From positions 1,178,001 to 1,242,000 of the forward strand of contig NZ_AP014548.1 of NCBI RefSeq assembly GCF_000831385.1: DNA of 64,000 bases, read 5' to 3'. Source of the stretch: Nonlabens marinus S1-08 (GTDB lineage: Bacteria > Bacteroidota > Bacteroidia > Flavobacteriales > Flavobacteriaceae). Position 1 is the stretch's first letter. Every line of letters starts with the position of its first letter. Shown in pieces: positions 1-64,000 of this stretch. The notes beneath the pieces are model-generated. The model made no database searches. It saw nothing but the letters and a program-made list of their open reading frames with translations, and was not told where the DNA came from. The position numbers and the translations under genes are program-made.

Positions 1-1
1 T

Positions 2-2272
2 CAAACAGACCAGCGCAATTTTGAGATTGAGCAATTTAAAAATCAAGCGGTGAATGTAAATGCAACTTACAATTATGCATTTCCAGAATTTAAAGTAGAG
101 CCCTTTAAAGAGGCGGACACTACCCTTGCGGGAGATTATTTGAAGTTTATTCGAGACATCAATTTTAACCTGTTGCCTAATAATTTTACAGCTAGCGGGT
201 CTATAGTTAGACAATTCAATAAGCAAACTTTCCGTGATTTACAGTTGGACACTAATCCTGTAGATTTAGATGGTGACGGGATTCCTGACGCCCAAAACAT
301 TGCCATTGCACCGCTTACAAATCGCAACTTTACTTTAGGGAATAGATACGCTATTACATGGGACTTGACCCAGTCGCTCAATTTGAACATTTCTGCAAAC
401 AACGACCGGATTGTACGCAGTTACATAGATAATGAGACGAACACTATTGATGAGAATTATACGCTCTGGAGCAATTTCTTGGATGAAGGAATTCCAGATT
501 CCCATACACAACAGTTTAAAGCGACTTATCAAGTACCCTTCAGTAAGCTGCCTTTTCTCGCTTTCGCGAAAGCGACATATACCTACACCGCAGACTTTAA
601 TTGGCAACGTAATTCCCAGCAATTCCAGCAATTAGAAGGAATTCCGAATTTAGGAAACAGTGTGCAAAACGCCAACACGCATCGTATTAATGGGAATTTA
701 GATCTAGACAAGTTGTACAAATACGTAGGTTTAGAAAAGAAAAAATTTGGAGCTGCAGCACGCAAGGATGCCCAGCAAAGATCAAGAAGTACTTCTAGAA
801 GTAGACTTCCTAGAGCAAATCAAGAAAGCGGCAATCTTGCTGAGGTAGAAAAGAAAGAGGACATCAATATTCCTAAAGAAAATTTTGCCAATAAGACATA
901 CAACACTGTAGTCGGAGTTTTAACATCAATAAAGCGGGCCACAATCAATTACGAGGAAAATAATGGGACATATCTTCCTGGATATACCCCTAGCGTTGGG
1001 TTTATAGGAACATTTAGACCTACAACAGCTTTTACATTTGGTAGTCAGGCAGAGGTTCGTGATTTTGCAGCCCGACAAGGTTGGTTGACATTGTACCAAG
1101 ATTTTAACGAACAATACTTTGAAACTGAACGTAAGGAACTTTCCGTGAATTTCAATGTGGATCTACTTCCTGACCTTAAGATTGATATCATTACTAATAG
1201 AGAATATCAAGAAACCTTTACTGAAAACTATAGAATAAATCCAGATGATTTGTCTTACCAGTCACTGACTCCGCAGACTTTTGGAAACTTCAGTATTTCA
1301 ACGATCATGATAGGGACAGCTTTTAATCCAAGTTCCATCGATAATTCTCAGGTGTTCAATAATTTTAGAACGTATCGTCTGGATGTAGCAAATCGACTGG
1401 CTCGTGACTTCTATGGAGGTAATAATTTCTCCAGGGACGAGAACGGCTACCCTAATGGATTCAGTCGTAACAGTCAAACAGTATTACTTCCCGCCTTTTT
1501 GGCCGCCTATGAAGGTCGCAATCCAGACGACCAGCGCAAGAGTGCCTTCAAAGATATTCCACTTCCTAACTGGGATGTGAAGTATACAGGTTTGATGAAA
1601 TTAAAATGGTTCCAGAAGCGATTCAAACGATTCTCTTTACAGCATGGCTATCGATCTGCCTACACTATTAATAGGTTCCAAACTAATTTAGACTTTGTAG
1701 ATGGAAATGGTGGATTGAGTTACGAGCAACAAAATAGACAGGCCTTGAATCAAAACGGTGACTTTAAACCTCAAGACTTATTCTTTAATATCTATTTAGA
1801 AGAACGATTTACACCATTAATTAAAGTGGATTTTGAAATGAAAAACTCGCTATCCATTTCAGCAGAGTTGAAGAAAGATCGTGCTGTATCGTTGAGTTTT
1901 GACAATAATCTATTAGCTGAAATTAGCGGTAATGAATTGGTATTAGGAGTAGGATACAGAATTAAAGATGTACCATTCCGTACTAACTTTAGTGGGCGCA
2001 GCCAGGTAATAAAGAGCGATTTGAACTTGAGACTTGATGGGTCAGTGAGAGATAATGTGACAATTATTCGATATCTAGATCTAGAAAATAGTCAGGCTAC
2101 GGCTGGACAAACGATTTATGGTGCAAAGTTCACGGCAGAGTATGCGTTGAGTAGAGCATTCCAAGCCCTGTTTTACTACGATCATTCGTTCTCTAAATTT
2201 GCCATTTCTACCGCGTTCCCACAAACGACGATTCGCAGTGGAGTTACATTAAGATATACCTTTGGTAATTAA
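2..2272 (+). CDS. sprA: Cell-surface translocon protein SprA, C-terminal part (5' truncated)
   Basis: The reading frame is open from base 2, so the window begins inside this gene and only the last 756 residues are present. SprA is the very large outer-membrane beta-barrel translocon of the type IX secretion system, needed for gliding and export of sorting-tail proteins. The C-terminus, with FYYDHSFSKFAISTAFPQ and a final beta strand ending RYTFGN, matches what I recall of SprA, and gcvH directly downstream is the usual neighbour. A Ser/Arg-rich low-complexity stretch lies near residues 245-275 of this fragment. A palindrome copy encodes LAFAKA near residue 188. An internal GTG at 50 is not the real start. 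Confidence 0.93.
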   Translation, partial: QTDQRNFEIEQFKNQAVNVNATYNYAFPEFKVEPFKEADTTLAGDYLKFIRDINFNLLPNNFTASGSIVRQFNKQTFRDLQLDTNPVDLDGDGIPDAQNIAIAPLTNRNFTLGNRYAITWDLTQSLNLNISANNDRIVRSYIDNETNTIDENYTLWSNFLDEGIPDSHTQQFKATYQVPFSKLPFLAFAKATYTYTADFNWQRNSQQFQQLEGIPNLGNSVQNANTHRINGNLDLDKLYKYVGLEKKKFGAAARKDAQQRSRSTSRSRLPRANQESGNLAEVEKKEDINIPKENFANKTYNTVVGVLTSIKRATINYEENNGTYLPGYTPSVGFIGTFRPTTAFTFGSQAEVRDFAARQGWLTLYQDFNEQYFETERKELSVNFNVDLLPDLKIDIITNREYQETFTENYRINPDDLSYQSLTPQTFGNFSISTIMIGTAFNPSSIDNSQVFNNFRTYRLDVANRLARDFYGGNNFSRDENGYPNGFSRNSQTVLLPAFLAAYEGRNPDDQRKSAFKDIPLPNWDVKYTGLMKLKWFQKRFKRFSLQHGYRSAYTINRFQTNLDFVDGNGGLSYEQQNRQALNQNGDFKPQDLFFNIYLEERFTPLIKVDFEMKNSLSISAELKKDRAVSLSFDNNLLAEISGNELVLGVGYRIKDVPFRTNFSGRSQVIKSDLNLRLDGSVRDNVTIIRYLDLENSQATAGQTIYGAKFTAEYALSRAFQALFYYDHSFSKFAISTAFPQTTIRSGVTLRYTFGN
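558..575. repeat. Palindromic element copy, 18 bp, in sprA
   Basis: Perfect 18-bp palindrome around the core GCTTTCGCGAAAGC, read in the AFAKA phase of sprA. The reading frame is undisturbed. Confidence 0.95.
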
Positions 2273-2333
2273 TGTCGCAAGGCTTAACAAATCCATCGTT
2301 ATTTTCTAAATTTACCAGCTTTTAAAACACACT

Positions 2334-2711
2334 ATGAATATTCCTGCAGAATTAAAATATACTAAGGATCACGAATGGATCAAAATTGAAGGTGATACCG
2401 CCACAGTAGGTATTACTGACTTTGCTCAAGGCGAGTTGGGTGATATCGTTTATGTTGAGGTAGAAACGGTGGACGAAACATTAGATCAAGAAGAAGTTTT
2501 TGGAACCGTGGAAGCTGTAAAAACAGTTTCTGACTTGTTTTTACCATTGGCAGGTGAAATCATCGAGTTCAATGAAAAGCTGGAGGACGAACCAGAATTG
2601 GTGAATTCAGACCCTTATGGTGATGGCTGGATGATCAAGATCAAATTCAGTGACGCCTCTCAAATAGATGGTTTGTTATCAGCAGATGCTTATAAGGATT
2701 TGGTAGCTTAA
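2334..2711 (+). CDS. gcvH: Glycine cleavage system H protein
   Basis: A cytoplasmic carrier of 125 residues, the usual length. Its lipoyl-lysine arm shuttles the aminomethyl group between the P, T and L proteins of glycine cleavage. The start [14 protein letters not shown] and the lipoylation site [11 protein letters not shown], with Lys63 as the lipoylated residue, are standard. It lies 61 bases after sprA on the same strand, and the next gene begins directly after its stop codon (TAA-ATG), so co-transcription is likely. The sprA-gcvH pairing is common in Bacteroidota although no functional link is obvious. Confidence 0.97.
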
Positions 2712-3128
2712 ATGCAAAAACTGCTCTATTGGTTAGCTCCTTTCTATACGCTATTAGTAGCGTATGGATCTCTAGCTGATAGTCCTCCTTTGCCCAACAT
2801 TCAGCTTACTAATATTGATAAAGTATACCATGCGTTAGGGTATATGGTAATGTTTTTCCTTTGGTATTTATTTTTTTATCACCGGTTTTTAGAAAAGCAA
2901 ACCCATTTTGAATACTCACTGCGTACCATACTTTCCAGTTGGTCCTCAACAATAGCTATCGCTGCAGCCTTCTTTTCATTGATTATAGGTGGGTTGATCG
3001 AATTAGGGCAAGGCTATTTTTCAGAGTACCGCAGTATGGATGTTTATGATATGATGGCGAATACGGTTGGCATTATAATTGCAGCATTATTGGTATATTC
3101 GGCATCTAATTTATTTTACAGGAGTTAA
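2712..3128 (+). CDS. VanZ-like membrane protein
   Basis: A 138-residue integral membrane protein starting directly at the gcvH stop codon. Four hydrophobic segments are visible, near residues 4-22, 40-58, 75-98 and 112-132. Features of the VanZ-like family include DKVYHALGYMVMFFLWY in the second helix and IELGQGYFSEYRSMDVYDMMANTVG before the last. VanZ itself gives low-level teicoplanin resistance, but the chromosomal homologues have no established function. The gene ends the sprA-gcvH run. No terminator is evident before the TonB gene 62 bases on. Confidence 0.8.
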   Translation: MQKLLYWLAPFYTLLVAYGSLADSPPLPNIQLTNIDKVYHALGYMVMFFLWYLFFYHRFLEKQTHFEYSLRTILSSWSSTIAIAAAFFSLIIGGLIELGQGYFSEYRSMDVYDMMANTVGIIIAALLVYSASNLFYRS

Positions 3129-3190
3129 TGAAATTTATCTTTCATTTGATCTAGTATTTATATATTTTTAGCCTTTAAAGAAATCCTATT

Positions 3191-3919
3191 ATGGAAGTAA
3201 AAAAATCAGAGAACGCAGATTTACGTAAGAACATTACGATCTACGCCCTAATGGGCCTAGCGTTTATGTTGTTGCTGTCTTGGCAAGGTTTGGAGTACGA
3301 ATCTAAAGAGGTAGAAACACAAGAAGTGTATGAAGAAGTAGTCTTAGCTCCTATTGAGGAAGATATTCCAATTACTCAAATGTTGAACACACCACCGCCA
3401 CCACCACCACCGCCACCAGCACCAGAGGTGATCAAAGTTGTTGAAGATGAAGTAGAGATTGAAGAGGTAATTATTCAAGATACTGAAACTGATGAGCAGG
3501 AAGAGATCGTAGAGGTAGAAGCAGTAAGTGAAGAGGTAGGTGTAGTTGAAACTATTGCAGATGTACCTTTTGCGATTATTGAGAATGTGCCGATTTACCC
3601 AGGATGTGAAGGAGAGAACAACAATGCAGACCGTAAAAAGTGTATGCAAGAAAAGATCACCAGATTCGTTAACAAAAATTTCAACACGGGTCTTGCTAAC
3701 GAGATAGGTCTTACAGGTAAGCAAACTATCAGTGTTCAGTTTAAAATTGATAAATCTGGAAATATAACAGGAATTCAATCTAGAGCTAAGGATCCTAAAT
3801 TACAGGCAGAGGCTGCTCGAGTAATAAATAAGCTTCCTAAAATGACTCCAGGTAAGCAACGTGGTAAGCCAGTAGGTGTAATCTATGGACTGCCTATTAT
3901 CTTTGAAGTACAAGATTAA
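3191..3919 (+). CDS. Energy transducer TonB (first of two)
   Basis: A 242-residue TonB-family protein that would pass inner-membrane proton-motive energy to outer-membrane receptors. One N-terminal membrane anchor lies at about residues 15-32. A periplasmic Pro/Glu-rich linker follows, with an uninterrupted run of nine prolines around residues 68-76 and then many Glu/Val residues. A C-terminal TonB domain covers about residues 130-242, with YPGCEG and KKCMQEKI supplying two cysteines and LPKMTPGKQRGKPV preceding the last strand. A strong terminator follows at 3942. The next gene and the N-terminus of the one after carry the same C-terminal domain type, so this is a local tandem family. Confidence 0.92.
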   Translation: MEVKKSENADLRKNITIYALMGLAFMLLLSWQGLEYESKEVETQEVYEEVVLAPIEEDIPITQMLNTPPPPPPPPPAPEVIKVVEDEVEIEEVIIQDTETDEQEEIVEVEAVSEEVGVVETIADVPFAIIENVPIYPGCEGENNNADRKKCMQEKITRFVNKNFNTGLANEIGLTGKQTISVQFKIDKSGNITGIQSRAKDPKLQAEAARVINKLPKMTPGKQRGKPVGVIYGLPIIFEVQD

Positions 3920-3941
3920 ATTTAAGTTATTAGTGTATCTA

Positions 3942-3972
3942 AACCGCTCCATAATAATGGAGCGGTTTTTTT
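3942..3972 (+). terminator. Intrinsic terminator after first tonB gene
   Basis: The inverted repeat AACCGCTCC / GGAGCGGTT with an 8-base loop is followed by a run of seven T. It separates the two TonB genes into different transcription units. Confidence 0.9.
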
Positions 3973-4020
3973 ATGGTATGTTTCTTGAGAATGGTTTTAC
4001 ATAACATAAAACCATTCATT

Positions 4021-4830
4021 ATGAGAAATCTCAACTTCAAAAGCGGTGCTGCAACATCCGCTAGAGACATGAGAGCCGATAAGAAATCGGTCAATGTCAA
4101 GGTCAACCCTTTTATTAATTTCCTTTTAGGAATCATCGCTGCTTTATTAGTAGCCTTCGTGATTATTGAGTTGCAAACTCCAATAACAGAAAGTACCTAT
4201 ACCGCAACATTTAAGGAGTCCATGGCTATGGAAGTCAATATGGATCGATTTACTATCGAAAAACCACAACCTCAAAAACTAGTTGCTAAGCCAAAGACAA
4301 AAGCACCCACAGCACCCGTAAAAAAGGTGGATATGAACAAAGCTCCGGTAATTCTTGATAATCAGGAACCAGACCCAGTAGATACTGAACCCGCTACCTC
4401 AATAGATCAACCGGTAACCAGCGATCCTGCGGCAAGCGCACCTGAAAAGCCATCCGCGCCAGCCCAGCCAGTAAATTACAATTTACTTGCGGTATCTGAG
4501 GTTCCTTTGTTTCCTGGTTGTAGTGAGAGCCTTGATAAAGACGAGCGTATTTCATGTCTCAATGAGAAAATGGCTCGATACGTACAACGTAAATTTGATA
4601 CAGCTTTAGCAAATGAAGTTCAAGGAAAAGATTTAGTCACTATTACTGTGGTCTTTACTATTGGAACTGATGGTAGTCCTAAGGATATACAAGTAAGAGC
4701 TCCCAATGCTGCATTGGAAAAAGAAGCTCGTAGACTCATCTCTGGTCTTCCTAAAATGAAACCAGGGAAGTATAATGGAGCAGCAGTAAATACTACCTAT
4801 GCATTGCCTATACGTTTTAGGATTCAGTAA
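4021..4830 (+). CDS. Energy transducer TonB (second copy)
   Basis: A 269-residue paralogue of the preceding TonB. The frame could begin at 3973, but that ATG sits in the terminator tail. ATG 4021, giving MRNLNFKSGAATSARDMRAD before the single membrane helix (about residues 36-57), is preferred. A Pro/Ala/Lys-rich linker at about residues 70-155 leads to a C-terminal TonB domain with FPGCSESLDKDERISCLNEKM, the same two-cysteine pattern as its neighbour, and LPKMKPGKYNG. A terminator follows. The gene lies between tonB and remB, so a role in energising an outer-membrane or gliding component is plausible but unproven. Confidence 0.88.
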   Translation: MRNLNFKSGAATSARDMRADKKSVNVKVNPFINFLLGIIAALLVAFVIIELQTPITESTYTATFKESMAMEVNMDRFTIEKPQPQKLVAKPKTKAPTAPVKKVDMNKAPVILDNQEPDPVDTEPATSIDQPVTSDPAASAPEKPSAPAQPVNYNLLAVSEVPLFPGCSESLDKDERISCLNEKMARYVQRKFDTALANEVQGKDLVTITVVFTIGTDGSPKDIQVRAPNAALEKEARRLISGLPKMKPGKYNGAAVNTTYALPIRFRIQ

Positions 4831-4846
4831 TTGCAACACACTTTAT

Positions 4847-4877
4847 AAAATGCCCATGACAATGTCATGGGCATTTT
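4847..4877 (+). terminator. Intrinsic terminator after second tonB gene
   Basis: The inverted repeat AAATGCCCATGA / TCATGGGCATTT with a short loop ends in a T tract, directly after the stop codon at 4830. Confidence 0.9.
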
Positions 4878-4928
4878 TGCGTTCCACCTTCTAAATCAAG
4901 TATATTTAGCCCAGATTACCCAACATCT

Positions 4929-7034
4929 ATGAGATTGAAGTTCCTCGCCATGATGGCGCTATTCAGTAGTTTACTCAGTGCTGCCCAGACTGATGTAGAA
5001 CAATACCCCCAATTCCCTGCTTGTGCTGGAGCTAACGATGCCGTATTGAGATCTTGTTTCTATGATCAACTTTATGCAGAGTTGTATCAGGCCTATCAAC
5101 AGCCTAAAAGTATGGAAACCAGTACTCAAGCGACACTAAGATTTGAGGTAAATAAAGAAGGTCAATTTATACCCGTTTTAGTAGATGCTCGAACTACAGA
5201 TATTAAAACCGCTTTAAATACAGCGCTGGATCAATTGCCTGTAATTGAACCAGCTACCTATTATGGTTCCCCCACGTTCATGCAATTTATTGTGAGCTTT
5301 CAGGTACCTATGGTGGAAGGTGGTTCATTCATGCAACTGGCTGAAAGCGAAGAGATAACTTCTAATTCAACATCAAATAATGAAATAGAGCTCGCTTTCG
5401 CGAAAGCGAACGACGATTACAGCACTATTGCATCACAGGATTACAACAGTCAAGAGTTGAGGTCGAACGCCATCATTCCATTCTCTTACCAGAGATACCA
5501 CCGTTATGAAGCAGCCATGAATAGAGTAGGAAGCAATGCGCACACTGCAGTAAAGCCTTATACTTTTGATTATGTGGGAGAATATTTTGATCTAGAAAAA
5601 GAGCGCTCCAACTTATTGAAGGATGCGAGTAGTTGGTTTGGGCGCAAGTTGTGGAACGAACACTTTTTTGAAGTCGCAGGTAAGGATTATTGGTTTGTGA
5701 TTGATCCAGGCGTTGACCTGCAGTTGGGAAAAGATACTGGCGAGAACGTGAATACGTTTAATAATACGCGACTGGTTGCGGTTAATGGAGGTATAGGTAA
5801 GCAATTGACCTTTGGCGCTACCATTCAAGAATCTCAAGGAAGGTTCGCGGAATACTTCAACCGAGAAATAACCCAGCGAGCTCCAGATGGAGGCAATCCA
5901 GGAGTCGTCCCTGGACGTGGTATTGCAGAGGATGGAGGTGAGAATATTTATGATTATCCAGTAGCCACAGGTTATATCAATTACAAGCCCAGTAAATACT
6001 TCAATTTACAACTAGGGCATGGACAACATTTTATAGGTGATGGGTACCGGTCGCTTGTATTGAGTGACAATTCCCAGCCGTTTCCTTATGTAAAGGTGAA
6101 CGCAAAATTTTGGAAGCTAGATTATACAGTACTTTATACGTCACTTAGAGATGTAAGATCTGAGGTTACTGCAGATGACTCCTTCCGTACTAAATATATG
6201 GCGCATCATTATTTAAGCTGGAACGCAACAAAACGTTTGAGTCTTGGTTTTTTCGAGAGCGTTTTGTGGCAAGATGACAACGGCCGTGGGTTTGATTTCA
6301 ATTATTTAAACCCAGTGATTTTTTACCAGACGATAGAGTTAGAGACAGGTTCTCGCGGCGGGAATGCTCTTTTAGGAATTACCGCTAAGTATAAAATGCG
6401 TGATAATGTAACGGCCTATGGACAATTGGTATTAGACGAATTCTCAAGTAGTTCAGTAATTAGTGGAGATGGGAGTTATCAGAATAAAAGCGCCTACCAA
6501 TTAGGGGTAAAGTATCAAAATGCCTTAGGAGTACCTAACCTAATGCTACAAGCAGAATACAATAGAGTCCGGCCATATACTTACAGCCATAACACAGTGG
6601 TGTTGAATTATGGAAATACCAATCAAGCACTGGCGCATCCTTGGGGAGCGAGTTTTTATGAAGCCATTTTAATCGCGAGATACACTAAAGACCGTTGGTA
6701 TGGAATCGCTAAAGGTATCACAGGCAAGCGAGGTTTTGACATCCTTACCAATGGAGATACTGCCTATTATGGAGGGAATATTTATAGAACAGAGGACAAC
6801 CGCATAGCAGATAATGGTAATACCATAGCTCAAGGGAATACCGCACCGTTCTTTTATGGGGAATTAGAAGCGGGTTATCTGATCAACCCAGCCAGTAATT
6901 TAAAAATCTACGGACAATTCATTTACAGGAATATTTCTCCTGAGTTTGATAATGCCGTGGTTCAAGAGGCAACTACCACCTGGTTTAATTTTGGAATACG
7001 GACAGATCTCATGAATTGGGGATTTGATAGATAG
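4929..7034 (+). CDS. remB: Gliding motility protein RemB-like outer-membrane protein
   Basis: A 701-residue exported protein with a signal peptide ending near residue 19 (LLSAAQ). Residues about 24-135 resemble the TonB C-terminal domains of the two upstream genes: QYPQFPACAG and RSCFYDQLY keep the two-cysteine spacing, and TLRFEVNKEGQFIPV the beta strand. Residues about 180-700 look like an outer-membrane barrel of the RemB/Wzi type, with LQLGHGQHFIGDGYRSL, PYVKVNAKFWKLDYTVLY and many aromatic-ended strands. RemB in Flavobacterium johnsoniae contributes to gliding. A palindrome copy encodes LAFAKA at about residue 157, in the linker between the two modules. The family call is from memory of motifs. 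Confidence 0.8.
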   Translation: MRLKFLAMMALFSSLLSAAQTDVEQYPQFPACAGANDAVLRSCFYDQLYAELYQAYQQPKSMETSTQATLRFEVNKEGQFIPVLVDARTTDIKTALNTALDQLPVIEPATYYGSPTFMQFIVSFQVPMVEGGSFMQLAESEEITSNSTSNNEIELAFAKANDDYSTIASQDYNSQELRSNAIIPFSYQRYHRYEAAMNRVGSNAHTAVKPYTFDYVGEYFDLEKERSNLLKDASSWFGRKLWNEHFFEVAGKDYWFVIDPGVDLQLGKDTGENVNTFNNTRLVAVNGGIGKQLTFGATIQESQGRFAEYFNREITQRAPDGGNPGVVPGRGIAEDGGENIYDYPVATGYINYKPSKYFNLQLGHGQHFIGDGYRSLVLSDNSQPFPYVKVNAKFWKLDYTVLYTSLRDVRSEVTADDSFRTKYMAHHYLSWNATKRLSLGFFESVLWQDDNGRGFDFNYLNPVIFYQTIELETGSRGGNALLGITAKYKMRDNVTAYGQLVLDEFSSSSVISGDGSYQNKSAYQLGVKYQNALGVPNLMLQAEYNRVRPYTYSHNTVVLNYGNTNQALAHPWGASFYEAILIARYTKDRWYGIAKGITGKRGFDILTNGDTAYYGGNIYRTEDNRIADNGNTIAQGNTAPFFYGELEAGYLINPASNLKIYGQFIYRNISPEFDNAVVQEATTTWFNFGIRTDLMNWGFDR
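5392..5409. repeat. Palindromic element copy, 18 bp, in remB
   Basis: Perfect palindrome around GCTTTCGCGAAAGC in the AFAKA phase, placed in the linker between the TonB-like and barrel modules. Confidence 0.95.
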
Positions 7035-7112
7035 GGTACCTCTAGTTTTAAGACGAGCTTATCAGATCAATCTTAGGTATTGATTTAATTTTAAAGCTCA
7101 ATAAATTTCAAA

Positions 7113-7799
7113 ATGATAGGATATTATATCATCGCAGGACTGATTTTTTTAATCAGTGCTTTTGTGAGCAACAGGCTCAAATCAAAATTTAAAAAGTATT
7201 CTCAGGTCCATCTCAAAAATGGGTTGACCGGCGCACAAATTGCAGAAAAGATGCTCAGTGATCACGGCATTCACGACGTCAAAATAATTTCAGTGCAGGG
7301 TCAGTTGACAGATCATTACAATCCAGCCAATAAAACAGTGAATCTAAGCGATCCAGTCTATTCTATGCGCAATGCGGCGGCTGCTGCCGTCGCAGCCCAT
7401 GAGGTAGGGCATGCAGTACAACATGCCACTGCTTACTCTTGGTTAAGTATGCGCTCAAACTTAGTACCTCTAGTAAGCATCGCTTCAAAATACTCACAAT
7501 GGGTACTGATAGGTGGACTTGCGCTGGCGGCCAGTACTGCTTTTGGGAACTACATTCTACTCTTAGGAATCATTATGTATGGTATGGGAACTTTATTTGC
7601 ATTTATTACATTGCCCGTAGAGTATGATGCCAGTAATCGAGCGCTTGCCTGGTTAGAAAAAGAGCAAATGCTAACTCCTGAAGAACATGCAGGAGCTGAA
7701 GACTCTTTAAAATGGGCTGCCAGAACCTATTTAGTTGCCGCAATAGGCTCCTTAGCGACCTTACTGTATTTCCTTTCCATCTTTTTAAGAAGACGCTAG
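7113..7799 (+). CDS. Zinc metallopeptidase, YugP family
   Basis: A 228-residue membrane-bound metallopeptidase of the neutral zinc peptidase family typified by Bacillus YugP. There is an N-terminal helix at residues 2-18. The catalytic HEVGHAVQH lies at residues 96-104, and two or three hydrophobic segments lie in the C-terminal half (about residues 125-170 and 205-224). The substrate in bacteria is unknown. Its stop codon overlaps that of the convergent dehydrogenase gene by four bases (CTAG), so there is no room for a terminator between them. Confidence 0.93.
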   Translation: MIGYYIIAGLIFLISAFVSNRLKSKFKKYSQVHLKNGLTGAQIAEKMLSDHGIHDVKIISVQGQLTDHYNPANKTVNLSDPVYSMRNAAAAAVAAHEVGHAVQHATAYSWLSMRSNLVPLVSIASKYSQWVLIGGLALAASTAFGNYILLLGIIMYGMGTLFAFITLPVEYDASNRALAWLEKEQMLTPEEHAGAEDSLKWAARTYLVAAIGSLATLLYFLSIFLRRR

Positions 7800-9160
7800 C
7801 GGTGCAGCGCGTTGTAGCCTAGATATTTTGTTTCGCTTTCGCGAAAGCGAATACCATAAGTCTCCAGCTCTTCTAGAATAGGTTGGTATACTTCCTTCAT
7901 AATAGGAATTTGTACCCCATAGGTTTTTATTTCCCCATTTAGAATGCGCAGTGCAGCCATTCCTACTGGCAACCCTACGGTTTTGGCCATTGCGGTTTGC
8001 TTGTCACCGTCGCCTAGACAGACCATGGTGCTGTCTATTTGTTTTTTCTCTCCGTTGACATCGTACCCAAATTTATGGTACATCACTATCATGTCCTTTT
8101 CACCAGGCTCTAAAGTCCATTTATCTTCGAGAATCTTTTGAAGTGCCTGTGCTGGAGTAGCATTTTTAATCCCGATCTTTTTCTCATCGTTAAATAAATC
8201 CAGTTCCAGAAGTTTGTTCCACATGATGTCATCTTGATCAATTCTTAACTCCAGACGCATTTTCAGCTCTACACTATCCGTAGGCGAGTAGGGAAGAAAG
8301 CTATTAACAAACTCTCTATAACTCATGTGTTCAGAATCGTCCATCTGGTAGGTGTCATCTGTCATTCCCAGTTGGACAAACATATTCCAGGCTTTACTAA
8401 AGCCTACCCTTCGCATCGTACCACGATATAGTGTCAGGACATTTTCTAGACCATAAACTTCCATGTATTTGAGGCTGTCTCTATTTGCCAGCGCTTCAAA
8501 CCTGCCATACCCTTCCACATCTAAAAATTCTGTCCTACGGAACAAACGGTGATAAGGGATGTATTTAAATTTTCCTTCTTGTATAAACTTTGCTGCACCA
8601 CCTTGGCCGGCGGTCACCACATTTCTAGGATTCCATGTAAATTTATAATTCCATAAGTTGTCATCATTTTCAGGAGCTACAAGCCCACCAGTAAAGGATT
8701 CAAAAAGAATGACTTTACCACCGTCCTCCCTTATACGGTCAATGATTTGCATGGCGCTCATGTGATCCACTCCTGGATCCACGCCTATCTCGTTCATAAA
8801 AACAAGTTGCTTTTCTTTTACCTGGGTATCTAGCTCTTGCATCTCAGGACTTACATAACTTGCGGTCACTAGGTTTTTTCCTAAAGAAACACAGTCTCTA
8901 GCAACTTCAATATGAAATCTTGCGGGCAACATTGAAATTACGATATCCGCTTTTTTAAGTTGCTCCACTCTATCCGCTTTATTAAAGACATCTAAAGTAA
9001 TCGCCTTTGCGTTAGGACGTCCATCACAAAGCCTCAATGCTGGAGCGATTTCTTTGTCGGCAATGGTAAGTTGTAATTTCTCTTCTTCTGATTTGTTTAG
9101 AAGGTAGTCTACTAATACTCCTGTAGATTTCCCAGCACCTATAATCAGTATGTGTCGCAT
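7796..9160 (-). CDS. Saccharopine dehydrogenase family protein
   Basis: A 454-residue cytoplasmic NAD(P)-dependent oxidoreductase. The chosen start, ATG 9160, gives MRHILIIGAGKSTGVLVDYL, with the Rossmann GxGxxxG-like loop at the very N-terminus; a longer frame to 9292 has an unlikely leader. The sequence MLPARFHIEVARDC and the long C-terminal catalytic/dimerisation domain fit saccharopine dehydrogenases, hence lysine metabolism. However, the family also contains enzymes of other specificity, and no partner lysine-ketoglutarate reductase is nearby. A -7-like box TACCTTGG lies on the minus strand at 9179-9186. A palindrome copy encodes RFRESE close to the C-terminus. Confidence 0.88.
   Translation of the reverse strand: MRHILIIGAGKSTGVLVDYLLNKSEEEKLQLTIADKEIAPALRLCDGRPNAKAITLDVFNKADRVEQLKKADIVISMLPARFHIEVARDCVSLGKNLVTASYVSPEMQELDTQVKEKQLVFMNEIGVDPGVDHMSAMQIIDRIREDGGKVILFESFTGGLVAPENDDNLWNYKFTWNPRNVVTAGQGGAAKFIQEGKFKYIPYHRLFRRTEFLDVEGYGRFEALANRDSLKYMEVYGLENVLTLYRGTMRRVGFSKAWNMFVQLGMTDDTYQMDDSEHMSYREFVNSFLPYSPTDSVELKMRLELRIDQDDIMWNKLLELDLFNDEKKIGIKNATPAQALQKILEDKWTLEPGEKDMIVMYHKFGYDVNGEKKQIDSTMVCLGDGDKQTAMAKTVGLPVGMAALRILNGEIKTYGVQIPIMKEVYQPILEELETYGIRFRESETKYLGYNALHR
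7832..7851. repeat. Palindromic element copy, 20 bp, at the 3' end of the saccharopine dehydrogenase gene
   Basis: Perfect 20-bp palindrome TTCGCTTTCGCGAAAGCGAA, read as RFRESE (minus-strand gene) about 12 residues before the stop codon. Confidence 0.95.
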
Positions 9161-9213
9161 GTGTGTCGTAATTTTAGTCCAAGGTAAAATTCTCTGAAAG
9201 ATAAATAGGTGAT

Positions 9214-9600
9214 ATGGAAAAGAAGTTATTAATGACTGGCAGTATACTAATGTTGATTGCTGTGATTCTAGGTGCCATGGCGGCACATACATTAGAAAAT
9301 TATCTCAATATCGATCAAATGAACAGTTTTCAAACTGGGGTTCGATATCAAATATATCATGCATTGGTAATGCTTATTATTTCTCAAGTCAATTTGCTTT
9401 CATCTCATTCAAAAAAAGTGCTTTGGATTCTTTTTCTTGCTGGGACAATTCTTTTTTCTTTTAGCATTTATTTGTTATCTACTACAGCAATAACGAGTTT
9501 AGATTTCCGTTTTTTAGGTCCAATTACTCCTATTGGCGGGCTGTTGCTTATTTCTGGATGGATATACGGCATTATCAAAATATCCTTATTTAAAGGCTAG
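9214..9600 (+). CDS. DUF423 family membrane protein
   Basis: A 128-residue protein with four predicted membrane helices (about residues 5-23, 47-63, 72-92 and 100-124). Motifs GAMAAHTLENYL and FQTGVRYQIYHALVML are characteristic of the DUF423/YgdD family, whose function is unknown. It is transcribed divergently from the saccharopine dehydrogenase gene across a 53-base gap. The frame runs to a TAG at 9600, and the pckA promoter begins immediately after. Confidence 0.9.
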   Translation: MEKKLLMTGSILMLIAVILGAMAAHTLENYLNIDQMNSFQTGVRYQIYHALVMLIISQVNLLSSHSKKVLWILFLAGTILFSFSIYLLSTTAITSLDFRFLGPITPIGGLLLISGWIYGIIKISLFKG

Positions 9601-9604
9601 AATA

Positions 9605-9637
9605 ATTGGTAAACAGCGTATAACATGTATATTTTTG
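9605..9637 (+). promoter_or_regulatory. Bacteroidota-type promoter of pckA
   Basis: A perfect -7 box TATTTTTG (TAnnTTTG) ends at 9637. ATTG lies about 21 bases upstream as a -33 element. The expected transcript would have a leader of about 24 bases. Confidence 0.65.
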
Positions 9638-9664
9638 CAGGACAACTTGAATTACAACAAAATT

Positions 9665-11272
9665 ATGAGTTCAAAAGCTTTAAAAGCGCAATCGATTTCG
9701 TTAGATCAATACGGAATCAAAAATTCAAAAATCAATTACCAATTATCTCCTGAGAGTTTACAGGATTTGACGGTCAGCTCCTTCGGAGGAAAAGAAACCG
9801 CAAATGGTACTCTCGCAGTTCATACTGGAGAGTTTACAGGTAGATCTCCACTCGATCGATTCATCGTCAAAGATTCGATTACTGAGAATGAAGTATGGTG
9901 GGGAAACATCAACATTCCCTTCAACAAAAAGGATTTTGATAATTTGTTAGTACGAGTTACAGAATACCTAGACGGTAAAGAGTTATTTGTACGGGATGCT
10001 TATGCTTGTGCGCATAAAGATTATCGCTTAAATTTAAGAGTGATCAACGAGTACCCATGGTCGAACATGTTTGCTTACAATATGTTTTTACGACCGTCAG
10101 AGGAGGAGTTACAATCTTTTGATCCAGAATGGACTATTATCAATGCTCCAGGATTCATGGCAGATCCTAAAATAGATCGCACGAGACAACACAATTTTGC
10201 CATTCTTAACTTCACGGATAAGATCGCTTTGATAGGTGGAACTGGTTATACAGGTGAGATAAAGAAAGGGATTTTTAGTGCCTTGAATTTTATCTTACCG
10301 GTGGATAAGAACACACTACCTATGCACTGCAGCGCAAACGTGGGTAAAGATGGAAATACAGCTATCTTTTTTGGTTTGAGTGGTACCGGTAAAACAACCC
10401 TTTCTACAGATCCCGAGAGAGAATTGATAGGTGACGACGAGCACGGCTGGACAGCAAATGATGAGATCTTCAATTTTGAAGGCGGTTGTTATGCAAAAGT
10501 GATCAACTTAAGTGAAGAACAAGAGCCTGAAATATTTAATGCCATCAAGCCTGGTGCCATACTAGAAAATGTAGTCTTAAAGGAAGATAAGACCGTTGAC
10601 TTTGAAGATATCAGTATTACTCAGAATACAAGAGTAAGTTATCCTATTTATCATATCGATAATATCAAGGAGCCATCAATCGGAAAGAACCCTAAAAATA
10701 TTTTCTTTCTTACCGCAGACGCCTTCGGTGTGTTGCCTCCTATTTCTAAATTAACACCAGGACAAGCCGCGTATCACTTTATCAGCGGATATACAGCCAA
10801 AGTCGCAGGTACAGAGGCTGGTGTAACTGAGCCGGTTCCTAGTTTTTCCGCTTGTTTTGGAGCACCATTTATGCCATTGCACCCAGTGAAGTATGCAGAG
10901 ATGTTAAGCCAAAAAATGCGAGATGCTGGAGTGACTGTTTGGTTAGTCAATACTGGATGGACCGGCGGGCCTTATGGCGTTGGAAAGCGCATGCCATTGA
11001 AGCATACTAGAGCGATGATTGCTGCTGCATTGGATGGTTCATTAGAGGCTGCTAATAAAGATAATTTTCATGTGCACTCCATGTTTGGTGTGCAACAGCC
11101 GCGTACTTGTCCTAATGTGCCGACTGAGGTATTGAGTCCACGTAAATCTTGGAATAACGACAAGGGATATTACGAGACGGCTAATAAATTGACCACATTC
11201 TTCCGGGAGAACTTCAAGAAGTATGAAGGTCAAGCAACACCAGAAATTTTGGCTGGTGGCCCGTTGAAATAA
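9665..11272 (+). CDS. pckA: Phosphoenolpyruvate carboxykinase (ATP)
   Basis: A cytoplasmic enzyme of 535 residues converting oxaloacetate and ATP to PEP, ADP and CO2, the entry step to gluconeogenesis. ATG 9665 (MSSKALKAQSISLDQYG) is chosen because the upstream extension to 9533 overlaps DUF423 and the promoter. Visible motifs are the substrate-binding TGEFTGRSPLDRF, the PEPCK P-loop GLSGTGKTTLS with Lys at residue 243, the metal-binding IGDDEHGW, and RMPLKHTRAMI near the C-terminus. The gene is monocistronic, with its own promoter and a strong terminator. No regulatory operator was recognised. Confidence 0.98.
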   Translation: MSSKALKAQSISLDQYGIKNSKINYQLSPESLQDLTVSSFGGKETANGTLAVHTGEFTGRSPLDRFIVKDSITENEVWWGNINIPFNKKDFDNLLVRVTEYLDGKELFVRDAYACAHKDYRLNLRVINEYPWSNMFAYNMFLRPSEEELQSFDPEWTIINAPGFMADPKIDRTRQHNFAILNFTDKIALIGGTGYTGEIKKGIFSALNFILPVDKNTLPMHCSANVGKDGNTAIFFGLSGTGKTTLSTDPERELIGDDEHGWTANDEIFNFEGGCYAKVINLSEEQEPEIFNAIKPGAILENVVLKEDKTVDFEDISITQNTRVSYPIYHIDNIKEPSIGKNPKNIFFLTADAFGVLPPISKLTPGQAAYHFISGYTAKVAGTEAGVTEPVPSFSACFGAPFMPLHPVKYAEMLSQKMRDAGVTVWLVNTGWTGGPYGVGKRMPLKHTRAMIAAALDGSLEAANKDNFHVHSMFGVQQPRTCPNVPTEVLSPRKSWNNDKGYYETANKLTTFFRENFKKYEGQATPEILAGGPLK

Positions 11273-11293
11273 GACTATTTATTTTAAATGAAG

Positions 11294-11322
11294 AACGTCC
11301 CGAATAATTCGGGACGTTTTTG
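11294..11322 (+). terminator. Intrinsic terminator after pckA
   Basis: AACGTCCCGAAT pairs with ATTCGGGACGTT and is followed by TTTT. It lies 21 bases past the pckA stop and may also face the convergent hemD transcript. Confidence 0.9.
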
Positions 11323-11334
11323 TTTATAGAGAAG

Positions 11335-11354
11335 TTCGCTTTCGCGAAAGCGAA
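11335..11354. repeat. Palindromic element copy, 20 bp, intergenic
   Basis: Perfect 20-bp palindrome between the pckA terminator and the hemD stop codon, six bases from hemD. It has no T tract of its own. Confidence 0.95.
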
Positions 11355-11360
11355 CTAATT

Positions 11361-12104
11361 TTACTCTCCTAAGGACTTAATGTAGTTTTCAATTGCCATG
11401 GTCATCGATGGAGACTCAGGCGTGGGCGCTTGTATGTCAATTCTCAATCCCATTTCTTTTGCGGTTTGACTGGTGGTATTACCGTAAACTGCAATTCTGG
11501 TTTCGTTTTGAACAAAGTCCGGGAAATTTTGAAATAGGGATTCAATCCCACTAGGACTAAAGAACACAAGCACATCGTATTTCACGTCAGCTAGGTCAGA
11601 TAAGTCACTGATCACTGTCCTGAAGAAAGTGGCAATTTTCCATTTGATACCTAGACTGTCCAGCTCCTCAGGAACTAGATCTTTCAATTTATCTGTACTA
11701 GGTAATAAGAAGCTCTCGTTCTTATGCTTTTTGATAAGCGGTATCAGCTCAGGAAAAGTTCTTTTCCCTACATATATTTTACGTTTTCTGTAAACCACAT
11801 ATTTTTGCAGGTAGTAGGCTACCGCTTCGCTTTGGCAAAAATATTTTAGCGTATCTGGGATTTTGAATCGCATCTCCTCTGCAACTCTAAAAAAGTGGTC
11901 TACACTATTACGACTGGTCAGGATGATGGCAGTGTACTTTGTTAAATCTACTTTCTGCTCGCGCACTTCTTTAGCAGGTACACCTTCCACATGAATAAAG
12001 GAGCGGAAATCTATCTTTACCTTTGTCCGATCTACCAGACTTTGGTAAGGTGAATTTTCCATTTTAGGTTCAGGTTGGGAAACTAAAATCGTTTTCACTT
12101 TCAT
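11361..12104 (-). CDS. hemD: Uroporphyrinogen-III synthase
   Basis: A 247-residue cytoplasmic enzyme closing hydroxymethylbilane to uroporphyrinogen III in haem biosynthesis. The family is poorly conserved. The call rests on the N-terminal KTILVSQPEP, the helix-strand pattern with YTAIILTSRNSVDHFF at about residue 80 and VLVFFSPSGIESLF at about residue 185, the length, and the upstream DUF4271 gene, a pairing I recall as typical in Flavobacteriia. It starts 28 bases downstream of DUF4271 and is probably co-transcribed with it. Confidence 0.85.
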   Translation of the reverse strand: MKVKTILVSQPEPKMENSPYQSLVDRTKVKIDFRSFIHVEGVPAKEVREQKVDLTKYTAIILTSRNSVDHFFRVAEEMRFKIPDTLKYFCQSEAVAYYLQKYVVYRKRKIYVGKRTFPELIPLIKKHKNESFLLPSTDKLKDLVPEELDSLGIKWKIATFFRTVISDLSDLADVKYDVLVFFSPSGIESLFQNFPDFVQNETRIAVYGNTTSQTAKEMGLRIDIQAPTPESPSMTMAIENYIKSLGE

Positions 12105-12132
12105 ACAGTAGTTTTCTTTGTGGTGTAAGGCC

Positions 12133-12786
12133 TCACACGATAAAATACTTATACAAAAGCAAATAAGGTGCGATTTCCAGCGTGCAAAGATATAAAATAA
12201 AATAGAATAGTGAGACTCCTAACGACTTTCGATGGCTGTAAATCAGGATTAAATGATATAGAAAAAACAAACCGAGGGTAGCGATGCAGATACCATAGAT
12301 AATATCGTGTTTATTCGGAATAACATAGAAGATAATCGCGTTTACCACTAAAAATGTAATGCTAAATGCAGCACGGTATAAATTACGGTGGTGATCTATG
12401 GTTAAAATAATCGGATCAAAATCACCAATGGTCGCAACCAGCTTTGATAAATAATGCCGGAAAAGCAAAAATGCCGCTATTGTGGTCAGTAGGAGTAAAA
12501 AATCTGTGAATCCGGCTTCAGTGCTGCCAGTTATCATATATAACTTGAAAGCCATAAGAGAAATCCCTATGGTGTAAAGAATAATTCCTGTTTGTTGCAG
12601 CAAATAGTAATTGTCGATCCGGTCGTCCCTAGTTATTTTGATAAACCTTGTGCTGGAATAGACGCTCAGAAACTCTGTAAAGGAGACACTAGAGAGTTGT
12701 CGGACCACAGCAAGGGCAAGCAAACTAGAAAACAGAATGATACTGATCCAGTCCCAAGATTCCGCAATGCGATTGATAGCTTCCAT
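12133..12786 (-). CDS. DUF4271 family membrane protein
   Basis: A 217-residue integral membrane protein with about six hydrophobic segments (near residues 14-30, 65-83, 92-108, 135-155, 163-180 and 192-208). The length, membrane topology and position immediately upstream of hemD match the DUF4271 family of Bacteroidota, for which I know no function. The start ATG 12786 lies 74 bases from the divergent glycosyltransferase start, so the two share a short promoter region. Confidence 0.75.
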   Translation of the reverse strand: MEAINRIAESWDWISIILFSSLLALAVVRQLSSVSFTEFLSVYSSTRFIKITRDDRIDNYYLLQQTGIILYTIGISLMAFKLYMITGSTEAGFTDFLLLLTTIAAFLLFRHYLSKLVATIGDFDPIILTIDHHRNLYRAAFSITFLVVNAIIFYVIPNKHDIIYGICIATLGLFFLYHLILIYSHRKSLGVSLFYFILYLCTLEIAPYLLLYKYFIV

Positions 12787-12819
12787 GGCGTGGTAAAAAT
12801 AAGCGGATTTAACGAACCC

Positions 12820-12852
12820 TTGAGAGCTCAGACCATTAATTCCTTATTTTTG
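12820..12852 (+). promoter_or_regulatory. Promoter of the GT2 gene, close to the start codon
   Basis: A perfect -7 box TATTTTTG at 12845-12852 with TTG at 12820-12822 as -33. Only eight bases separate the box from ATG 12861, so the transcript should be leaderless or nearly so. Confidence 0.6.
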
Positions 12853-12860
12853 TGGGCTGC

Positions 12861-13592
12861 ATGGATAACACATTAGTCATTATTCCTACCTATAAGGAAA
12901 GCGAGAATATCACGTTGATGATAGATACTGTGCTGGGCGATTACCCAGACATTCATTTGTTAGTTGTGGATGACAATTCGCCGGATGGAACAGGTAATCA
13001 AGTGACTGAGAAGATGCAGGAGTATCCTGAGCGATTGTTTTTAGAAACACGCCTCAAAAAGCAAGGCCTGGGAACAGCGTACATCCATGGATTCAAATGG
13101 GCGCTTAAAAAGCAGTATGAGTACGTTTTTGAAATGGATGCTGATTTTTCACATAATCCTAAGGATATTCAACTTTTGTATGAGGCCTGCAGCCTCCATG
13201 GTGCAGATCTTGCTATAGGCAGTCGCTATGTGCGTGGTGTGAATGTCGTGAACTGGCCTATGTCTAGGGTATTGTTGTCCTACGTGGCTTCAAAATATGT
13301 GAGATTGATCACAAGGATGGATATCCACGATACCACCGCAGGTTTTAAATGTTATAGGGTATCGCTTTTGCGAAAGCTGGATCTGGACAAAATTAAGTTT
13401 GTAGGTTATGCGTTCCAGATAGAAATGAAGTTTAAAGCCTACTTATTGAAGGCCAAAATAATTGAAGTGCCTGTCATCTTTACTGATAGGTCTAGAGGAC
13501 AGTCTAAAATGAGTAGCGGTATTATAAATGAAGCCGTTACTGGAATATTGAGTATGAAATTGAAGAGCCTGTTCGGCAGGTTGGAGCTATGA
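12861..13592 (+). CDS. Polyprenol monophosphomannose synthase-like glycosyltransferase (GT2)
   Basis: A 243-residue soluble GT-A glycosyltransferase of the dolichyl/polyprenyl-phosphate mannose synthase type. ATG 12861 (MDNTLVIIPTYKESENI) is preferred over GTG 12852, which lies in the promoter box. Visible motifs are VVDDNSPDGTG, the metal-binding FEMDADFSHNP near residue 90, IGSRYVRG and FVGYAFQIEMKF. It lacks the C-terminal membrane domain of some homologues. It overlaps dihydroorotase by four bases (ATGA), and GT2-dihydroorotase-DUF4296 form an operon. A one-mismatch palindrome copy near residue 170 reads SLLRKL. Confidence 0.9.
   Translation: MDNTLVIIPTYKESENITLMIDTVLGDYPDIHLLVVDDNSPDGTGNQVTEKMQEYPERLFLETRLKKQGLGTAYIHGFKWALKKQYEYVFEMDADFSHNPKDIQLLYEACSLHGADLAIGSRYVRGVNVVNWPMSRVLLSYVASKYVRLITRMDIHDTTAGFKCYRVSLLRKLDLDKIKFVGYAFQIEMKFKAYLLKAKIIEVPVIFTDRSRGQSKMSSGIINEAVTGILSMKLKSLFGRLEL
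13364..13377. repeat. Degenerate palindromic element, one mismatch, in GT2 gene
   Basis: GCTTTTGCGAAAGC differs from the core by one base. It is read in the LSRKR phase as LLRKL, so it may be a decaying or nascent copy. Confidence 0.7.
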
Positions 13593-14929
13593 GAAAAACA
13601 TTAATTAAAAATGCCCGTATTGTCACTGATATGAAAGTCACTAATGGTGATATTTATATAGAAGGCGATACCATAATAGAAGTTGCTGACAGCATAAGTG
13701 CTAAAAGCGGCGACACCACCATCATTGATGCAGAAGGGAAGTATGTTCTTCCAGGAGTGATTGATGATCAGGTTCACTTTAGAGAACCAGGATTAACTCA
13801 TAAAGGCGACATCGCGTCAGAAAGTGCGGCGGCAGTTGCCGGTGGAATTACCTCATTCATGGAGATGCCGAATACTTCACCACAAACAACGACGATAGAA
13901 GAGTGGGAAAATAAAATGGCGATTGCGGCAAAAGACAGTCATGCCAACTATGCTTTTATGTTCGGTGGGACTAATGATAATCTAGAGGAGGTTTTAAAAG
14001 TTGATACTTCTAGAGTGCCAGCCTTAAAGTTGTTTTTAGGTTCGTCGACTGGAAATATGCTTGTAGATGATAAGGAAGTGCTCAAAAATATTTTTTCAAA
14101 TGTCAAAATGCGCATTGCCTTGCATTGTGAAGATGAGGATACGATTAAAACTAATTTGCAGAAAGCTATTGAGAAATACGGTGATGACATTCCCTTTGAT
14201 CAGCATCCCGTAATTCGTAATGTAGACGCATGTTATAAAAGCAGCTCTAGCGCGATTGAGCTGGCTAAAAAAACTGGCGCTCGTATTCATGTGTTTCACT
14301 TATCTACCGGAAAAGAAACCGCATTATTCGACAAGAAAACGGCGTTGAAAGACAAGCAAATTACATCAGAAGTTTGCATCCATCACCTGTGGTTTACTGA
14401 TGAAGATTATGCTAAAAAAGGATCTCATATCAAATGGAATCCAGCAGTCAAATCAGCTGAGGATAAGGAGCAGTTGTGGAAAGCGCTATTAGATGATAGA
14501 ATTGATGTGATCGCTACAGACCATGCCCCACATACAATTGAGGAGAAAAGTAATTCATACCTCAGTGCTCCTAGTGGTGGGCCATTAGTGCAACATGCAC
14601 TTACAGCAATGTTGCAATTTGTGCATCAAGAACGCATCACTATAGAAAAAGTAGTGCAAAAAATGTGTCACAACCCAGCCATTCTTTTTGATATACCAGA
14701 TAGAGGCTTTATCAAGAAAGGGTACAAGGCAGACCTAGTAATTGTGGATACAAACAATCCATGGACCGTTCAAAAATCAAATATTTTGGCCAAGTGTGGT
14801 TGGTCTCCTTTTGAAGGTGTAACCTTTAAAAGTCGCATAACGCATACCTTAGTCAATGGACATCTTGCTTACCGCAATTTTCAGGTCAACGATAAAAAGG
14901 CAGCGCAAGCATTAAGCTTTCAACGATGA
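13589..14929 (+). CDS. pyrC: Dihydroorotase
   Basis: A 446-residue amidohydrolase, class I dihydroorotase type, closing carbamoyl aspartate to dihydroorotate in pyrimidine synthesis. Signature DDQVHFREPGLTHKGDI lies at about residues 59-75, with VFHLSTGKE at about residue 232 and IATDHAPHTIEEK at about residue 308. Of the usual first-strand HxH metal motif only His63 is present; residue 61 is Gln. I recall the same substitution in other Bacteroidota, so it is probably functional. It overlaps both neighbours by ATGA junctions, implying translational coupling. The exact symbol (pyrC or allB-like) is less sure than the family. Confidence 0.88.
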   Translation: MRKTLIKNARIVTDMKVTNGDIYIEGDTIIEVADSISAKSGDTTIIDAEGKYVLPGVIDDQVHFREPGLTHKGDIASESAAAVAGGITSFMEMPNTSPQTTTIEEWENKMAIAAKDSHANYAFMFGGTNDNLEEVLKVDTSRVPALKLFLGSSTGNMLVDDKEVLKNIFSNVKMRIALHCEDEDTIKTNLQKAIEKYGDDIPFDQHPVIRNVDACYKSSSSAIELAKKTGARIHVFHLSTGKETALFDKKTALKDKQITSEVCIHHLWFTDEDYAKKGSHIKWNPAVKSAEDKEQLWKALLDDRIDVIATDHAPHTIEEKSNSYLSAPSGGPLVQHALTAMLQFVHQERITIEKVVQKMCHNPAILFDIPDRGFIKKGYKADLVIVDTNNPWTVQKSNILAKCGWSPFEGVTFKSRITHTLVNGHLAYRNFQVNDKKAAQALSFQR

Positions 14930-15348
14930 GATTTTTAATATATCTAATAGCCTTAGTGCTTGTAGTATCCTGTTCAGACGTGAAATATTTAGATCGTCCA
15001 GAAGACTTTTATGGGGACGATAAAATGGCAGATATATTGACAGATCTCTATTTGATGGAAGCAGCGATGACTACAGATCGAGGAATGTTTACAGATCTTA
15101 AAGTGCTGCCTAATGAATACATCTATAAAAAGTACGATACAGACAGCCTGACTTTTAAAGAAAACCTGTTTTACTACTCAGATAACGTGGAGGATTATCA
15201 GGTTTTGATGGAAAAGGTAAAAGAAAAAATGAATGTGATAAAGGATAGCATTACCGTTCGTGAACAAAGAGACCTCAAGAAAAAAGAAGAGATGTATAGG
15301 TCTGAATCTGAGCCCTTGCGGGATCCTGATGATCTACCTGAAAACTAA
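14926..15348 (+). CDS. DUF4296 lipoprotein
   Basis: A 140-residue protein beginning with a lipoprotein signal peptide whose lipobox cysteine is at residue 16 (VLVVSCSD). The conserved part, PEDFYGDDKMADILTDLYLMEAAM followed by a predicted helical region with a KYDTDSLTFKENLFYYS segment, matches DUF4296. A charged coiled-coil-like tail ends it. The function is unknown. It is translationally coupled to dihydroorotase by ATGA, and its stop overlaps the convergent epimerase stop by four bases. Confidence 0.85.
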   Translation: MRFLIYLIALVLVVSCSDVKYLDRPEDFYGDDKMADILTDLYLMEAAMTTDRGMFTDLKVLPNEYIYKKYDTDSLTFKENLFYYSDNVEDYQVLMEKVKEKMNVIKDSITVREQRDLKKKEEMYRSESEPLRDPDDLPEN

Positions 15349-16346
15349 TTTCTTGATTGTAAATAATGATTGGCTACACGTTGTATTGTAACGTCTAGAG
15401 TTTGAAAACTGTAGTTTAGGCGATCAACCACTTTAGTGTTATTGTAATTTGTAGTTGAGGTATAGCTTGAAACCTGAGCCCTGCTCAAACCTTCAATTAT
15501 TCCTAAAGCCGCAGGTATTTTAGTGAATACATAAACGATATACAACATCCATTTTTTCAATAAAATCCTTGGTGGTTTCTTGTGTAGTGCGTTTGCAACT
15601 GCACTAAGTACCGATTTGAACTTCCTATTTTCACTTACAAGAATAAAACGCTCATTGTATGACTCAGATTTCATGAGTTTTTCCATGATTTTCACCACAT
15701 CCCTAACATCTACAAAACCCGAAGAGCCATTTGTATAAAATGGTTGCCGTTGATAGGTTTTTTCTATAAGTTGACCACTTCCCTCGCTATAATCTCCCTC
15801 ACCTATAATAACTCCAGGATTCACTATTACCACAGGCAAGCCTTCTTGCGAGGCGCGCCACACTTCCATTTCACCAGCATATTTTGAGATGCCATAGTCG
15901 GTATTCAAAGCGTCTGGATTAAAAAAATCCTCTTCAGTGACGGCATTATCTCCTATAGGATTCCCCAAAGCGGCGATACTACTGATATAACAAAATTTTT
16001 GAATTTTGAGAGCGATGCAAATATCGATCAAGTGTTGTGTGCCCAGCACGTTCACTCTTGTCATTTCCTCAAAGGATAGACCGCCTAATGCTGCAGCACA
16101 ATGATAAACGTGTGTCACGCCTTCCATAGCTAGTTCGAGACTTGGAACGTCTAAAATATCTGCTTGAATCCAATTGATCTCATCGACTAGTTCAGCGTCA
16201 CCTTTACGGTAGGAATCAAAAATGACTCTAGTTTTATTAATTGAATCTTCTGTCCTGTAAATAGCATTGATGGGTGTTTCGCTTTCGCGAAAGCGATATA
16301 ACAAATGGCCGCCTACCAGACCAGTTCCTCCTGTGACTAGAATCAT
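15345..16346 (-). CDS. NAD-dependent epimerase/dehydratase family protein
   Basis: A 333-residue extended short-chain dehydrogenase. ATG 16346 gives MILVTGGTGLVGGHLLYRF with the NAD-binding TGGTGLVG loop; the longer frame to 16403 would run through the promoter. The catalytic YGISKYAGE lies at about residue 155, with NPGVIIGEGDYSEGSGQL after it. The substrate cannot be assigned. The C-terminal part has a hydrophobic segment (about residues 258-275), hinting at membrane association. A palindrome copy encodes RFRESE directly after the nucleotide loop, at about residues 18-23. A -7 box lies just upstream. Confidence 0.88.
   Translation of the reverse strand: MILVTGGTGLVGGHLLYRFRESETPINAIYRTEDSINKTRVIFDSYRKGDAELVDEINWIQADILDVPSLELAMEGVTHVYHCAAALGGLSFEEMTRVNVLGTQHLIDICIALKIQKFCYISSIAALGNPIGDNAVTEEDFFNPDALNTDYGISKYAGEMEVWRASQEGLPVVIVNPGVIIGEGDYSEGSGQLIEKTYQRQPFYTNGSSGFVDVRDVVKIMEKLMKSESYNERFILVSENRKFKSVLSAVANALHKKPPRILLKKWMLYIVYVFTKIPAALGIIEGLSRAQVSSYTSTTNYNNTKVVDRLNYSFQTLDVTIQRVANHYLQSRN
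16279..16296. repeat. Palindromic element copy, 18 bp, in epimerase gene
   Basis: Perfect 18-bp palindrome read as RFRES near the N-terminus of the minus-strand epimerase, next to the Rossmann loop. Confidence 0.95.
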
Positions 16347-16351
16347 GAGGG

Positions 16352-16359
16352 CAAAAATA
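16352..16359 (-). promoter_or_regulatory. -7 box of the epimerase gene
   Basis: TATTTTTG on the minus strand ends five bases before ATG 16346, which predicts a leaderless transcript. No good -33 element was found. Confidence 0.55.
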
Positions 16360-16402
16360 CACAATAGCCGCCGTTGTGCGTCCGCAAGTTGGGTAAAGCC
16401 CA

Positions 16403-16410
16403 TATATTTG
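16403..16410 (+). promoter_or_regulatory. -7 box of tyrS
   Basis: A perfect TATATTTG lies 19 bases before the tyrS ATG. It is divergent from the epimerase promoter 43 bases away. Confidence 0.6.
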
Positions 16411-16429
16411 CAGGCTTTAAACCTAGATT

Positions 16430-17728
16430 ATGTCCTACGATTTTGTCAAAGAACTGCAATGGCGCGGAATGATTCACGATATCATGCCCGATACAGAAGA
16501 ATTACTGAACTCTGAAACGGTAAGTGGTTATATAGGTTTTGACCCAACGGCTGACTCACTGCATATAGGCAGTATGGTACAGATTATTCTATTGATGCAC
16601 TTGCAGCGCGCTGGTCACCGACCTATTGCTTTGATAGGTGGTGCCACTGGAATGATAGGTGACCCCTCAGGCAAGAGTGCGGAGCGTAACTTGTTGACCC
16701 AAGAAATTCTGGATAAAAATATTGCTGGAGTAAAATCTGTCATTTCAAGATTTATTGATTTTGAAGGTGGTGCTGAAGAAACTCGGGCGCAGCTGGTCAA
16801 TAATTACGACTGGATGAAAGATTTCAGTTTGATTGACTTTGCTCGCGACATCGGTAAGCATATCACTGTCAATTACATGATGGCAAAGGATTCTGTGAAA
16901 AAGAGAGTTTCTGGTGAAGGCGACGGGATGAGCTTTACTGAGTTTACTTACCAGTTGTTTCAAGGTTACGACTTTCTTCACTTGTACGAGAATATGAATT
17001 GCAAACTCCAGATAGGTGGATCAGATCAATGGGGAAATATTACCACGGGAACAGAGTTAGTACGCCGTAAAGCTGGCGGCAAGGCTTATGCTATCACTAC
17101 TCCATTAGTAACTAAGGCAGATGGGACTAAATTTGGTAAAACAGAATCAGGAAACATTTGGCTGGATGCTGATAAGACCAGCGTCTACAAATTCTATCAG
17201 TTCTGGATCACTGCAACAGATGAAGACGCCATCAGCTGGATCAAAATTTTCACCTTTCTAGATGAACAAACCTGTAAGGACTTGATTGAAGAGCACGCTA
17301 AAGATCCTGGGTACAGAGTGCTACAAAAACGACTTGCCGAAGAAGTAACTGTTATGGTTCATGGTCAGGAGGCTTATGAAACAGCGGTAGAAGCGAGTAA
17401 GATATTGTTCAGCAAGAAAGTTTCTATGGAGCAATGGAATCGATTTGATACAGAAACCTTGCTAGAGATATTTGAAGGAGTTCCGCAGACTACCATTTCT
17501 AAATCAGATCTTGAAAAAGGTATTGAAATCGTCCCTTTCTTGACAGATGTTACAGACTTTCTACCTTCTAATAGTGAAGCGAGAAGAGCGTTAAAAGAGA
17601 ACAGTCTTGCGATCAACAAGGAAAAGTTTGAAGATGATAAAGTAGTAGGCGTGGAAGACGTTATTGCTGGTAGTTTGATCCTATTGCAACGTGGGAAGAA
17701 GAATTACTTCTTGGTTCTGGTAAATTAA
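16430..17728 (+). CDS. tyrS: Tyrosyl-tRNA synthetase
   Basis: A 432-residue class I aminoacyl-tRNA synthetase charging tRNA-Tyr. The HIGH-type motif is HIGS at residues 45-48 ([10 protein letters not shown]) and the KMSKS-type motif is KFGKT at residues 234-238. [17 protein letters not shown] lies between them. The C-terminal 60-70 residues ([24 protein letters not shown]) form the S4-like RNA-binding domain. The length is normal. It has its own promoter, and a small membrane gene starts four bases after the stop, so the two are probably one unit. Confidence 0.97.
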
Positions 17729-17732
17729 ACGT

Positions 17733-17909
17733 ATGAAAAAAGGACACAAAATAATGGCGAGGCTTCTGGTCATTACTGCTAGTATTGTAGGCGGTATATT
17801 CTTTGTCCAGCAATTAAACCGTGTAGGTAGCTGGCAGTTTTTTGCAGCGCTTAGCGGATTCCTCATTTTTATCGGATTCGCCGTTTTGGTATTTCGCCGT
17901 ACAAGGTAA
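17733..17909 (+). CDS. Small two-helix membrane protein
   Basis: An open frame of 58 codons starting four bases after the tyrS stop: MKKGHKIMARLLVITASIVG, then two hydrophobic stretches (about residues 9-24 and 35-53) split by QQLNRVGSW, and a basic tail RRTR. Spacing, a positive-inside pattern and the absence of a competing gene on either strand support a real protein, probably translated with tyrS. I do not recognise a family. A 22-bp palindrome copy begins five bases after the stop. Confidence 0.65.
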   Translation: MKKGHKIMARLLVITASIVGGIFFVQQLNRVGSWQFFAALSGFLIFIGFAVLVFRRTR

Positions 17910-17913
17910 TTGT

Positions 17914-17935
17914 TTTCGCTTTCGCGAAAGCGAAA
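17914..17935. repeat. Palindromic element copy, 22 bp, intergenic (longest short form)
   Basis: A perfect 22-bp palindrome, the core with four extra paired bases on each side. It lies between the stop codons of two convergent genes. Confidence 0.95.
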
Positions 17936-17939
17936 TAAA

Positions 17940-18959
17940 TCAACCTACCGCCAGCAAATTACAGCCTCTGATATCTGAATGATCAAAACGACCTAGTACC
18001 TCAAAAGTGCCATCTGCATAAGTCTTACATAAATCCTGAGTCGCGATAAAAGAACAGGACTCTAGGTTCGCTAAATCAATCACATTTAACCCGCCAGTTT
18101 TGCCATGCGCGATCCTGCTCAAGGGATCGTTGGTGTCCCTGGTGCTTACTTGCATCCATGCAGGTGGCTGGAAACGAATCCCATCAGGCGCATAAGCTTG
18201 CGACAATAGTTCAGTCATGCCGTATTCACTGTGTGTTTCCGCTTTCGTATTACGACTACGCTCAATATAAACTCCTTCGCCGCCTTGCGGATTGAAAGCG
18301 GATTTTAGAATTTGATGCAGCTCCGGCTTGATCATCTCTTTACGCATTCCCTTCATGCCGCCGGTTTCAATAATGATTGTGTTATTAAGTTCCATTGGGA
18401 ATTTTTCTGCCAGCTGCAGCAGGGCAAAAGTCACTCCTATTAAAATCACCTTGCGATTAGAATCCTGAAGGGATTTTAAAATTTGCGCCAGATCGTCTAG
18501 ATTGTTGAGGTAGAATCCGCTTTGTGCATCACCAGATTTTTTGATCCATCGGTCGACCATATACACTAGTGATGAGCCCGTACGTTCTAAATAATGTGGC
18601 AAGAGAGCAAGGATGGTGTAATCCTCATGGTTTCCATAAAACTGCTTGAAACTGTGATCTAGACTTTGATTATAAATTTCTAAATCTCCTACTAGATGCT
18701 GGGAAGTTTGTATTCCCGTGGTACCGCTACTGGTAAAAGTAATCGCCGGATCTTTTTGAATATCAGTGGTTACTTGATGCGTTTTAAAAAAAGAAATAGG
18801 AAGAAACGGAATCTCGCTCACATGTGCTGCTTTAGGCTTCCCTAATAGCTGGCAATATTTCCTATAGACTTGATTGCGCTCAAATTGATACGTGTAGACC
18901 TCCAGAGCCAATTCGTTAAACTGGCGATCACTTTTAATATCAAAAACTGGAAATTTCAC
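17940..18959 (-). CDS. LuxE-like acyl-protein synthetase / acyl-adenylating enzyme
   Basis: About 340 residues of the acyl-protein synthetase LuxE family (ANL-type acyl adenylation). The signature TFTSSGTTGIQTSQH is the phosphate-binding loop, and THSEYGMTELLSQAY is the second core motif. No luxCDAB genes are near, so this is not a bioluminescence locus; in Bacteroidota such proteins are usually of unknown acyl specificity. The start is uncertain. TTG 18977 gives a slightly longer frame but lies inside a perfect -7 box, so GTG 18959 is chosen. Just before THSEYGM there is a stretch FNPQGGEGVYIERSRNTKAE flanked by the two halves of the palindromic element, an apparent in-frame 15-residue insertion. 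Confidence 0.82.
   Translation of the reverse strand: MKFPVFDIKSDRQFNELALEVYTYQFERNQVYRKYCQLLGKPKAAHVSEIPFLPISFFKTHQVTTDIQKDPAITFTSSGTTGIQTSQHLVGDLEIYNQSLDHSFKQFYGNHEDYTILALLPHYLERTGSSLVYMVDRWIKKSGDAQSGFYLNNLDDLAQILKSLQDSNRKVILIGVTFALLQLAEKFPMELNNTIIIETGGMKGMRKEMIKPELHQILKSAFNPQGGEGVYIERSRNTKAETHSEYGMTELLSQAYAPDGIRFQPPAWMQVSTRDTNDPLSRIAHGKTGGLNVIDLANLESCSFIATQDLCKTYADGTFEVLGRFDHSDIRGCNLLAVG
18239..18301. repeat. Split (long-form) palindromic element inside the LuxE-like gene
   Basis: CCGCTTTC at 18239-18246 and GAAAGCGG at 18294-18301 are the two arms of the element. Instead of the normal central GC they are separated by 47 bases. The 45-base excess is exactly 15 codons, so SAF-A-KAE of short copies becomes SAF-(16 residues)-KAE. 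Confidence 0.75.
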
Positions 18960-18974
18960 TAAAATCTTTTCGAA

Positions 18975-18982
18975 CAAAAGTA
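18975..18982 (-). promoter_or_regulatory. -7 box of the LuxE-like gene
   Basis: TACTTTTG on the minus strand is a perfect TAnnTTTG. It overlaps the possible TTG start at 18977 and so favours GTG 18959 as the start codon. Confidence 0.55.
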
Positions 18983-18985
18983 AAC

Positions 18986-19015
18986 AAAAAGCGCCGCAGG
19001 TTTCCCTGCGGCGCT
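18986..19015 (-). terminator. Intrinsic terminator after the type IX cargo gene
   Basis: The ten-base stem GCGCCGCAGG / CCTGCGGCGC with a four-base loop is followed on the minus strand by TTTTT. It abuts the LuxE-like promoter. Confidence 0.9.
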
Positions 19016-19038
19016 CTTATAATCCTTGTTCTTGTAGT

Positions 19039-20808
19039 TTACTTCACTACTAACTTTCTAGTTTGAGAAGCATCTCCTTGAGAAATCTTTACGATGTACA
19101 ATCCAGTAGTTAAACTATCGATGTTGATAGTGTTAGTTACTGATTTTTGTGTGATTACTCGTTGACCTAAAGTAGAGAATACTTCTACATCAAATTCAGC
19201 ACCATTGGAAGAGTTGATGTTCAACTTGCTATTAGTTGCTGGGTTCGGGAAAAGGGTAAATTCCACTTTGTTCAAACTTGTAATGGAAAGCGTCAAAGCA
19301 CCTATGTCATTTGCATCTCTAGGAGAAATTGCATAAGGCTCTGGTCTACTGTTATTTTGTACCACAACACCAGTTAAAACTCCTGACTCAGTAGGAACTA
19401 CTTCACCGATGTAATCTTTACCAAAAAAGGAACGATGTGTAAATAATTCAACTCCATTGTCGATAGCGAGGTCTGCTCCATTTTCAAATACGATCGTTCC
19501 ATCTGCATTGGTAAAGGATACCATGCTAACTGATACTAATTCAGACTCATAATCTTCAGGATTCAGTGCAAGTGCGTTAAGAGATACGCTTTGTGGAGTA
19601 ACTGTGTTACCGCTAGACGTTGGTGCGCCTGGGTCTTCCGTTGGATTCAATTGTAATAAGCCGTTGAACTCAGTTAAAGACCCTGTAATTCCACTTACTC
19701 TGTCACCTCTGGTAAGTGCCGTTGTAATAACACCAGCGTTATCATCTATCAAGATAGCTCCAGTTGCATCTTCAATCCATTTTTGATTTCTGAATGATTC
19801 TGTGTGAGTAACTGTTACTTCACCAGTGATCGTAAATACCGTGGTGCTGGGCAGTGTAATAGCTCTTAACTCAGCTATGTTAGCTACTGTGTTTTGAGCA
19901 GCAACTTCAAAATTAATCGTTTGAATAACCTCTGGAGTTAACTTAGCTCCTGCCGGGTCTACAAGTTGAATGTCTAATGCATGGCTTCCCGCCGCTACAT
20001 TGCTGAAGGAAATGTCGTTAGTATCAAATTTGTCTGTAAATGCTTCTGAATCCAAACGATATTGTACATAACCATCATCAGTTCCTGTATTTCCAACGCT
20101 AAAATTATTTACAGTAAAAGAAGCTGTAAAATCTCCTGAAGCTAACACCTCATTATTATTAGGGCTGGTAATCGTCAAGCTAGGAGCAGGCTGACCTTCA
20201 AAAACGGTTACATCATCAAAGAAAAACTCTTCACCACCTGCATTTACACTTCCACCTACTCTTATCTGAAGAGTACTGGTACCGGTAAGTCCTGATACGG
20301 TAATGATTTCTGCACCGCTAGAAGTGTCCCAATCATTGCCGCCTTTTTCTCCAATAATAGTAGCGGTAGCACTTCCTAAGCCGTTCCAGTCTTGAACAAG
20401 AATGTAACTTCCACCATCGATTGAATAGTAAACATTGAACAAGTCCCCAGTTTCAAAGCCACCAGCATTGTTGCTTGCAGCTACTGAAAAACTAAAGGCT
20501 CCATTAGCAACTGAAATGTCAATTGCTTCAGACTGCCAGATGACTTCTCCATCCGTGTCTCTGAATGAAAATAAGCCTCCTACTGTTTTAGCCCAGTCAG
20601 AATTAGCTGTAAGCTCTCCCGCACTCGCGTCTATCGTCCAGTCAACACCAGCTGGATAATCTCCAATATTAACTAGTGTGCCACCTGTAGAACCTTCGAT
20701 ACCAGTTCCATCTGCAGGTGTGCTAAAATCTTCAATGTACGCTACCTGAGCGTTCATGTTTGTCAATGCAATAAGCGTAAAAATAAATAGAGTGTAAATT
20801 TGTTTCAT
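19039..20808 (-). CDS. Secreted protein with type IX sorting tail and OB-fold-like domain
   Basis: A 589-residue extracellular protein. A signal peptide covers residues 1-20 (ending NMNAQ). An N-terminal beta-sandwich of about residues 22-205 contains FSTPADGTGIEG and ends FFFDDVTVFEG. A second beta domain covers about residues 210-300. An OB-fold-like DUF5689-type domain covers about residues 315-495 (AELRAITLPSTTVFTITGEV, then WIEDATGAILIDDNAG). The C-terminus, FTLFPNPATNSKLNI to SLTTGLYIVKIS, is a Por secretion (type A sorting) tail. The substrate or role is not evident. It has its own -7 box and terminator, so it is monocistronic, and SprA at the left edge belongs to the export machinery. 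Confidence 0.85.
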   Translation of the reverse strand: MKQIYTLFIFTLIALTNMNAQVAYIEDFSTPADGTGIEGSTGGTLVNIGDYPAGVDWTIDASAGELTANSDWAKTVGGLFSFRDTDGEVIWQSEAIDISVANGAFSFSVAASNNAGGFETGDLFNVYYSIDGGSYILVQDWNGLGSATATIIGEKGGNDWDTSSGAEIITVSGLTGTSTLQIRVGGSVNAGGEEFFFDDVTVFEGQPAPSLTITSPNNNEVLASGDFTASFTVNNFSVGNTGTDDGYVQYRLDSEAFTDKFDTNDISFSNVAAGSHALDIQLVDPAGAKLTPEVIQTINFEVAAQNTVANIAELRAITLPSTTVFTITGEVTVTHTESFRNQKWIEDATGAILIDDNAGVITTALTRGDRVSGITGSLTEFNGLLQLNPTEDPGAPTSSGNTVTPQSVSLNALALNPEDYESELVSVSMVSFTNADGTIVFENGADLAIDNGVELFTHRSFFGKDYIGEVVPTESGVLTGVVVQNNSRPEPYAISPRDANDIGALTLSITSLNKVEFTLFPNPATNSKLNINSSNGAEFDVEVFSTLGQRVITQKSVTNTINIDSLTTGLYIVKISQGDASQTRKLVVK

Positions 20809-20824
20809 GTGAGTTAGTTTTACA

Positions 20825-20832
20825 CAAATATA
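20825..20832 (-). promoter_or_regulatory. -7 box of the type IX cargo gene
   Basis: TATATTTG on the minus strand lies 16 bases upstream of ATG 20808. Confidence 0.55.
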
Positions 20833-20934
20833 TGGGATTCAGGTAGCTCCGTTTCGTTTGAGAATTTGATTTAATGTTTAGATAACCTTAAAAAGGTGGT
20901 CGTCGGTATAGGTTGCAGTATGTCGATGGTTTGT

Positions 20935-20954
20935 TTCGCTTTCGCGAAAGCGAA
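20935..20954. repeat. Palindromic element copy, 20 bp, intergenic
   Basis: Perfect 20-bp palindrome in the 277-base divergent gap between the type IX cargo gene and the response regulator. Apart from this copy and the cargo -7 box I see only a weak TACATTAG box at 21061 there. Confidence 0.95.
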
Positions 20955-21085
20955 CTTCTACTTTGAAATAATCACTGGCTTATAAGGCCGTTGTGAGGTG
21001 ACTATATCGAATTAACCTTTTGCTAAACTTGTAATACCCCAAAGTATCTCATTATTTAGGTACATTAGCAATTCATTTGCACCCC

Positions 21086-21778
21086 ATGAAAGAGTCAAAA
21101 GCTAAAATTCTACTCGTTGACGATGAGCCCGATATTCTTGAAATCGTAAGCTACAACCTGAAAAACGAAGGCTACCAAGTGTACACTGCAGAAAACGGTG
21201 AGGAAGCTGTTAAAAAAGCAAAGAAGAAAAAGCCTGATCTTGTGATTCTTGATGTCATGATGCCCGTGATGGATGGCATTGAGGCCTGTGAGAAAATGCG
21301 CAAGATGCCAGAGCTGGATAAAACCATCATCACTTTCTTGACGGCTCGTAGCGAAGATTACTCCATGATTGCTGGTTTTGATGCTGGTGCTGACGATTAT
21401 ATTACTAAACCTATCAAGCCACGTGTGCTCGTTTCTAAAGTGAAATCTCTACTGCGTCGCAATGCTGCTGAGAAAGAAGGTGAGGATAACACTAAGAAAC
21501 TGGGTGATTTGATTATTGATCGGGATCAATATAAGATCTTCTTCAAAAAGAAAGAAATCGTCCTTCCTCGCAAGGAGTTTGAATTGTTGTCATTGTTAAC
21601 CACACAGCCTGGAAAAGTGTATACTCGAGAAGAAATTCTCGACGTGGTATGGGGCAATGAGGTTATTGTTGGTGGTCGTACTATCGATGTTCACATTAGA
21701 AAATTACGGGAAAAGCTGGGCGACAAGCGATTTAAAACAGTAAAAGGTGTAGGTTACAAATATGTCCAATCAAAATAG
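21086..21778 (+). CDS. Two-component response regulator, OmpR/PhoB family
   Basis: A 230-residue DNA-binding regulator. The receiver domain (about residues 5-120) shows the acidic pair VDDEPD, phospho-acceptor Asp in VILDVMMPVMDG, and Lys in DYITKPIKP. The winged-helix DNA-binding domain (about residues 135-228) has VLPRKEFELLSLL and GGRTIDVHIRKLREKLG. ATG 21086 (MKESKAKILLVDDE) is chosen over TTG 21077. It overlaps its kinase gene by 17 bases, a classic cognate pair. The closest family is PhoB, but no phosphate genes lie nearby, so the signal is not assigned. Confidence 0.93.
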   Translation: MKESKAKILLVDDEPDILEIVSYNLKNEGYQVYTAENGEEAVKKAKKKKPDLVILDVMMPVMDGIEACEKMRKMPELDKTIITFLTARSEDYSMIAGFDAGADDYITKPIKPRVLVSKVKSLLRRNAAEKEGEDNTKKLGDLIIDRDQYKIFFKKKEIVLPRKEFELLSLLTTQPGKVYTREEILDVVWGNEVIVGGRTIDVHIRKLREKLGDKRFKTVKGVGYKYVQSK

Positions 21779-22868
21779 CAACACACGCCGCAGTTATAGA
21801 TTTGCATTAAGATCCTCTGTTTTTATAACACTTATTCTAGGTGGATTTTTAGTGCTGTTAATTGTTCTAGGAGCGCAGATCGCATGGTGGCATTTTTTTG
21901 CTTTTATTTCTTCTGTTTTTCTGGTCTGCTTCTTTGTTATCCAGTATCGGGTTCAAAAGTTTATTTACAGACGTATTAAAAAGATTTATGAAGACGTTAG
22001 TTTGCTTGAGTCTACAGACTTTGCAGATCGTGAAATAGCCACTGACATGCGAACTTTGACCAAGCAAGTCGAACAATTTGCTCGCAACAAGAAAATTGAG
22101 ATTGAAACCCTGAAAGTACGCGAAGCGTATAGAAAGGAATTTTTAGGAAATATTTCTCACGAACTCAAAACACCACTATTTACTGTTCAAGGTTATATAG
22201 ATACCTTGATAGAAGGAGCTCATAAGGATAAATCTATACGCAAGAAGTATTTGAATCGAGCCCAGAAAGGAGTAGAGCGATTGACTTATATAGTCAATGA
22301 CATGGACATGATCACTAAGCTTGAAATAGGTGATATGAACCTAGAAAAAACCGAGTTTGATATCGTAGAGCTTATTCGTCAGGTATACGATCAGTTTGAG
22401 ATGAAAGCTGCTAAAAAGAGCATTTCACTTGTTTTTGACATGGTCTATACCGCACCTATCATGGTTTTTGCAGACCAAGAACGCATACAGCAAGTGGTAG
22501 CTAATTTACTGGTCAATTCCATTAAGTATGGCAAAAAAAATGGAACTACAGAGGTAGCCATTGAAGACCTGATCAATAATAAGGTGATTCTAAGAGTAAC
22601 CGACAATGGTGAGGGAATCGACAAACTTCATATCCCTAGACTTTTTGAACGCTTTTTTAGAGTGGATCGTACCGGCTCTCGTAAGGAAGGTGGTTCTGGA
22701 CTAGGTCTGGCCATTGTTAAGCACATCGTAGAGGCACATAACGAGCGTATCTATGTAGATAGTGAGTTAGGAATAGGATCAGAATTCTCATTCACATTAG
22801 AGAAAGCATCACCAATCAAAGCCTTTAAGCCTAAACCTTCTTCCTCAAGCACTCCTAGTCCAGAATAA
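21762..22868 (+). CDS. Membrane sensor histidine kinase, PhoR-like
   Basis: A 368-residue kinase with two N-terminal membrane helices (about residues 15-38 and 43-62), very little periplasmic sequence and a short linker. It has a dimerisation domain with phospho-His in FLGNISHELKTPLFTVQGY (about residues 125-145), and an ATPase domain with N box VVANLLVNSIKYG, G1 DNGEGID, F box FERFFRVD and G2 GSGLGLAIVKHI. The small sensor region suggests membrane-internal or partner-mediated sensing. The last 118 bases overlap the 3' end of a convergent glycosyltransferase gene. The conserved GIGSEFSFTLE lies inside the overlap, so the overlap is not an annotation artefact on this strand. Confidence 0.93.
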   Translation: MSNQNSNTRRSYRFALRSSVFITLILGGFLVLLIVLGAQIAWWHFFAFISSVFLVCFFVIQYRVQKFIYRRIKKIYEDVSLLESTDFADREIATDMRTLTKQVEQFARNKKIEIETLKVREAYRKEFLGNISHELKTPLFTVQGYIDTLIEGAHKDKSIRKKYLNRAQKGVERLTYIVNDMDMITKLEIGDMNLEKTEFDIVELIRQVYDQFEMKAAKKSISLVFDMVYTAPIMVFADQERIQQVVANLLVNSIKYGKKNGTTEVAIEDLINNKVILRVTDNGEGIDKLHIPRLFERFFRVDRTGSRKEGGSGLGLAIVKHIVEAHNERIYVDSELGIGSEFSFTLEKASPIKAFKPKPSSSSTPSPE

Positions 22869-23860
22869 TTTTCTAATTGATCTAGCATTTCAATCTGAAA
22901 ATCTTCTTGAGTTGCAAACGGTGCCATACCTTGTTTTTCCAAATGACTTGCCAGATACTCCTGTTCAAATTGACCTGGAGTTGGAATGAAAAAGGCTTTT
23001 TTCCTCAATTTACATAAGTCCATAATACTGGTATAGCCACTGCGGCATAAAACCATTTGAGACCTTTCCATCGCTTTTTGTAAACCGTCAGTTGAAAGAT
23101 AATTATGATAGGTTAGTTTGCCTTTTTTACTGACTGTCTGCAGGGGTTCAACTATTCCTGCAACAAATAAAACACTGCCATTGAATTTTTTAAGTTGCTC
23201 TAGAAGTATGTTTTCTAATATGCCACGTTGAGGCTCTGGTCCAGAAAGAATGACCAGCAAGTCATACTTGTATTGCAAAGGTTGTTTGTACTCAAACCTA
23301 CTAATAGGACCCAAATACACCTTCTCAATAGCGGAATCATTGTTATAGGATAACTTACCCGTCAAATTAGGATAACTAGCATGATCTGGTATCCAGCAGG
23401 CTTTAAACTTTCTTATATAATGCAAGTGTAACTGCGTGCTCAACCAGGTGGTGCCTCCTGAAAGTACCTGCAGTTGATGAGACATGATTACACACGGGAC
23501 GGTCCTTGAATACAGTCCCAGCCGGTTGTCACTGATGACGCCATGCAAATCATATTCATGGATCAAATGGGGTAGAAGTCGATGTTCAGCACGAATGGCA
23601 TTCCATATTTTAGGAGAATCCTTGAGTAGTTTCAGCTTTAAATGCTCTCCTTTCTCAGCATATTCAACATCATAAGCGGGCAATTCAACAGCAGGAAGCT
23701 CTGGAAATTCTTTTTTTAAAAGTTCTAAAGCCGGGCCATCGCTAGCAATGATAGGCTGATCACCGTTTTCTAAAAGCGCTTTGATCAAGGGAATGCAGCG
23801 AGTCGCATGACCTAGTCCCCAATTCAATGGTGCAACCAAAATGTTTTTAGATATTTGCAT
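22751..23860 (-). CDS. MurG-like glycosyltransferase (GT-B fold)
   Basis: A 369-residue GT-B glycosyltransferase. The N-terminal Rossmann half starts VAPLNWGLGHATRCIPLIKAL, a glycine-rich acceptor-site loop. The C-terminal half contains LVILSGPEPQRG, CRSGYTSIMDLCKLRKKAFFIPTPGQFEQEYLA, the donor-binding region of GT28-like enzymes. The donor and acceptor are unknown. Its final 38 residues are encoded antisense to the kinase C-terminus; this tail (SNVNENSDPIPNSLST) looks non-conserved, so the overlap mainly costs this gene a free tail. It starts at ATG 23860, divergent from trmB with a 69-base gap. Confidence 0.85.
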   Translation of the reverse strand: MQISKNILVAPLNWGLGHATRCIPLIKALLENGDQPIIASDGPALELLKKEFPELPAVELPAYDVEYAEKGEHLKLKLLKDSPKIWNAIRAEHRLLPHLIHEYDLHGVISDNRLGLYSRTVPCVIMSHQLQVLSGGTTWLSTQLHLHYIRKFKACWIPDHASYPNLTGKLSYNNDSAIEKVYLGPISRFEYKQPLQYKYDLLVILSGPEPQRGILENILLEQLKKFNGSVLFVAGIVEPLQTVSKKGKLTYHNYLSTDGLQKAMERSQMVLCRSGYTSIMDLCKLRKKAFFIPTPGQFEQEYLASHLEKQGMAPFATQEDFQIEMLDQLENYSGLGVLEEEGLGLKALIGDAFSNVNENSDPIPNSLST

Positions 23861-23929
23861 GCGATAAAGATACGGTGCCGCTGTAGGAGCAAGAACACTA
23901 GTAGATTATGTAACCTTTAAATAATTGTT

Positions 23930-24601
23930 TTGGGAAGTAAAAATAAAATGAAGCGTTTTAGAGAGAATGAAACATTCCCAAACGTAGTCCAGCCAACCCG
24001 TGAGGAGATGGTAGATGGTTTTGAATGGAAAGGTAAATGGGCTGAGTTTTTTAAAAATGACCATCCCATCACTCTAGAATTAGGTTGTGGGAAAGGGGAG
24101 TATACCGTGGATTTAGCACGTAAGCATCCAGACCGCAACTTTATAGGCATTGATATTAAGGGGTCTCGATTTTGGAGAGGTGCAAAAACAGCCATCGAAG
24201 AAGGTTTGCAAAATGTGGCCTTTCTTAGAACTCAAATTGAGTTGGTGGATTACGCTTTCGCGAAAGCGGAAATATCAGAAATTTGGATCACCTTCCCAGA
24301 TCCGCAAATCAAGTATAAGCGTACGAAACACCGCATGACCAACCCTGAATTCTTAGATCGATATCGCACTATCTTAAAACCAGATGGCATCATACACCTC
24401 AAAACAGATTCTGAATACATGCACGGTTATACACTGGGCTTATTACAAGGCCTGGGAGAGGAGGTGCTATACGCCCACCATAATATATATACGAACACAG
24501 AAGCTCCAGAGGAAGTGGTAGGGACACAAACTTTCTATGAAAAACAGTATCTTGAGCTAGGAAAGCCTATAACCTATATGAAGTTTAAGTTGCGTAGATG
24601 A
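23930..24601 (+). CDS. trmB: tRNA (guanine-N7-)-methyltransferase
   Basis: A 223-residue SAM-dependent enzyme methylating G46 of tRNA. Motif I is LELGCGKGEYTVDLA at about residue 48, FIGIDIKGSRFWRGAKTA follows, and the diagnostic EIWITFPDPQIKYKRTKHRM lies at about residue 118. The start is TTG 23930, giving MGSKNKMKRFRENETFPNVVQPTREE. I recall the MGSKNK leader as conserved in flavobacterial TrmB, so the TTG is preferred over ATG 23948. A palindrome copy encodes YAFAKAE just before the EIWITF motif without changing the expected spacing. It overlaps the LysE gene by ATGA. Confidence 0.94.
   Translation: MGSKNKMKRFRENETFPNVVQPTREEMVDGFEWKGKWAEFFKNDHPITLELGCGKGEYTVDLARKHPDRNFIGIDIKGSRFWRGAKTAIEEGLQNVAFLRTQIELVDYAFAKAEISEIWITFPDPQIKYKRTKHRMTNPEFLDRYRTILKPDGIIHLKTDSEYMHGYTLGLLQGLGEEVLYAHHNIYTNTEAPEEVVGTQTFYEKQYLELGKPITYMKFKLRR
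24253..24268. repeat. Palindromic element copy, 16 bp, in trmB
   Basis: Perfect 16-bp palindrome in the AFAKA phase, directly upstream of the conserved ITFPDPQ motif. Confidence 0.95.
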
Positions 24602-25218
24602 TCAGTTTTTTACACTTTTTATTTGGGCTTGCCATCGGGTTTGTAGGTGTTATACCTCCTGGGTTGCTGAATCTGACAGCCGCCAAAGTAAGTGTGAAGC
24701 AAGGGCGCCGTGCGGCGATCATCTTTGCGGCAGGAGCCTCATTAGTGGTTATTGTTCAGGTATATATAGGCGTATTTTTTTCGGAACTGTTAAGCCAAAG
24801 TCCAGAGGTTTTGACCATGCTGGAACGATTTGCCATCATCATCTTTTTTGGTCTTTCCATTTTCTTTTTGATACGGGCTCGACTGGACAGCAAGCCACAA
24901 CTAAAACCTTTGCATAAAGCGGATTATAAACTATTCGGGCAAGGAATAATTTTGTCTGCACTTAATGTGTTCCCTATTCCATTTTATATAGGATTTAGTT
25001 CTTTTTTAGCCAGTCGGAATGCCTTTGAGTTTGAATTTCCAATGGCTCATTTCTTCATTTTAGGAGCTACTCTTGGTACTTTTTTAATGTTGTGCGCTTA
25101 TATCAAATATGTCAAACGCTTTGGGTTTGATAGTACCACTTTTGCACGCAAGGTGAATTATTTGCTCGCTTTTATGACCATGGCTATTGCTGTGTTTACG
25201 CTTATTAGAATTTACTGA
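24598..25218 (+). CDS. LysE family transporter
   Basis: A 206-residue inner-membrane protein with six hydrophobic segments, the LysE/RhtB exporter topology. The N-terminal helix contains GFVGVIPPGLLNLTAAKVSVKQG, matching the conserved GxxPGP-like loop of the family. Homologues export amino acids; the substrate cannot be inferred here. It is translationally coupled to trmB (ATGA), and its last base is the first base of the next start codon. Confidence 0.85.
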   Translation: MISFLHFLFGLAIGFVGVIPPGLLNLTAAKVSVKQGRRAAIIFAAGASLVVIVQVYIGVFFSELLSQSPEVLTMLERFAIIIFFGLSIFFLIRARLDSKPQLKPLHKADYKLFGQGIILSALNVFPIPFYIGFSSFLASRNAFEFEFPMAHFFILGATLGTFLMLCAYIKYVKRFGFDSTTFARKVNYLLAFMTMAIAVFTLIRIY

Positions 25219-25556
25219 TGGCAAACTCAGATTTTTTTGAAAGAGTGTATGAGGTAGTGCGTCAAGTTCCAGTAGGCAAGGTGACTAGCTATGGAGCAAT
25301 AGCTAAATATCTAGGTACGCCGCGCAGCAGTAGAGCCGTAGGTTATGCCATGAATGCAGCACATGCTCATCTGGACGTTCCAGCACAACGAGTGGTCAAC
25401 CGCAATGGATTGTTAACAGGGAAACACCATTTTCCAGGAACACACCTAATGCAGCAACTGCTAGAGAGTGAGGGTTTAATTATTCAAAAAGATCAAGTCC
25501 AAAACTTTGATGCTGTTTTTTGGGATCCGATGCTGGAACTAAGTTTAGACCAATAA
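25218..25556 (+). CDS. Alkyltransferase-like protein (ATL, MGMT-fold without active Cys)
   Basis: A 112-residue DNA-binding protein of the O6-alkylguanine alkyltransferase-like group. VPVGKVTSYGAIAKYLGTPRSSRAVGYAMNA is the helix-turn-helix and arginine finger. The active-site PCHR of true methyltransferases is replaced by VPAQRVV, so no alkyl-acceptor cysteine exists. Known ATL proteins bind alkylated guanine and flag it for nucleotide excision repair. It is the third gene of the trmB-LysE-ATL operon and is followed by a terminator. Confidence 0.9.
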   Translation: MANSDFFERVYEVVRQVPVGKVTSYGAIAKYLGTPRSSRAVGYAMNAAHAHLDVPAQRVVNRNGLLTGKHHFPGTHLMQQLLESEGLIIQKDQVQNFDAVFWDPMLELSLDQ

Positions 25557-25581
25557 AAAACCGCGGCATTGCCGTGGTTTT
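25557..25581. terminator. Bidirectional terminator between ATL and aldehyde dehydrogenase genes
   Basis: CCGCGGC / GCCGTGG with a three-base loop, flanked by an A run on the left and a T run on the right, sits between convergent genes. One pair is G-T. Confidence 0.85.
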
Positions 25582-25603
25582 ACTTTTAACCATTTCTCAG
25601 GTT

Positions 25604-26989
25604 CTAGCTTTCCAGCCTCATGATCGCTTTAGTATTCACAAATTCTTTCATTCCAAACCCACCATGTTCTCTACCAAATCCTGATCGTTTTACACCACCA
25701 AATGGCATATTAGGTTGCGCTAACCCAAACGAATTGATAAACACCATCCCAGTATCAAAATGTTTACTGGCCATTTCAAACGCTTTATCTTCATCTTTAG
25801 TAAATATTCCACCTCCTAAACCGAAGCGGCTATCGTTTGCAATTCGCATAGCATCTTCTGCGTCTTTAGCTTTAATTAAAGCTGCCACAGGTCCAAATAG
25901 CTCATCATCATAAGTGGGCTGACCTGGATTCACATTTTCGATTACGGTTGAAGGATAATAATATCCTTTGCCTTCTGGCATTTCACCACCGCATAATATA
26001 GTAGCACCGTTAGCCACACTTTCTAATACTTGATTGTGTAGTTCTTCTCTCAAATCTTTTCTTGCCATAGGTCCTATATCTACGTTATCGCCAGTTGGAT
26101 CACCATGTTTAATAGCTTTCATCGCTTTGACAAAACCATCCTTGAATTCATCGTAAACTGCCTCTACAACAATAAACCTCTTAGCTGCAATACAAGTTTC
26201 TCCATTGTTGTAAATTCTTCCTTTTACACAAGCTTCAATTGCTACCTCCATATCTGCGTCCTCTAAAACGATGTATGCATCATTGGAACCTAGCTCTAAA
26301 ACAGTCTTCTTAAGCTGCTTACCTGCTTTAGCTCCTATAATTTCTCCAGCTACCGGGCTTCCAGTTAAGGTAACACCACGTACTAAATCATTTTCAATTA
26401 CTTTATCAGACTGATCATGATTGATTATTAGTGTGGTAAATAAGTGTTTAGGTAAGCCTGCTTCTTCAAAAATCTCTTTAATTTTTTCTCCACAGCCTGT
26501 TACGGATTCGGCATGTTTTAGCAACACTCCATTACCGGCTATTAGATTAACTATTGCATAACGGATTACTTGGTATGCTGGATAGTTCCAAGGTTGGATT
26601 CCATAAATAACACCAATTGGTGAGTACGTAATTAAACCGCGTCCACCATTAGATAATTCACGTACTTCATCAGCTAATTCTTTCGGAGCGATATCAGCAG
26701 TGTGATCACATATACCAGCACACAAATCTACCTCTGAATAACTTTGAGAAAGTAATTTCCCCATCTCTGCAGTCATGAGTTGAGATAATTCCTCTTTATT
26801 CTTTTTAAGACTCTCGCCTATTGCTTTTATTACTTTGCCACGTTCTTCAACAGTCTTGGTTTTCCATTTTAAAAATGCATTGTGGCAATTCTGTACAGCG
26901 CTGGTCAATTCATGATCCGTCATATGAGGATAAAAATCCAATTTCTCTTCAGTTGCTGGGTTGATGGTAGTTATTCCTTTATCGCTCAT
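25604..26989 (-). CDS. NAD(P)-dependent aldehyde dehydrogenase, succinate-semialdehyde type
   Basis: A 461-residue cytoplasmic aldehyde dehydrogenase. ATG 26989 (MSDKGITTINPATEE) is used; the frame upstream to 27061 lacks homology. Motifs are IQPWNYPAYQVIR for the cofactor fold, the general base Glu in VLELGSNDAYIVL at about residue 230, and the catalytic Cys in NNGETCIAAKRF at about residue 265. The length and the short N-terminus resemble the GabD/Sad succinate-semialdehyde group, but the substrate is not certain. It lies 102 bases downstream of an acyl-CoA dehydrogenase on the same strand. Confidence 0.9.
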   Translation of the reverse strand: MSDKGITTINPATEEKLDFYPHMTDHELTSAVQNCHNAFLKWKTKTVEERGKVIKAIGESLKKNKEELSQLMTAEMGKLLSQSYSEVDLCAGICDHTADIAPKELADEVRELSNGGRGLITYSPIGVIYGIQPWNYPAYQVIRYAIVNLIAGNGVLLKHAESVTGCGEKIKEIFEEAGLPKHLFTTLIINHDQSDKVIENDLVRGVTLTGSPVAGEIIGAKAGKQLKKTVLELGSNDAYIVLEDADMEVAIEACVKGRIYNNGETCIAAKRFIVVEAVYDEFKDGFVKAMKAIKHGDPTGDNVDIGPMARKDLREELHNQVLESVANGATILCGGEMPEGKGYYYPSTVIENVNPGQPTYDDELFGPVAALIKAKDAEDAMRIANDSRFGLGGGIFTKDEDKAFEMASKHFDTGMVFINSFGLAQPNMPFGGVKRSGFGREHGGFGMKEFVNTKAIMRLES

Positions 26990-27091
26990 AATATTTTTTC
27001 TTTTCAAGTTAAATAATTGCTGGTTTACAATGGCTGTCTTTATGTTATGCTTAATACACAATTGTAAAAAGCTTAGTAAATCACTGGTCTA

Positions 27092-28456
27092 CTAACTCAC
27101 AAACGCACTGTAACCTGTAATGGCACGACCTACAATCAAAGTATTAATTTCTTTAGTTCCCTCATAACTGTAAATGGCCTCAGCATCTGCTACAAATCTG
27201 GCGACGTTGTGTTCTAGTAGAATTCCATTACCGCCCATGACCTCACGTGCTCTAGAAACGATGTCTCTAGTACGCATAGAACAGATCACTTTAGCCAGCG
27301 ACGCGTGTTCGTCTTTTAAGATCCCTTGATCTTGCATCTCACTCAATCTAAAACACAAGGTTTGAATACTGGTCAAATTAGAAATCATTTCAACTAAATG
27401 ATTTTGAACCAACTGGAAACTGGCAATAGGTCGACCGAATTGCTCTCGTTTCTTAGTGTACTTCAAGGCATTTTCATAAGCACCTCTAGCACAACCCACG
27501 GCCTGCCATGCGACACCTGCACGGGTCATACGCAATACCTTGGCGGTATCTTTAAAGCTATTGGCCTCTTGCAAGCGGTCGCTTTCTGGAACCGCACAGT
27601 TTGTTAAGGTAATAATGGCATTTTGAACAATACGCAAAGCCATTTTATCCTGCATCTTTTCCGCATGAAATCCAGGATTTTCTTTTCTTACTAGGAACCC
27701 TTTAACTTGATTACTGTCTTCATCGCGTGCCCAGATGATGGTTACATCTGCAAACGTGGCATTTCCAATCCATTTTTTCTGCCCATTTAAAACCCAATAA
27801 TCACCATCCTTACGACAAGTTGTTTCCATCCCACCTGCAATACCGCTTCCCACTTCAGGCTCTGTAAGACCGAAGGCTCCGATTTTTTCCATTCGAGCCA
27901 TTTGAGGTAGCCATTCCTTTTTTTGCTCCTCACTACCACACAAATAAATAGAACCCATGGCGAGGCCACTATGAACGCCAAAAAACGTAGATATACTTAC
28001 ATCCACTCTAGCTATTTCTTCAGCAATAATTCCTTCAGTGACAAAGTCCATCCCTGGACAGCCATAACCTTGATAGGCGACTCCCGCGATATTGAGTTTT
28101 GCAAATTTTGGGATGAGATCGTGTGGGAACTCTGCCCGATTCCAATAATCATTGGCTATAGGCTGCACTTCATCCTCCATAAAGTTGCGCACTTTCATTT
28201 GTACTTCCCGTTGTTTTTCAGTCAAATTGAGACTCAAATTGTAGAAATCACCATCGATAGGTGGTAGTTTGTGCTGTCCTTTTTTCTTTTTGGTGGAAAG
28301 CATTTTCATCAATCCTGCCAGCTGGCGATCGTCCAGATTGCCTACGGTATCCATTACTTTGGAAAGGTCCACCTTAGCATTGAGTGCTGCGAGTTTTTCT
28401 AGATCGATATTCCTCATCAAGTTGAGGGTTCCTTTAATTTTTGAAAATAATGACAT
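27092..28456 (-). CDS. Acyl-CoA dehydrogenase, glutaryl-CoA dehydrogenase-like
   Basis: A 454-residue FAD enzyme. ATG 28456 (MSLFSKIKGTLNLMRNIDLEKL) is the first credible start. About 65 residues precede the usual acyl-CoA dehydrogenase core and look helical, an extension over the usual roughly 390 residues. The core shows GAFGLTEPEVGSG, WIGNATFADVTIIWAR, QFGRPIASFQLVQNHLVEM and ARFVADAEAIYSYEGTKEINTLIVGRAITG, the last with the glutamate base of the glutaryl-CoA dehydrogenase subgroup. A role in lysine or aromatic catabolism is possible. Confidence 0.88.
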   Translation of the reverse strand: MSLFSKIKGTLNLMRNIDLEKLAALNAKVDLSKVMDTVGNLDDRQLAGLMKMLSTKKKKGQHKLPPIDGDFYNLSLNLTEKQREVQMKVRNFMEDEVQPIANDYWNRAEFPHDLIPKFAKLNIAGVAYQGYGCPGMDFVTEGIIAEEIARVDVSISTFFGVHSGLAMGSIYLCGSEEQKKEWLPQMARMEKIGAFGLTEPEVGSGIAGGMETTCRKDGDYWVLNGQKKWIGNATFADVTIIWARDEDSNQVKGFLVRKENPGFHAEKMQDKMALRIVQNAIITLTNCAVPESDRLQEANSFKDTAKVLRMTRAGVAWQAVGCARGAYENALKYTKKREQFGRPIASFQLVQNHLVEMISNLTSIQTLCFRLSEMQDQGILKDEHASLAKVICSMRTRDIVSRAREVMGGNGILLEHNVARFVADAEAIYSYEGTKEINTLIVGRAITGYSAFVS

Positions 28457-28580
28457 GTGTAGTTGTTTATGTGTTAAGGTAAAATTCAAGGCGCCGCTAT
28501 GGTGTTAATGAAAGCGTAATATTAATTAGCCAGTCTTCTATGATCTCAAAAACTGATTATTGGCATGATATTGGAATAAT

Positions 28581-28600
28581 TTCGCTTTCGCGAAAGCGAA
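28581..28600. repeat. Palindromic element copy, 20 bp, intergenic
   Basis: Perfect 20-bp palindrome in the 237-base divergent gap upstream of the dikinase-like gene, about 80 bases before its -7 box. Confidence 0.95.
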
Positions 28601-28681
28601 CTAATTTCAAGCATCCGTGAGAACGGAAAAGAAAGCAGTTAAACTGCTATTAAACTAGGTTTACGTTAGTTATCAAACCTA

Positions 28682-28689
28682 TATTTTTG
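28682..28689 (+). promoter_or_regulatory. -7 box of the dikinase-like gene
   Basis: A perfect TATTTTTG ends four bases before ATG 28694, predicting a leaderless transcript for the dikinase-serine hydrolase operon. Confidence 0.6.
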
Positions 28690-28693
28690 ATTT

Positions 28694-31612
28694 ATGAATA
28701 GACTTTTACTAAGCATGGTTATCATTTTAGGATGCATATCGCAACAATCTGTTGCTCAAGAATTCACTAACGATCGTATCGCGGCAATGATTAAAGAATA
28801 CCGCAGCCTAGATCGTGGTCCCTATAAAAGAATTGAATGGTTTTGTGCTGATGGTACGACTAGAGGTTCTAAAGATCCTTGTCCAGATGCCATAGGTGGT
28901 GGGATTCAGCATGCCAGTTACAAGACTGAAATCGAACAATTAGCTAGGAAAGAACACATTTATTTCAGTGAGATTCTCGCTGCGGCAGATTTATGGGAGT
29001 TCTGGGATGGAGAAAATAATCATTCTAGAGTAAAGCAATATCAGCTCAACAATTTCTTGGTGTCTGCTGACAACGGTTGGATTTTAGAAAAGGCAAGATT
29101 CTATCGTGGTTCTAAGCAGGTGGAAGATGAAGAGGAGTGGGGACGTAAGTTCTATTACACGGTTTTAGGAGATAACGATTTAATTGATAGAGACTTTTTC
29201 TTGTTGCGGGAAAGCTTGCGTGATTTACCACATGATGGAGATACTAACCTTGCACAAGAGGTGAGAAGCCTAAGCAAAACATTAGCTGAAAAGCACCCTA
29301 AGTTCATGGACTTGCGCATCAAAATACACGGAAATCCAGAATCTAAAGATATCACCGCTACTCAAGAATGGATCAAGGAAAACAACAGTGACTTGACTTT
29401 CAAACAAAGAGAAGAGTTTGAAAAATTAGTCGATGTGATGCAGGAGTTTTATGAGCCAGTAGCTGTTAGTAGTTTAGATAAAATGGTGGCTGATTGGGAC
29501 AAAGATTCTTATATCAGAAAACAAGCAGAATTATTCTCCAAAACCTACACTAACGATACAGATCCGTCCATATTAATCCCAGCAGCGGCAAACTTGATGT
29601 GCGACATACGCACTAATATTAAAGACGACAAGCGAGGTACCCGACGAACTTCTGCCATGGAACTGAGTTTGAGATTGGAAGAATTGATATTTCAAACTAC
29701 TCCAAAGTGGGAACCTAATACGCTGCAAGAACACCTTGATAAAGTATATGCGTTGAGTGAGGCATTAGCTTCTGGTGGCTATGTGGAGCAATGGGAATGG
29801 GACGCGGTCGAATCTAGACTGTTTACTGCTGAGGGGGAAACCATTAAAGCCCACGAACTATTAGATTTTATAGCTGCCGCACGCAGCCAGGTAGAATGGG
29901 GTACCGGAATGGTAAATGCTATTTATGGCGATGATGTAGAACGTTATATGGAGTTTGAGCCCTTAGCCTATGGGTTTCTTGACGATCGTATCCGCAGTTC
30001 ATTGTTATTACCTTTAGGTGATGCGATAGGAGAACTTGGTGGTCTAGTCTCCAGACAAATAGGGTTGACAAGTCAAGTGGAAAGTGTCAATAATCCATCC
30101 ACCATCCGTGGATTGAATGCGGGTTATGCTAAAGGAAAACTTGTGGTAGTAGAAGGGAATGCAGAGGGTATGACGGTAGATCCTAATAAAATCTACGTGT
30201 TCGATAGACCACCTAGCGACTTAAAACCAGTGGCAGGCATTGCAACGGTATCTGAAGGTAATTTGGTTTCTCACGTGCAATTGCTAGCAAGAAACCTAGG
30301 GATTCCTAATGCTGCTATATCCACTGATAATTTATCGGACTTGAAAGTGTTTCATGGAAAAGAAATTTTCTATGCTGTAAGCGGTAAAGGTACTGTGGTG
30401 ATCAAGTCAGTAGATGAAATGTCTCAAGCTGAAAAGAATTTATTCTCTTCTAATAGAAAAGAGAAAAAAACCATTCGCATTCCAGAAGGTAAATTGAAAT
30501 TGGACGGCACTATGCCGATAAATATGGCCAACGTATCAAGTGCTGATAGTGGAATTTTGAGTGGTCCAAAGGCAGCAAACTTGGGTCAATTAAAACAACT
30601 GTTTCCTGAGCATGTGGTAAATGGTATCGTGGTACCATTTGGCGTATTTAAAGACCACATGAATCAAAAGATGCCTAGCAAGGATCAATCGTATTGGCAA
30701 TACTTGACTGAGATTTTTAATACTGCTGATCGCATGCGTAAGAACAAACTGGAGGAATCTGAAGTGATTAAATATCAGCTTGCAGAATTTTCTAAGCTCA
30801 GAGCAGAAATTAATAAAATGCCAATGAAGCCAGCATTTTTAGGACAATTGGAAAGTGACTTCAAAACTGTACTCAATGGAAAAATAGGAACGGTGCCTGT
30901 CTTTTTACGTAGTGATACGAACATGGAAGATCTAGAAGAGTTTACAGGTGCGGGACTTAATTTGACTGTTTTTAATGCAGTAGAAAGAGATAAAATCATA
31001 CAAGGCATTAGAGATGTATGGGCATCCCCATACACTGAACGTAGTTTTAAATGGAGACAAGCCTACCTAGAAAACCCAGAGAATGTATACCCATCCATAT
31101 TAATCATACCTACGGTAGATGTGGATTACAGTGGGGTCTTGATTACAAAAGATTTCATTAATAATAACGATGATAAAATTACTGTCGCTATGAGTCGCGG
31201 TGGTGGTGGTGCTGTAGATGGACAAGCTGCCGAAACTTATCTGGTAGACAAAAATGGAAAAGGAGAACTGATTTCACCCGCAAGAGAAAATAAAATGCGT
31301 CAACTTCCAGCTACAGGAGGATCTGTAATGAAACAAGTGGACTTCAACACGAGTATTTTAACTCCGCAAAATCTCAAAACCATTAAAGAATTTGCAGAGG
31401 AAGCTCATAAGACCATGCCAGGGTCGAAGAATGGAAGTTATAAAGGAGCTTGGGACATTGAGCTAGGTTTCAAGGATGGAAAGTTATACCTATTCCAAAT
31501 ACGTCCTTTTGTAGAAAATGATCAGGCAAAAAATTCAGAATACCTCGCTACTATTGATAGCGATGTTAATTTGAATACGGAATTATATCTAAATAAAAAT
31601 ATCAAAAATTGA
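28694..31612 (+). CDS. Secreted PEP/pyruvate-binding dikinase-like protein (glucan water dikinase-type architecture)
   Basis: A 972-residue protein with a Sec signal peptide (residues 1-22, cut after SVAQ). An unfamiliar, mostly helical region covers about residues 25-465. A phosphohistidine swivelling domain covers about residues 475-570, with candidate phospho-His527 in VSHVQLLARN. An ATP-grasp domain covers about residues 620-940, with FLRSDTNMEDLEEFTGAGL at 737-755, VWASPYTERSF at 775-785 and DIELGFKDGKLYLFQIRPF at 921-939. The order (phosphohistidine before ATP-grasp) and the SHVxxxARN and RSDxNxEDLxxxxGAGL wording match plant alpha-glucan water dikinases rather than PEP synthase. A signal peptide on an ATP-using enzyme is unexpected. 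The next gene is coupled by a TTGA overlap. Confidence 0.8.
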   Translation: MNRLLLSMVIILGCISQQSVAQEFTNDRIAAMIKEYRSLDRGPYKRIEWFCADGTTRGSKDPCPDAIGGGIQHASYKTEIEQLARKEHIYFSEILAAADLWEFWDGENNHSRVKQYQLNNFLVSADNGWILEKARFYRGSKQVEDEEEWGRKFYYTVLGDNDLIDRDFFLLRESLRDLPHDGDTNLAQEVRSLSKTLAEKHPKFMDLRIKIHGNPESKDITATQEWIKENNSDLTFKQREEFEKLVDVMQEFYEPVAVSSLDKMVADWDKDSYIRKQAELFSKTYTNDTDPSILIPAAANLMCDIRTNIKDDKRGTRRTSAMELSLRLEELIFQTTPKWEPNTLQEHLDKVYALSEALASGGYVEQWEWDAVESRLFTAEGETIKAHELLDFIAAARSQVEWGTGMVNAIYGDDVERYMEFEPLAYGFLDDRIRSSLLLPLGDAIGELGGLVSRQIGLTSQVESVNNPSTIRGLNAGYAKGKLVVVEGNAEGMTVDPNKIYVFDRPPSDLKPVAGIATVSEGNLVSHVQLLARNLGIPNAAISTDNLSDLKVFHGKEIFYAVSGKGTVVIKSVDEMSQAEKNLFSSNRKEKKTIRIPEGKLKLDGTMPINMANVSSADSGILSGPKAANLGQLKQLFPEHVVNGIVVPFGVFKDHMNQKMPSKDQSYWQYLTEIFNTADRMRKNKLEESEVIKYQLAEFSKLRAEINKMPMKPAFLGQLESDFKTVLNGKIGTVPVFLRSDTNMEDLEEFTGAGLNLTVFNAVERDKIIQGIRDVWASPYTERSFKWRQAYLENPENVYPSILIIPTVDVDYSGVLITKDFINNNDDKITVAMSRGGGGAVDGQAAETYLVDKNGKGELISPARENKMRQLPATGGSVMKQVDFNTSILTPQNLKTIKEFAEEAHKTMPGSKNGSYKGAWDIELGFKDGKLYLFQIRPFVENDQAKNSEYLATIDSDVNLNTELYLNKNIKN

Positions 31613-32841
31613 AAAAGCAACACTATATCGCATTGACAGTTTGTGCAGCCATAATTACCATGGCTCTATATCCTATCGATGGATTTGAAAGAACAGGAAT
31701 TAAAAGATTAAAACGTCTAGAAAAAACGCTAGATAGTACCATCACAGAATATTATCTCAAACCAGGCTCCTTCAAAAAAACAGATGAAATAAACTTATGG
31801 CTCTGTGAAGATACGGTCGCTGTAGATTCCATCATGAAGGTGGATGAGGAATTTCAGGACAGAATGACAAGATTGTTCCCAAGACGTAATGGGTATGCTA
31901 TCACTGTTTTGGATATCTCAGACCCAGATAACATGCGATATGCAGAGATGAATGAGAATAGTGGATTCCAACCAGGAAGTGTAGGAAAGCTAGCCGTAGC
32001 TACAGCATTTTTTACTCAATTAGGAGAACTTTGTCCAGATGATTTTGATGTTCGCATCAGGCTCATGAAAAATAAAGTTGTGAAATCAGGAGTTTGGGGT
32101 GTTGGCGATCATCATACGGTACCTATTTACACCCCAGAAACCGACAAGTATGTCAAGCGCCAAGTGATCGCAAGCGATGAGTTCAGTCTTTACGAGTGGG
32201 TGGATCATATGTTAAGCGTTAGTAATAATGGCGCAGCAAGTATTGTATGGAGAGAAGCTCTATTGATGAAAATATTTGGTGATGAATATTTTGATTTGAC
32301 TCAAGAACAAGCAGATGAGTATTGGAAAACCGCAGATAAAAAAGAATTATCAGAGCTAGCTACTGAGGTAGTGAATCAACCATTGAGGGATCTAGGCATT
32401 ACTCATGATGAGTGGAGACTTGGTAGTTTTTTTACCAATGGACCAGATAGAATTGCCCGAGCTACTGGTGGTAGTATTGGAACTCCCAAAGGCTTAATGA
32501 AATGGTTCATCAAGTTAGAGCAGGGGAAAATCGTCGACGAGAAGTCAAGTCTGGAATTGAAACGCTTAATGTATCTAACAGATCGACGTATACGTTACGC
32601 TTACAGCTCAAGACTAAATGATGCTGCGGTGTACTTCAAATCAGGGAGTTATTACAGTGGTGGTGGAGTGAAATATGCGGGAACAAATTTCAATTACATG
32701 AATAGTGTGATCCTCGTGGAACACCCAGATGGAACAAATTATATCGTTTGTTTGATGTCGAATATTCTAGGGAAAAACAGTGCTGGAGATCACATGTATC
32801 TAGCAAGTGCTATTGATAAAGCGATACGCAAAGAAGGTTAA
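31609..32841 (+). CDS. Exported SxxK serine hydrolase (class A beta-lactamase/DD-peptidase fold), first of two
   Basis: A 410-residue protein with an N-terminal membrane-targeting helix (residues 7-21), so periplasmic or membrane-anchored. The fold is recognised by SVGK near residue 126 (catalytic Ser-x-x-Lys), SNNGAAS near residue 205 and KSG near residue 346. The SDN of true beta-lactamases is replaced by SNN, and I see no clear ExxLN, so a peptidase/esterase activity is as likely as lactamase. The start is TTG 31609, overlapping the upstream TGA, so translation is coupled to the dikinase-like gene. Its stop lies three bases from that of the convergent carrier gene. Confidence 0.82.
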   Translation: MKKQHYIALTVCAAIITMALYPIDGFERTGIKRLKRLEKTLDSTITEYYLKPGSFKKTDEINLWLCEDTVAVDSIMKVDEEFQDRMTRLFPRRNGYAITVLDISDPDNMRYAEMNENSGFQPGSVGKLAVATAFFTQLGELCPDDFDVRIRLMKNKVVKSGVWGVGDHHTVPIYTPETDKYVKRQVIASDEFSLYEWVDHMLSVSNNGAASIVWREALLMKIFGDEYFDLTQEQADEYWKTADKKELSELATEVVNQPLRDLGITHDEWRLGSFFTNGPDRIARATGGSIGTPKGLMKWFIKLEQGKIVDEKSSLELKRLMYLTDRRIRYAYSSRLNDAAVYFKSGSYYSGGGVKYAGTNFNYMNSVILVEHPDGTNYIVCLMSNILGKNSAGDHMYLASAIDKAIRKEG

Positions 32842-32844
32842 GGC

Positions 32845-35670
32845 TTAAGCCGTCTTAGAAATATTGCGAACTTTCATATAGGCCTCAGAAGCTGCCGCGG
32901 CAACTTTGGGGTCTTTTTTTGTAGTAGCTCGAACCAGTAATGGGATTAAATCTGGATTAATAGAATCTGCAATGACTTCAATGACTAGCTTATTGATTTT
33001 GCGATCATCAATTTGAAGCAATTCATAGTAACATTGCTTTTCATTTGGCAATTGTATGCGGTCATGCATTTCAGAAAGTTCAGCGTCTTGACTGCTTATA
33101 CCAGATTCAATGATAGGAAAAAGCTGGGACTTATAATTGCGAGTAATCAAGCCTTCTAAAAACTCCATAGTAGCAGCTCTAGTTTCTCGTTTTTCACTTT
33201 GAAGACCTCTATAGGCGATAAATACATCACGTGAGTTAAAATGCAGCGCTAGTATATTGAATATACGTTTCAAATTATCCTCCATAGCCGCGTTGAGAGC
33301 TTTAATTAGCTCTTGACGCTTTCCAGTTTCTTGAATGCTAATAACTCGTTCAGGGTGCAACTTAGAGCGTTCTACTATGCGCTGACTGTAATAACAGCCT
33401 TGCAATTGTTTGTAATTGTCGCACTCTTCTCTGATAAGCTTAAAATATATTTTTTGAGAAATCTCAAGATCGCCGTGTTCCTTCTTAAACTTCAACAGTT
33501 CATCCGTCATGCGAGTACGGTACTTTAAGGGTCCGCCTTGACTGATAACGAGCAAAGCTTTAATTGCTTTATTAGTCCCCAGCTCTAGTAAAATGTCAGG
33601 TAGATATTTTTTCAAACTTTTAGGCGCCATAGGATCGCTGTAACGTTTGCTCAAATAAGCAATAATGCTATTACCATAATCTGCAATGGCTTTAATTGCG
33701 CTTTCGCGGAAGCGTGGTTCATTCAGCTCATCTAACAATAAAGGAAGAAAACGTTCATGCGAGGTGTTTCCTGCAGCCACTAAGGCGGCTGTTTTCAATT
33801 CTGGATCAGGATCATTGAAGTACCGCAAAATAAAGCGATGGCGGTTTTCTCCTTTGGCAAATCCGATTGCCTTTACGAGCTCGATGATTTCTTGCTTCCT
33901 GAAATTACCTTCATTGCGATCTAGCTCATCAAGAAATAAGTTAATGCGTAGATCTAAGTTGTATTTAGAGGCTAATTTTGGATTGTCCTCTGTCTCTTGG
34001 GCAAGACATAAGAGGGCTGCGCTGGAAATATAGTCGCTTTCATGATCAAGATAATTCTCAAAGAATTGCTTTGGAAACTTAGTGTCTTGAGCCATCAAAT
34101 ACTGCATTGCTGCAAGTACAACATCATCGTCATGGGTGTGTATAAGATCTTGAACCTCGCCTATGGGTTGTCCTCGATCCACGTGTTTAAGCTGTCTTAT
34201 GGCTTCCGCCTTGACTTTAGGATCCTTATGATTCAATAGTTTAATTATGGGGGCTTTCAGGGATCTATGAGCTAATTCAGGAACTCGATCTAGCATATAC
34301 AAAATATCTTTTGTGCCTCCAGATTCAAAAATCACTCGCATATTGTTACGTATGAGTGAATTAGAACGCTTCTCAATTTTGATATGTTCTTTGCTGATGA
34401 TTTGCTCCTTAAACGTACCGAAATATGCATCTCGTACTTGGTGAATCATCGCTACCCAAGCCACCACCAATAATAAAATCAGGATGGTGATGAAAATAGG
34501 GGAAAGGTCAAATGCTCTAACAATGAAAATCAGGATAAGCCCTGCGAGTCCAGTAGCGATACTGTCAACCACAACATCAATAAATGTTTTGGTTTTGTTC
34601 TTTACATCACTGGGGATAGGTAAAGCCAGAAGCTCCACGGCACTTTTATGAAGCGATTGCTTCAAACTACCGTCCAGACCTTTAAGTACAATAACGATCC
34701 ATAGTTCTGGTATAAAAAGGAGTGCAATGCAACAAAAAACGATACCTACAGGAAGTGCTGCTAATCCGGTACTCACTCCTCGTTTTGCCAATATATGCCG
34801 AGTGATAAACAGCTGTATAATTAATGATACGATATTGAATGTCGAGAACCAAAACCCAAAAAATGAGGCTAATTCCTGTGAATCTGGAATATTCTTAGAA
34901 CTGATATAGCTGAACTGGTAGTCGACCAACTTTGCTACTAAAACGCCGATTCCAATTACAGCAGCGAGCGAAGTAAGATGCCTTGATTTAAAAATTAGCT
35001 TGACGCTATTCTCACTAGATACCGTTGCGCGTTCCTTTCTTTTGAACGAGCTGAGTTTGTCCACACGACTGCGCCATATAGAATTCATCACAAAGATGCA
35101 CCCCATAATCATGACACCAGCCAGGATCAACAAAAAACCATTGCCAGTATGTTCTGCTAATAAGGAAGTTAAGTATCCTCCAAAAATCCCTCCAGCAATT
35201 CCTCCTGCTCCTATAAAGCCAAATAAGCGCTTTGCTTCCCTAACATTAAAAACAACATTTGCCATGACCCAGAATTGGCTTGTCGCTAATAGAGCAAAAA
35301 GTGCGACAATGGTGTAAAAGGTATAAGCAAGAAACCAATTGAAATAACCCAATGATACGAGCACACCCATCATCACAAAAATGACGGTGAAAACGATTAA
35401 TGTGTAACGAATTAGGAATTTGAGCTTAAAACGCTCCAGCGATTTGTTGTACAGCAAAGAACCTGCTATCGCAGCAATTGCGATAATAACAAAAGCCTCA
35501 GCCAGCGCGTCTGCGCCTAGCTCAGATAAAAAAAGTGCGTTAACCGTAGGTTTTACTACGAGCAACGCACTTATAATTAAAAATATGTATAATTGCATCA
35601 GTAGCGAGATGGATAACTCGCCACTTCTTATATCAAATATCTTACGTATCCTGTCGGACAACCACTTCAT
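32845..35670 (-). CDS. ATP/ADP carrier-like (NTT family) membrane protein with HEAT-repeat tail
   Basis: A 941-residue fusion. Residues about 20-410 hold roughly 11-12 membrane helices with NTT-carrier-like stretches: EAKRLFGFIGAGGIAGG at 145-161 and LKQSLHKSAVELLALPIP at 336-353, followed by KNKTKTFIDVVVDS. Residues about 430-935 are tandem helical HEAT-like repeats (KDPKVKAEAIRQLK, PDPELKTAALVAAG, KDPKVAAAASEAY), presumably cytoplasmic. Canonical NTT carriers exchange ATP and ADP in plastids and intracellular bacteria; the substrate here is unknown. The start overlaps the end of the upstream serine hydrolase gene by 29 bases, so the two form an operon. A one-mismatch palindrome copy lies in the repeats. 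Confidence 0.8.
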   Translation of the reverse strand: MKWLSDRIRKIFDIRSGELSISLLMQLYIFLIISALLVVKPTVNALFLSELGADALAEAFVIIAIAAIAGSLLYNKSLERFKLKFLIRYTLIVFTVIFVMMGVLVSLGYFNWFLAYTFYTIVALFALLATSQFWVMANVVFNVREAKRLFGFIGAGGIAGGIFGGYLTSLLAEHTGNGFLLILAGVMIMGCIFVMNSIWRSRVDKLSSFKRKERATVSSENSVKLIFKSRHLTSLAAVIGIGVLVAKLVDYQFSYISSKNIPDSQELASFFGFWFSTFNIVSLIIQLFITRHILAKRGVSTGLAALPVGIVFCCIALLFIPELWIVIVLKGLDGSLKQSLHKSAVELLALPIPSDVKNKTKTFIDVVVDSIATGLAGLILIFIVRAFDLSPIFITILILLLVVAWVAMIHQVRDAYFGTFKEQIISKEHIKIEKRSNSLIRNNMRVIFESGGTKDILYMLDRVPELAHRSLKAPIIKLLNHKDPKVKAEAIRQLKHVDRGQPIGEVQDLIHTHDDDVVLAAMQYLMAQDTKFPKQFFENYLDHESDYISSAALLCLAQETEDNPKLASKYNLDLRINLFLDELDRNEGNFRKQEIIELVKAIGFAKGENRHRFILRYFNDPDPELKTAALVAAGNTSHERFLPLLLDELNEPRFRESAIKAIADYGNSIIAYLSKRYSDPMAPKSLKKYLPDILLELGTNKAIKALLVISQGGPLKYRTRMTDELLKFKKEHGDLEISQKIYFKLIREECDNYKQLQGCYYSQRIVERSKLHPERVISIQETGKRQELIKALNAAMEDNLKRIFNILALHFNSRDVFIAYRGLQSEKRETRAATMEFLEGLITRNYKSQLFPIIESGISSQDAELSEMHDRIQLPNEKQCYYELLQIDDRKINKLVIEVIADSINPDLIPLLVRATTKKDPKVAAAASEAYMKVRNISKTA
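33699..33714. repeat. Degenerate palindromic element, one mismatch, in the carrier-HEAT gene
   Basis: CGCTTTCGCGGAAGCG has one change in the right arm. It is read as RFRESA within a HEAT-like helix. Confidence 0.75.
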
Positions 35671-36595
35671 TCTCGTCTTCTAAATCTACAGGCAAGATAA
35701 CTGATTTGCGTAAGGCTAGTTCCGCTGGTTGTACTAAATTTCTGATAATTTGTTCACCACTAGGATCCTCAATTAGAGCAACAAGGATATATTTACGGCC
35801 ATCTTCTCCCCATACCAAAATAGAGTCTGAATGCCAGTTTTTCCAAGATCCACTTTTTCTAAACAACCTTGCATTAGGTGCAATACGATCTAGCGTATTC
35901 ACAAACTTGTGGTGCAAAGATGGATTCTCCATGATATCTAACATTTCTTTACTACGTTGCTTATTGATCAATTGACCAGTAGCAAGTTGGTAGTAAAATT
36001 TAGCTACGGCATCAGTAGTAGCAGCATGACTCAATCCTTTGATAGGTTCTGGGTTTCTTTTTCCTTGTGCGGCATAACGTTTTCCTACCCACAAACCACC
36101 TACACCATCTTTATCATAAAATGGATTAGAGGGATCACACATTACATCTTCTATTTTTTGAAATCCTACACGGTCAATCATTCTAGTAGAGGCTGCGTTA
36201 TTTGACTTTGAAATCATCAACCACATATCATCTCTTACTTTAGGAGTATCTTTCAATTCCCCTTTTTCAATAGCATCCATAGCAGCATAAAGTACGGCAA
36301 TCTTAGGAAGACTTGCAGCGTACATCATATTGTTACCATTGATACTTGCGTATTTGATAGATTCTGCATCGTTTAAATCAACAAGACTAACGGACATGCG
36401 TTTTTGTTGAATTAGGTTTCTCCAGGTGGGATTTGCCATTAATTGCGCCCTAAGGTTCAATTGTAGGGTAGTGTTCTGGAAAGTTTTTACTTCTTTACTG
36501 TTGATGGCGAGGTTTACTAAAGCGTCATCGTCAGCTGCCGTTGCACTTAGGGTAGCGCTGGCAAAGAAGAACATCAATAAAATACGGTTTAACAT
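35642..36595 (-). CDS. Exported SxxK serine hydrolase, second of two
   Basis: A 317-residue protein with a signal peptide ending near residue 21 (LSATAADDD). Class A-type motifs: SLPK near residue 94, SNNAAS near residue 130 and KSGSW near residue 265. As in the plus-strand hydrolase of this locus, SDN is replaced by SNN. The C-terminal tail is acidic (DLEDENEVVV). It is the first gene of a minus-strand operon with the carrier-HEAT gene, whose start codon lies inside it. The pair mirrors the dikinase-hydrolase operon that converges on it. Beta-lactam hydrolysis cannot be excluded. Confidence 0.83.
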   Translation of the reverse strand: MLNRILLMFFFASATLSATAADDDALVNLAINSKEVKTFQNTTLQLNLRAQLMANPTWRNLIQQKRMSVSLVDLNDAESIKYASINGNNMMYAASLPKIAVLYAAMDAIEKGELKDTPKVRDDMWLMISKSNNAASTRMIDRVGFQKIEDVMCDPSNPFYDKDGVGGLWVGKRYAAQGKRNPEPIKGLSHAATTDAVAKFYYQLATGQLINKQRSKEMLDIMENPSLHHKFVNTLDRIAPNARLFRKSGSWKNWHSDSILVWGEDGRKYILVALIEDPSGEQIIRNLVQPAELALRKSVILPVDLEDENEVVVRQDT

Positions 36596-36747
36596 AAAGT
36601 GAATTTAGTTATTTCTGATTCGTACTATAAATTGCACAGACCGTGCCGAAGCTATTTAATGATAAGGGATTAACGTCTTAAAAACCAACATTTAACACTT
36701 TTCCATTATAATAACATTAACGATCCAGTCTTTTAACGATTCAACCT

Positions 36748-36755
36748 TACTTTTG
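36748..36755 (+). promoter_or_regulatory. -7 box of hemW
   Basis: A perfect TACTTTTG ends six bases before ATG 36762, predicting an almost leaderless transcript. Confidence 0.6.
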
Positions 36756-36761
36756 TTGCAC

Positions 36762-37898
36762 ATGAGTGGCATTTATATTCATATTCCTTTTTGCAAACAG
36801 GCCTGTCACTATTGTGATTTTCACTTTGTCACCTCTATGAAACACAAAAACAGGCTAGTAGCTGCGCTACAGCAAGAGTTGGTGTTGCGAAAAAAAGAAT
36901 CTGAACAAAATAAAATAGAGACGATTTATTTTGGTGGGGGAACTCCCAGCGTCCTAGAAAGCACTGCTATCGATGCTATCCTCGACACGATCTACACCCA
37001 TTATGAGGTAATTGATCTACCAGAAATCACATTAGAGGCAAATCCAGATGATTTGACACCTGAAAAGATTGAAGCTCTAGCTACAACTAAAATCAACAGA
37101 CTCAGTATAGGTGTTCAATCGTTCTTTGAGGAAGATCTCAAATTGATGAACAGGGCTCACAATGCTGCAGAGGCGATGAAATGTATTTCGCTTTCGCGAA
37201 AGCGATTCCCAAACATTTCTATTGATCTGATCTATGGAATTCCTGGGCTAACTGACGATCGCTGGAGGGAAAACCTGCGCATCGCATTAGAATTGGAAGT
37301 GCCACACATTTCGAGCTACGCACTCACGGTGGAAGATGATACCGCGTTAAAGTCATTTATTGAGAAAGGAATCATTGATGAGGTAGATGATGAGCAAGCA
37401 CAACGACAATTCAACATTTTACTGGATGTGATGCAGTTACACGCTTATGAAAATTATGAGTTTTCAAATTTTGGGAAAGCTGGATATTTTTCTAAAAACA
37501 ATACCGCATACTGGACTGGTAAGTCATATATAGGCATCGGTCCCAGCGCCCATAGTTTTGACGGCGAGCGACGCGCTTGGAATATCAACAATAATATCCA
37601 TTACATGAAAGCGATTGAAGCAAACACGCTACCGCAAGAAGTAGAGGAGTTGTCACTAGTAGATCGGTATAATGAGTACATTATGACTGGGTTACGTACC
37701 ATTTATGGGGTGTCTTTAAATTTTGTGGAATCTAAGTTTGGTGAAAATTTTAAAGTCTATTTGCTCAAGCAATCCCAGTCTTACCTCAAGGATCATTTAC
37801 TATATTTAGACGGCGATACCTTACTTGTAACGCGCAAAGGGAAATTCCTAAGTGACGGGATCGCCAGTGAACTATTCATGCTCAATTTAACTACATGA
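36762..37898 (+). CDS. hemW: Radical SAM protein HemW (coproporphyrinogen-III oxidase-like)
   Basis: A 378-residue radical SAM protein. ATG 36762 (MSGIYIHIPFCKQACHYCDFHF) carries the CxxxCxxC cluster motif at about residues 10-17. A TTG at 36753 lies in the -7 box and is rejected. FGGGTPSVLE and LSIGVQSFFEEDL are further family motifs, and the length equals that of HemW, a haem chaperone long annotated as oxygen-independent coproporphyrinogen oxidase. A palindrome copy encodes SLSRKRF at about residue 145. It overlaps the cyclase gene by ATGA. Confidence 0.93.
   Translation: MSGIYIHIPFCKQACHYCDFHFVTSMKHKNRLVAALQQELVLRKKESEQNKIETIYFGGGTPSVLESTAIDAILDTIYTHYEVIDLPEITLEANPDDLTPEKIEALATTKINRLSIGVQSFFEEDLKLMNRAHNAAEAMKCISLSRKRFPNISIDLIYGIPGLTDDRWRENLRIALELEVPHISSYALTVEDDTALKSFIEKGIIDEVDDEQAQRQFNILLDVMQLHAYENYEFSNFGKAGYFSKNNTAYWTGKSYIGIGPSAHSFDGERRAWNINNNIHYMKAIEANTLPQEVEELSLVDRYNEYIMTGLRTIYGVSLNFVESKFGENFKVYLLKQSQSYLKDHLLYLDGDTLLVTRKGKFLSDGIASELFMLNLTT
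37188..37205. repeat. Palindromic element copy, 18 bp, in hemW
   Basis: Perfect 18-bp palindrome in the LSRKR phase. Confidence 0.95.
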
Positions 37899-38719
37899 GA
37901 AAACACCTGAGTATTCTGGGGTTAGCGATTGCATTAATCGGTTGCCAGAATTCAACTGAAAAAGAAATAACACCCATGGTTTCAAATTCCACAATCGCTT
38001 TAAATGATGAATCCTATACAGTGGATCTATCGCAACCTATCGACATCAGTTTGGTGGTACAAAACAATGCAGGCGTGGGTGCATGGTACATTGACCAGCC
38101 TAAAATTACCCATGTTGAGGTGGATGGTTATGTAGGGAATGTGAAGTTAGGTGGCAGTACTAATTTCAACGATATTTTTTTCAACCCACACAGTCACGGG
38201 ACTCATACCGAATGCATCGGTCATATTACTGAGGAGTTTCATAGCGTCAACGACGCCTTGAAAAAGAGTTTTTTTACCGCTCAATTAATTACGGTAGATC
38301 CTCAAGAACGCGACGGTGATCGCGTGATCACAGCCGCTATGTTTGATAATTTAAAAGACGTCGAGGCGCTTATTATCCGGACGTTGCCTAATACGGACGA
38401 GAAAAAATCCAAAAACTACAGCAACACCAACCCGCCGTATTTGCTGGAAGAAGCTATGGTTCGCTTTCGCGAAAGCGGAATAAAACACGTTCTCATCGAC
38501 CTACCAAGTGTCGATAAAGAAAGAGATAATGGTGCACTGCTAGCACACAAAGCTTTTTGGGATTTTAACGGTAGACAACGGTTGAACGCTACCATTACAG
38601 AATTGATTTACGTTCCAACAGGAGTAGTAGATGGTACCTATATCCTTGACCTACAAGTTGCACCTATTGAAAACGACGCTGCGCCGTCACGCCCCATTCT
38701 TTATGGGATAAAATCCTAA
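37895..38719 (+). CDS. Cyclase family lipoprotein (kynurenine formamidase-like fold)
   Basis: A 274-residue putative lipoprotein with lipobox Cys at residue 17 (ALIGCQN). The metal-binding motif HSHGTHTECIGH, about residues 98-109, corresponds to the HxGTHxDxPxH of the cyclase/formamidase family; Glu replaces the usual Asp. Family members hydrolyse N-formylkynurenine or related amides, but a lipid-anchored version probably acts on something else. It is coupled to hemW. A palindrome copy encodes RFRESGI at about residue 190. Confidence 0.84.
   Translation: MRKHLSILGLAIALIGCQNSTEKEITPMVSNSTIALNDESYTVDLSQPIDISLVVQNNAGVGAWYIDQPKITHVEVDGYVGNVKLGGSTNFNDIFFNPHSHGTHTECIGHITEEFHSVNDALKKSFFTAQLITVDPQERDGDRVITAAMFDNLKDVEALIIRTLPNTDEKKSKNYSNTNPPYLLEEAMVRFRESGIKHVLIDLPSVDKERDNGALLAHKAFWDFNGRQRLNATITELIYVPTGVVDGTYILDLQVAPIENDAAPSRPILYGIKS
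38462..38477. repeat. Palindromic element copy, 16 bp, in cyclase gene
   Basis: Perfect 16-bp palindrome in the RFRES phase. Confidence 0.95.
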
Positions 38720-38724
38720 CTTTG
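38717..38724 (+). promoter_or_regulatory. -7 box of the DUF4230 gene
   Basis: TAACTTTG, a perfect TAnnTTTG, overlaps the cyclase stop codon and ends four bases before ATG 38729, again predicting leaderless translation. Confidence 0.5.
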
Positions 38725-38728
38725 TGAC

Positions 38729-39352
38729 ATGGAGTATTTATTCATAGGACTTGCGATAGGAGCAGTTGTTGCTTTTTTTCTATTTAGAGCTTTTGGAGGC
38801 AATTCAAAAGACAATCGCCAAGAACAAAGTGTCGTGTTGATGGAAAAAATACGCACTGTTTGCAAATTCATTACCGTTGAGGGCGACTTTGCTGAAATCT
38901 ACCATTATCAAAATGTCAAGGATAAAATTGCCAACTTCCTTTTAGGGAAGAAAAAAGCCATTATTCTTATCAATGCTAAAGCGCACATAGGATTCGATTT
39001 GACGAAAATCCGCATGGAGAGTGATACTGCAAACAAGATCATCCGCTTGACAGAATTTCCCCAACCTCAATTGATGAGCATTGAGACAGATTTTAATTAT
39101 TACGATAAAAGTGAGGGCTGGGCGAATTACTTTACTAGCGATGATTTAACTGAAGTCACTCGCAATGCTAAACAACACATTGTAGATAAAGTGCCAGAAA
39201 GTGGGCTTATGGAGCAAGCTCGCAAGGAAGCCTTAAACACCATTCAGCTCATGGAAGGCCTAGCGGAAACCATAGGATGGAAACTTGATTATACCGCACT
39301 GATTCTAGACAAGGCAATGGATACCAAAAAATTGCCCAGCGATGCAAGTTGA
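38729..39352 (+). CDS. DUF4230 family membrane-anchored protein
   Basis: A 207-residue protein with one N-terminal membrane helix (about residues 3-21), then a predicted alpha/beta domain. VCKFITVEGDFAEIYHY and KKAIILINAKAHIGFDLTKI fit DUF4230, whose function is unknown. The 3' end overlaps the MmcQ-type gene by 11 bases, and the MutS-type gene follows, so the three probably form one transcript. Confidence 0.85.
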   Translation: MEYLFIGLAIGAVVAFFLFRAFGGNSKDNRQEQSVVLMEKIRTVCKFITVEGDFAEIYHYQNVKDKIANFLLGKKKAIILINAKAHIGFDLTKIRMESDTANKIIRLTEFPQPQLMSIETDFNYYDKSEGWANYFTSDDLTEVTRNAKQHIVDKVPESGLMEQARKEALNTIQLMEGLAETIGWKLDYTALILDKAMDTKKLPSDAS

Positions 39353-39716
39353 TCAACTGCAAGCCTATTGCCTTTCTAAAAAAGGAACTACTGAAGAAAT
39401 GCCGTTTGACAATGAAACCCTAGTCTTCAAAGTCATGGGCAAAATGTTTATGCTATTAGGGTTGGAACGCTGGGAACGAGGTGAGCCTAGCATTAATGTC
39501 AAATGCGACCCTCAAAAAGCAATAGAATTACGAGAAGAATACGACGGTACCGTTACTGGCGCCTGGCATATGAGTAAAACCCATTGGAATACCATCCATT
39601 TGCATCAGCAAATGTCTGATGCTGTTGTTTTAGAATGGATCGACCACAGCTATGATCTTGTGGTTTCTGGTTTGACTAAAAAAGTTCAAGCCCAATTAAA
39701 AGACCTACCCAATTGA
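39342..39716 (+). CDS. MmcQ/YjbR family protein
   Basis: A 124-residue protein of the MmcQ/YjbR (CyaY-like fold) family. LQAYCLSKKGTTEEMPFDNETLVFKVMGKMF is the N-terminal signature and SYDLVVSGLTKK the C-terminal one. Members are thought to bind DNA nonspecifically, but the role is not established. It overlaps the upstream gene by 11 bases, and its TGA overlaps the TTG start of the MutS-type gene. Confidence 0.9.
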   Translation: MQVDQLQAYCLSKKGTTEEMPFDNETLVFKVMGKMFMLLGLERWERGEPSINVKCDPQKAIELREEYDGTVTGAWHMSKTHWNTIHLHQQMSDAVVLEWIDHSYDLVVSGLTKKVQAQLKDLPN

Positions 39717-41482
39717 AAGAAGTATTATCCATATATGAAGCGCGAATAGAGATGTTTTCGCTTTCGCGAAAGCGATACAACCACCAGTTACGCATCTCTG
39801 GAATTATTAGATTACTAGCATTTCTAGCAACTATCGCAGGAATTTATTTTTTCTGGAATTCTTGGCAAGCCGCGGTGGCAATTGCCATTGCGGGAATAGC
39901 CACATTTCTTATTCTAGTGGCCCGGCATGAGAATTTGAAACAAAAGCGCAACTATTATGAGGAGCTGCTGCGCATCAATGAACAAGAGATTGCCGTGGGC
40001 AATGGAGATTATGAAGACATGCCAGCAGGCAATGAGTTTGAGGAAGATGATCATGATTACAGTCGAGATATTGACCTTTTTGGGATCGGGTCTTTTTTTC
40101 AGTACTTAAATCGCACAGCACTCAAAGAAGGTAGACAGCAGTTGGCCAGCCATCTTACCGCTAATAAAATTATTGGAATTACAGCACGTCAAGAAGCCAT
40201 AGCTGAACTAGGCAAGATGCTGGATTTTAGGCAAGAGTATGAAGCGACTGCCAGACTGCTAGAGAATAACACAAGACCTACAGTCATTGTAGATTGGATC
40301 AAATCGTATAAGCCGTTTGTTCCATATATCTATTCATGGCTGTGTTATTTGCAGTTTGCTTTTTCTTTAATTACTGCTGTGTTGTATGGTATGGATGTGA
40401 TTGGTGGTTATTGGCTCGCAGGCGTCTTTTTCATTGGGTTACTGATTTCTGGGAGGTACGTTAAGCAATTGCTGATACTTCACAATTACATATCAGAATT
40501 AGAAGGGTTTTTTATCCAGTACGGTAAGCTTTTAGAGTTAATAGAAAAAACAGATTTTAAAGGAGTCGTTCTTCAAGGCTTGAAAGATCAAGTGATTACT
40601 ACAGGAAGAACGGCCTCTGGCCGTTTGCAGGATCTGGGAAAAGCTATAGTAAGACTGGATCAAGGTAGCAACATGCTGATGGGAATATTCGTAAACGCAT
40701 TCGGTTTGTGGAATTTGAAACAAACACATTCCATCGAAGTCTGGCTGAAAGAAAATAAGGAGTTCATCGCCCCATGGCTGGAAGCGGTTGCGCAAATTGA
40801 TGCCATGAATTCGCTAGGTAATTTTGCTTATAATCACCCCAATTACAGTTACCCTGAAATTAAAGAGGGCGATTTTCAATTAAAGGCGGCTCAAGTCATA
40901 CATCCACTATTAGATCCTGGAAAAGCCGTAGGGAATACTATAGATATTCATACAGGAGAATTTTTCATCATTACAGGAGCAAACATGGCGGGTAAGAGCA
41001 CCTTCTTACGAACTATTTCTATGTCTATAGTGATGGCAAATGTAGGTTTGCCCATCTGGGCGGAATCTATGGACTATGCGCCCATCAAATTAATCACGAG
41101 TATGCGCACCAGTGATAGTTTAAAAGATGATGAATCCTATTTTTTCAGTGAACTCAAGCGACTTAAGTTTATCGTGGATAAAATGGAACGAGAAAAATAC
41201 TTTATCGTGCTTGATGAAATTCTCAAAGGAACGAACAGCGTCGATAAAGCCAGCGGCTCTAGAAAGCTTATTGAAAAACTAACCCGGAAAAATGCTACCG
41301 GAATCATCGCCACTCACGACTTAAGCCTTACAGAGGTGGCTAATGAACATGAGCATATCTCTAACTACTATTTTGACGCACAAATCATCAATGATGAGTT
41401 GTTCTTTGACTACACTTTTAAGACAGGTGTGGCTACTAACATGAATGCGAGCTTCTTATTGAAGAAAATGGGGATTGTTTAA
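39713..41482 (+). CDS. Membrane-anchored MutS-family ATPase
   Basis: A 589-residue protein. The first 90 residues hold two hydrophobic segments (about residues 31-47 and 50-67) and another pair lies near residues 205-245, so it is probably membrane-bound. The C-terminal part (about residues 390-580) is the MutS ATPase domain: Walker A GANMAGKSTFLRT, signature SLKDDESYFFSELKRL and Walker B FIVLDEILKGTNSVDK. The mismatch-recognition and connector domains are missing, so it is not the repair MutS; the function is unknown. The start is TTG 39713 overlapping TGA. A palindrome copy encodes FSLSRKRYN at residues 15-23. Confidence 0.87.
   Translation: MKEVLSIYEARIEMFSLSRKRYNHQLRISGIIRLLAFLATIAGIYFFWNSWQAAVAIAIAGIATFLILVARHENLKQKRNYYEELLRINEQEIAVGNGDYEDMPAGNEFEEDDHDYSRDIDLFGIGSFFQYLNRTALKEGRQQLASHLTANKIIGITARQEAIAELGKMLDFRQEYEATARLLENNTRPTVIVDWIKSYKPFVPYIYSWLCYLQFAFSLITAVLYGMDVIGGYWLAGVFFIGLLISGRYVKQLLILHNYISELEGFFIQYGKLLELIEKTDFKGVVLQGLKDQVITTGRTASGRLQDLGKAIVRLDQGSNMLMGIFVNAFGLWNLKQTHSIEVWLKENKEFIAPWLEAVAQIDAMNSLGNFAYNHPNYSYPEIKEGDFQLKAAQVIHPLLDPGKAVGNTIDIHTGEFFIITGANMAGKSTFLRTISMSIVMANVGLPIWAESMDYAPIKLITSMRTSDSLKDDESYFFSELKRLKFIVDKMEREKYFIVLDEILKGTNSVDKASGSRKLIEKLTRKNATGIIATHDLSLTEVANEHEHISNYYFDAQIINDELFFDYTFKTGVATNMNASFLLKKMGIV
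39758..39775. repeat. Palindromic element copy, 18 bp, in MutS-family gene
   Basis: Perfect 18-bp palindrome in the LSRKR phase near the N-terminus. Confidence 0.95.
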
Positions 41483-42831
41483 ATCAATTTACCCAGTTTT
41501 TCAAAGTCTAACCCACCGTAATTACCGCTACTCATTAAAAGCAAAACAGAGTGTGCAAGTTTTTGCTTGTACAACCAGGTTTTAAATTCTGTAGGATCTG
41601 TCATCACGATAAGGTCATCATTTTTAAAAGCATCTTTGATTTGATCTTTAGACACTGGATCAAGGCCTTTTAATTCTACGGCGTCTGGGCTGTAAAATAC
41701 CACGGCAACATCAGCTGCATCTAGGGTATTTGAATATTCCTTTAAAAATTCTGGATTAAGGCTGGAATAGGTGTGAAGCTCAAGGCAAGCGATGATTTTA
41801 CGTTCGCTGTATTGATTACTAACGGCATTAGTGGTGGCTTCCACCTTGCTGGGAGAATGAGCAAAATCTTTATAGATTACGCTTTTGTGATTTTCAGCAA
41901 TTTTTTCTAAGCGCTTAGAAGCTCCTTTAAAGGTGCCAATGGCCTCATAAAAATCGTCCTCATCAATACCCATGTGTTGGCAAATCCATTTGGCTCCAGC
42001 CATATTACTCAAATTATGCTTCCCGAATATCTCAATAGGCATATCGCCTTCAGGTGTTTCTAGGTAGGTTTTCCCATTATCTATAGTGTGCTCTGGAACG
42101 CTGTAGCCGTGTTTACGCGTTGGTTTTGTGCTCGCCTCTGCAATGCGTTTGACTTCTGGATCTTCTTCATTGTAAACGAGGATACTGCCGTTTTTCATAA
42201 GTTCCACAAACTCTTCAAATTGCTCTACGTAATTTTGATAGTCTGGAAAAACGTTGATGTGATCCCATGCAATTCCTGATATAAGCGCGATGTTAGGCTG
42301 GTATAAGTGAAATTTAGGACGTCGATCTATAGGGCTTGACAAATATTCATCACCTTCTAAAACGATAAATTCATTCTCATCTGTCAAATGCACCATGGTA
42401 TCAAAACCAGCAAGTTGAGCGCCTACCATATAATCTACCTTGCGGTTGTGGTAGTGCATCACATGCAAAATCATTGAGGTAATTGTGGTTTTACCATGAG
42501 AACCACCTATAACAACTCTAGTTTTATTTTTAGATTGCTCAAAAAGGTATTCAGGATAACTGTAAATCTTTAAGCCTAATTCTTGGGCTTTAAGCAATTC
42601 TGGATTGTCTTCTTTGGCGTGCATTCCTAGGATAACAGCATCAAGATCTTCCGTGATTTTTTCAGGAAACCATCCCATTTTTTTAGGGAGTAATTTCTTC
42701 TTCTCTAGACGGGTTTTGCTAGGTTCAAAAATGGCATCATCGCTACCAAAAACCTGATAACCTTTGTATTGTAAAGCAAGAGCAAGATTGTGCATGGCGC
42801 TGCCGCCTATCGCGATAAAGTGTACGCGCAT
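41479..42831 (-). CDS. mpl: UDP-N-acetylmuramate:murein-tripeptide ligase (Mpl)
   Basis: A 450-residue Mur ligase that reattaches recycled tripeptide to UDP-MurNAc in cell-wall recycling. ATG 42831 (MRVHFIAIGGSAMHNLALALQ) is chosen because IAIGGSAMHNLA is the conserved Mpl N-terminus; the frame to 42873 is an extension. The ATP loop VIGGSHGKTTITSMIL is at about residue 107, VLEGDEYLSSPID at about residue 160, and DFAHSPSKVEAT at about residue 325. The last four bases overlap the convergent MutS-type gene. Mpl is classed with cytoplasmic peptidoglycan recycling. Confidence 0.92.
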   Translation of the reverse strand: MRVHFIAIGGSAMHNLALALQYKGYQVFGSDDAIFEPSKTRLEKKKLLPKKMGWFPEKITEDLDAVILGMHAKEDNPELLKAQELGLKIYSYPEYLFEQSKNKTRVVIGGSHGKTTITSMILHVMHYHNRKVDYMVGAQLAGFDTMVHLTDENEFIVLEGDEYLSSPIDRRPKFHLYQPNIALISGIAWDHINVFPDYQNYVEQFEEFVELMKNGSILVYNEEDPEVKRIAEASTKPTRKHGYSVPEHTIDNGKTYLETPEGDMPIEIFGKHNLSNMAGAKWICQHMGIDEDDFYEAIGTFKGASKRLEKIAENHKSVIYKDFAHSPSKVEATTNAVSNQYSERKIIACLELHTYSSLNPEFLKEYSNTLDAADVAVVFYSPDAVELKGLDPVSKDQIKDAFKNDDLIVMTDPTEFKTWLYKQKLAHSVLLLMSSGNYGGLDFEKLGKLI

Positions 42832-42902
42832 AAAATGGAATTTGCCGTTAAAAATAAGATATTCACGGCTCAACTTACTTTTTAAAGGAAAGAGAAATAC
42901 CT

Positions 42903-43640
42903 CTAGGAATCTAGCTTTTTCAGCTCTGCTAGCAATTTTGGATCCTTATTGACCTTATAAGCATCTTTTAGGATACGCACTGCATCTGCCTCACGATCCA
43001 TTTTAGTAGCATAAAGGTTTGCCAGTTTCAAATAAGTGGTAGTGGAACCACCCACCTTTATCGCCTTTTTATAGGCAGACTCGGCATCTTGATATTCCTT
43101 GTCGTATTCTTCAATGTATCCAGTAGCGAGGTATCCATCTACAGGAGAAATTCTTTGCAACTGCCCAGCATAATCCCGTGCAGTAGAAAGTGAACCGCCT
43201 ATAATTCCTGGCAATTCAGTGTACAATTGAACTAATGCATGGCGTACTTCAATATGTTTTGAGTCTAACTCGGCTGCTTTTTTAAGGTGGAATTTGACAT
43301 CATCCAGCAAGCCTAGAGCTTTAAACTTAGAGGTGTTTTTTGCCCACATTCCCATAGCGCCGCCATAGAAAAAATGATAATCTGCATTTTGCTCATCAGT
43401 CTTCAAGAGTCTTTTGTATACTGCAGTAGCTTCTTCAAAGGCCTCTAACTTCCCATAGGTCTGTCCTGTAGCGCGCAATAATTTTGGGTTATTAGCATCG
43501 GCTTGCAACAACTCTTTGTAAATGGGTATGGCTGCTTTGTAATTGCCTTGTTGGTAGAGTTGTTCCGCTTTCGCGAAAGCGGACTGCGCATTCACTCCAC
43601 TACAAATAATAAGAGCAAGAATCAGTATTAATTTTTTCAT
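42903..43640 (-). CDS. Exported tetratricopeptide-repeat protein
   Basis: A 245-residue protein with a signal peptide (residues 1-18, ending GVNAQ). About five TPR-like helical hairpins follow, for example AEQLYQQGNYKAAIPIYKEL, PKLLRATGQTYGKLEAFEEA and YLATGYIEEYDKEYQDAESA. The first repeat is partly written by a palindrome copy that encodes SAFAKAEQ right after the signal cleavage site. The function is unknown; TPRs imply protein binding in the periplasm. A -7 box lies four bases upstream of the ATG. Confidence 0.85.
   Translation of the reverse strand: MKKLILILALIICSGVNAQSAFAKAEQLYQQGNYKAAIPIYKELLQADANNPKLLRATGQTYGKLEAFEEATAVYKRLLKTDEQNADYHFFYGGAMGMWAKNTSKFKALGLLDDVKFHLKKAAELDSKHIEVRHALVQLYTELPGIIGGSLSTARDYAGQLQRISPVDGYLATGYIEEYDKEYQDAESAYKKAIKVGGSTTTYLKLANLYATKMDREADAVRILKDAYKVNKDPKLLAELKKLDS
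43565..43582. repeat. Palindromic element copy, 18 bp, in TPR gene
   Basis: A perfect 18-bp palindrome with CCG/CGG ends, in the AFAKA phase, at the mature N-terminus of the exported protein. Confidence 0.95.
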
Positions 43641-43644
43641 GGGA

Positions 43645-43652
43645 CAAAAATA
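43645..43652 (-). promoter_or_regulatory. -7 box of the TPR gene
   Basis: TATTTTTG on the minus strand ends four bases before ATG 43640, predicting a leaderless transcript. Confidence 0.6.
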
Positions 43653-43753
43653 TCAAAAAGTAGACCATGGATTCTCGGTATAACAATTGAAGTGGTTTTA
43701 AATTGAAACTATATCCTAGAAATTTGGGTACATTTAAATCATAGCACCCCATT

Positions 43754-46700
43754 ATGAAGCAGCTTTTATTCCTCACCTTTTTTGTAGCCCTAAGTTTTCA
43801 AACCAGTATCGCTCAAGAATATACCGATCAGTGGAGAGAATTGGAACAGTTGGAAGCTGCTAATAAACTAGAAGAAGCTCAGCAAATTCTATATAGAATT
43901 GCGGCCATCGCCACCCGAAAAAATGACGAAGCACAATTAATTAAAGTCTTTTTATTCCAGTCAAAATTCTGGATGATCAAGGAAGAAGCTGCTCAAAAAA
44001 AGGTGATCGCGGCACTGGACAAGCGAATTGCCAACTCCAAATTCCCTGAAAGAAACATCTATTACTCCATCAAAGCTCAACTTTTAGAGCAGTATTTAAG
44101 CGAGAATAGATACCGCATCAACAATAGAACTGCAACAGAAGTGTCTGGCGATGATTTCACGGCATGGGATCTCAAGACTTTTTATGCTGAAATTTCCAGC
44201 ATCTATCAAAAATCTCTTGCGGACAGCGATCAACTCTCAAAAATCAACGTGGCCAACTTTGATCCTATTTTACAAATCAAACCATTAGGACGTGAGTTGC
44301 GCCCTAGTTTGCTGGATGTGCTGGCGCATCATGCCTTGGACTTCTACAAGACGAGCGCTTATGGTATTACCATGCCAAAGGATAATTTCACGGTTACTAA
44401 AGAAAACGGTTTCTTGCCGACTGACGAATTAATCAAACTTAAAAGACCTGCAAATGATACAGTCTATTCTAGTTATGATGTGATTCAATTGTACGGCACG
44501 TTAGAGCAACTGCATAAGAATCGCAATGAAACGACCGCTTATTTATCGGTTATTGATGAGCGATTAGAATACACGAGAGACGAATTATACCCGAACCAAG
44601 AGTTTCCTGAGCTGCTAAGAATTTTCAAAGACTTAATTAACCAGTATTCAAATGATGGTGCGGTAACTATGATCCAGCACAGTCTTGCGCAATATTATTA
44701 TCGTAGGTCCAATGATGAGGAGAATAAGGACAAAGTAGAAGATCGTCAAGAAGCCATACGCATTGCTAAAGCTGCAATAGAAAAACATCCAGAAACCTAC
44801 GGTAGTCTGCAATGCACTTTCTTGCTATCTCAAATTTTCCGACCTGCATTAAGTTCCCAATTGCAGTCTAACATCATTCCAAATCAACCCAGTCGTGGTG
44901 TGATTTCTTATCGCAATGCTACAGATGCAACAGTGTATTATATCAAAGTTGATCAGAATTACGATCAAAAGAACGGTTTTCGAGATTCTATACAAAATGC
45001 CACTTTTCAAAGGGCGTTTAAGAACAACTCTTTTGCTCACGTGGAGAAAGTAACCTTGCCAGAGGGTGACGATACGTTTTCGCATAATTATGAATATGCC
45101 ATTCCTGGATTGGAAAAAGGGAAGTATCTCGTTCTGATTAAGGAAAAGGATCAAGAAAAGGTGAGTTCAGGGACTTTTATGACTGTTTCAAATCTAGCCT
45201 TGGGCAATCATAACGCTGCCGGACAAACGGTATTTACCGCTACCGACCGAGATACGGGCAAGCCAATGGAAAATGTGTTCGTATCTGTTTTTAATGATGA
45301 AACTAAATCTGCAAAGTACAAAGGCAGAACAAATAAGGATGGTCAGGTCTCCTTTTTACTATCTGACGAGTATCGTAATCGTACCGTAGAGGTCTCCAAA
45401 AATGGAGATACTCTTTCAGCACGATTTTATAACAGTTACTATAGAGAAAATTCCTCAGAAACAGAGAAGCAGGTACAAGCATTTATTTATTTGGATCGCG
45501 CCATTTATAGACCTGGACAGAAGGTTTATTTCAAGTCCATTATCGTAGAGAACAAAGACAATAAATCAAGAGTGCTTCCTGATGAATCTTTTAAAATTAT
45601 CGTCGAGGATATGAATGGAGAAGAGGTGTACACTCAAGACCTAACTACGAACGCATATGGAAGCGTTAATGGTTCGTTTACTTTACCATCTGAGGTTCTT
45701 ACGGGAAGATTCTCCATACACCTTATAGGAAAAGAAGAAGGTGACATAATGGGAACTGTTGCTGGTTATGATAATGGTGAAGCTTACTTCCAAGTAGAAG
45801 AATACAAACGCCCTAGATTCAAAACCGAGTTCAAAGAAGTTACCGAAACCTATATCATAGGCGATAGCGTAAAAGTCACAGGTTTTGCAAAAGCATTATT
45901 AGGTAGCAACATTACAGATGCTCTCGTAGCCTACACCGTGACACGAACCGCAAATATTCCTTATTGGAAATACGGTTATCAACAAGTGGATTCCCAAGTC
46001 GTGGTAAACGATACTACCATTACAAAAGCTGATGGAACGTTTACCATTCCGTTTAAAGCATTGCCAGACTCGACGCTGGTGGCTAAGGATATTGAATCCA
46101 ACTATAACTACCGCATCGAAGCAAGCGTTACAGATATCAACGGAGAAACCCGCACCGCCGAAACCACAGTTCGTGTAGGCTACAAATCAATTGAGATCCA
46201 GATGTCCCGCAATGGAATGCTCACTGTCGAGAATAATGAGGTCAAAGTGATCGCCCGCAATCTGAATGGCAAACCAATAGAGGCCACCATCGAATTGCAA
46301 ATAAGAAGCAATATCAATAGCGATCATGTCATTGTAGAAAGTGGCCTGGAAGAGGCAGAGTTCCACGAGCTGAATTTACAAGAGTACCGCAAACAATTCC
46401 CAGTGGCAGAATTGCGCAAAGAAGAAAAAATAGAAGACTGGAAAAACACGCCTATCATCTTTAAAACAATCATTACTACAGATTCCTTGACCACGATTAA
46501 AATTCCAGTTACTAAGCAATGGGATAACGGGAATTACATCATTTATGCAAAAGCGGTGGAAGCAGGCAAGAACTTAAGTCTGGACAACGAGAAGGAATTT
46601 GTGGAAGAAAAACAGGAAGGGCAGATTTGGGCCAATAAAGAGCTGCCAGCAACACCTAACATCATCAGTCATGATGTGAGCGTGGATAGTGATCAGGCAG

Positions 46701-49700
46701 TCGTAAACTTTTATACCAGTACAGATGCAGTTTATATCTACCTCACAACTTATGACAGCAAGCGGATTCTAGAATCTAAGTGGGTCTATTTGCCAAACGG
46801 TAAAACCACTATGAAATTTGGGATTGGTAAAGCACAAGGGGAAGCCTTGAAGTTTCAATACCATACTTATAAATACAATGACTTTAGATCTGGAAGTTTT
46901 GAAGCCAAAAAATCAGTGAAACCCAAGCAGCAGTTTGCGATCACCACACAGACCTTTCGCAATAAGTTATATCCTGGCGAGAATGAAGAGTGGTCGTTTA
47001 CCATAAAGGATCAAGACAGCACTGGTATGCAAGCAGAGGTTCTTGCCAGCATGTACGACAAGAGTCTAGACGAGTTCGCGAGCAGTTCGTGGAGTGGATT
47101 TAATTTCTACAGCCGCAACTATGACTTCTATCCATTCACGGTAAACAACTTGGCTGGAGCGACTACTGTCAATATTTCTGCTGAATTGCCTTATGAATCT
47201 ACGCCTTCTTTCTCGTTAGATAAAGAGCAGTTGAACCTATATGGCTTAACATTCCAGAATTTTCAAAACCGTTATCGATATTATAAGAATACGCTTTCGC
47301 GAAAGCTGTCTCCCGTCAAACCTATTGCAGGAAAAATTACTGGTAAGGTTACTGATCAATCTGGCGAACCTATACTGGGAGCTACGGTGATTATTCAAGG
47401 CACAGATATTTCAGCTACAACTGGTTTTGACGGAGTATATATAATAACGGCTTCGGCAGGAGATAAATTAGTGTTCAGCTGGTACTCAGGAAACGAACCG
47501 GCAGTGCGAAAGGTAGATGAAGAGGTAATTAATGTAAGTTTAAGCACCAACTTGGAAGCTGTGTTGGTGACCAGGTATCCTGGTTCTACAAAGAGGAATA
47601 TTTCTGCCTCTGTCACAACTGATGAAATAATTCAAAACAGACCTACTGCTGCTTTCCTTCAAACCCTAGAAGGTCAAGTTGCAGGATTAAATGTTATTAG
47701 TGGTCAACCCGGTCCTGATCCTATGGTGGAAATAAGAGGTATGGCTTCTGATTCTAAAGATGGAGAGATATTGATAATTGTTGACGGAATTCCAATGACT
47801 GAGGCAGAATTTCGTGCACTTGACCCAAATAATATTCAAGAAGTTGCCGTCCTTAAAGATGCAAATGCCACCTCTATTTATGGTGACCGTGGCGCTAACG
47901 GTGTGATCATTGTCAGTACTAAAAAAGGAGTCAGCGCAGCAGATATTGTCAAAGAAGCTATGGCTTTACAAAACGTTCCAGTCCGCAAAAACCTCAACGA
48001 GACTGCGTTCTTCCTCCCAGAACTCTACACCGACGAGCTAGGAAACCTAAAATTCAGCTTTACCTCGCCAGAAGCCTTGACCCAATGGAAATTTAGATTG
48101 TTTGCGCATAACAAACAGGCACAAACCGCACAATATGAAGGTTTGGTACAAACCCAAAAGGAGCTGAGTCTGGTTCCTAATCCGCCACGATTCTTGCGGG
48201 AAACAGATACGATTCGGTTTTCTACCAAAGTGGCAAACCTTTCCGGTAAACCCTTGACGGGAAAGGCAACATTGCAATTGTTCGACGCGCTAACGATGCA
48301 ACCCATTGATCAGAAGTTGGGCAATGATAAAAATATCCAAGCCTTTGAAGTAGCCACTGGCGGGAATGCTTCTGTGAATTGGACGTTTACTGTTCCTGTC
48401 GGTACACAAGCGGTGACCTATCGCGTGCTGGCAACATCGGGAAACTTCTCTGATGGCGAGGAAAACACGTTACCGGTGTTGACCAATAGGATGTTGGTGA
48501 CTGAAAGTCGTGCACTTTGGGTGCGTGCGGGAGAAACTTCTAGCGTGACGATGGATAAGTTGGCGAACACCACATCAGATTCTAGAACCAACCACCAGCT
48601 GACTTTTGAGTACACTTCAAATCCATCGTGGTATGCGATCCAATCACTTCCTTATTTAATGGAGTTTGAACATGAGTGCAGCGAGCAAACTTTTTCCAGA
48701 TATTATGCAAACTCAGTTGCCGCACATATCTTAAATAGTAATCCGCGAGTCAAGGAAGTTTTTGAAAGTTGGGCAGCAAATGATGTTCCAGCCAGCAATT
48801 TAGAAAAAAACGAAGAGCTAAAATCCATAATTATTTCGCACACACCATGGCTGCGCGACGCTAAATCAGAAGCCGAAAAGCAAAAGCGTCTAGCCACCTT
48901 ATTTGATCTTGCAAGAACTGCGAGAGAAAAGAAGAAAACACTGGCAAAACTGGAAGCCCAGCAACTGCCTAGCGGTGGTTTCCCATGGTTTGCCGGTGGC
49001 CGCATGAGCGATTATATCACGAGACACATCGCAACAGGAATGGGTCATTTGAACAGGCTGGACGTCAACGATGGCGACCGTCCACAAACCGATCGGATTT
49101 ATGAAAATGCTATAAGTGCCTTGGATAAAAACTGGGAAAAAAACTTCAATGAGCATTTAAAGAGAAACAAAACACTCGAGAACTACAACTATGGCGTGAG
49201 CTATTGGCATTACCAGTATGCTAGAAGTTTCAAGAAGGACAAAAACCTAAATGGAGTATTGAAGTCTGGTCGTGAGTTCGCTTTCGCGAAAGCGAAAACC
49301 AATTTCTCTTCCCAGCAGATCTACCAACAATTATTGATGTCATTGGGCTTGCAGCGTGCCGGTGAGGTTGCAACTGCACAGAAAATCGTGGAAGGATTAC
49401 GCCAAAGTGCGGTCAACAGCCGTGAAAACGGAATGTACTGGAAGGAAAACGTGACCGATTACAACTGGTATAGCAGCGATATCGAGACTCAGGCGCTGGC
49501 GATAGAAACTTTTAGCGAAGTAGGAAATAACGAAAAAAACGTAGAAGAATTGAAAGTCTGGCTACTGCAAAACAAGCGCACCAATCGCTGGAAATCTACA
49601 AAAGCCACAGCAGATGCGACCTATGCACTGCTATTGCAGGGTAACGAATGGCTGGATGTTCAGGAAAGCAATGTGATCAAATGGGGAAATAGACCCATTC

Positions 49701-50314
49701 CAGAATCCTTAATGGAAAACGTCGAAAAAGAAGCTGGTACTGGTTATTTCAAAGTATCGCTTCACGAGGATGAGATCCAACCAAAACATGCTACAGTTGA
49801 AGTCAAAAACAAAAGCGAAGTCACTGGATACGGCGGTTTGTACTGGCAATATTTTGAGGATTTGGATAAAATAACGGTGGATGATGACCTGCCTATGTCG
49901 ATTAAAAAGAGATTGTTTAAAAAGGTGAATACGAACTCTGGCGAAAGATTAGTGGAAATTACTGCTAGTGATGCTTTGGAAATAGGCGATCTGGTAACAG
50001 TACGCATGGAAATCAGATCGAATAAAGATCTGGATTTTGTCCACCTAAAAGACATGCGCGCCAGCGGTTTTGAACCTGTAGATGTGATCTCACGCTATAA
50101 ATATCAGGACGGATTAGGATATTATCAAAGCACCAAGGATGTGGCCACACACTTTTTCTTTGACCAATTAAAGCCCGGAACCTATGTTTTTGAATACGAC
50201 GTGCGAGCAAACAATGCCGGTCAGTTCTCCAACGGGATTACACAACTGGAATGTATGTATGCGCCAGAATTCTCCAGCCATAGTGAAGGCGTGAGAGTAA
50301 CGATTTCTGATTAA
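43754..50314 (+). CDS. Alpha-2-macroglobulin family protein with inserted TonB-receptor plug module
   Basis: A 2186-residue exported protein with a signal peptide of residues 1-20 (TSIAQ). Macroglobulin-type beta domains include the MG2 region YRPGQKVYFKSIIVENK near residue 585. The central A2M domain has TAFFLPELYTDELGNLKFSF near residue 1417. A thioester-type CSEQ has Cys1642 in FEHECSEQTFSRYYANS, followed by the helical thioester domain and a C-terminal receptor-like domain. Between residues about 1190 and 1393 lies a foreign module: a carboxypeptidase-like beta-sandwich (GKVTDQSGEPILGATVIIQG) plus a SusC-type plug (GQVAGLNVISG, IRGMAS, VLKDANATSIYGDRGANGVIIVSTKKG). Bacterial A2Ms trap proteases in the envelope. 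Two palindrome copies lie inside, one at the edge of the insert. Confidence 0.9.
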   Translation: MKQLLFLTFFVALSFQTSIAQEYTDQWRELEQLEAANKLEEAQQILYRIAAIATRKNDEAQLIKVFLFQSKFWMIKEEAAQKKVIAALDKRIANSKFPERNIYYSIKAQLLEQYLSENRYRINNRTATEVSGDDFTAWDLKTFYAEISSIYQKSLADSDQLSKINVANFDPILQIKPLGRELRPSLLDVLAHHALDFYKTSAYGITMPKDNFTVTKENGFLPTDELIKLKRPANDTVYSSYDVIQLYGTLEQLHKNRNETTAYLSVIDERLEYTRDELYPNQEFPELLRIFKDLINQYSNDGAVTMIQHSLAQYYYRRSNDEENKDKVEDRQEAIRIAKAAIEKHPETYGSLQCTFLLSQIFRPALSSQLQSNIIPNQPSRGVISYRNATDATVYYIKVDQNYDQKNGFRDSIQNATFQRAFKNNSFAHVEKVTLPEGDDTFSHNYEYAIPGLEKGKYLVLIKEKDQEKVSSGTFMTVSNLALGNHNAAGQTVFTATDRDTGKPMENVFVSVFNDETKSAKYKGRTNKDGQVSFLLSDEYRNRTVEVSKNGDTLSARFYNSYYRENSSETEKQVQAFIYLDRAIYRPGQKVYFKSIIVENKDNKSRVLPDESFKIIVEDMNGEEVYTQDLTTNAYGSVNGSFTLPSEVLTGRFSIHLIGKEEGDIMGTVAGYDNGEAYFQVEEYKRPRFKTEFKEVTETYIIGDSVKVTGFAKALLGSNITDALVAYTVTRTANIPYWKYGYQQVDSQVVVNDTTITKADGTFTIPFKALPDSTLVAKDIESNYNYRIEASVTDINGETRTAETTVRVGYKSIEIQMSRNGMLTVENNEVKVIARNLNGKPIEATIELQIRSNINSDHVIVESGLEEAEFHELNLQEYRKQFPVAELRKEEKIEDWKNTPIIFKTIITTDSLTTIKIPVTKQWDNGNYIIYAKAVEAGKNLSLDNEKEFVEEKQEGQIWANKELPATPNIISHDVSVDSDQAVVNFYTSTDAVYIYLTTYDSKRILESKWVYLPNGKTTMKFGIGKAQGEALKFQYHTYKYNDFRSGSFEAKKSVKPKQQFAITTQTFRNKLYPGENEEWSFTIKDQDSTGMQAEVLASMYDKSLDEFASSSWSGFNFYSRNYDFYPFTVNNLAGATTVNISAELPYESTPSFSLDKEQLNLYGLTFQNFQNRYRYYKNTLSRKLSPVKPIAGKITGKVTDQSGEPILGATVIIQGTDISATTGFDGVYIITASAGDKLVFSWYSGNEPAVRKVDEEVINVSLSTNLEAVLVTRYPGSTKRNISASVTTDEIIQNRPTAAFLQTLEGQVAGLNVISGQPGPDPMVEIRGMASDSKDGEILIIVDGIPMTEAEFRALDPNNIQEVAVLKDANATSIYGDRGANGVIIVSTKKGVSAADIVKEAMALQNVPVRKNLNETAFFLPELYTDELGNLKFSFTSPEALTQWKFRLFAHNKQAQTAQYEGLVQTQKELSLVPNPPRFLRETDTIRFSTKVANLSGKPLTGKATLQLFDALTMQPIDQKLGNDKNIQAFEVATGGNASVNWTFTVPVGTQAVTYRVLATSGNFSDGEENTLPVLTNRMLVTESRALWVRAGETSSVTMDKLANTTSDSRTNHQLTFEYTSNPSWYAIQSLPYLMEFEHECSEQTFSRYYANSVAAHILNSNPRVKEVFESWAANDVPASNLEKNEELKSIIISHTPWLRDAKSEAEKQKRLATLFDLARTAREKKKTLAKLEAQQLPSGGFPWFAGGRMSDYITRHIATGMGHLNRLDVNDGDRPQTDRIYENAISALDKNWEKNFNEHLKRNKTLENYNYGVSYWHYQYARSFKKDKNLNGVLKSGREFAFAKAKTNFSSQQIYQQLLMSLGLQRAGEVATAQKIVEGLRQSAVNSRENGMYWKENVTDYNWYSSDIETQALAIETFSEVGNNEKNVEELKVWLLQNKRTNRWKSTKATADATYALLLQGNEWLDVQESNVIKWGNRPIPESLMENVEKEAGTGYFKVSLHEDEIQPKHATVEVKNKSEVTGYGGLYWQYFEDLDKITVDDDLPMSIKKRLFKKVNTNSGERLVEITASDALEIGDLVTVRMEIRSNKDLDFVHLKDMRASGFEPVDVISRYKYQDGLGYYQSTKDVATHFFFDQLKPGTYVFEYDVRANNAGQFSNGITQLECMYAPEFSSHSEGVRVTISD
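47293..47306. repeat. Palindromic element copy, 14 bp, in A2M gene at the plug-module boundary
   Basis: The exact 14-bp core without extended arms, read as LSRKL. It lies about 15 bases before the inserted carboxypeptidase-like/plug segment begins. Confidence 0.93.
49277..49296. repeat. Palindromic element copy, 20 bp, in A2M gene, thioester region
   Basis: Perfect 20-bp palindrome in the AFAKA phase, read EFAFAKAKT. Confidence 0.95.
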
Positions 50315-50325
50315 GAATTTTAGAT

Positions 50326-50460
50326 TTAAACTACTGCTTGTTGGTTTTGTAGTAAGCTGCCATGTTTTTGAATCATGCTGGATGCGGCCTGAAGTCCCAT
50401 GGCAACCTCTCCATCAACGGTAAGATCCGCGTGATATACTAGTTGGTTTTGAGGAGTTTG
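50326..50460 (-). other. Possible C-terminal coding remnant in the gap after the A2M gene
   Basis: On the minus strand, beyond the stop of the VanY-like gene and in a different frame, 44 codons stay open to a TAA at 50326. They read QTPQNQLVYHADLTVDGEVA and then GLQAASSMIQKHGSLL. The composition looks protein-like, but there is no start codon of its own near the beginning and no family that I recognise. It could be the end of a degraded gene or chance. Confidence 0.3.
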
Positions 50461-50462
50461 AA

Positions 50463-51161
50463 TTACTCCTTTTCTAGTTGTAGTTCTGGGTTGACCCCTT
50501 GAATGTGTTCTTTGTAATACCTAGTCAGACGTTCATTACTGATTTGATCCATTCCCATAATCTCTTGGGATCGTAGAAAGGAAATAAAATCAATTTGAGT
50601 GAGATAATCCCTTAGATAGACTTTAGAAACAGGAGCATAGCTATAATGCCATGGCTCATACTCAAAACCTGCTCGATTCTCATTCATGGTGTATACAAGC
50701 TCAAAACCAAACTTGCTGGAGTTTTCATCCATCCAGTCCTTCAATTTACAAAACGGCCCGTCGCCATGAAATTTATCTGTCACAAGCACTGATCCAGAAT
50801 AATCGGCATTTCCATCAATCAGATCCATGTCAGTTCCCCAGTGGTGTCTAGATGTTCCAGGTACAGTAGAATATTCAACGATTTTATCAAAAATGGCATC
50901 GGGTTGTAGTCCCTGCGCCTCATATTTTTTATATTTCCCATTCCAGATTTGCCGCTGGCGATCAAAACTGCGATAGCCAGAAGCGACCTCGATTTTGATT
51001 CCGTCCTTCAATGCGGCTGTTTGCATTTTTTTCAATGCAGTTTGAGTGTCCGATTCCAGCGAGTTGTTAGCGTTTGCCGATTTTCCAGTCAATACATCAG
51101 CAGTGGGTTGTGCGGTCACTATAGTTCCAAAAAGCAAAAAAGCTAGTAGTAGGTATCTCAT
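50463..51161 (-). CDS. D-alanyl-D-alanine carboxypeptidase, VanY/M15 family
   Basis: A 232-residue periplasmic zinc peptidase with a signal peptide of residues 1-17 (FGTIVTAQ). M15B motifs are SGYRSFDRQRQIWNGKY at about residues 62-78, the metal-binding SRHHWGTDMDL at about residues 104-114 and EPWHYSY at about residues 170-176. It trims the terminal D-Ala from peptidoglycan stem peptides. It is the last gene of a five-gene minus-strand run after PepE and three acetyltransferases, and its start overlaps the preceding gene by four bases. Confidence 0.92.
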   Translation of the reverse strand: MRYLLLAFLLFGTIVTAQPTADVLTGKSANANNSLESDTQTALKKMQTAALKDGIKIEVASGYRSFDRQRQIWNGKYKKYEAQGLQPDAIFDKIVEYSTVPGTSRHHWGTDMDLIDGNADYSGSVLVTDKFHGDGPFCKLKDWMDENSSKFGFELVYTMNENRAGFEYEPWHYSYAPVSKVYLRDYLTQIDFISFLRSQEIMGMDQISNERLTRYYKEHIQGVNPELQLEKE

Positions 51162-51613
51162 AAAACCCGGTACATTTTGTAATGCGTTCCTACATGTTCT
51201 ACCTCAAATGTGGATCCAATAGTACTGAAGCCTAATCTTTCATAAAAAGGGACAGCTGCAATCCTGGCATTAAACCACAAGGCATCAACTTTGTTTTTCT
51301 TCAGCATATCAATTCCTCGTTCTACTAATTGTTTGCCGATTCCTTTTCCTTGATGATCTGGTATGACTCCCATACCTCTCAATTGATAAAAAGAAAGATT
51401 TGAAGTTGGATCTATCGGTGACTCTGCCGCACTAGATTTTAAAAAAGTAGCCACACCCACATGGAGATGATCATCATATGCTCCCAAGTGAAAGGTGGTT
51501 TCCAGCTCGTCGCCTTCCATGGCACAGTCTTCCAGCGGTCGACCCGCACGCAATACTGGATGGCGTACACCATAAGTTTCTAAAGCGCTAATTTCTTTGA
51601 TGGTAATAGGCAT
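51158..51613 (-). CDS. GNAT family N-acetyltransferase
   Basis: A 151-residue GCN5-related acetyltransferase. The acetyl-CoA loop is GMGVIPDHQGKGIGKQLVERGI (Q/RxxGxG/A type) at about residues 90-111, with LWFNARIAAVPFYERLGF after it. The substrate is unknown. The C-terminal four bases overlap the VanY gene, and its start overlaps the upstream acetyltransferase gene by 26 bases. Confidence 0.9.
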   Translation of the reverse strand: MPITIKEISALETYGVRHPVLRAGRPLEDCAMEGDELETTFHLGAYDDHLHVGVATFLKSSAAESPIDPTSNLSFYQLRGMGVIPDHQGKGIGKQLVERGIDMLKKNKVDALWFNARIAAVPFYERLGFSTIGSTFEVEHVGTHYKMYRVL

Positions 51614-52124
51614 CTCTTGTCAATTTATAATAACGTCCAGGTAATAGGCCATCCCATAGAAATCGATGGTCTAAATGGAACCCTAATTTTTCCGCAACTC
51701 GCTGAGATCCATAATTATGTTCATGGACATGAGCAATGATTTGTTCCTTTTGATGGTGTTCAAAACCAAATTCTAATACTTTCTCACTGGCTTCCGTGGC
51801 ATATCCTTTTCCCCAGTGTTCTCGCATAAAACGATATCCTATGTCTGTGATCTGCGATGTTTCATGCGTTTTTATCCCGCAAAAACCTAGAAATTCTCCC
51901 GTGTCTTTATCAAGCACCGCAAGCCTTCCCATGTTGTATTTCAATAGCTGTCCTAATGGATTTAAGAGATAATCCTTTATATACTTTTCCGCATCGGCAA
52001 TGCTCGCATAGCCTACGTCGCCCGTATACTTCATGACTTCGGTATCGTTGTTAAGCTGATACAATGCTGCAGCATTTTGAATGGAATATGGGCGCAACAG
52101 CAGCCGCTCTGTTTCTAGCAGCAT
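51588..52124 (-). CDS. GNAT family N-acetyltransferase, RimJ/RimL type
   Basis: A 178-residue acetyltransferase. ETERLLLRPYSIQNAAALYQL is the typical RimJ/RimL-like N-terminus. GYRFMREHWGKGYATEA holds the acetyl-CoA loop and HEHNYGSQRVAEKLGFHLD the C-terminal core. RimJ and RimL acetylate ribosomal proteins, but many homologues act on other amines or small molecules, so no substrate is claimed. It is part of the PepE-GNAT-VanY run. Confidence 0.9.
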   Translation of the reverse strand: MLLETERLLLRPYSIQNAAALYQLNNDTEVMKYTGDVGYASIADAEKYIKDYLLNPLGQLLKYNMGRLAVLDKDTGEFLGFCGIKTHETSQITDIGYRFMREHWGKGYATEASEKVLEFGFEHHQKEQIIAHVHEHNYGSQRVAEKLGFHLDHRFLWDGLLPGRYYKLTRDAYYHQRN

Positions 52125-52126
52125 GC

Positions 52127-52414
52127 TTAAATGCGTACGTCGCTCCAGTTGTCATTGCGGTCAAATACGACCTCAGCAAATGGACATAATGGATTGATTT
52201 TGTAATTGTTCGCTTTCGCGAAAGCGTAACTCTCCTCTACCATTTTTGCACCTATACCTTGTCCTTCATGTTCCGAATTCGTTTCTGTATGATCAATCGT
52301 CATCACCTTGCCATTCAGTGAATAGGTAAGTTCAGCAATGGTTTGATCTCCTTCTTTAAGGTAGAAAATTCCTCGCCTATCATTTTGCTTGTGGTGTATG
52401 GAGTCGGTGTTCAT
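52127..52414 (-). CDS. Small GNAT-type N-acetyltransferase (YjdJ-like)
   Basis: A 95-residue single-domain protein of the short GNAT group. ERRGIFY-like strands are followed by GKVMTIDHTETNSEHEGQGIGAKMVEESYAFAKANNYKI, with the QGIG acetyl-CoA loop, and NPLCPFAEVVF at the end. Short GNATs of this type have unknown acceptors. A palindrome copy writes SYAFAKANN in the helix after the loop. It lies two bases upstream of the next acetyltransferase and 27 bases downstream of pepE. Confidence 0.88.
   Translation of the reverse strand: MNTDSIHHKQNDRRGIFYLKEGDQTIAELTYSLNGKVMTIDHTETNSEHEGQGIGAKMVEESYAFAKANNYKINPLCPFAEVVFDRNDNWSDVRI
52211..52226. repeat. Palindromic element copy, 16 bp, in small GNAT gene
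   Basis: Perfect 16-bp palindrome in the AFAKA phase of the minus-strand gene. Confidence 0.95.
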
Positions 52415-52441
52415 AATTTTTATTTTAAAGTTAGCGGAATT

Positions 52442-53152
52442 TTAAAGTGTGGCAAAGTTAAATCCAGGATCAACTTCTTGATTTTCAGTATTTGATCTAA
52501 ATATGCGAGCTTGATGTGGACCTTGCAAAATTTCTTCGCTTCCATTGACATCTATATAACTACCTTCTCTAAGTCCCACGACCGTGATGGAATTGTAAAC
52601 ATGAAACTCTTTGATGCGCTCCTCTCTGGTTTCTCCCATGTGCGTATCGTTTTCAATAGGATCTTGATAATGTGCGTTGATGTTATAGCCTATAGCTCCT
52701 GTAGTTTTAAAGCTTTGAGGTTCCACCACAGGCATATCATTAGTGGTTTTCATATTTAAACCACAAATGTTGCTTCCAGCACTCGTGCCTAAATAAAAGC
52801 AGCCGTTGTAAATAGCTTTACGCAAGGGCATCATCAACTCTAGATCGTGAAGCATTTTAACTAATTGGAACGTATTACCACCACCGGTAAAAATAGCAGT
52901 AGCTTTTTCTATAGCTTCTCCCGGGTTTTGAAATGTGTGAATTCCTTGAACGCTAACGTCTAGTTTTTCAAATGCCTTAGCGGCTTTGGATGTATATTCA
53001 TCGTGGGTAATCCCACCTGGACGCGCAAAAGGAATGAATAGGACCTCGCTAATTCCTGCCGCATTTAATCTTTTAGATAAAACTGGTGTCAGATATTCTA
53101 GATAACCACTACCGTAAATGGTAGAAGTACTAGCGATAATCATATTTCTCAT
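52442..53152 (-). CDS. pepE: Dipeptidase E (peptidase S51)
   Basis: A 236-residue cytoplasmic peptidase that cleaves N-terminal Asp-X dipeptides. Motifs are IFTGGGNTFQLVKML at about residues 87-101, the nucleophile Ser in YLGTSAGSNICG at about residue 125, and IGYNINAHYQDP at about residues 153-164. Start ATG 53152; MIIASTSTIYG at 53143 is an alternative. It is the first gene of the minus-strand run with three acetyltransferases and VanY, with a -7 box 22 bases upstream. Confidence 0.92.
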   Translation of the reverse strand: MRNMIIASTSTIYGSGYLEYLTPVLSKRLNAAGISEVLFIPFARPGGITHDEYTSKAAKAFEKLDVSVQGIHTFQNPGEAIEKATAIFTGGGNTFQLVKMLHDLELMMPLRKAIYNGCFYLGTSAGSNICGLNMKTTNDMPVVEPQSFKTTGAIGYNINAHYQDPIENDTHMGETREERIKEFHVYNSITVVGLREGSYIDVNGSEEILQGPHQARIFRSNTENQEVDPGFNFATL

Positions 53153-53174
53153 AGTGATACTATACTTTTGATTT

Positions 53175-53182
53175 CAAAGGTA
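53175..53182 (-). promoter_or_regulatory. -7 box of the pepE operon
   Basis: TACCTTTG on the minus strand is a perfect TAnnTTTG placed 22 bases before ATG 53152. Confidence 0.55.
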
Positions 53183-53251
53183 TTTAACAAATCTCAGGCA
53201 TAAAGCTTTGTCTACTCTTTATAACTTTATATTAGTATTTAAGTTCTCATC

Positions 53252-54097
53252 ATGAAAAAATTAATTCTTCTTCTACTTCTTGTTTCAAGTTGCGCTTACG
53301 CGCAGGAACGTAAACAGCTAAAAGGTACTATAAATGGTGTCTTGAATCAACCTCTAGAGGGAATTACCGTTTTTAATGGCACTACCTTAGAAGGAACTGT
53401 TACTAATGAAAACGGAGTCTTTTATATTGACGTGAGAGCAGGAGATCAACTTTCATTCAATGCGGTACAATACGATCCTTTTAGTTTGACAATTACGCAG
53501 GCTACAGTTGATAAAGGAACGACACAGCTCACTTTTAGTGAAGGAGTCAATTTGCTGGAAGAAGTGGTAGTGACTGATCAGTCCATACGCGTCGCTGTCA
53601 AGCGTACAGAAATGCCAGATACGGGAATTGAAGATGTCACACAACGTAATATAAGAGTAGCAGCCGTAGATCGGATAGAAAACACTTTTTCTGATCGTGT
53701 GCGACAGCCAGAAGAAATTCCAGTTCAAAATACGGCTTTCAATCAAAGCCAGCTGCGCTACAATTCTTTCAATATGGTAGGCCTGCTCGCTGGATTGATA
53801 GCTCAAGGCGCCTTGCGCAATGTAGATCTTACCGTTGGAGCCCCTAGCAAGCAAAAAGAGCAATTCAAGGAAGTCTTATTACAAAATAAATACAGCACAG
53901 AATACTTAGTCGATTATTTAAAAATTCCTGAAGAAAATCTGTTTGAATTCATGGTATTTGCTCAAGAACAAGGTTTAAATAAAAGCATGCTTCAAAAGGA
54001 TAATGAATTTCAATTGCTACAGTTTCTGGACGAACAAGCGACGATCTATAAAGCACGAAGCGCAAATAGCAAGGATGCAACTCCAACCAAACAATAA
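53252..54097 (+). CDS. Exported protein with carboxypeptidase-like regulatory domain
   Basis: A 281-residue protein with a signal peptide ending near residue 17 (CAYAQ). A carboxypeptidase D-like beta-sandwich covers about residues 22-110: LKGTINGVLNQPLEGITVFN, then GTVTNENGVFYIDV and LEEVVVT, as in the N-terminal domain of TonB-dependent receptors but without plug or barrel. The rest is mainly helical and unfamiliar. It precedes a DUF6702 gene and an M1 peptidase in the same direction, a grouping I recall from other flavobacteria; the joint function is unknown. Confidence 0.82.
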   Translation: MKKLILLLLLVSSCAYAQERKQLKGTINGVLNQPLEGITVFNGTTLEGTVTNENGVFYIDVRAGDQLSFNAVQYDPFSLTITQATVDKGTTQLTFSEGVNLLEEVVVTDQSIRVAVKRTEMPDTGIEDVTQRNIRVAAVDRIENTFSDRVRQPEEIPVQNTAFNQSQLRYNSFNMVGLLAGLIAQGALRNVDLTVGAPSKQKEQFKEVLLQNKYSTEYLVDYLKIPEENLFEFMVFAQEQGLNKSMLQKDNEFQLLQFLDEQATIYKARSANSKDATPTKQ

Positions 54098-54160
54098 TTG
54101 TAAAAGGCATTGTTTTTGCATCTTTGAAAACTATTGAATTCAATCGTCTTAAAATCCTAC

Positions 54161-54721
54161 ATGAAGAAAATACTATACCCTATCGTTTTATTGATGGGAA
54201 TAAGCACATTAGCTCATACAGTTCCTAAAGAATCTGTTTCTATAGAGCCATTTCGCTTTCACGAAAGCGAAATAAACCAATTTCATAAATACTATTTATC
54301 AGTCTCTAATGTAAGCTACAGCTCTAAAGCTAAGGCGTTACAAATGGTTTCTAGATATTTTATTGACGACCTAGAAGATGTGTTGAACGAGCGACTTGAT
54401 AAAAAATTGACGTTGGGAAATGCTGATGAGTTAGAAGAGTTAAAGCCTGTTTTAGATCGGTATTTTTCTAAAAGAATGGTCGTTTCCATAGATGGTAAAG
54501 CAACAACGCCTAAAATTCTAGGCGCAGAATATGACGCAGACCAAATCAAAATTTATATTGAAATTCCAGCAGCAACATCTCCAAAAACGGTTGAATTAAG
54601 CAATAAGGCACTGTTCGAATTATTCCCAGAGCAGAAAAATCTGACGCATTTTAAAATTAAAGAGGAACGCAAATCCATTTTAAATAGCGCTGATACACCT
54701 GTAGACCGAGCAAAGTTTTAA
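54161..54721 (+). CDS. DUF6702-like periplasmic protein
   Basis: A 186-residue exported protein. ATG 54161 (MKKILYPIVLLMGISTLAHT) supplies a signal peptide, while the frame could open at TTG 54134. HKYYLSVSNVSYSSKAKALQMVSRYFIDDLEDVL resembles DUF6702, and the neighbouring M1 peptidase supports that. The function is unknown. A one-mismatch palindrome copy encodes RFHESEI at about residues 31-37, shortly after the signal peptide. Confidence 0.75.
   Translation: MKKILYPIVLLMGISTLAHTVPKESVSIEPFRFHESEINQFHKYYLSVSNVSYSSKAKALQMVSRYFIDDLEDVLNERLDKKLTLGNADELEELKPVLDRYFSKRMVVSIDGKATTPKILGAEYDADQIKIYIEIPAATSPKTVELSNKALFELFPEQKNLTHFKIKEERKSILNSADTPVDRAKF
54251..54272. repeat. Degenerate palindromic element, 22 bp with one central mismatch, in DUF6702 gene
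   Basis: Arms TTTCGCTTTC and GAAAGCGAAA are intact. The central GC is AC, giving RFHES instead of RFRES. Confidence 0.85.
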
Positions 54722-54785
54722 GGATTTGCTTTACAAAGACTTCTTTATTCTTAAATTAGCAGCAACAAGAAAAAACCAATAATTA

Positions 54786-57092
54786 ATGAAATCAATTAAA
54801 TTTTTGTTCATCAGTATGATGCTTGTTTCTTTTGGATCCTTCGCACAAGAGGCGCCTAAAGAAGAAAAAGCAACAGAACACTACAACGAGAACAAATTCC
54901 GCCAAATGTATCAGGAGTTTTCCACTCCTAATGAATACCGTAGCGCCAGTGGTGCTCCAGGTCCAGCATACTATCAGCAACGTGCTGATTACAAAATGGA
55001 CATCAGACTAGATGATGCAAATCATCATTTGTACGGTTATGAAACGATCACCTATTTGAACCAGTCTCCAGATGTATTAGAATATTTATGGGTGCAATTG
55101 GATCAAAATATGCGAGCTAAACATTCAAAAAGCCCGCTTATTGAAACAAGTCGCATCAATCCTTACGCTACTGCTGAAGGTTTTGCAGGTGAATTTTTAA
55201 AGGAACCATTTGATGGTGGTTTCAACATCAAAAAAGTTTTAGACAGTAAAGGAAATCCATTGAAATATACCATCAATCAAACGATGATGCGTGTGGAGAT
55301 GCCTGAGGCATTGGAGCCAGGGAAGGATTTTGAATTCGATATCGAGTGGGATTATAATATTAACGATCACGTGGATGGTCGTGGTAGAAGTGGGTACGAG
55401 CAAACTCCAGACGGTAACCGCTCATATGTTATCGCTCAATTCTATCCTCGTATGGCAGTTTATAATGATGTTGAAGGATGGCAAAACAGCCAGTTCTGGG
55501 GTCGTGATGAATTTTCATTGCCTTTCGGTTCTTTTGAAGTGAACATTACCGTTCCTTCAGACCACTGGTTGGATGGAACAGGGAAATTGACCAACCGTAA
55601 AGATGTATACACTAAGGAGGAAATGAACCGCTACGAGCGTGCCATGAAATCCTATGATAAGCCAGTAATCATTCGCACACAGGCTGAAGCTGAGAAATTA
55701 GCTCAAGGAAGTGCTGAAACTACAACAACCACAAAAACATGGAAGCTGGAAGCAGATTTCGTACGTGACTTCGGTTGGACTTCTTCTAGAAGATATATTG
55801 CAGATGCAATGGCGGTGAAAGTAGGTAAGAGTGATGTTATGGCCGTTTCTATCTATCCTCCAGAAGGAAATCCATTATGGGAGCAATGGTCTACCTATGC
55901 TGTAGCACAAACATTGAAGTCCTATTCTAGAATGACATTTGATTACCCTTACCACAAGGCAATTTCTGTACATGCAAAAAATCAAGGGATGGAATATCCT
56001 ATGATTTGTTGGAACTATGGTCGTCCAGAGCCGGACGGTTCTTATTCTGACCGTGTGAAGTACGGTATGATTTCCGTAATTATTCATGAGGTAGGGCACA
56101 ACTATTTCCCAATGATCGTGAACTCTGACGAGCGTCAGTGGACATGGATGGATGAAGGATTGAACACCTTTGTACAGTATGTAGCGGAGCAGGATTTTGG
56201 CGAAAGCTATCCGGCAGCTTTAAAAGGCGACACAAATCTTGATGCCTACCCATCTAGACGTGGACCAGCGGCTGCGATTGTTCCTTACATGGGTGGTGAT
56301 CAACGTTATATTGCGCCTATTATGAGTAAAGGCTTGAACACCTACCAGTTTGGTTCTAACGCTTACGCGAAACCTGCTACAGGATTGAATATTTTGCGTG
56401 AAACAATTATGGGTAGAGATTTATTTGACTACGCATTCCGCACCTATTCTGAAAGATGGATGTTTAAGCACCCAACACCAGAAGATTTCTTCCGTACTAT
56501 GGAAGATGCTAGTGCCGTTGATCTGGACTGGTTCTGGAGAGGATGGTTCTATAGCACTCAGTATACTGATATGGCTATAGGAGATGTAGAGCGTTACTAT
56601 GTTTCTAACGAGATCAACAAAGAAATGAAAGAGCTTGCGGAAGCACGCAACATTCCATTAGATCGCCTTCAAGGATTGGTTTATATGGTCAAGGAAGGGT
56701 CTGAGGATTATAAGCCTGAAATGAAAGGAAAAGACCCTAAAGAAGATGCAGTAGCATTAAAAGAATACTTGATGGATAACTTCACTCCAGAAGAAAGAGC
56801 GATGATGAAAAATCCAAAGTATTTCTATCAGATCACCGTTGAAAAGCCAGGAGGTTTAGTCATGCCTATCATCCTTGAGTACACTTATGCTGATGGAACT
56901 ACTGAAATGGTTACTCACCCAGCTGAAATCTGGAGATTAAACGACAAGCAAGTGACTTTAAGCAAAGGAACCTCTAAGGAAATAGTAAAAGTGGTAATCG
57001 ATCCAAACCTGGAAACAGCAGACATCGATGTGACTAACAATACATGGCCTAAAGAAGCAACTGTAGATAAGTTTGAAGAAATGAAGAACTAA
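54786..57092 (+). CDS. M1 family metallopeptidase
   Basis: A 768-residue exported aminopeptidase-type protein with a signal peptide ending near residue 20 (GSFAQ). The N-terminal beta-saddle domain contains ADYKMDIRLDDANHHLYGYETI. The catalytic thermolysin-like domain carries HEVGH at residues 434-438 and the third zinc ligand Glu457 in MDEGLNTF, the expected 18-residue spacing. YSERWMFKHPTPEDFFRTMEDAS is near residue 555. It probably degrades peptides in the periplasm or at the surface. A strong terminator follows. Confidence 0.93.
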   Translation: MKSIKFLFISMMLVSFGSFAQEAPKEEKATEHYNENKFRQMYQEFSTPNEYRSASGAPGPAYYQQRADYKMDIRLDDANHHLYGYETITYLNQSPDVLEYLWVQLDQNMRAKHSKSPLIETSRINPYATAEGFAGEFLKEPFDGGFNIKKVLDSKGNPLKYTINQTMMRVEMPEALEPGKDFEFDIEWDYNINDHVDGRGRSGYEQTPDGNRSYVIAQFYPRMAVYNDVEGWQNSQFWGRDEFSLPFGSFEVNITVPSDHWLDGTGKLTNRKDVYTKEEMNRYERAMKSYDKPVIIRTQAEAEKLAQGSAETTTTTKTWKLEADFVRDFGWTSSRRYIADAMAVKVGKSDVMAVSIYPPEGNPLWEQWSTYAVAQTLKSYSRMTFDYPYHKAISVHAKNQGMEYPMICWNYGRPEPDGSYSDRVKYGMISVIIHEVGHNYFPMIVNSDERQWTWMDEGLNTFVQYVAEQDFGESYPAALKGDTNLDAYPSRRGPAAAIVPYMGGDQRYIAPIMSKGLNTYQFGSNAYAKPATGLNILRETIMGRDLFDYAFRTYSERWMFKHPTPEDFFRTMEDASAVDLDWFWRGWFYSTQYTDMAIGDVERYYVSNEINKEMKELAEARNIPLDRLQGLVYMVKEGSEDYKPEMKGKDPKEDAVALKEYLMDNFTPEERAMMKNPKYFYQITVEKPGGLVMPIILEYTYADGTTEMVTHPAEIWRLNDKQVTLSKGTSKEIVKVVIDPNLETADIDVTNNTWPKEATVDKFEEMKN

Positions 57093-57115
57093 GTTCTTCT
57101 ACTTAAAATAAATAG

Positions 57116-57147
57116 AAAGCCAGATTCACAATGAATCTGGCTTTTTT
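57116..57147 (+). terminator. Intrinsic terminator after M1 peptidase gene
   Basis: AAAGCCAGATTCA pairs with TGAATCTGGCTTT around a three-base loop and runs into a T tract. Confidence 0.92.
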
Positions 57148-57160
57148 ATGTTTGTAGTGT

Positions 57161-57985
57161 ATGAGACACCTCTTGTTATTTATTCTGACCATGGTCATAT
57201 GTGCCATTTCAACCTCTTGTGACGATGATATTAGAGATGTCGAGGAAGTTGTTGGCGTTGAGGAACCAATCGATCTGGAGGTGCGTCTGGAGCGAATCGA
57301 TCTGTCTGAAACTATCGACGGCACGCCCACCTCGAGCATCGCTATCAATTATGATGCAAACCAGCGTATTGATGCCGTTGTGATAGAAGGAGGTTCTTCT
57401 TTTCAAATGACGTATGCGGCAAACAATCGATTAGTAGCGATAGAAGAAACAGGCGGTGGTATAACAAAGTCCACAGCATTAATTTATGATAACAATACCA
57501 TCACAGCTAGATCAACAGCAAGCGATGGGTCTCAACAAGAAAAAATACTGCGAATCGATTTGCAGAATAGAATTGATCGAGCAATAACTTACGATTTGAA
57601 CAGCGCAGGGAATAGAACTGAAGTTCGCCGTCTACAGTATTTGTACACAGAGAATTTTAATGTTTCAAGAATCAATGATTTATCTGCTAACGGGAACACG
57701 GTGTTAGGTTATACAGAGTTTACTTATGTGTTTAATAACAATCCATTCCGGGATATGAATGATGTGATCCGGTTTTTAATTTTTGATGAATTTGTTCCTT
57801 ATACCAGGTATTTACCGGCCACGCAACGGGATTATGAACGTGTGGGAGGGAGTTTTATAGAAAGTCGATCTACTGTTTACACGTACCAATTGCAGGAGGA
57901 TCAATTCCCAAGTTCCAGAGCAGTAGAAACAACTACCGCAGCAGGAACACAAACAAATTTTGAGTTCTTTATTTACCAACCTTAA
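57161..57985 (+). CDS. Hypothetical lipoprotein
   Basis: A 274-residue protein with a lipoprotein signal peptide, lipobox Cys at residue 20 (AISTSCDDD). The mature part is acidic at first, then beta-rich with YD-like turns such as SIAINYDANQRIDAVVIEG, YAANNRLVAIEETGG and FVPYTRYLPATQRDY. It may be related to surface lipoproteins with a DUF4595-like, RHS-like beta repeat, but I do not recognise a specific family. It starts just after the M1 terminator and ends 49 bases before tatA. Confidence 0.7.
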   Translation: MRHLLLFILTMVICAISTSCDDDIRDVEEVVGVEEPIDLEVRLERIDLSETIDGTPTSSIAINYDANQRIDAVVIEGGSSFQMTYAANNRLVAIEETGGGITKSTALIYDNNTITARSTASDGSQQEKILRIDLQNRIDRAITYDLNSAGNRTEVRRLQYLYTENFNVSRINDLSANGNTVLGYTEFTYVFNNNPFRDMNDVIRFLIFDEFVPYTRYLPATQRDYERVGGSFIESRSTVYTYQLQEDQFPSSRAVETTTAAGTQTNFEFFIYQP

Positions 57986-58022
57986 TTAACGCTTTTGGCG
58001 CATTGAGATCTGGTCAGGATCG

Positions 58023-58030
58023 TATATTTG
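58023..58030 (+). promoter_or_regulatory. -7 box of tatA
   Basis: A perfect TATATTTG ends four bases before ATG 58035, predicting leaderless translation of the tatA-PAP2 transcript. Confidence 0.6.
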
Positions 58031-58034
58031 CACC

Positions 58035-58310
58035 ATGTTATCTATACCTCTTTTTATAAGCACACCAGAGATGATGATCGTAGGATTGGTCATCATATTG
58101 GTATTTGGTTCTGATAAACTTCCAGAAATCGTTCGTGGAATTGCCAAGGCAATGAATACGGTACGTAATGCTACAGACGACATCAAGAATGAAATCTCAA
58201 AATCTGCTGATGAGCACGGTTTTTCTAAAGATGTCAAACAAATTACCCAACAAATTGAACAGGTCAAGGATCAGATAGAAGATTCTGGATCGATCAAACG
58301 TAAGTTCTAA
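58035..58310 (+). CDS. tatA: Sec-independent translocase TatA/TatB-type protein
   Basis: A 91-residue twin-arginine translocation component. A short N-terminal membrane helix (MMIVGLVIILVFGSDKLPEI) contains the characteristic FG hinge and LPEI. An amphipathic helix follows (VRGIAKAMNTVRNATDDIKN) with a charged tail. It forms the protein-conducting pore with TatC, which is not in this window. Its last base is the first base of the PAP2 start codon (TAATG), so the two are translationally coupled. Confidence 0.92.
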   Translation: MLSIPLFISTPEMMIVGLVIILVFGSDKLPEIVRGIAKAMNTVRNATDDIKNEISKSADEHGFSKDVKQITQQIEQVKDQIEDSGSIKRKF

Positions 58311-58888
58311 TGTGGGATCAGTTGGTCCAGTGGGACCGGGATATCTTTAGTTTTATTAATAGCTTATGGATAGGTAAGTTTACTGAGTTTTGGCTATTTG
58401 TGACTCAAATTGAGCACTGGATACCCCTCTATTTATTTTTCTTTTATTTACTCTATCGAGCGATGTCATGGCGCAAAGCTTTGGCGAGTATAGGTATGGT
58501 GTTGACCACTGCAGTTTTTACCCTGTGGCTAACTAATTTTGTGAAGAACAGTGTTGCACGTCTAAGGCCTAATAACGAACCTGTATTGATGGACGGCATC
58601 AATATCTTACAAATGCCAGAAAACTTTAGCTTCTGGTCAGGACACAGTGCAGTGAGTTTTGCAGCTACTACAATTGTGGTGCTTTTGTTGCAACACTATA
58701 AACCTAGCAAATGGTATTTTTTATTTTACCTCTGGCCCATCACCTTTGCCTTTTCTAGAATATTCGTGGGGGTACATTTCCCTGCAGATGTTACTGTGGG
58801 TATGATCATAGGTTTGATCGCAGGCTGTGTCTTTTATAAAATGACGCTGTTCCTATTTGATATTTTAAAGAACACGAGAGAGCGTTAA
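58310..58888 (+). CDS. PAP2 superfamily membrane phosphatase
   Basis: A 192-residue inner-membrane acid phosphatase with about five helices. All three signature blocks are visible: KNSVARLRP (KxxxxxxRP), FWSGHSAVS (SGH) and SRIFVGVHFPAD (SRxxxxxHxxxD). Homologues dephosphorylate undecaprenyl pyrophosphate, lipid A or phosphatidyl phosphates; the substrate here is not determined. The 3' end overlaps the convergent O-methyltransferase gene by 24 bases. Confidence 0.93.
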   Translation: MWDQLVQWDRDIFSFINSLWIGKFTEFWLFVTQIEHWIPLYLFFFYLLYRAMSWRKALASIGMVLTTAVFTLWLTNFVKNSVARLRPNNEPVLMDGINILQMPENFSFWSGHSAVSFAATTIVVLLLQHYKPSKWYFLFYLWPITFAFSRIFVGVHFPADVTVGMIIGLIAGCVFYKMTLFLFDILKNTRER

Positions 58889-59518
58889 CCCATCACGAAC
58901 GGATAGTAACACTGTTTGTAGTCTAGAATCCTCCTTGAGTAGTCTGTTGTATTCCAGCAGCACCGGTGTTGAACTATCTTTTGGCTTGACATCTTCTACC
59001 ACCTTTCCATGCCACAAGACGTTGTCAGAAATAATTAAGGATCCAGATGTTACCTTTTCCATAATCTGGTGGAAATATGTGACGTAATTAGGCTTATCGG
59101 CATCAATGAAAACCAGGTCAAATGTTCCTTCCAGCTGCGGAATAATTTCTGTCGCATCACCATTTTTTTGATGTACAGTAATTTGATTTTTTCCGCTTTC
59201 GCGAAAGCGAGTTAAATAAGCAGCTGCAAAATCTTCTAGTTCTTCATTGATATCAATGGTTACTAATTCACTGCCGTCAGGCATACCTTCCATCAAACAA
59301 ATGGCAGAATACCCAGTAAACGTGCCTATTTCCAACACGCGCTTAGGAGCACGCAAGTGCGAGATCATACTCAACACCCGACCTTGATACGCGCCTGAAA
59401 GCATGATGGGTTGCAACACCTTCAAGTGTGTTTCCCGGGTCAGGTCTTTGAGAATCTGCGGTTCGTCCTGAGAATGGTTGACGATGTAATCGTCTAGATC
59501 TTTGGGTAAAAAAAACAT
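58865..59518 (-). CDS. O-methyltransferase, class I SAM-dependent
   Basis: A 217-residue catechol/caffeoyl-CoA O-methyltransferase-type enzyme. RVLEIGTFTGYSAICLMEG is the SAM loop (about residues 60-78). VFIDADKPNYVTYF is the metal-binding motif (about residue 136), and LIISDNVLWHGKV follows. ATG 59518 (MFFLPKDLDDYIVNHS) matches the expected family start; ATG 59533 would add five residues. The start codon lies in the 3' arm of a 13-bp hairpin, and codons 2-4 are a run of eight T, so an apparent terminator overlaps the translation start. A palindrome copy encodes RFRESGK. Confidence 0.9.
   Translation of the reverse strand: MFFLPKDLDDYIVNHSQDEPQILKDLTRETHLKVLQPIMLSGAYQGRVLSMISHLRAPKRVLEIGTFTGYSAICLMEGMPDGSELVTIDINEELEDFAAAYLTRFRESGKNQITVHQKNGDATEIIPQLEGTFDLVFIDADKPNYVTYFHQIMEKVTSGSLIISDNVLWHGKVVEDVKPKDSSTPVLLEYNRLLKEDSRLQTVLLSVRDGLTLSRVL
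59194..59209. repeat. Palindromic element copy, 16 bp, in O-methyltransferase gene
   Basis: Perfect 16-bp palindrome in the RFRES phase of the minus-strand gene. Confidence 0.95.
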
Positions 59519-59544
59519 GGCTGCAAGATACATCTTGCAGCCAT
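59508..59544 (-). terminator. Hairpin plus T-run overlapping the O-methyltransferase start codon
   Basis: A perfect 13-bp inverted repeat, ATGGCTGCAAGAT / ATCTTGCAGCCAT, is followed on the minus strand by G and eight T. It has the form of an intrinsic terminator for the DUF4407 gene, but its 3' arm contains ATG 59518. Confidence 0.8.
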
Positions 59545-59568
59545 TTTTCTAAAAGAGTTAGAACAGGA

Positions 59569-60669
59569 CTATCCCAAAATTCCTTTTTGCTTTTCGTAAA
59601 ACGCATCAGCTTGTTTTTGCATAAGCTGGCGTGCGGTTTTCTTTTTGTAGTTGTACAGCTCTTCCTCATCTGCAATATCAGCATAAACGCGGTTGTTCAG
59701 GTCGCGGTCTGTTTGTACCATGACGGTTTGCTGCTGTTTTTGCTGGGTTACCCATGACTTCACCAGGTCTTCACGCTCGGCTAGTTTAAAATCGTACTCA
59801 CCTTTTGGAGCCAGTAGTTTTGCGATGATAGGGGAGGTTTCTATCGCTAGAAAAAGTAGAAAGATGAAAAACGAGATCAAGAACGGCAATTTGTTCAAAG
59901 CGCTAATGCGTGCCATGAGACCGTCAAAGTTGTCAATGATGGGTTGAGTTGCTAGTAACTGTGCTGCTTCACGTTCTTGAACTTCGGCAAGTTGGGTTTC
60001 TAATGCCAACATTTTCTCTGCGTTAGCAGGTTTTAGTGTAGTTAATTCGGCCAGTGCGGCGTCGTGTTTGTCGCGCTTCTCTTTGTAGACGGGCCCTTTG
60101 CCTAGACGGTTGGTTCCAGCGGTTCCTTCGGCTTCTGCGATGTAGGTGGCATAAAGGGCTTCAACTTCGGCCTCTTTGTTGGTAACCTCGTCTTTTAAGT
60201 CTTGTATCGCTTTCGCGAAAGCGGACTCCTCAGCAGCAAAAAGTAATCCTACTTGCTCTTGGTTCTCAAGAGTCATCTCGTTCTTCTCTGCAAGAAGGAC
60301 TCTATCAATTTCTTTCTCAAACATTTTAAGTTCGAGTGGTTTTGAAATCACAACGGCAATGATGATCGCTAGCAAAATACGCGGCGTCGCCTGCCAGATT
60401 TCGTTGATTTTCTTGTCACTTTTCTTAAGTGTAGAAACGATATAACGGTCCAGATTGAAAATCAACATTCCCCAAACAAGCCCAAAAGCAGCGGCTACCA
60501 GATAGCTGTCAAAAACAGTGTACAGCGCATAGGCCGATGCGAAAAAGGCCATAAGCGCGGTGAAGAAAACGGTGGCGCCTATACCTGCGTATTTGTTGCG
60601 CTCTCCAGCGCTACACTCGTCCAGCAGATCTGCATCTGCACCGCTACAAAAAATGAAAAATGATTGCAT
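59569..60669 (-). CDS. DUF4407 family membrane protein
   Basis: A 366-residue protein. Membrane helices lie near residues 31-50, 56-75 and 93-110. A long charged coiled-coil stretch (about residues 115-255) is followed by a fourth helix near residues 262-282 and a cytoplasmic-looking tail. FNLDRYIVSTLKKSDKK and FLLFLAIETSPIIAKLLAPKGEYD are features of DUF4407, of unknown function. A palindrome copy encodes ESAFAKAIQDL at the start of the coiled coil. A hairpin terminator lies beyond the stop. Confidence 0.88.
   Translation of the reverse strand: MQSFFIFCSGADADLLDECSAGERNKYAGIGATVFFTALMAFFASAYALYTVFDSYLVAAAFGLVWGMLIFNLDRYIVSTLKKSDKKINEIWQATPRILLAIIIAVVISKPLELKMFEKEIDRVLLAEKNEMTLENQEQVGLLFAAEESAFAKAIQDLKDEVTNKEAEVEALYATYIAEAEGTAGTNRLGKGPVYKEKRDKHDAALAELTTLKPANAEKMLALETQLAEVQEREAAQLLATQPIIDNFDGLMARISALNKLPFLISFFIFLLFLAIETSPIIAKLLAPKGEYDFKLAEREDLVKSWVTQQKQQQTVMVQTDRDLNNRVYADIADEEELYNYKKKTARQLMQKQADAFYEKQKGILG
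60208..60223. repeat. Palindromic element copy, 16 bp, in DUF4407 gene
   Basis: Perfect 16-bp palindrome in the AFAKA phase, within the coiled-coil region. Confidence 0.95.
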
Positions 60670-60759
60670 TTAAATATAAGTTAGGCTCATATAACGTTCT
60701 AGGATGTAAATTGTTACGTTATTAAAGAAAAATTAAAAACAAATTCAAAAAATATACGA

Positions 60760-60784
60760 TGTCATTTCGAGCGCGGTCGAGAAC
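60760..60784. repeat. Candidate dispersed intergenic repeat (TCATTTCGAGCGCGGTCGA type)
   Basis: A short imperfect inverted repeat TCGA-GCGCGG-TCGA with flanking TGTCATT and GAAC lies in the 192-base gap before the M56 gene. I recall similar sequences scattered in flavobacterial genomes. Only this copy is in the window, apart from a related GAGCGTAGTCG in the LuxE-like insert. Confidence 0.45.
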
Positions 60785-60861
60785 AGTTGTTTAGCAGGGT
60801 TTTATTGCGCCTTGCTTACTATGGAAGTTAAAACCTGAAAATAATTATATCATAGTCATTT

Positions 60862-63051
60862 CTAAATATCATCTCTTTTAAAGAAATCAATAAAGCTTGG
60901 GTTAGTTTTCTTGTAACTATACGGTGCGAGCTGTATTTTCAATTTCCCGTGTTCAATATATTTTTGGATATAAGTATCTCCAAAATCGTAGTTCAACATC
61001 TCTTCATAATCTGTGGTGTATCCTTTTGGGTAGAAAATGACCGCGTTGTCGTCCTCAAAATATTTCTTTACGATGGGATCTTTTTTGATGATCGCTTCTT
61101 CGGTTTTGCTGTCCCAAATAGGTGTTACTACCAACTTTAATTTTGTTGCCTCTTCATCTGTCAATTTTATTCCATTAGGATGAAAAAGGTCGATGCTCAA
61201 ATCATTGGGCATTTTGTAACTGTATTCAATTCCTTCATGTATAAATGTTCCATAACCGCGATCTCCATTTATAGTGTAAATAGAGTAACCTGTGTTTCGG
61301 ACGTAAGCTACTTTTTGGTTTTTGTCTGAATCAATTGTTTTAAAAAGTTGAGAGTACAAATTGCCAAGAAGTTCTTCAGACATTTTAATTTCAGTGCCTG
61401 TATAGAATGCCAACTCTATTTTATTCCCATTTACGGTGACTAGATCAAAAGGAACATCATTCACTTTTTTTATCAATTCTTCGATCTCGCTTTTATCTAC
61501 TTCTTTATTATCGATTTTATATGTTACCGGATTGATTTGTTTGTCTGCGAGCCTCAAAAATGCCATGCGGTAGTCATATTCTCTTTTATTTTGGTTGGTT
61601 TGATCAATTGATGTTTTGAGGACCTGTTTCAAGGCGCCTCTGTTTGTGGAATCGATTATCTTGCCTAAGTTTTCATACATCTGCTCCCTAATTTTTACCT
61701 GCCCTTTACTATAGTCTGGTAAAATCATGAACTTTAGAACACCATCTTCGGTAAATTTGACCATAGTTCTTTTTGAAAAGTCTTTTGATTTTAAATCCTC
61801 AATTTTTAATTCGGTTGATTTTCCTTTAAGACCTATGGATTTGTAAACGGTATCTCTTACAGTGTAAGTGGTTGAAGCATCAAGTATTTTAAACTTACTA
61901 CTGCTAAGCTTATTTTTCAAATCAGCCTCGTTTTCAAGTAACTCATTAACCTCTTTTTCAGCCTCGTAATATGCTGTAACGTCAAATCGATTACTTTTCA
62001 AATCGATTATCTGGCCATCCATAGTCATAAGTTCAACACTAAAATCAGGTTGAATTTCATATTTGAAAAATTGTCCATTATACTCCACAGTTCCTTCTGG
62101 TTCATATCCATCAACGCTTACCCCAAATGTCGTGTTAGGGTTATTATTAGTAGTGCTATGATTAATCTTAGGCTCCATTTGAGTCACTTCCTTACCACAA
62201 CTAATAACAAGCAATGCAAGAACTGGAAGGATAGCAAGACTTCTTAAAAGTCCAGCAGTTTGTGAAGTTTGTGTTTTCATAATGGTAAATCTTTTTTTGA
62301 TGATGGGAAAATTAAAGGTGTTTGCCAATGTGCGGTTTTGACTTTTTGCGGCATATTGAAGTAGTGTTTCTTGGTAGGTTTTTACATCCACCTCTTGAGC
62401 TATAACGGCTTGATCTGCTAGAAATTCGTGATTTAGCTTTATCGAATACTTTATTACATATATCAACGGATTAAACCAGGCTAATACCAGTAGTAATTCA
62501 ATCAGAAAAATATCAATGCTGTGCTTTTGATCTAAATGGGCTTTTTCATGCTGCAAGACCTCTAGTGGAATTTTCCCAGCATGATAATCTTTTCTATTGA
62601 CATAAATGGTATTCCAAAAAGAATGAGGAACGACAACTTTTGGTCTCAAAATCAGTCTGTAATTTTGGAAGCTATCTAGTTGATCGGTTGACTTTAAACG
62701 AAGTCCGTTTAGGTTTTTGACAAACCGGAAAAGCATGATCAGTAAACCAATGACATAAACAGCAACTATCACTGAAGTCCAGTCGATGGTAAATATATTA
62801 TCTACCGCAACTGTTTCCATCGGTACTTGGGATACTTGTTCAAAGGTTGGCAATGGTCTGTTAGATTCTATAGTTGGTAATGGCAGCACCACTGTCTTAA
62901 CAACCATAAATGGAATCACTACAGAAACCACTATAGCTGCAAGCAAATACATTCTCTTGAATTGATGCCAGCTGGTATTTTCCAATAATAGTTTATACAC
63001 TAGCCATAGGACAAGCAGGCAAATCGAGCTGTTTATAAGTAAGTGTTGCAT
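60862..63051 (-). CDS. M56 family metallopeptidase (BlaR1-like) with large secreted C-terminal region
   Basis: A 729-residue protein. The membrane peptidase part covers about residues 1-285: helices at 4-24, 34-56 and 92-112, catalytic HEKAH at residues 168-172, a helix at about 180-200 and a final one at 270-286. The remaining 440 residues are probably periplasmic and not homologous to a sensor I know. They contain a repeated beta motif, GTVEYNGQFFKYEI to DGQIIDL at about residues 320-351 and GTFIHEGIEYSYKM to NGIKLTD at about residues 611-642. BlaR1-type proteins signal by cleaving a repressor, but no BlaI-type repressor gene lies in the window. The next gene, 37 bases upstream, is on the same strand. 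Confidence 0.85.
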   Translation of the reverse strand: MQHLLINSSICLLVLWLVYKLLLENTSWHQFKRMYLLAAIVVSVVIPFMVVKTVVLPLPTIESNRPLPTFEQVSQVPMETVAVDNIFTIDWTSVIVAVYVIGLLIMLFRFVKNLNGLRLKSTDQLDSFQNYRLILRPKVVVPHSFWNTIYVNRKDYHAGKIPLEVLQHEKAHLDQKHSIDIFLIELLLVLAWFNPLIYVIKYSIKLNHEFLADQAVIAQEVDVKTYQETLLQYAAKSQNRTLANTFNFPIIKKRFTIMKTQTSQTAGLLRSLAILPVLALLVISCGKEVTQMEPKINHSTTNNNPNTTFGVSVDGYEPEGTVEYNGQFFKYEIQPDFSVELMTMDGQIIDLKSNRFDVTAYYEAEKEVNELLENEADLKNKLSSSKFKILDASTTYTVRDTVYKSIGLKGKSTELKIEDLKSKDFSKRTMVKFTEDGVLKFMILPDYSKGQVKIREQMYENLGKIIDSTNRGALKQVLKTSIDQTNQNKREYDYRMAFLRLADKQINPVTYKIDNKEVDKSEIEELIKKVNDVPFDLVTVNGNKIELAFYTGTEIKMSEELLGNLYSQLFKTIDSDKNQKVAYVRNTGYSIYTINGDRGYGTFIHEGIEYSYKMPNDLSIDLFHPNGIKLTDEEATKLKLVVTPIWDSKTEEAIIKKDPIVKKYFEDDNAVIFYPKGYTTDYEEMLNYDFGDTYIQKYIEHGKLKIQLAPYSYKKTNPSFIDFFKRDDI

Positions 63052-63088
63052 GGTGTGGATTTTTACTTTTTGAAACGAGAACTAGTAT

Positions 63089-64000
63089 TTATTTGATACC
63101 CACCTTATTTCTAAACGTTCGTTCAAAACCATTCTTTGTGAATAGGCTTACTTGAAACGGCTGTGGAAATCTGGAAGATCTGGCATTTTTGTAGACTTTA
63201 CTTTTAGTAAAATGTATAAAATCATTGTAGGTATATTGCTCCAGAACGTTGTTGTCAATTACCTTACCATCGATCCAAACTGCATATTCGGACTTATTTT
63301 TGAGTCCTTCAAATTGTTTCAGGCTGGGTTGATTGGGTTGCACCTCGTTCAGATCAAAAGAAAGCATTGCTGGCAGTTTTTCAACACTGCTTTTTTGCGA
63401 CGGTGACATTTGCGCATAGATTTTTGTCATTTTTTCCAAATCAGAATTTTTCCAAATCCGATCACTGCCTTTATAAGAATTCCGAATCAGCTCTTTGTAT
63501 TCAGCCATCATTTGTTTTGTTGGATGAGTAGAATCCTGTCTTTGAATCGTATTCACAGCATATAACTTACCTGCAACCTCATTTGTTACTGACTTTACAG
63601 AGGATTGTAGAGCTTGCTCCAGCGATTTGTTTTTTTGCGCTGGTGGCGGTGACGGTATTTGAAGAAAGGGCTTGATCTCAACATTTTTACCATTTATTTT
63701 TTCAAAATCTACAATTTCGTTTAATTCATTAATGAAAACCTTTTCATATAAATTTGAAGCAAAGTAATATGACTTGTTCTCGAATACTGCCTCACCAGAA
63801 ACAACCAAAATATCATCCTTGAGCTCATTTTTTAGTTTTTGAAGTTCATCCGCTGTATAAAAGTTAGCGTCACCATCATATATTATTTTACCTGAATCTG
63901 ACTTATAAAATAATTTAGTTGTTGAAGGTATTTTATTGCCTCGAATAATTTCAGGCTCTTCTTCCACTATTTCAACTTCTTCAATTTCAATAATTTCAAT
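63089..64000 (-). CDS. Partial gene of unknown function upstream of M56 peptidase (5' end outside window)
   Basis: The frame is open to the right edge, so 303 C-terminal residues are visible without the start. A Glu/Ile/Val-rich segment comes first (EIEEVEIVEEEPE), then YKSDSGKIIYDGDANFYTADELQKL and a repeat-like SGEAVFENKSYYFASNLYEKVF. A Pro-rich PSPPPAQKN spacer follows, and then a C-terminal region ending RTFRNKVGIK. The acidic and Pro-rich linker style resembles TonB or M56-associated secreted proteins, and the beta repeat recalls that in the downstream M56 protein. It is probably the end of a second M56-like or TonB-like protein, but this is inference. It is likely one operon with the M56 gene, with a 37-base gap. 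Confidence 0.6.
   Translation of the reverse strand: MEIIEIEEVEIVEEEPEIIRGNKIPSTTKLFYKSDSGKIIYDGDANFYTADELQKLKNELKDDILVVSGEAVFENKSYYFASNLYEKVFINELNEIVDFEKINGKNVEIKPFLQIPSPPPAQKNKSLEQALQSSVKSVTNEVAGKLYAVNTIQRQDSTHPTKQMMAEYKELIRNSYKGSDRIWKNSDLEKMTKIYAQMSPSQKSSVEKLPAMLSFDLNEVQPNQPSLKQFEGLKNKSEYAVWIDGKVIDNNVLEQYTYNDFIHFTKSKVYKNARSSRFPQPFQVSLFTKNGFERTFRNKVGIK

What the first reader, a model, noticed from the sequence alone, without database searches (positions are those of the whole stretch)
558..60223. Highly iterated perfect palindrome (core GCTTTCGCGAAAGC) embedded in genes in every reading phase
I count 18 exact copies of the 14-base core and 3 with one mismatch. Exact: 558, 5392, 7832, 11335, 16279, 17914, 20935, 24253, 28581, 37188, 38462, 39758, 43565, 47293, 49277, 52211, 59194, 60208. 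Mismatched: 13364, 33699, 54251. Chance expectation is about 64000/4^14, roughly 0.0002. Seventeen copies are intragenic: 7 read AFAKA, 6 RFRES (one as RFHES) and 4 LSRKR-like, so selection is on the DNA and not on one peptide. Intergenic copies have the longest arms (20-22 bp); coding copies have 14-20. Genes carry at most one, except the 6.5-kb A2M gene with two. Spacing averages about 3 kb. In trmB and the GT2 gene the surrounding motifs keep their usual spacing as I remember it, which suggests overwriting rather than insertion. It recalls HIP1 of cyanobacteria or Rickettsia palindromic elements but has a different sequence. Possible roles are a nucleoid or segregation protein site, a recombination or uptake signal, or a selfish micro-element.
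Basis: seen in the sequence. Interest (0 to 1): 0.88.

Follow-up and report, generated by a model that had tools for sequence, protein, structure and literature searches.

The report
Genome-wide repeated DNA palindrome, marine flavobacteria
A 14-letter DNA palindrome, written hundreds of times and fairly evenly across the genomes of some marine bacteria and also found in phage genes, looks like the centre of a longer symmetric landmark read by an unknown protein.

Summary
Confirmed, and larger than claimed. GCTTTCGCGAAAGC occurs 18 times in the window and 728 times in the 2.916-Mb genome, with none of the reversed control. All 23 genomes searched in the genus (Nonlabens, inferred) carry 288-857 copies. 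Dokdonia, genus g161 and one MAG are also rich.

The core is the centre of a two-fold symmetric element of about 74 bp: each strand is C-poor and T-rich for about 30 nt before the core, seen also at synonymous codon positions. Alignable copies are conserved between two species (48 of 53 identical at 73% flank identity), spaced more evenly than random, and enriched between genes. Of 11 matches in core DNA of low-copy genera none has the site and 10 align without a gap: sites arise by substitution. Phage primase, head-protease and HNH genes carry it; two isolated Nonlabens phages have none.

Closest kind: cyanobacterial HIP sequences, with uptake-signal-like features. Terminator, RNA hairpin, parS and insertion element are disfavoured; neither methyltransferase family tested is in all carriers. 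The reader protein is unknown; a DNA-uptake or recombination signal is most likely.

The parts
560..573 (.). exact core, in ORF 50-2272 (+), AFAKA phase
5394..5407 (.). exact core, in ORF 4929-7034 (+), AFAKA phase
7835..7848 (.). exact core, C-terminal end of saccharopine dehydrogenase-like ORF 7796-9292 (-), RFRES phase
11338..11351 (.). exact core, intergenic (convergent ORFs), perfect palindrome 24 bp
13364..13377 (.). one-mismatch copy
16281..16294 (.). exact core, NAD-dependent epimerase-like ORF 15345-16403 (-), RFRES phase
17918..17931 (.). exact core, intergenic (convergent ORFs), palindrome 22 bp
20938..20951 (.). exact core, intergenic (divergent ORFs), palindrome 20 bp
24254..24267 (.). 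exact core, Methyltransf_4 (TrmB-type) ORF 23930-24601 (+), AFAKA phase
28584..28597 (.). exact core, intergenic (divergent ORFs), palindrome 20 bp
33700..33713 (.). one-mismatch copy
37190..37203 (.). exact core, radical SAM/HemN-like ORF 36753-37898 (+), LSRKR phase; intact in 6 of 10 other Nonlabens genomes whose alignment spans it
38463..38476 (.). exact core, cyclase-family ORF 37895-38719 (+), RFRES phase; intact in 18 of 19 other Nonlabens genomes whose alignment spans it
39760..39773 (.). exact core, MutS domain V ORF 39713-41482 (+), LSRKR phase; intact in 5 of 5 genomes whose alignment spans it
43567..43580 (.). exact core, TPR ORF 42903-43640 (-), AFAKA phase, near the N-terminus
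47293..47306 (.). exact core, 6.5-kb ORF 43754-50314 (+), LSRK phase
49280..49293 (.). exact core, second copy in ORF 43754-50314 (+), AFAKA phase
52212..52225 (.). exact core, in a doubtful 95-aa ORF 52127-52414 (-); may be intergenic
54255..54268 (.). one-mismatch copy
59195..59208 (.). exact core, O-methyltransferase ORF 58865-59533 (-), RFRES phase
60209..60222 (.). exact core, ORF 59569-60669 (-), AFAKA phase

Best explanation
The palindrome is the centre of a genome-wide, two-fold symmetric double-stranded DNA element of about 74 bp: a 14-20-bp core plus about 30 nt on each side in which the strand running into the core is C-poor and T-rich. Shown: density, symmetry, conservation, origin by substitution, presence in phage genes. 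Inferred: it is read by a symmetric (dimeric or paired) DNA-binding machine that Nonlabens, Dokdonia, g161 and one further lineage share, and one site per roughly 4 kb is enough. Because phage replication and head-protease genes also carry sites with the flanks, and because sites overwrite coding sequence, I infer that the benefit goes to the DNA segment that carries the site (a transmission drive or self-DNA signal) and not only to the host. The most likely mechanism, less certain, is biased DNA uptake and recombination, as with uptake signal sequences: DNA that carries the site enters or recombines better, so sites accumulate by point mutation wherever the protein tolerates them (between genes, near N-termini).
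For: 728 copies against 0 for the reversed control in G000; 23 of 23 genus genomes. In 120 intergenic Nonlabens sites (90 from G000, 30 from G001, partly orthologous) C is 1-17% from -4 to -30 and normal from -31. C at 2-30 against 31-60 nt: Dokdonia 0.100/0.166 (120 sites), named Nonlabens loci 0.108/0.189 (44), G433 MAG 0.141/0.187 (34), chosen phage records 0.113/0.217 (33). Synonymous test on 187 Nonlabens coding sites (133 G000, 54 G001): C in NNY codons 25% left and 65% right within 18 nt, against 39-40% in the same genes beyond 60 nt (z -7.5 and 12.0), no bias at 37-60 nt. Sites 14/14 conserved in 48 of 53 aligned pairs against 4.8% for random aligned 14-mers; coding sites 37 of 40 and 38 of 42. 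Low-copy matches: 0 of 11 have it, 10 of 11 align without a gap. Spacing: 4 pairs under 1 kb against 25.3 expected. Intergenic enrichment. Excess within the first 30 residues in G000: 24 against 12.6 expected, p=0.0016. Phage primase, protease and HNH genes carry sites with positive flank scores; 16 of 19 chosen records hold 2-7 copies.
Against: No reader protein or receptor found; competence of these bacteria was not tested. Known uptake sequences are not palindromes (PMC1939737, passages read). The mismatch distribution is far sharper than for uptake sequences: 223 perfect, 27 one-mismatch, 9 two-mismatch in 864 kb, against 438 and 947 for an Actinobacillus uptake 10-mer (PMC1939737). Phage genes with sites could equally mean an intracellular benefit; a terminase and a portal gene carry the core, but their flank scores are -1.4 and -9.1. 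Intergenic sites look less conserved than coding ones: 12 of 19 and 12 of 14 comparable cases exact. In G001 the spacing CV is not below random (p=0.36). In G182 the flank bias, the intergenic preference and the N-terminal excess are weak or absent.
Confidence: 0.42

Rival explanations
1. Intracellular DNA-maintenance site: a symmetric recombination or protection signal (working like Chi in both directions), or a strong site for a topoisomerase or nucleoid protein that bends or wraps about 74 bp, needed every few kb.
For: Even spacing; no trend with distance from parS (rho -0.12, p 0.44); phage genes carry sites while two isolated Nonlabens phages annotated with ERF and YqaJ-like recombination proteins have none; in intergenic Nonlabens sites T peaks near -3, -13 and -25 to -28 and A peaks at -5 and -17 hint at helical phasing; a G/T-rich strand runs into the core on both sides.
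Against: Known Chi sites are short and not palindromic (recalled); AddAB/RecBCD content was not compared between carriers and non-carriers; only two phages without sites examined, from one recorded host; the period analysis gave no single helical period (12.25, 9.25 and 3 for A+T, C and T) and the -17 and -25 to -28 peaks are not seen in Dokdonia; selection strong enough to overwrite coding sequence for one of about 700 redundant architectural sites seems hard.
Confidence: 0.33
2. HIP1-type by-product of DNA methylation: a methyltransferase acting at the TCGCGA or CGCG centre, coupled to biased mismatch repair, ratchets near-sites to the perfect palindrome (Elhai's model).
For: Iterated palindrome class; sharp distribution with few one-off sites; model read in PMC4390886 (section 3.4, part 1).
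Against: PF01555 has no match in carriers G010 and G196 and PF00145 none in carriers G021 and G182, so neither family is in all 8 carriers tested; a 14-bp core plus 30-nt arms is far larger than such a recognition site. PF02086, PF02384 and PF07669 were not searched.
Confidence: 0.1
3. Selfish micro-element or inserted repeat (Rickettsia palindromic element, REP or MITE type).
For: High copy number; site-bearing islands have moved between genera; an excess of site pairs sharing long flanks (132 against 36 expected with at least 12 matching flank bases, 22 against 4.4 with 14).
Against: Matches without it align without gaps (10 of 11); the pairs with long shared flanks are few among all pairs of 223 sites and partly expected from shared codon phase and duplicated genes; Nonlabens and Dokdonia share the motif but mostly not positions (4 of 19 at the same position).
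Confidence: 0.05
4. RNA-level or transcriptional function (terminator, hairpin, regulator site).
For: Perfect inverted repeat; intergenic enrichment.
Against: Left and right flanks are not complementary beyond composition except weakly at -2 (z 3.0); 0 of 40 two-mismatch sites are compensated; no clear convergent-gap preference in G000's 400-kb sample (1.33, 1.44 and 0.84 per kb in tandem, convergent and divergent gaps); no Rfam match in the window at gathering thresholds; 133 of 223 copies inside called ORFs.
Confidence: 0.03

Closest known systems
HIP1 and alternative HIPs of cyanobacteria (GCGATCGC; Elhai 2015, PMC4390886)
   Same: Grossly over-represented perfect palindrome, clade-specific.
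   Different: Different sequence; 14 bp against mostly 8; about 0.25 per kb against 1-2 per kb (PMC4390886, section 3.1); has 30-nt composition arms on each side; no shared methyltransferase found in two families; carried by phage genes; Bacteroidota.
DNA uptake sequences (USS of Pasteurellaceae, DUS of Neisseriaceae; PMC1939737)
   Same: Hundreds of copies or more, evenly spaced and more frequent in non-coding DNA than expected (PMC1939737, passages); put up with in proteins as a few peptides and an extended flank in USS (both recalled).
   Different: Known ones are not palindromes; one-mismatch copies are relatively rarer here; uptake not shown.
Chi recombination sites (GCTGGTGG type)
   Same: Similar density (1008 in 4.64 Mb of E. 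coli K-12, PMC1939737 passages); possible advantage to phage DNA (recalled).
   Different: Chi is short, asymmetric and read as single strand; here a symmetric double-strand element.
Caldithrix abyssi 18-nt palindrome (PMC5317091, passages)
   Same: Near-palindromic repeat of unknown function with a preference for intergenic DNA.
   Different: 38 exact copies, not in credible genes, with a strand preference.
parS / Noc / SlmA-type palindromic binding sites
   Same: Palindromic sites for dimeric chromosome proteins (recalled).
   Different: Far fewer and regional (recalled); parS-like pairs are separately present.

Membership tests
HIP class | Palindrome over-represented by orders of magnitude genome-wide | tested here: met
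   728 against 0 reversed control
HIP class | Cognate methyltransferase present where the HIP is frequent | tested here: inconclusive
   PF01555 and PF00145 each without a match in two of 8 carriers; other families not searched
HIP class | Cyanobacterial GCGATCGC or a named alternative sequence | tested here: not met
   Different sequence and phylum
DNA uptake sequence | Enhances uptake of DNA by competent cells | not testable with these tools
   Needs an experiment
DNA uptake sequence | Asymmetric core | tested here: not met
   Core is a perfect palindrome; known DUES not palindromes (PMC1939737 passages)
DNA uptake sequence | Even spacing and intergenic bias | tested here: met
   weaker in G001 (CV) and G182 (intergenic)
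Chi | Short asymmetric sequence acting on RecBCD/AddAB | tested here: not met
   Symmetric 14-bp core; enzyme effect not testable here
parS | ParB-bound site, few copies in one region | tested here: not met
   One ParB of about 300 aa in each of 20 genomes; parS-like pairs about 1.9 kb apart in all 8 carriers searched; palindrome without trend around the chromosome
REP / BIME / RPE | Inserted element with insertion footprint or associated transposase | tested here: not met
   Ungapped matches without site, 10 of 11; an associated transposase was not searched for
Intrinsic terminator | RNA hairpin with compensating changes, between or after genes | tested here: not met
   0 of 40 compensated; flanks not complementary

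The most novel reading that the evidence does not exclude
A symmetric 74-bp self-DNA signal shared by host chromosomes and their phages: the first palindromic uptake or recombination signal, in Bacteroidota, read by an undescribed dimeric machine and spread by drive through overwriting of coding sequence.
Probability: 0.35. Interest if true: 0.9.

Novelty: new variant of a known kind. Interest (0 to 1): 0.76.

Why it matters
HIP1, described in 1995, still has no settled function (recalled; Elhai's 2015 model is a proposal). Here is a longer, sharper analogue in marine flavobacteria with cultured members, with a measurable extent, related genera that share the motif but mostly not the positions, and phages with and without it. 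That makes the question of what an iterated palindrome is for directly testable by pull-down, uptake and recombination assays, and it gives a marker of DNA that has lived in these hosts.

Tried and rejected
Methyltransferase profile in two Pfam families: no gene common to the carriers. ParB/parS: rejected. RNA hairpin: rejected. Templated copying between sites: an excess of shared flanks that codon phase and duplicated genes may explain; not excluded. TTGGCCAA looked like a second iterated palindrome in G192 and G166 but shows no flank pattern and looks like codon usage. Literature searches whose listings showed nothing on this palindrome: (open-access PMC only; one search covered the exact 14-mer in full text: 0 papers). 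Papers: PMC4390886 (outline with abstract, section 3.1, first part of 3.4), PMC5317091, PMC1939737 and PMC5217627 (passages only); all others were seen in search listings only.

Limits: ORF calls are mechanical (ORFs of 80 aa or more, longest first, first ATG/GTG/TTG as start), so N-termini may be too long. Site statistics use 864 kb of 2.916 Mb of G000 (30%), 400 kb of G001, 200 kb each of G196 and G182, 222 kb of G433. One search used the 53 of 108 sites that aligned. One search used 40 of 63 and 42 of 54 coding sites, 19 of 45 and 14 of 30 intergenic sites. In one search only best tblastn hits of at least 40% identity spanning the site were kept, so orthology is presumed, and the low-copy set was L355-L374; matches in the transferred islands L262-L274 were left out there and several of them do carry the site. 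'Same position' allowed one mismatch. In one search identical sites were counted once and phage records were chosen by hand (GC below 0.45, two or more copies); many of them are related to one another. Phage records were chosen because they had hits.
Full report
OBSERVATION. The window holds 18 exact and 3 one-mismatch copies of GCTTTCGCGAAAGC. Its genome, G000, is one contig of 2,915,920 bases with the window at 1178001-1242000; it holds 728 copies and none of the reversed control. The genus is most probably Nonlabens: G015 of the same genus has a contig of the same length as a record titled uncultured Nonlabens sp.; the species was not established. All 23 genomes searched in the genus carry 288-857 copies; the lowest is a 78%-complete assembly.

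DISTRIBUTION. In 395 genomes of the family, only the genus itself (4 genomes in that sample), g161 (G182, 408 copies) and g175 (G196, 857) are rich; the rest have 0-19. Among 395 genomes of the order, those from the other 15 families have 0-2. A MAG titled Cytophagaceae bacterium SAT149 (G433) has 369 copies and SAT51 has 89. SAT149 proteins are 56% identical (median of 33 hits) to Nonlabens, against 62% for Dokdonia to Nonlabens, so it is probably a further lineage, not placed here. In several low-copy genomes the copies are clustered in islands: those fetched carry efflux, transporter and regulator genes that I take, by eye, for heavy-metal resistance, and one set of spacings (933, 10754, 3991 bp) recurs in G204, G157 and G440. 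I read these as transfers from rich hosts.

ANATOMY. In 120 intergenic Nonlabens sites (90 G000, 30 G001, partly orthologous) the strand running into the core has C at 1-17% from -4 to -30 against an intergenic background of 18%, then normal from -31; T is high near -3, -13 and -25 to -28, and A at -5 and -17 (background). This gives an element of about 30+14+30 bp. The C depletion and the T peaks at -3 and -13 recur in Dokdonia, named Nonlabens loci, the G433 MAG, islands and phage records; the -17 and -25 to -28 peaks do not clearly recur, the fade-out is more gradual in Dokdonia, and in G182 the bias is weak. Position -2 is mostly T in G000/G001, mostly A in Dokdonia, and mixed in other Nonlabens. 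Left and right flanks do not covary beyond composition except weakly at -2 (z 3.0), and 0 of 40 two-mismatch sites are compensated. Recognition is therefore of double-stranded half-sites, not of a hairpin.

SELECTION OR DRIVE ON DNA. Of 108 sites in a 400-kb stretch of G000, 53 could be aligned to G001; 48 are identical over 14 bases, although flank identity is 73% and random aligned 14-mers are identical in 4.8%. By protein alignment, 37 of 40 and 38 of 42 comparable coding sites are identical; intergenic sites, by flanking DNA, are intact in 12 of 19 and 12 of 14. The window site at 38463 is intact in 18 of 19 spanning genomes, that at 39760 in 5 of 5, that at 37190 in 6 of 10. Synonymous third positions near 187 Nonlabens coding sites (133 G000, 54 G001) are skewed as the flank pattern predicts, on both sides and for both codon classes within 18 nt, in three of four classes at 19-36 nt, and in none at 37-60 nt. 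Intergenic sites have longer palindromes and better flanks than coding ones.

PLACEMENT. In G000's 400 kb, 45 of 108 sites are intergenic while 90.5% of bases are in called ORFs; density is 0.84-1.44 per kb in gaps against 0.174 in genes. G182 shows only a slight preference (5 of 34 intergenic). Spacing is more even than random in G000 (4 pairs below 1 kb, 25.3 expected; CV 0.60; none of 5000 simulations as low); short pairs are also rare in G001, G196 and G182, but the CV is not significant in G001 (p=0.36) or G182 (p=0.08). There is no trend with distance from parS or with GC in 43 bins. Coding sites are over-represented in the first 30 residues in G000, G001 and G196, several in signal-peptide-like starts, but not in G182, and not at C-termini.

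ORIGIN. Presumed orthologues in core DNA of low-copy genera lack the site in 11 of 11 cases, 10 without any gap nearby; in transferred islands several do carry it. Against Dokdonia, 4 of 19 have it at the same position, 2 within 60 nt, 13 not at all (7 of these 13 without a gap); against G182, 1, 1 and 4 of 6: the genera share the motif and mostly not the places. Between G000 and G001 four unshared coding sites differ by 6-11 of 14 bases with no gap or one gapped residue. Intermediate states are rare: 223, 27, 9, 36 and 233 windows with 0-4 mismatches in 864 kb. This means sharp recognition, fast completion, or block replacement; I cannot tell which.

PHAGES. A capped scan of IMG/VR gave 120 stretches, many of them chance by GC and flank score; those with the right flanks are AT-rich and often carry several copies. 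The extended 16-mer hits 41 stretches in 30 records, 11 of which hold two or more; a rearranged 16-mer of the same composition hits 22 stretches in 22 records. Site-bearing genes with positive flank scores include a DNA primase, head maturation proteases and an HNH endonuclease; a terminase large subunit and a portal gene in one GC-richer record (0.48) carry the core with poor flanks (-1.4, -9.1). Of 20 phage proteins scanned against PHROGs, several had no informative family. Of 19 chosen records, 16 have 2-7 copies and 3 have one; some are near-copies of each other. Integrase was found in 6 of 15; records may be fragments, so the rest are undecided. Nonlabens phages P12024S and P12024L (no integrase among their annotations; lytic as I recall) have no copy and none with fewer than three mismatches.

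WHAT IT IS NOT. Not parS: parS-like pairs about 1.9 kb apart are present in all eight carriers searched; their pairing, not their number, sets them off from the reversed control, which gives 0-4 hits per genome at two mismatches. Every one of 20 genomes has one ParB of about 300 aa. No methyltransferase of PF01555 or PF00145 is common to the eight carriers. Not a terminator or RNA element. Not, as far as seen, an inserted repeat.

VERDICT. A real, highly iterated palindrome of the HIP kind with a new architecture. The shown part is strong. The function is inferred: a reader machine, a working range of a few kb, and benefit to the carrying DNA, which points to uptake or recombination. I rank uptake first by a small margin, because drive best explains overwritten coding sequence, with an intracellular recombination, protection or topology site close behind.

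Noticed in passing
L262-L273; also L349:2321-9574 in G000: A probable heavy-metal resistance island (efflux, outer-membrane factor, Fur-like and ATPase genes, judged by eye) with palindrome sites at fixed spacing recurs in several low-copy Flavobacteriaceae; G000 itself has related genes at 90-95% protein identity to some of them. Looks like recent transfer.
   Followed up: partly
L346, L348, L354: 20-kb stretches of G000 with only 3, 1 and 1 sites have lower GC (0.356-0.372), as expected for recently gained DNA; but L341 has 2 sites at normal GC, and over 43 bins density and GC are not significantly related.
   Followed up: no
L315-L334: Dokdonia and G182 have a class of one-sided sites (one outer GC of the core lost): 15 of their 25 two-mismatch sites, 18 of 40 over all samples.
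   Followed up: no
L391, L392: Nonlabens phages P12024S and P12024L have no GGCC at all (42-45 expected) and 11-12 copies of TTTGCAAA (about 2.8 expected).
   Followed up: no
window 39713-41482: ORF with a MutS domain V carries one of the sites.
   Followed up: no
G000:853236 and 855129: parS-like pair about 1.9 kb apart, an arrangement seen in 12 of the 14 genomes searched.
   Followed up: no
L358-L360 and L262 (G090 sample): A short tandem-like repeat (CGGAAGACGGAA, 6 copies).
   Followed up: no
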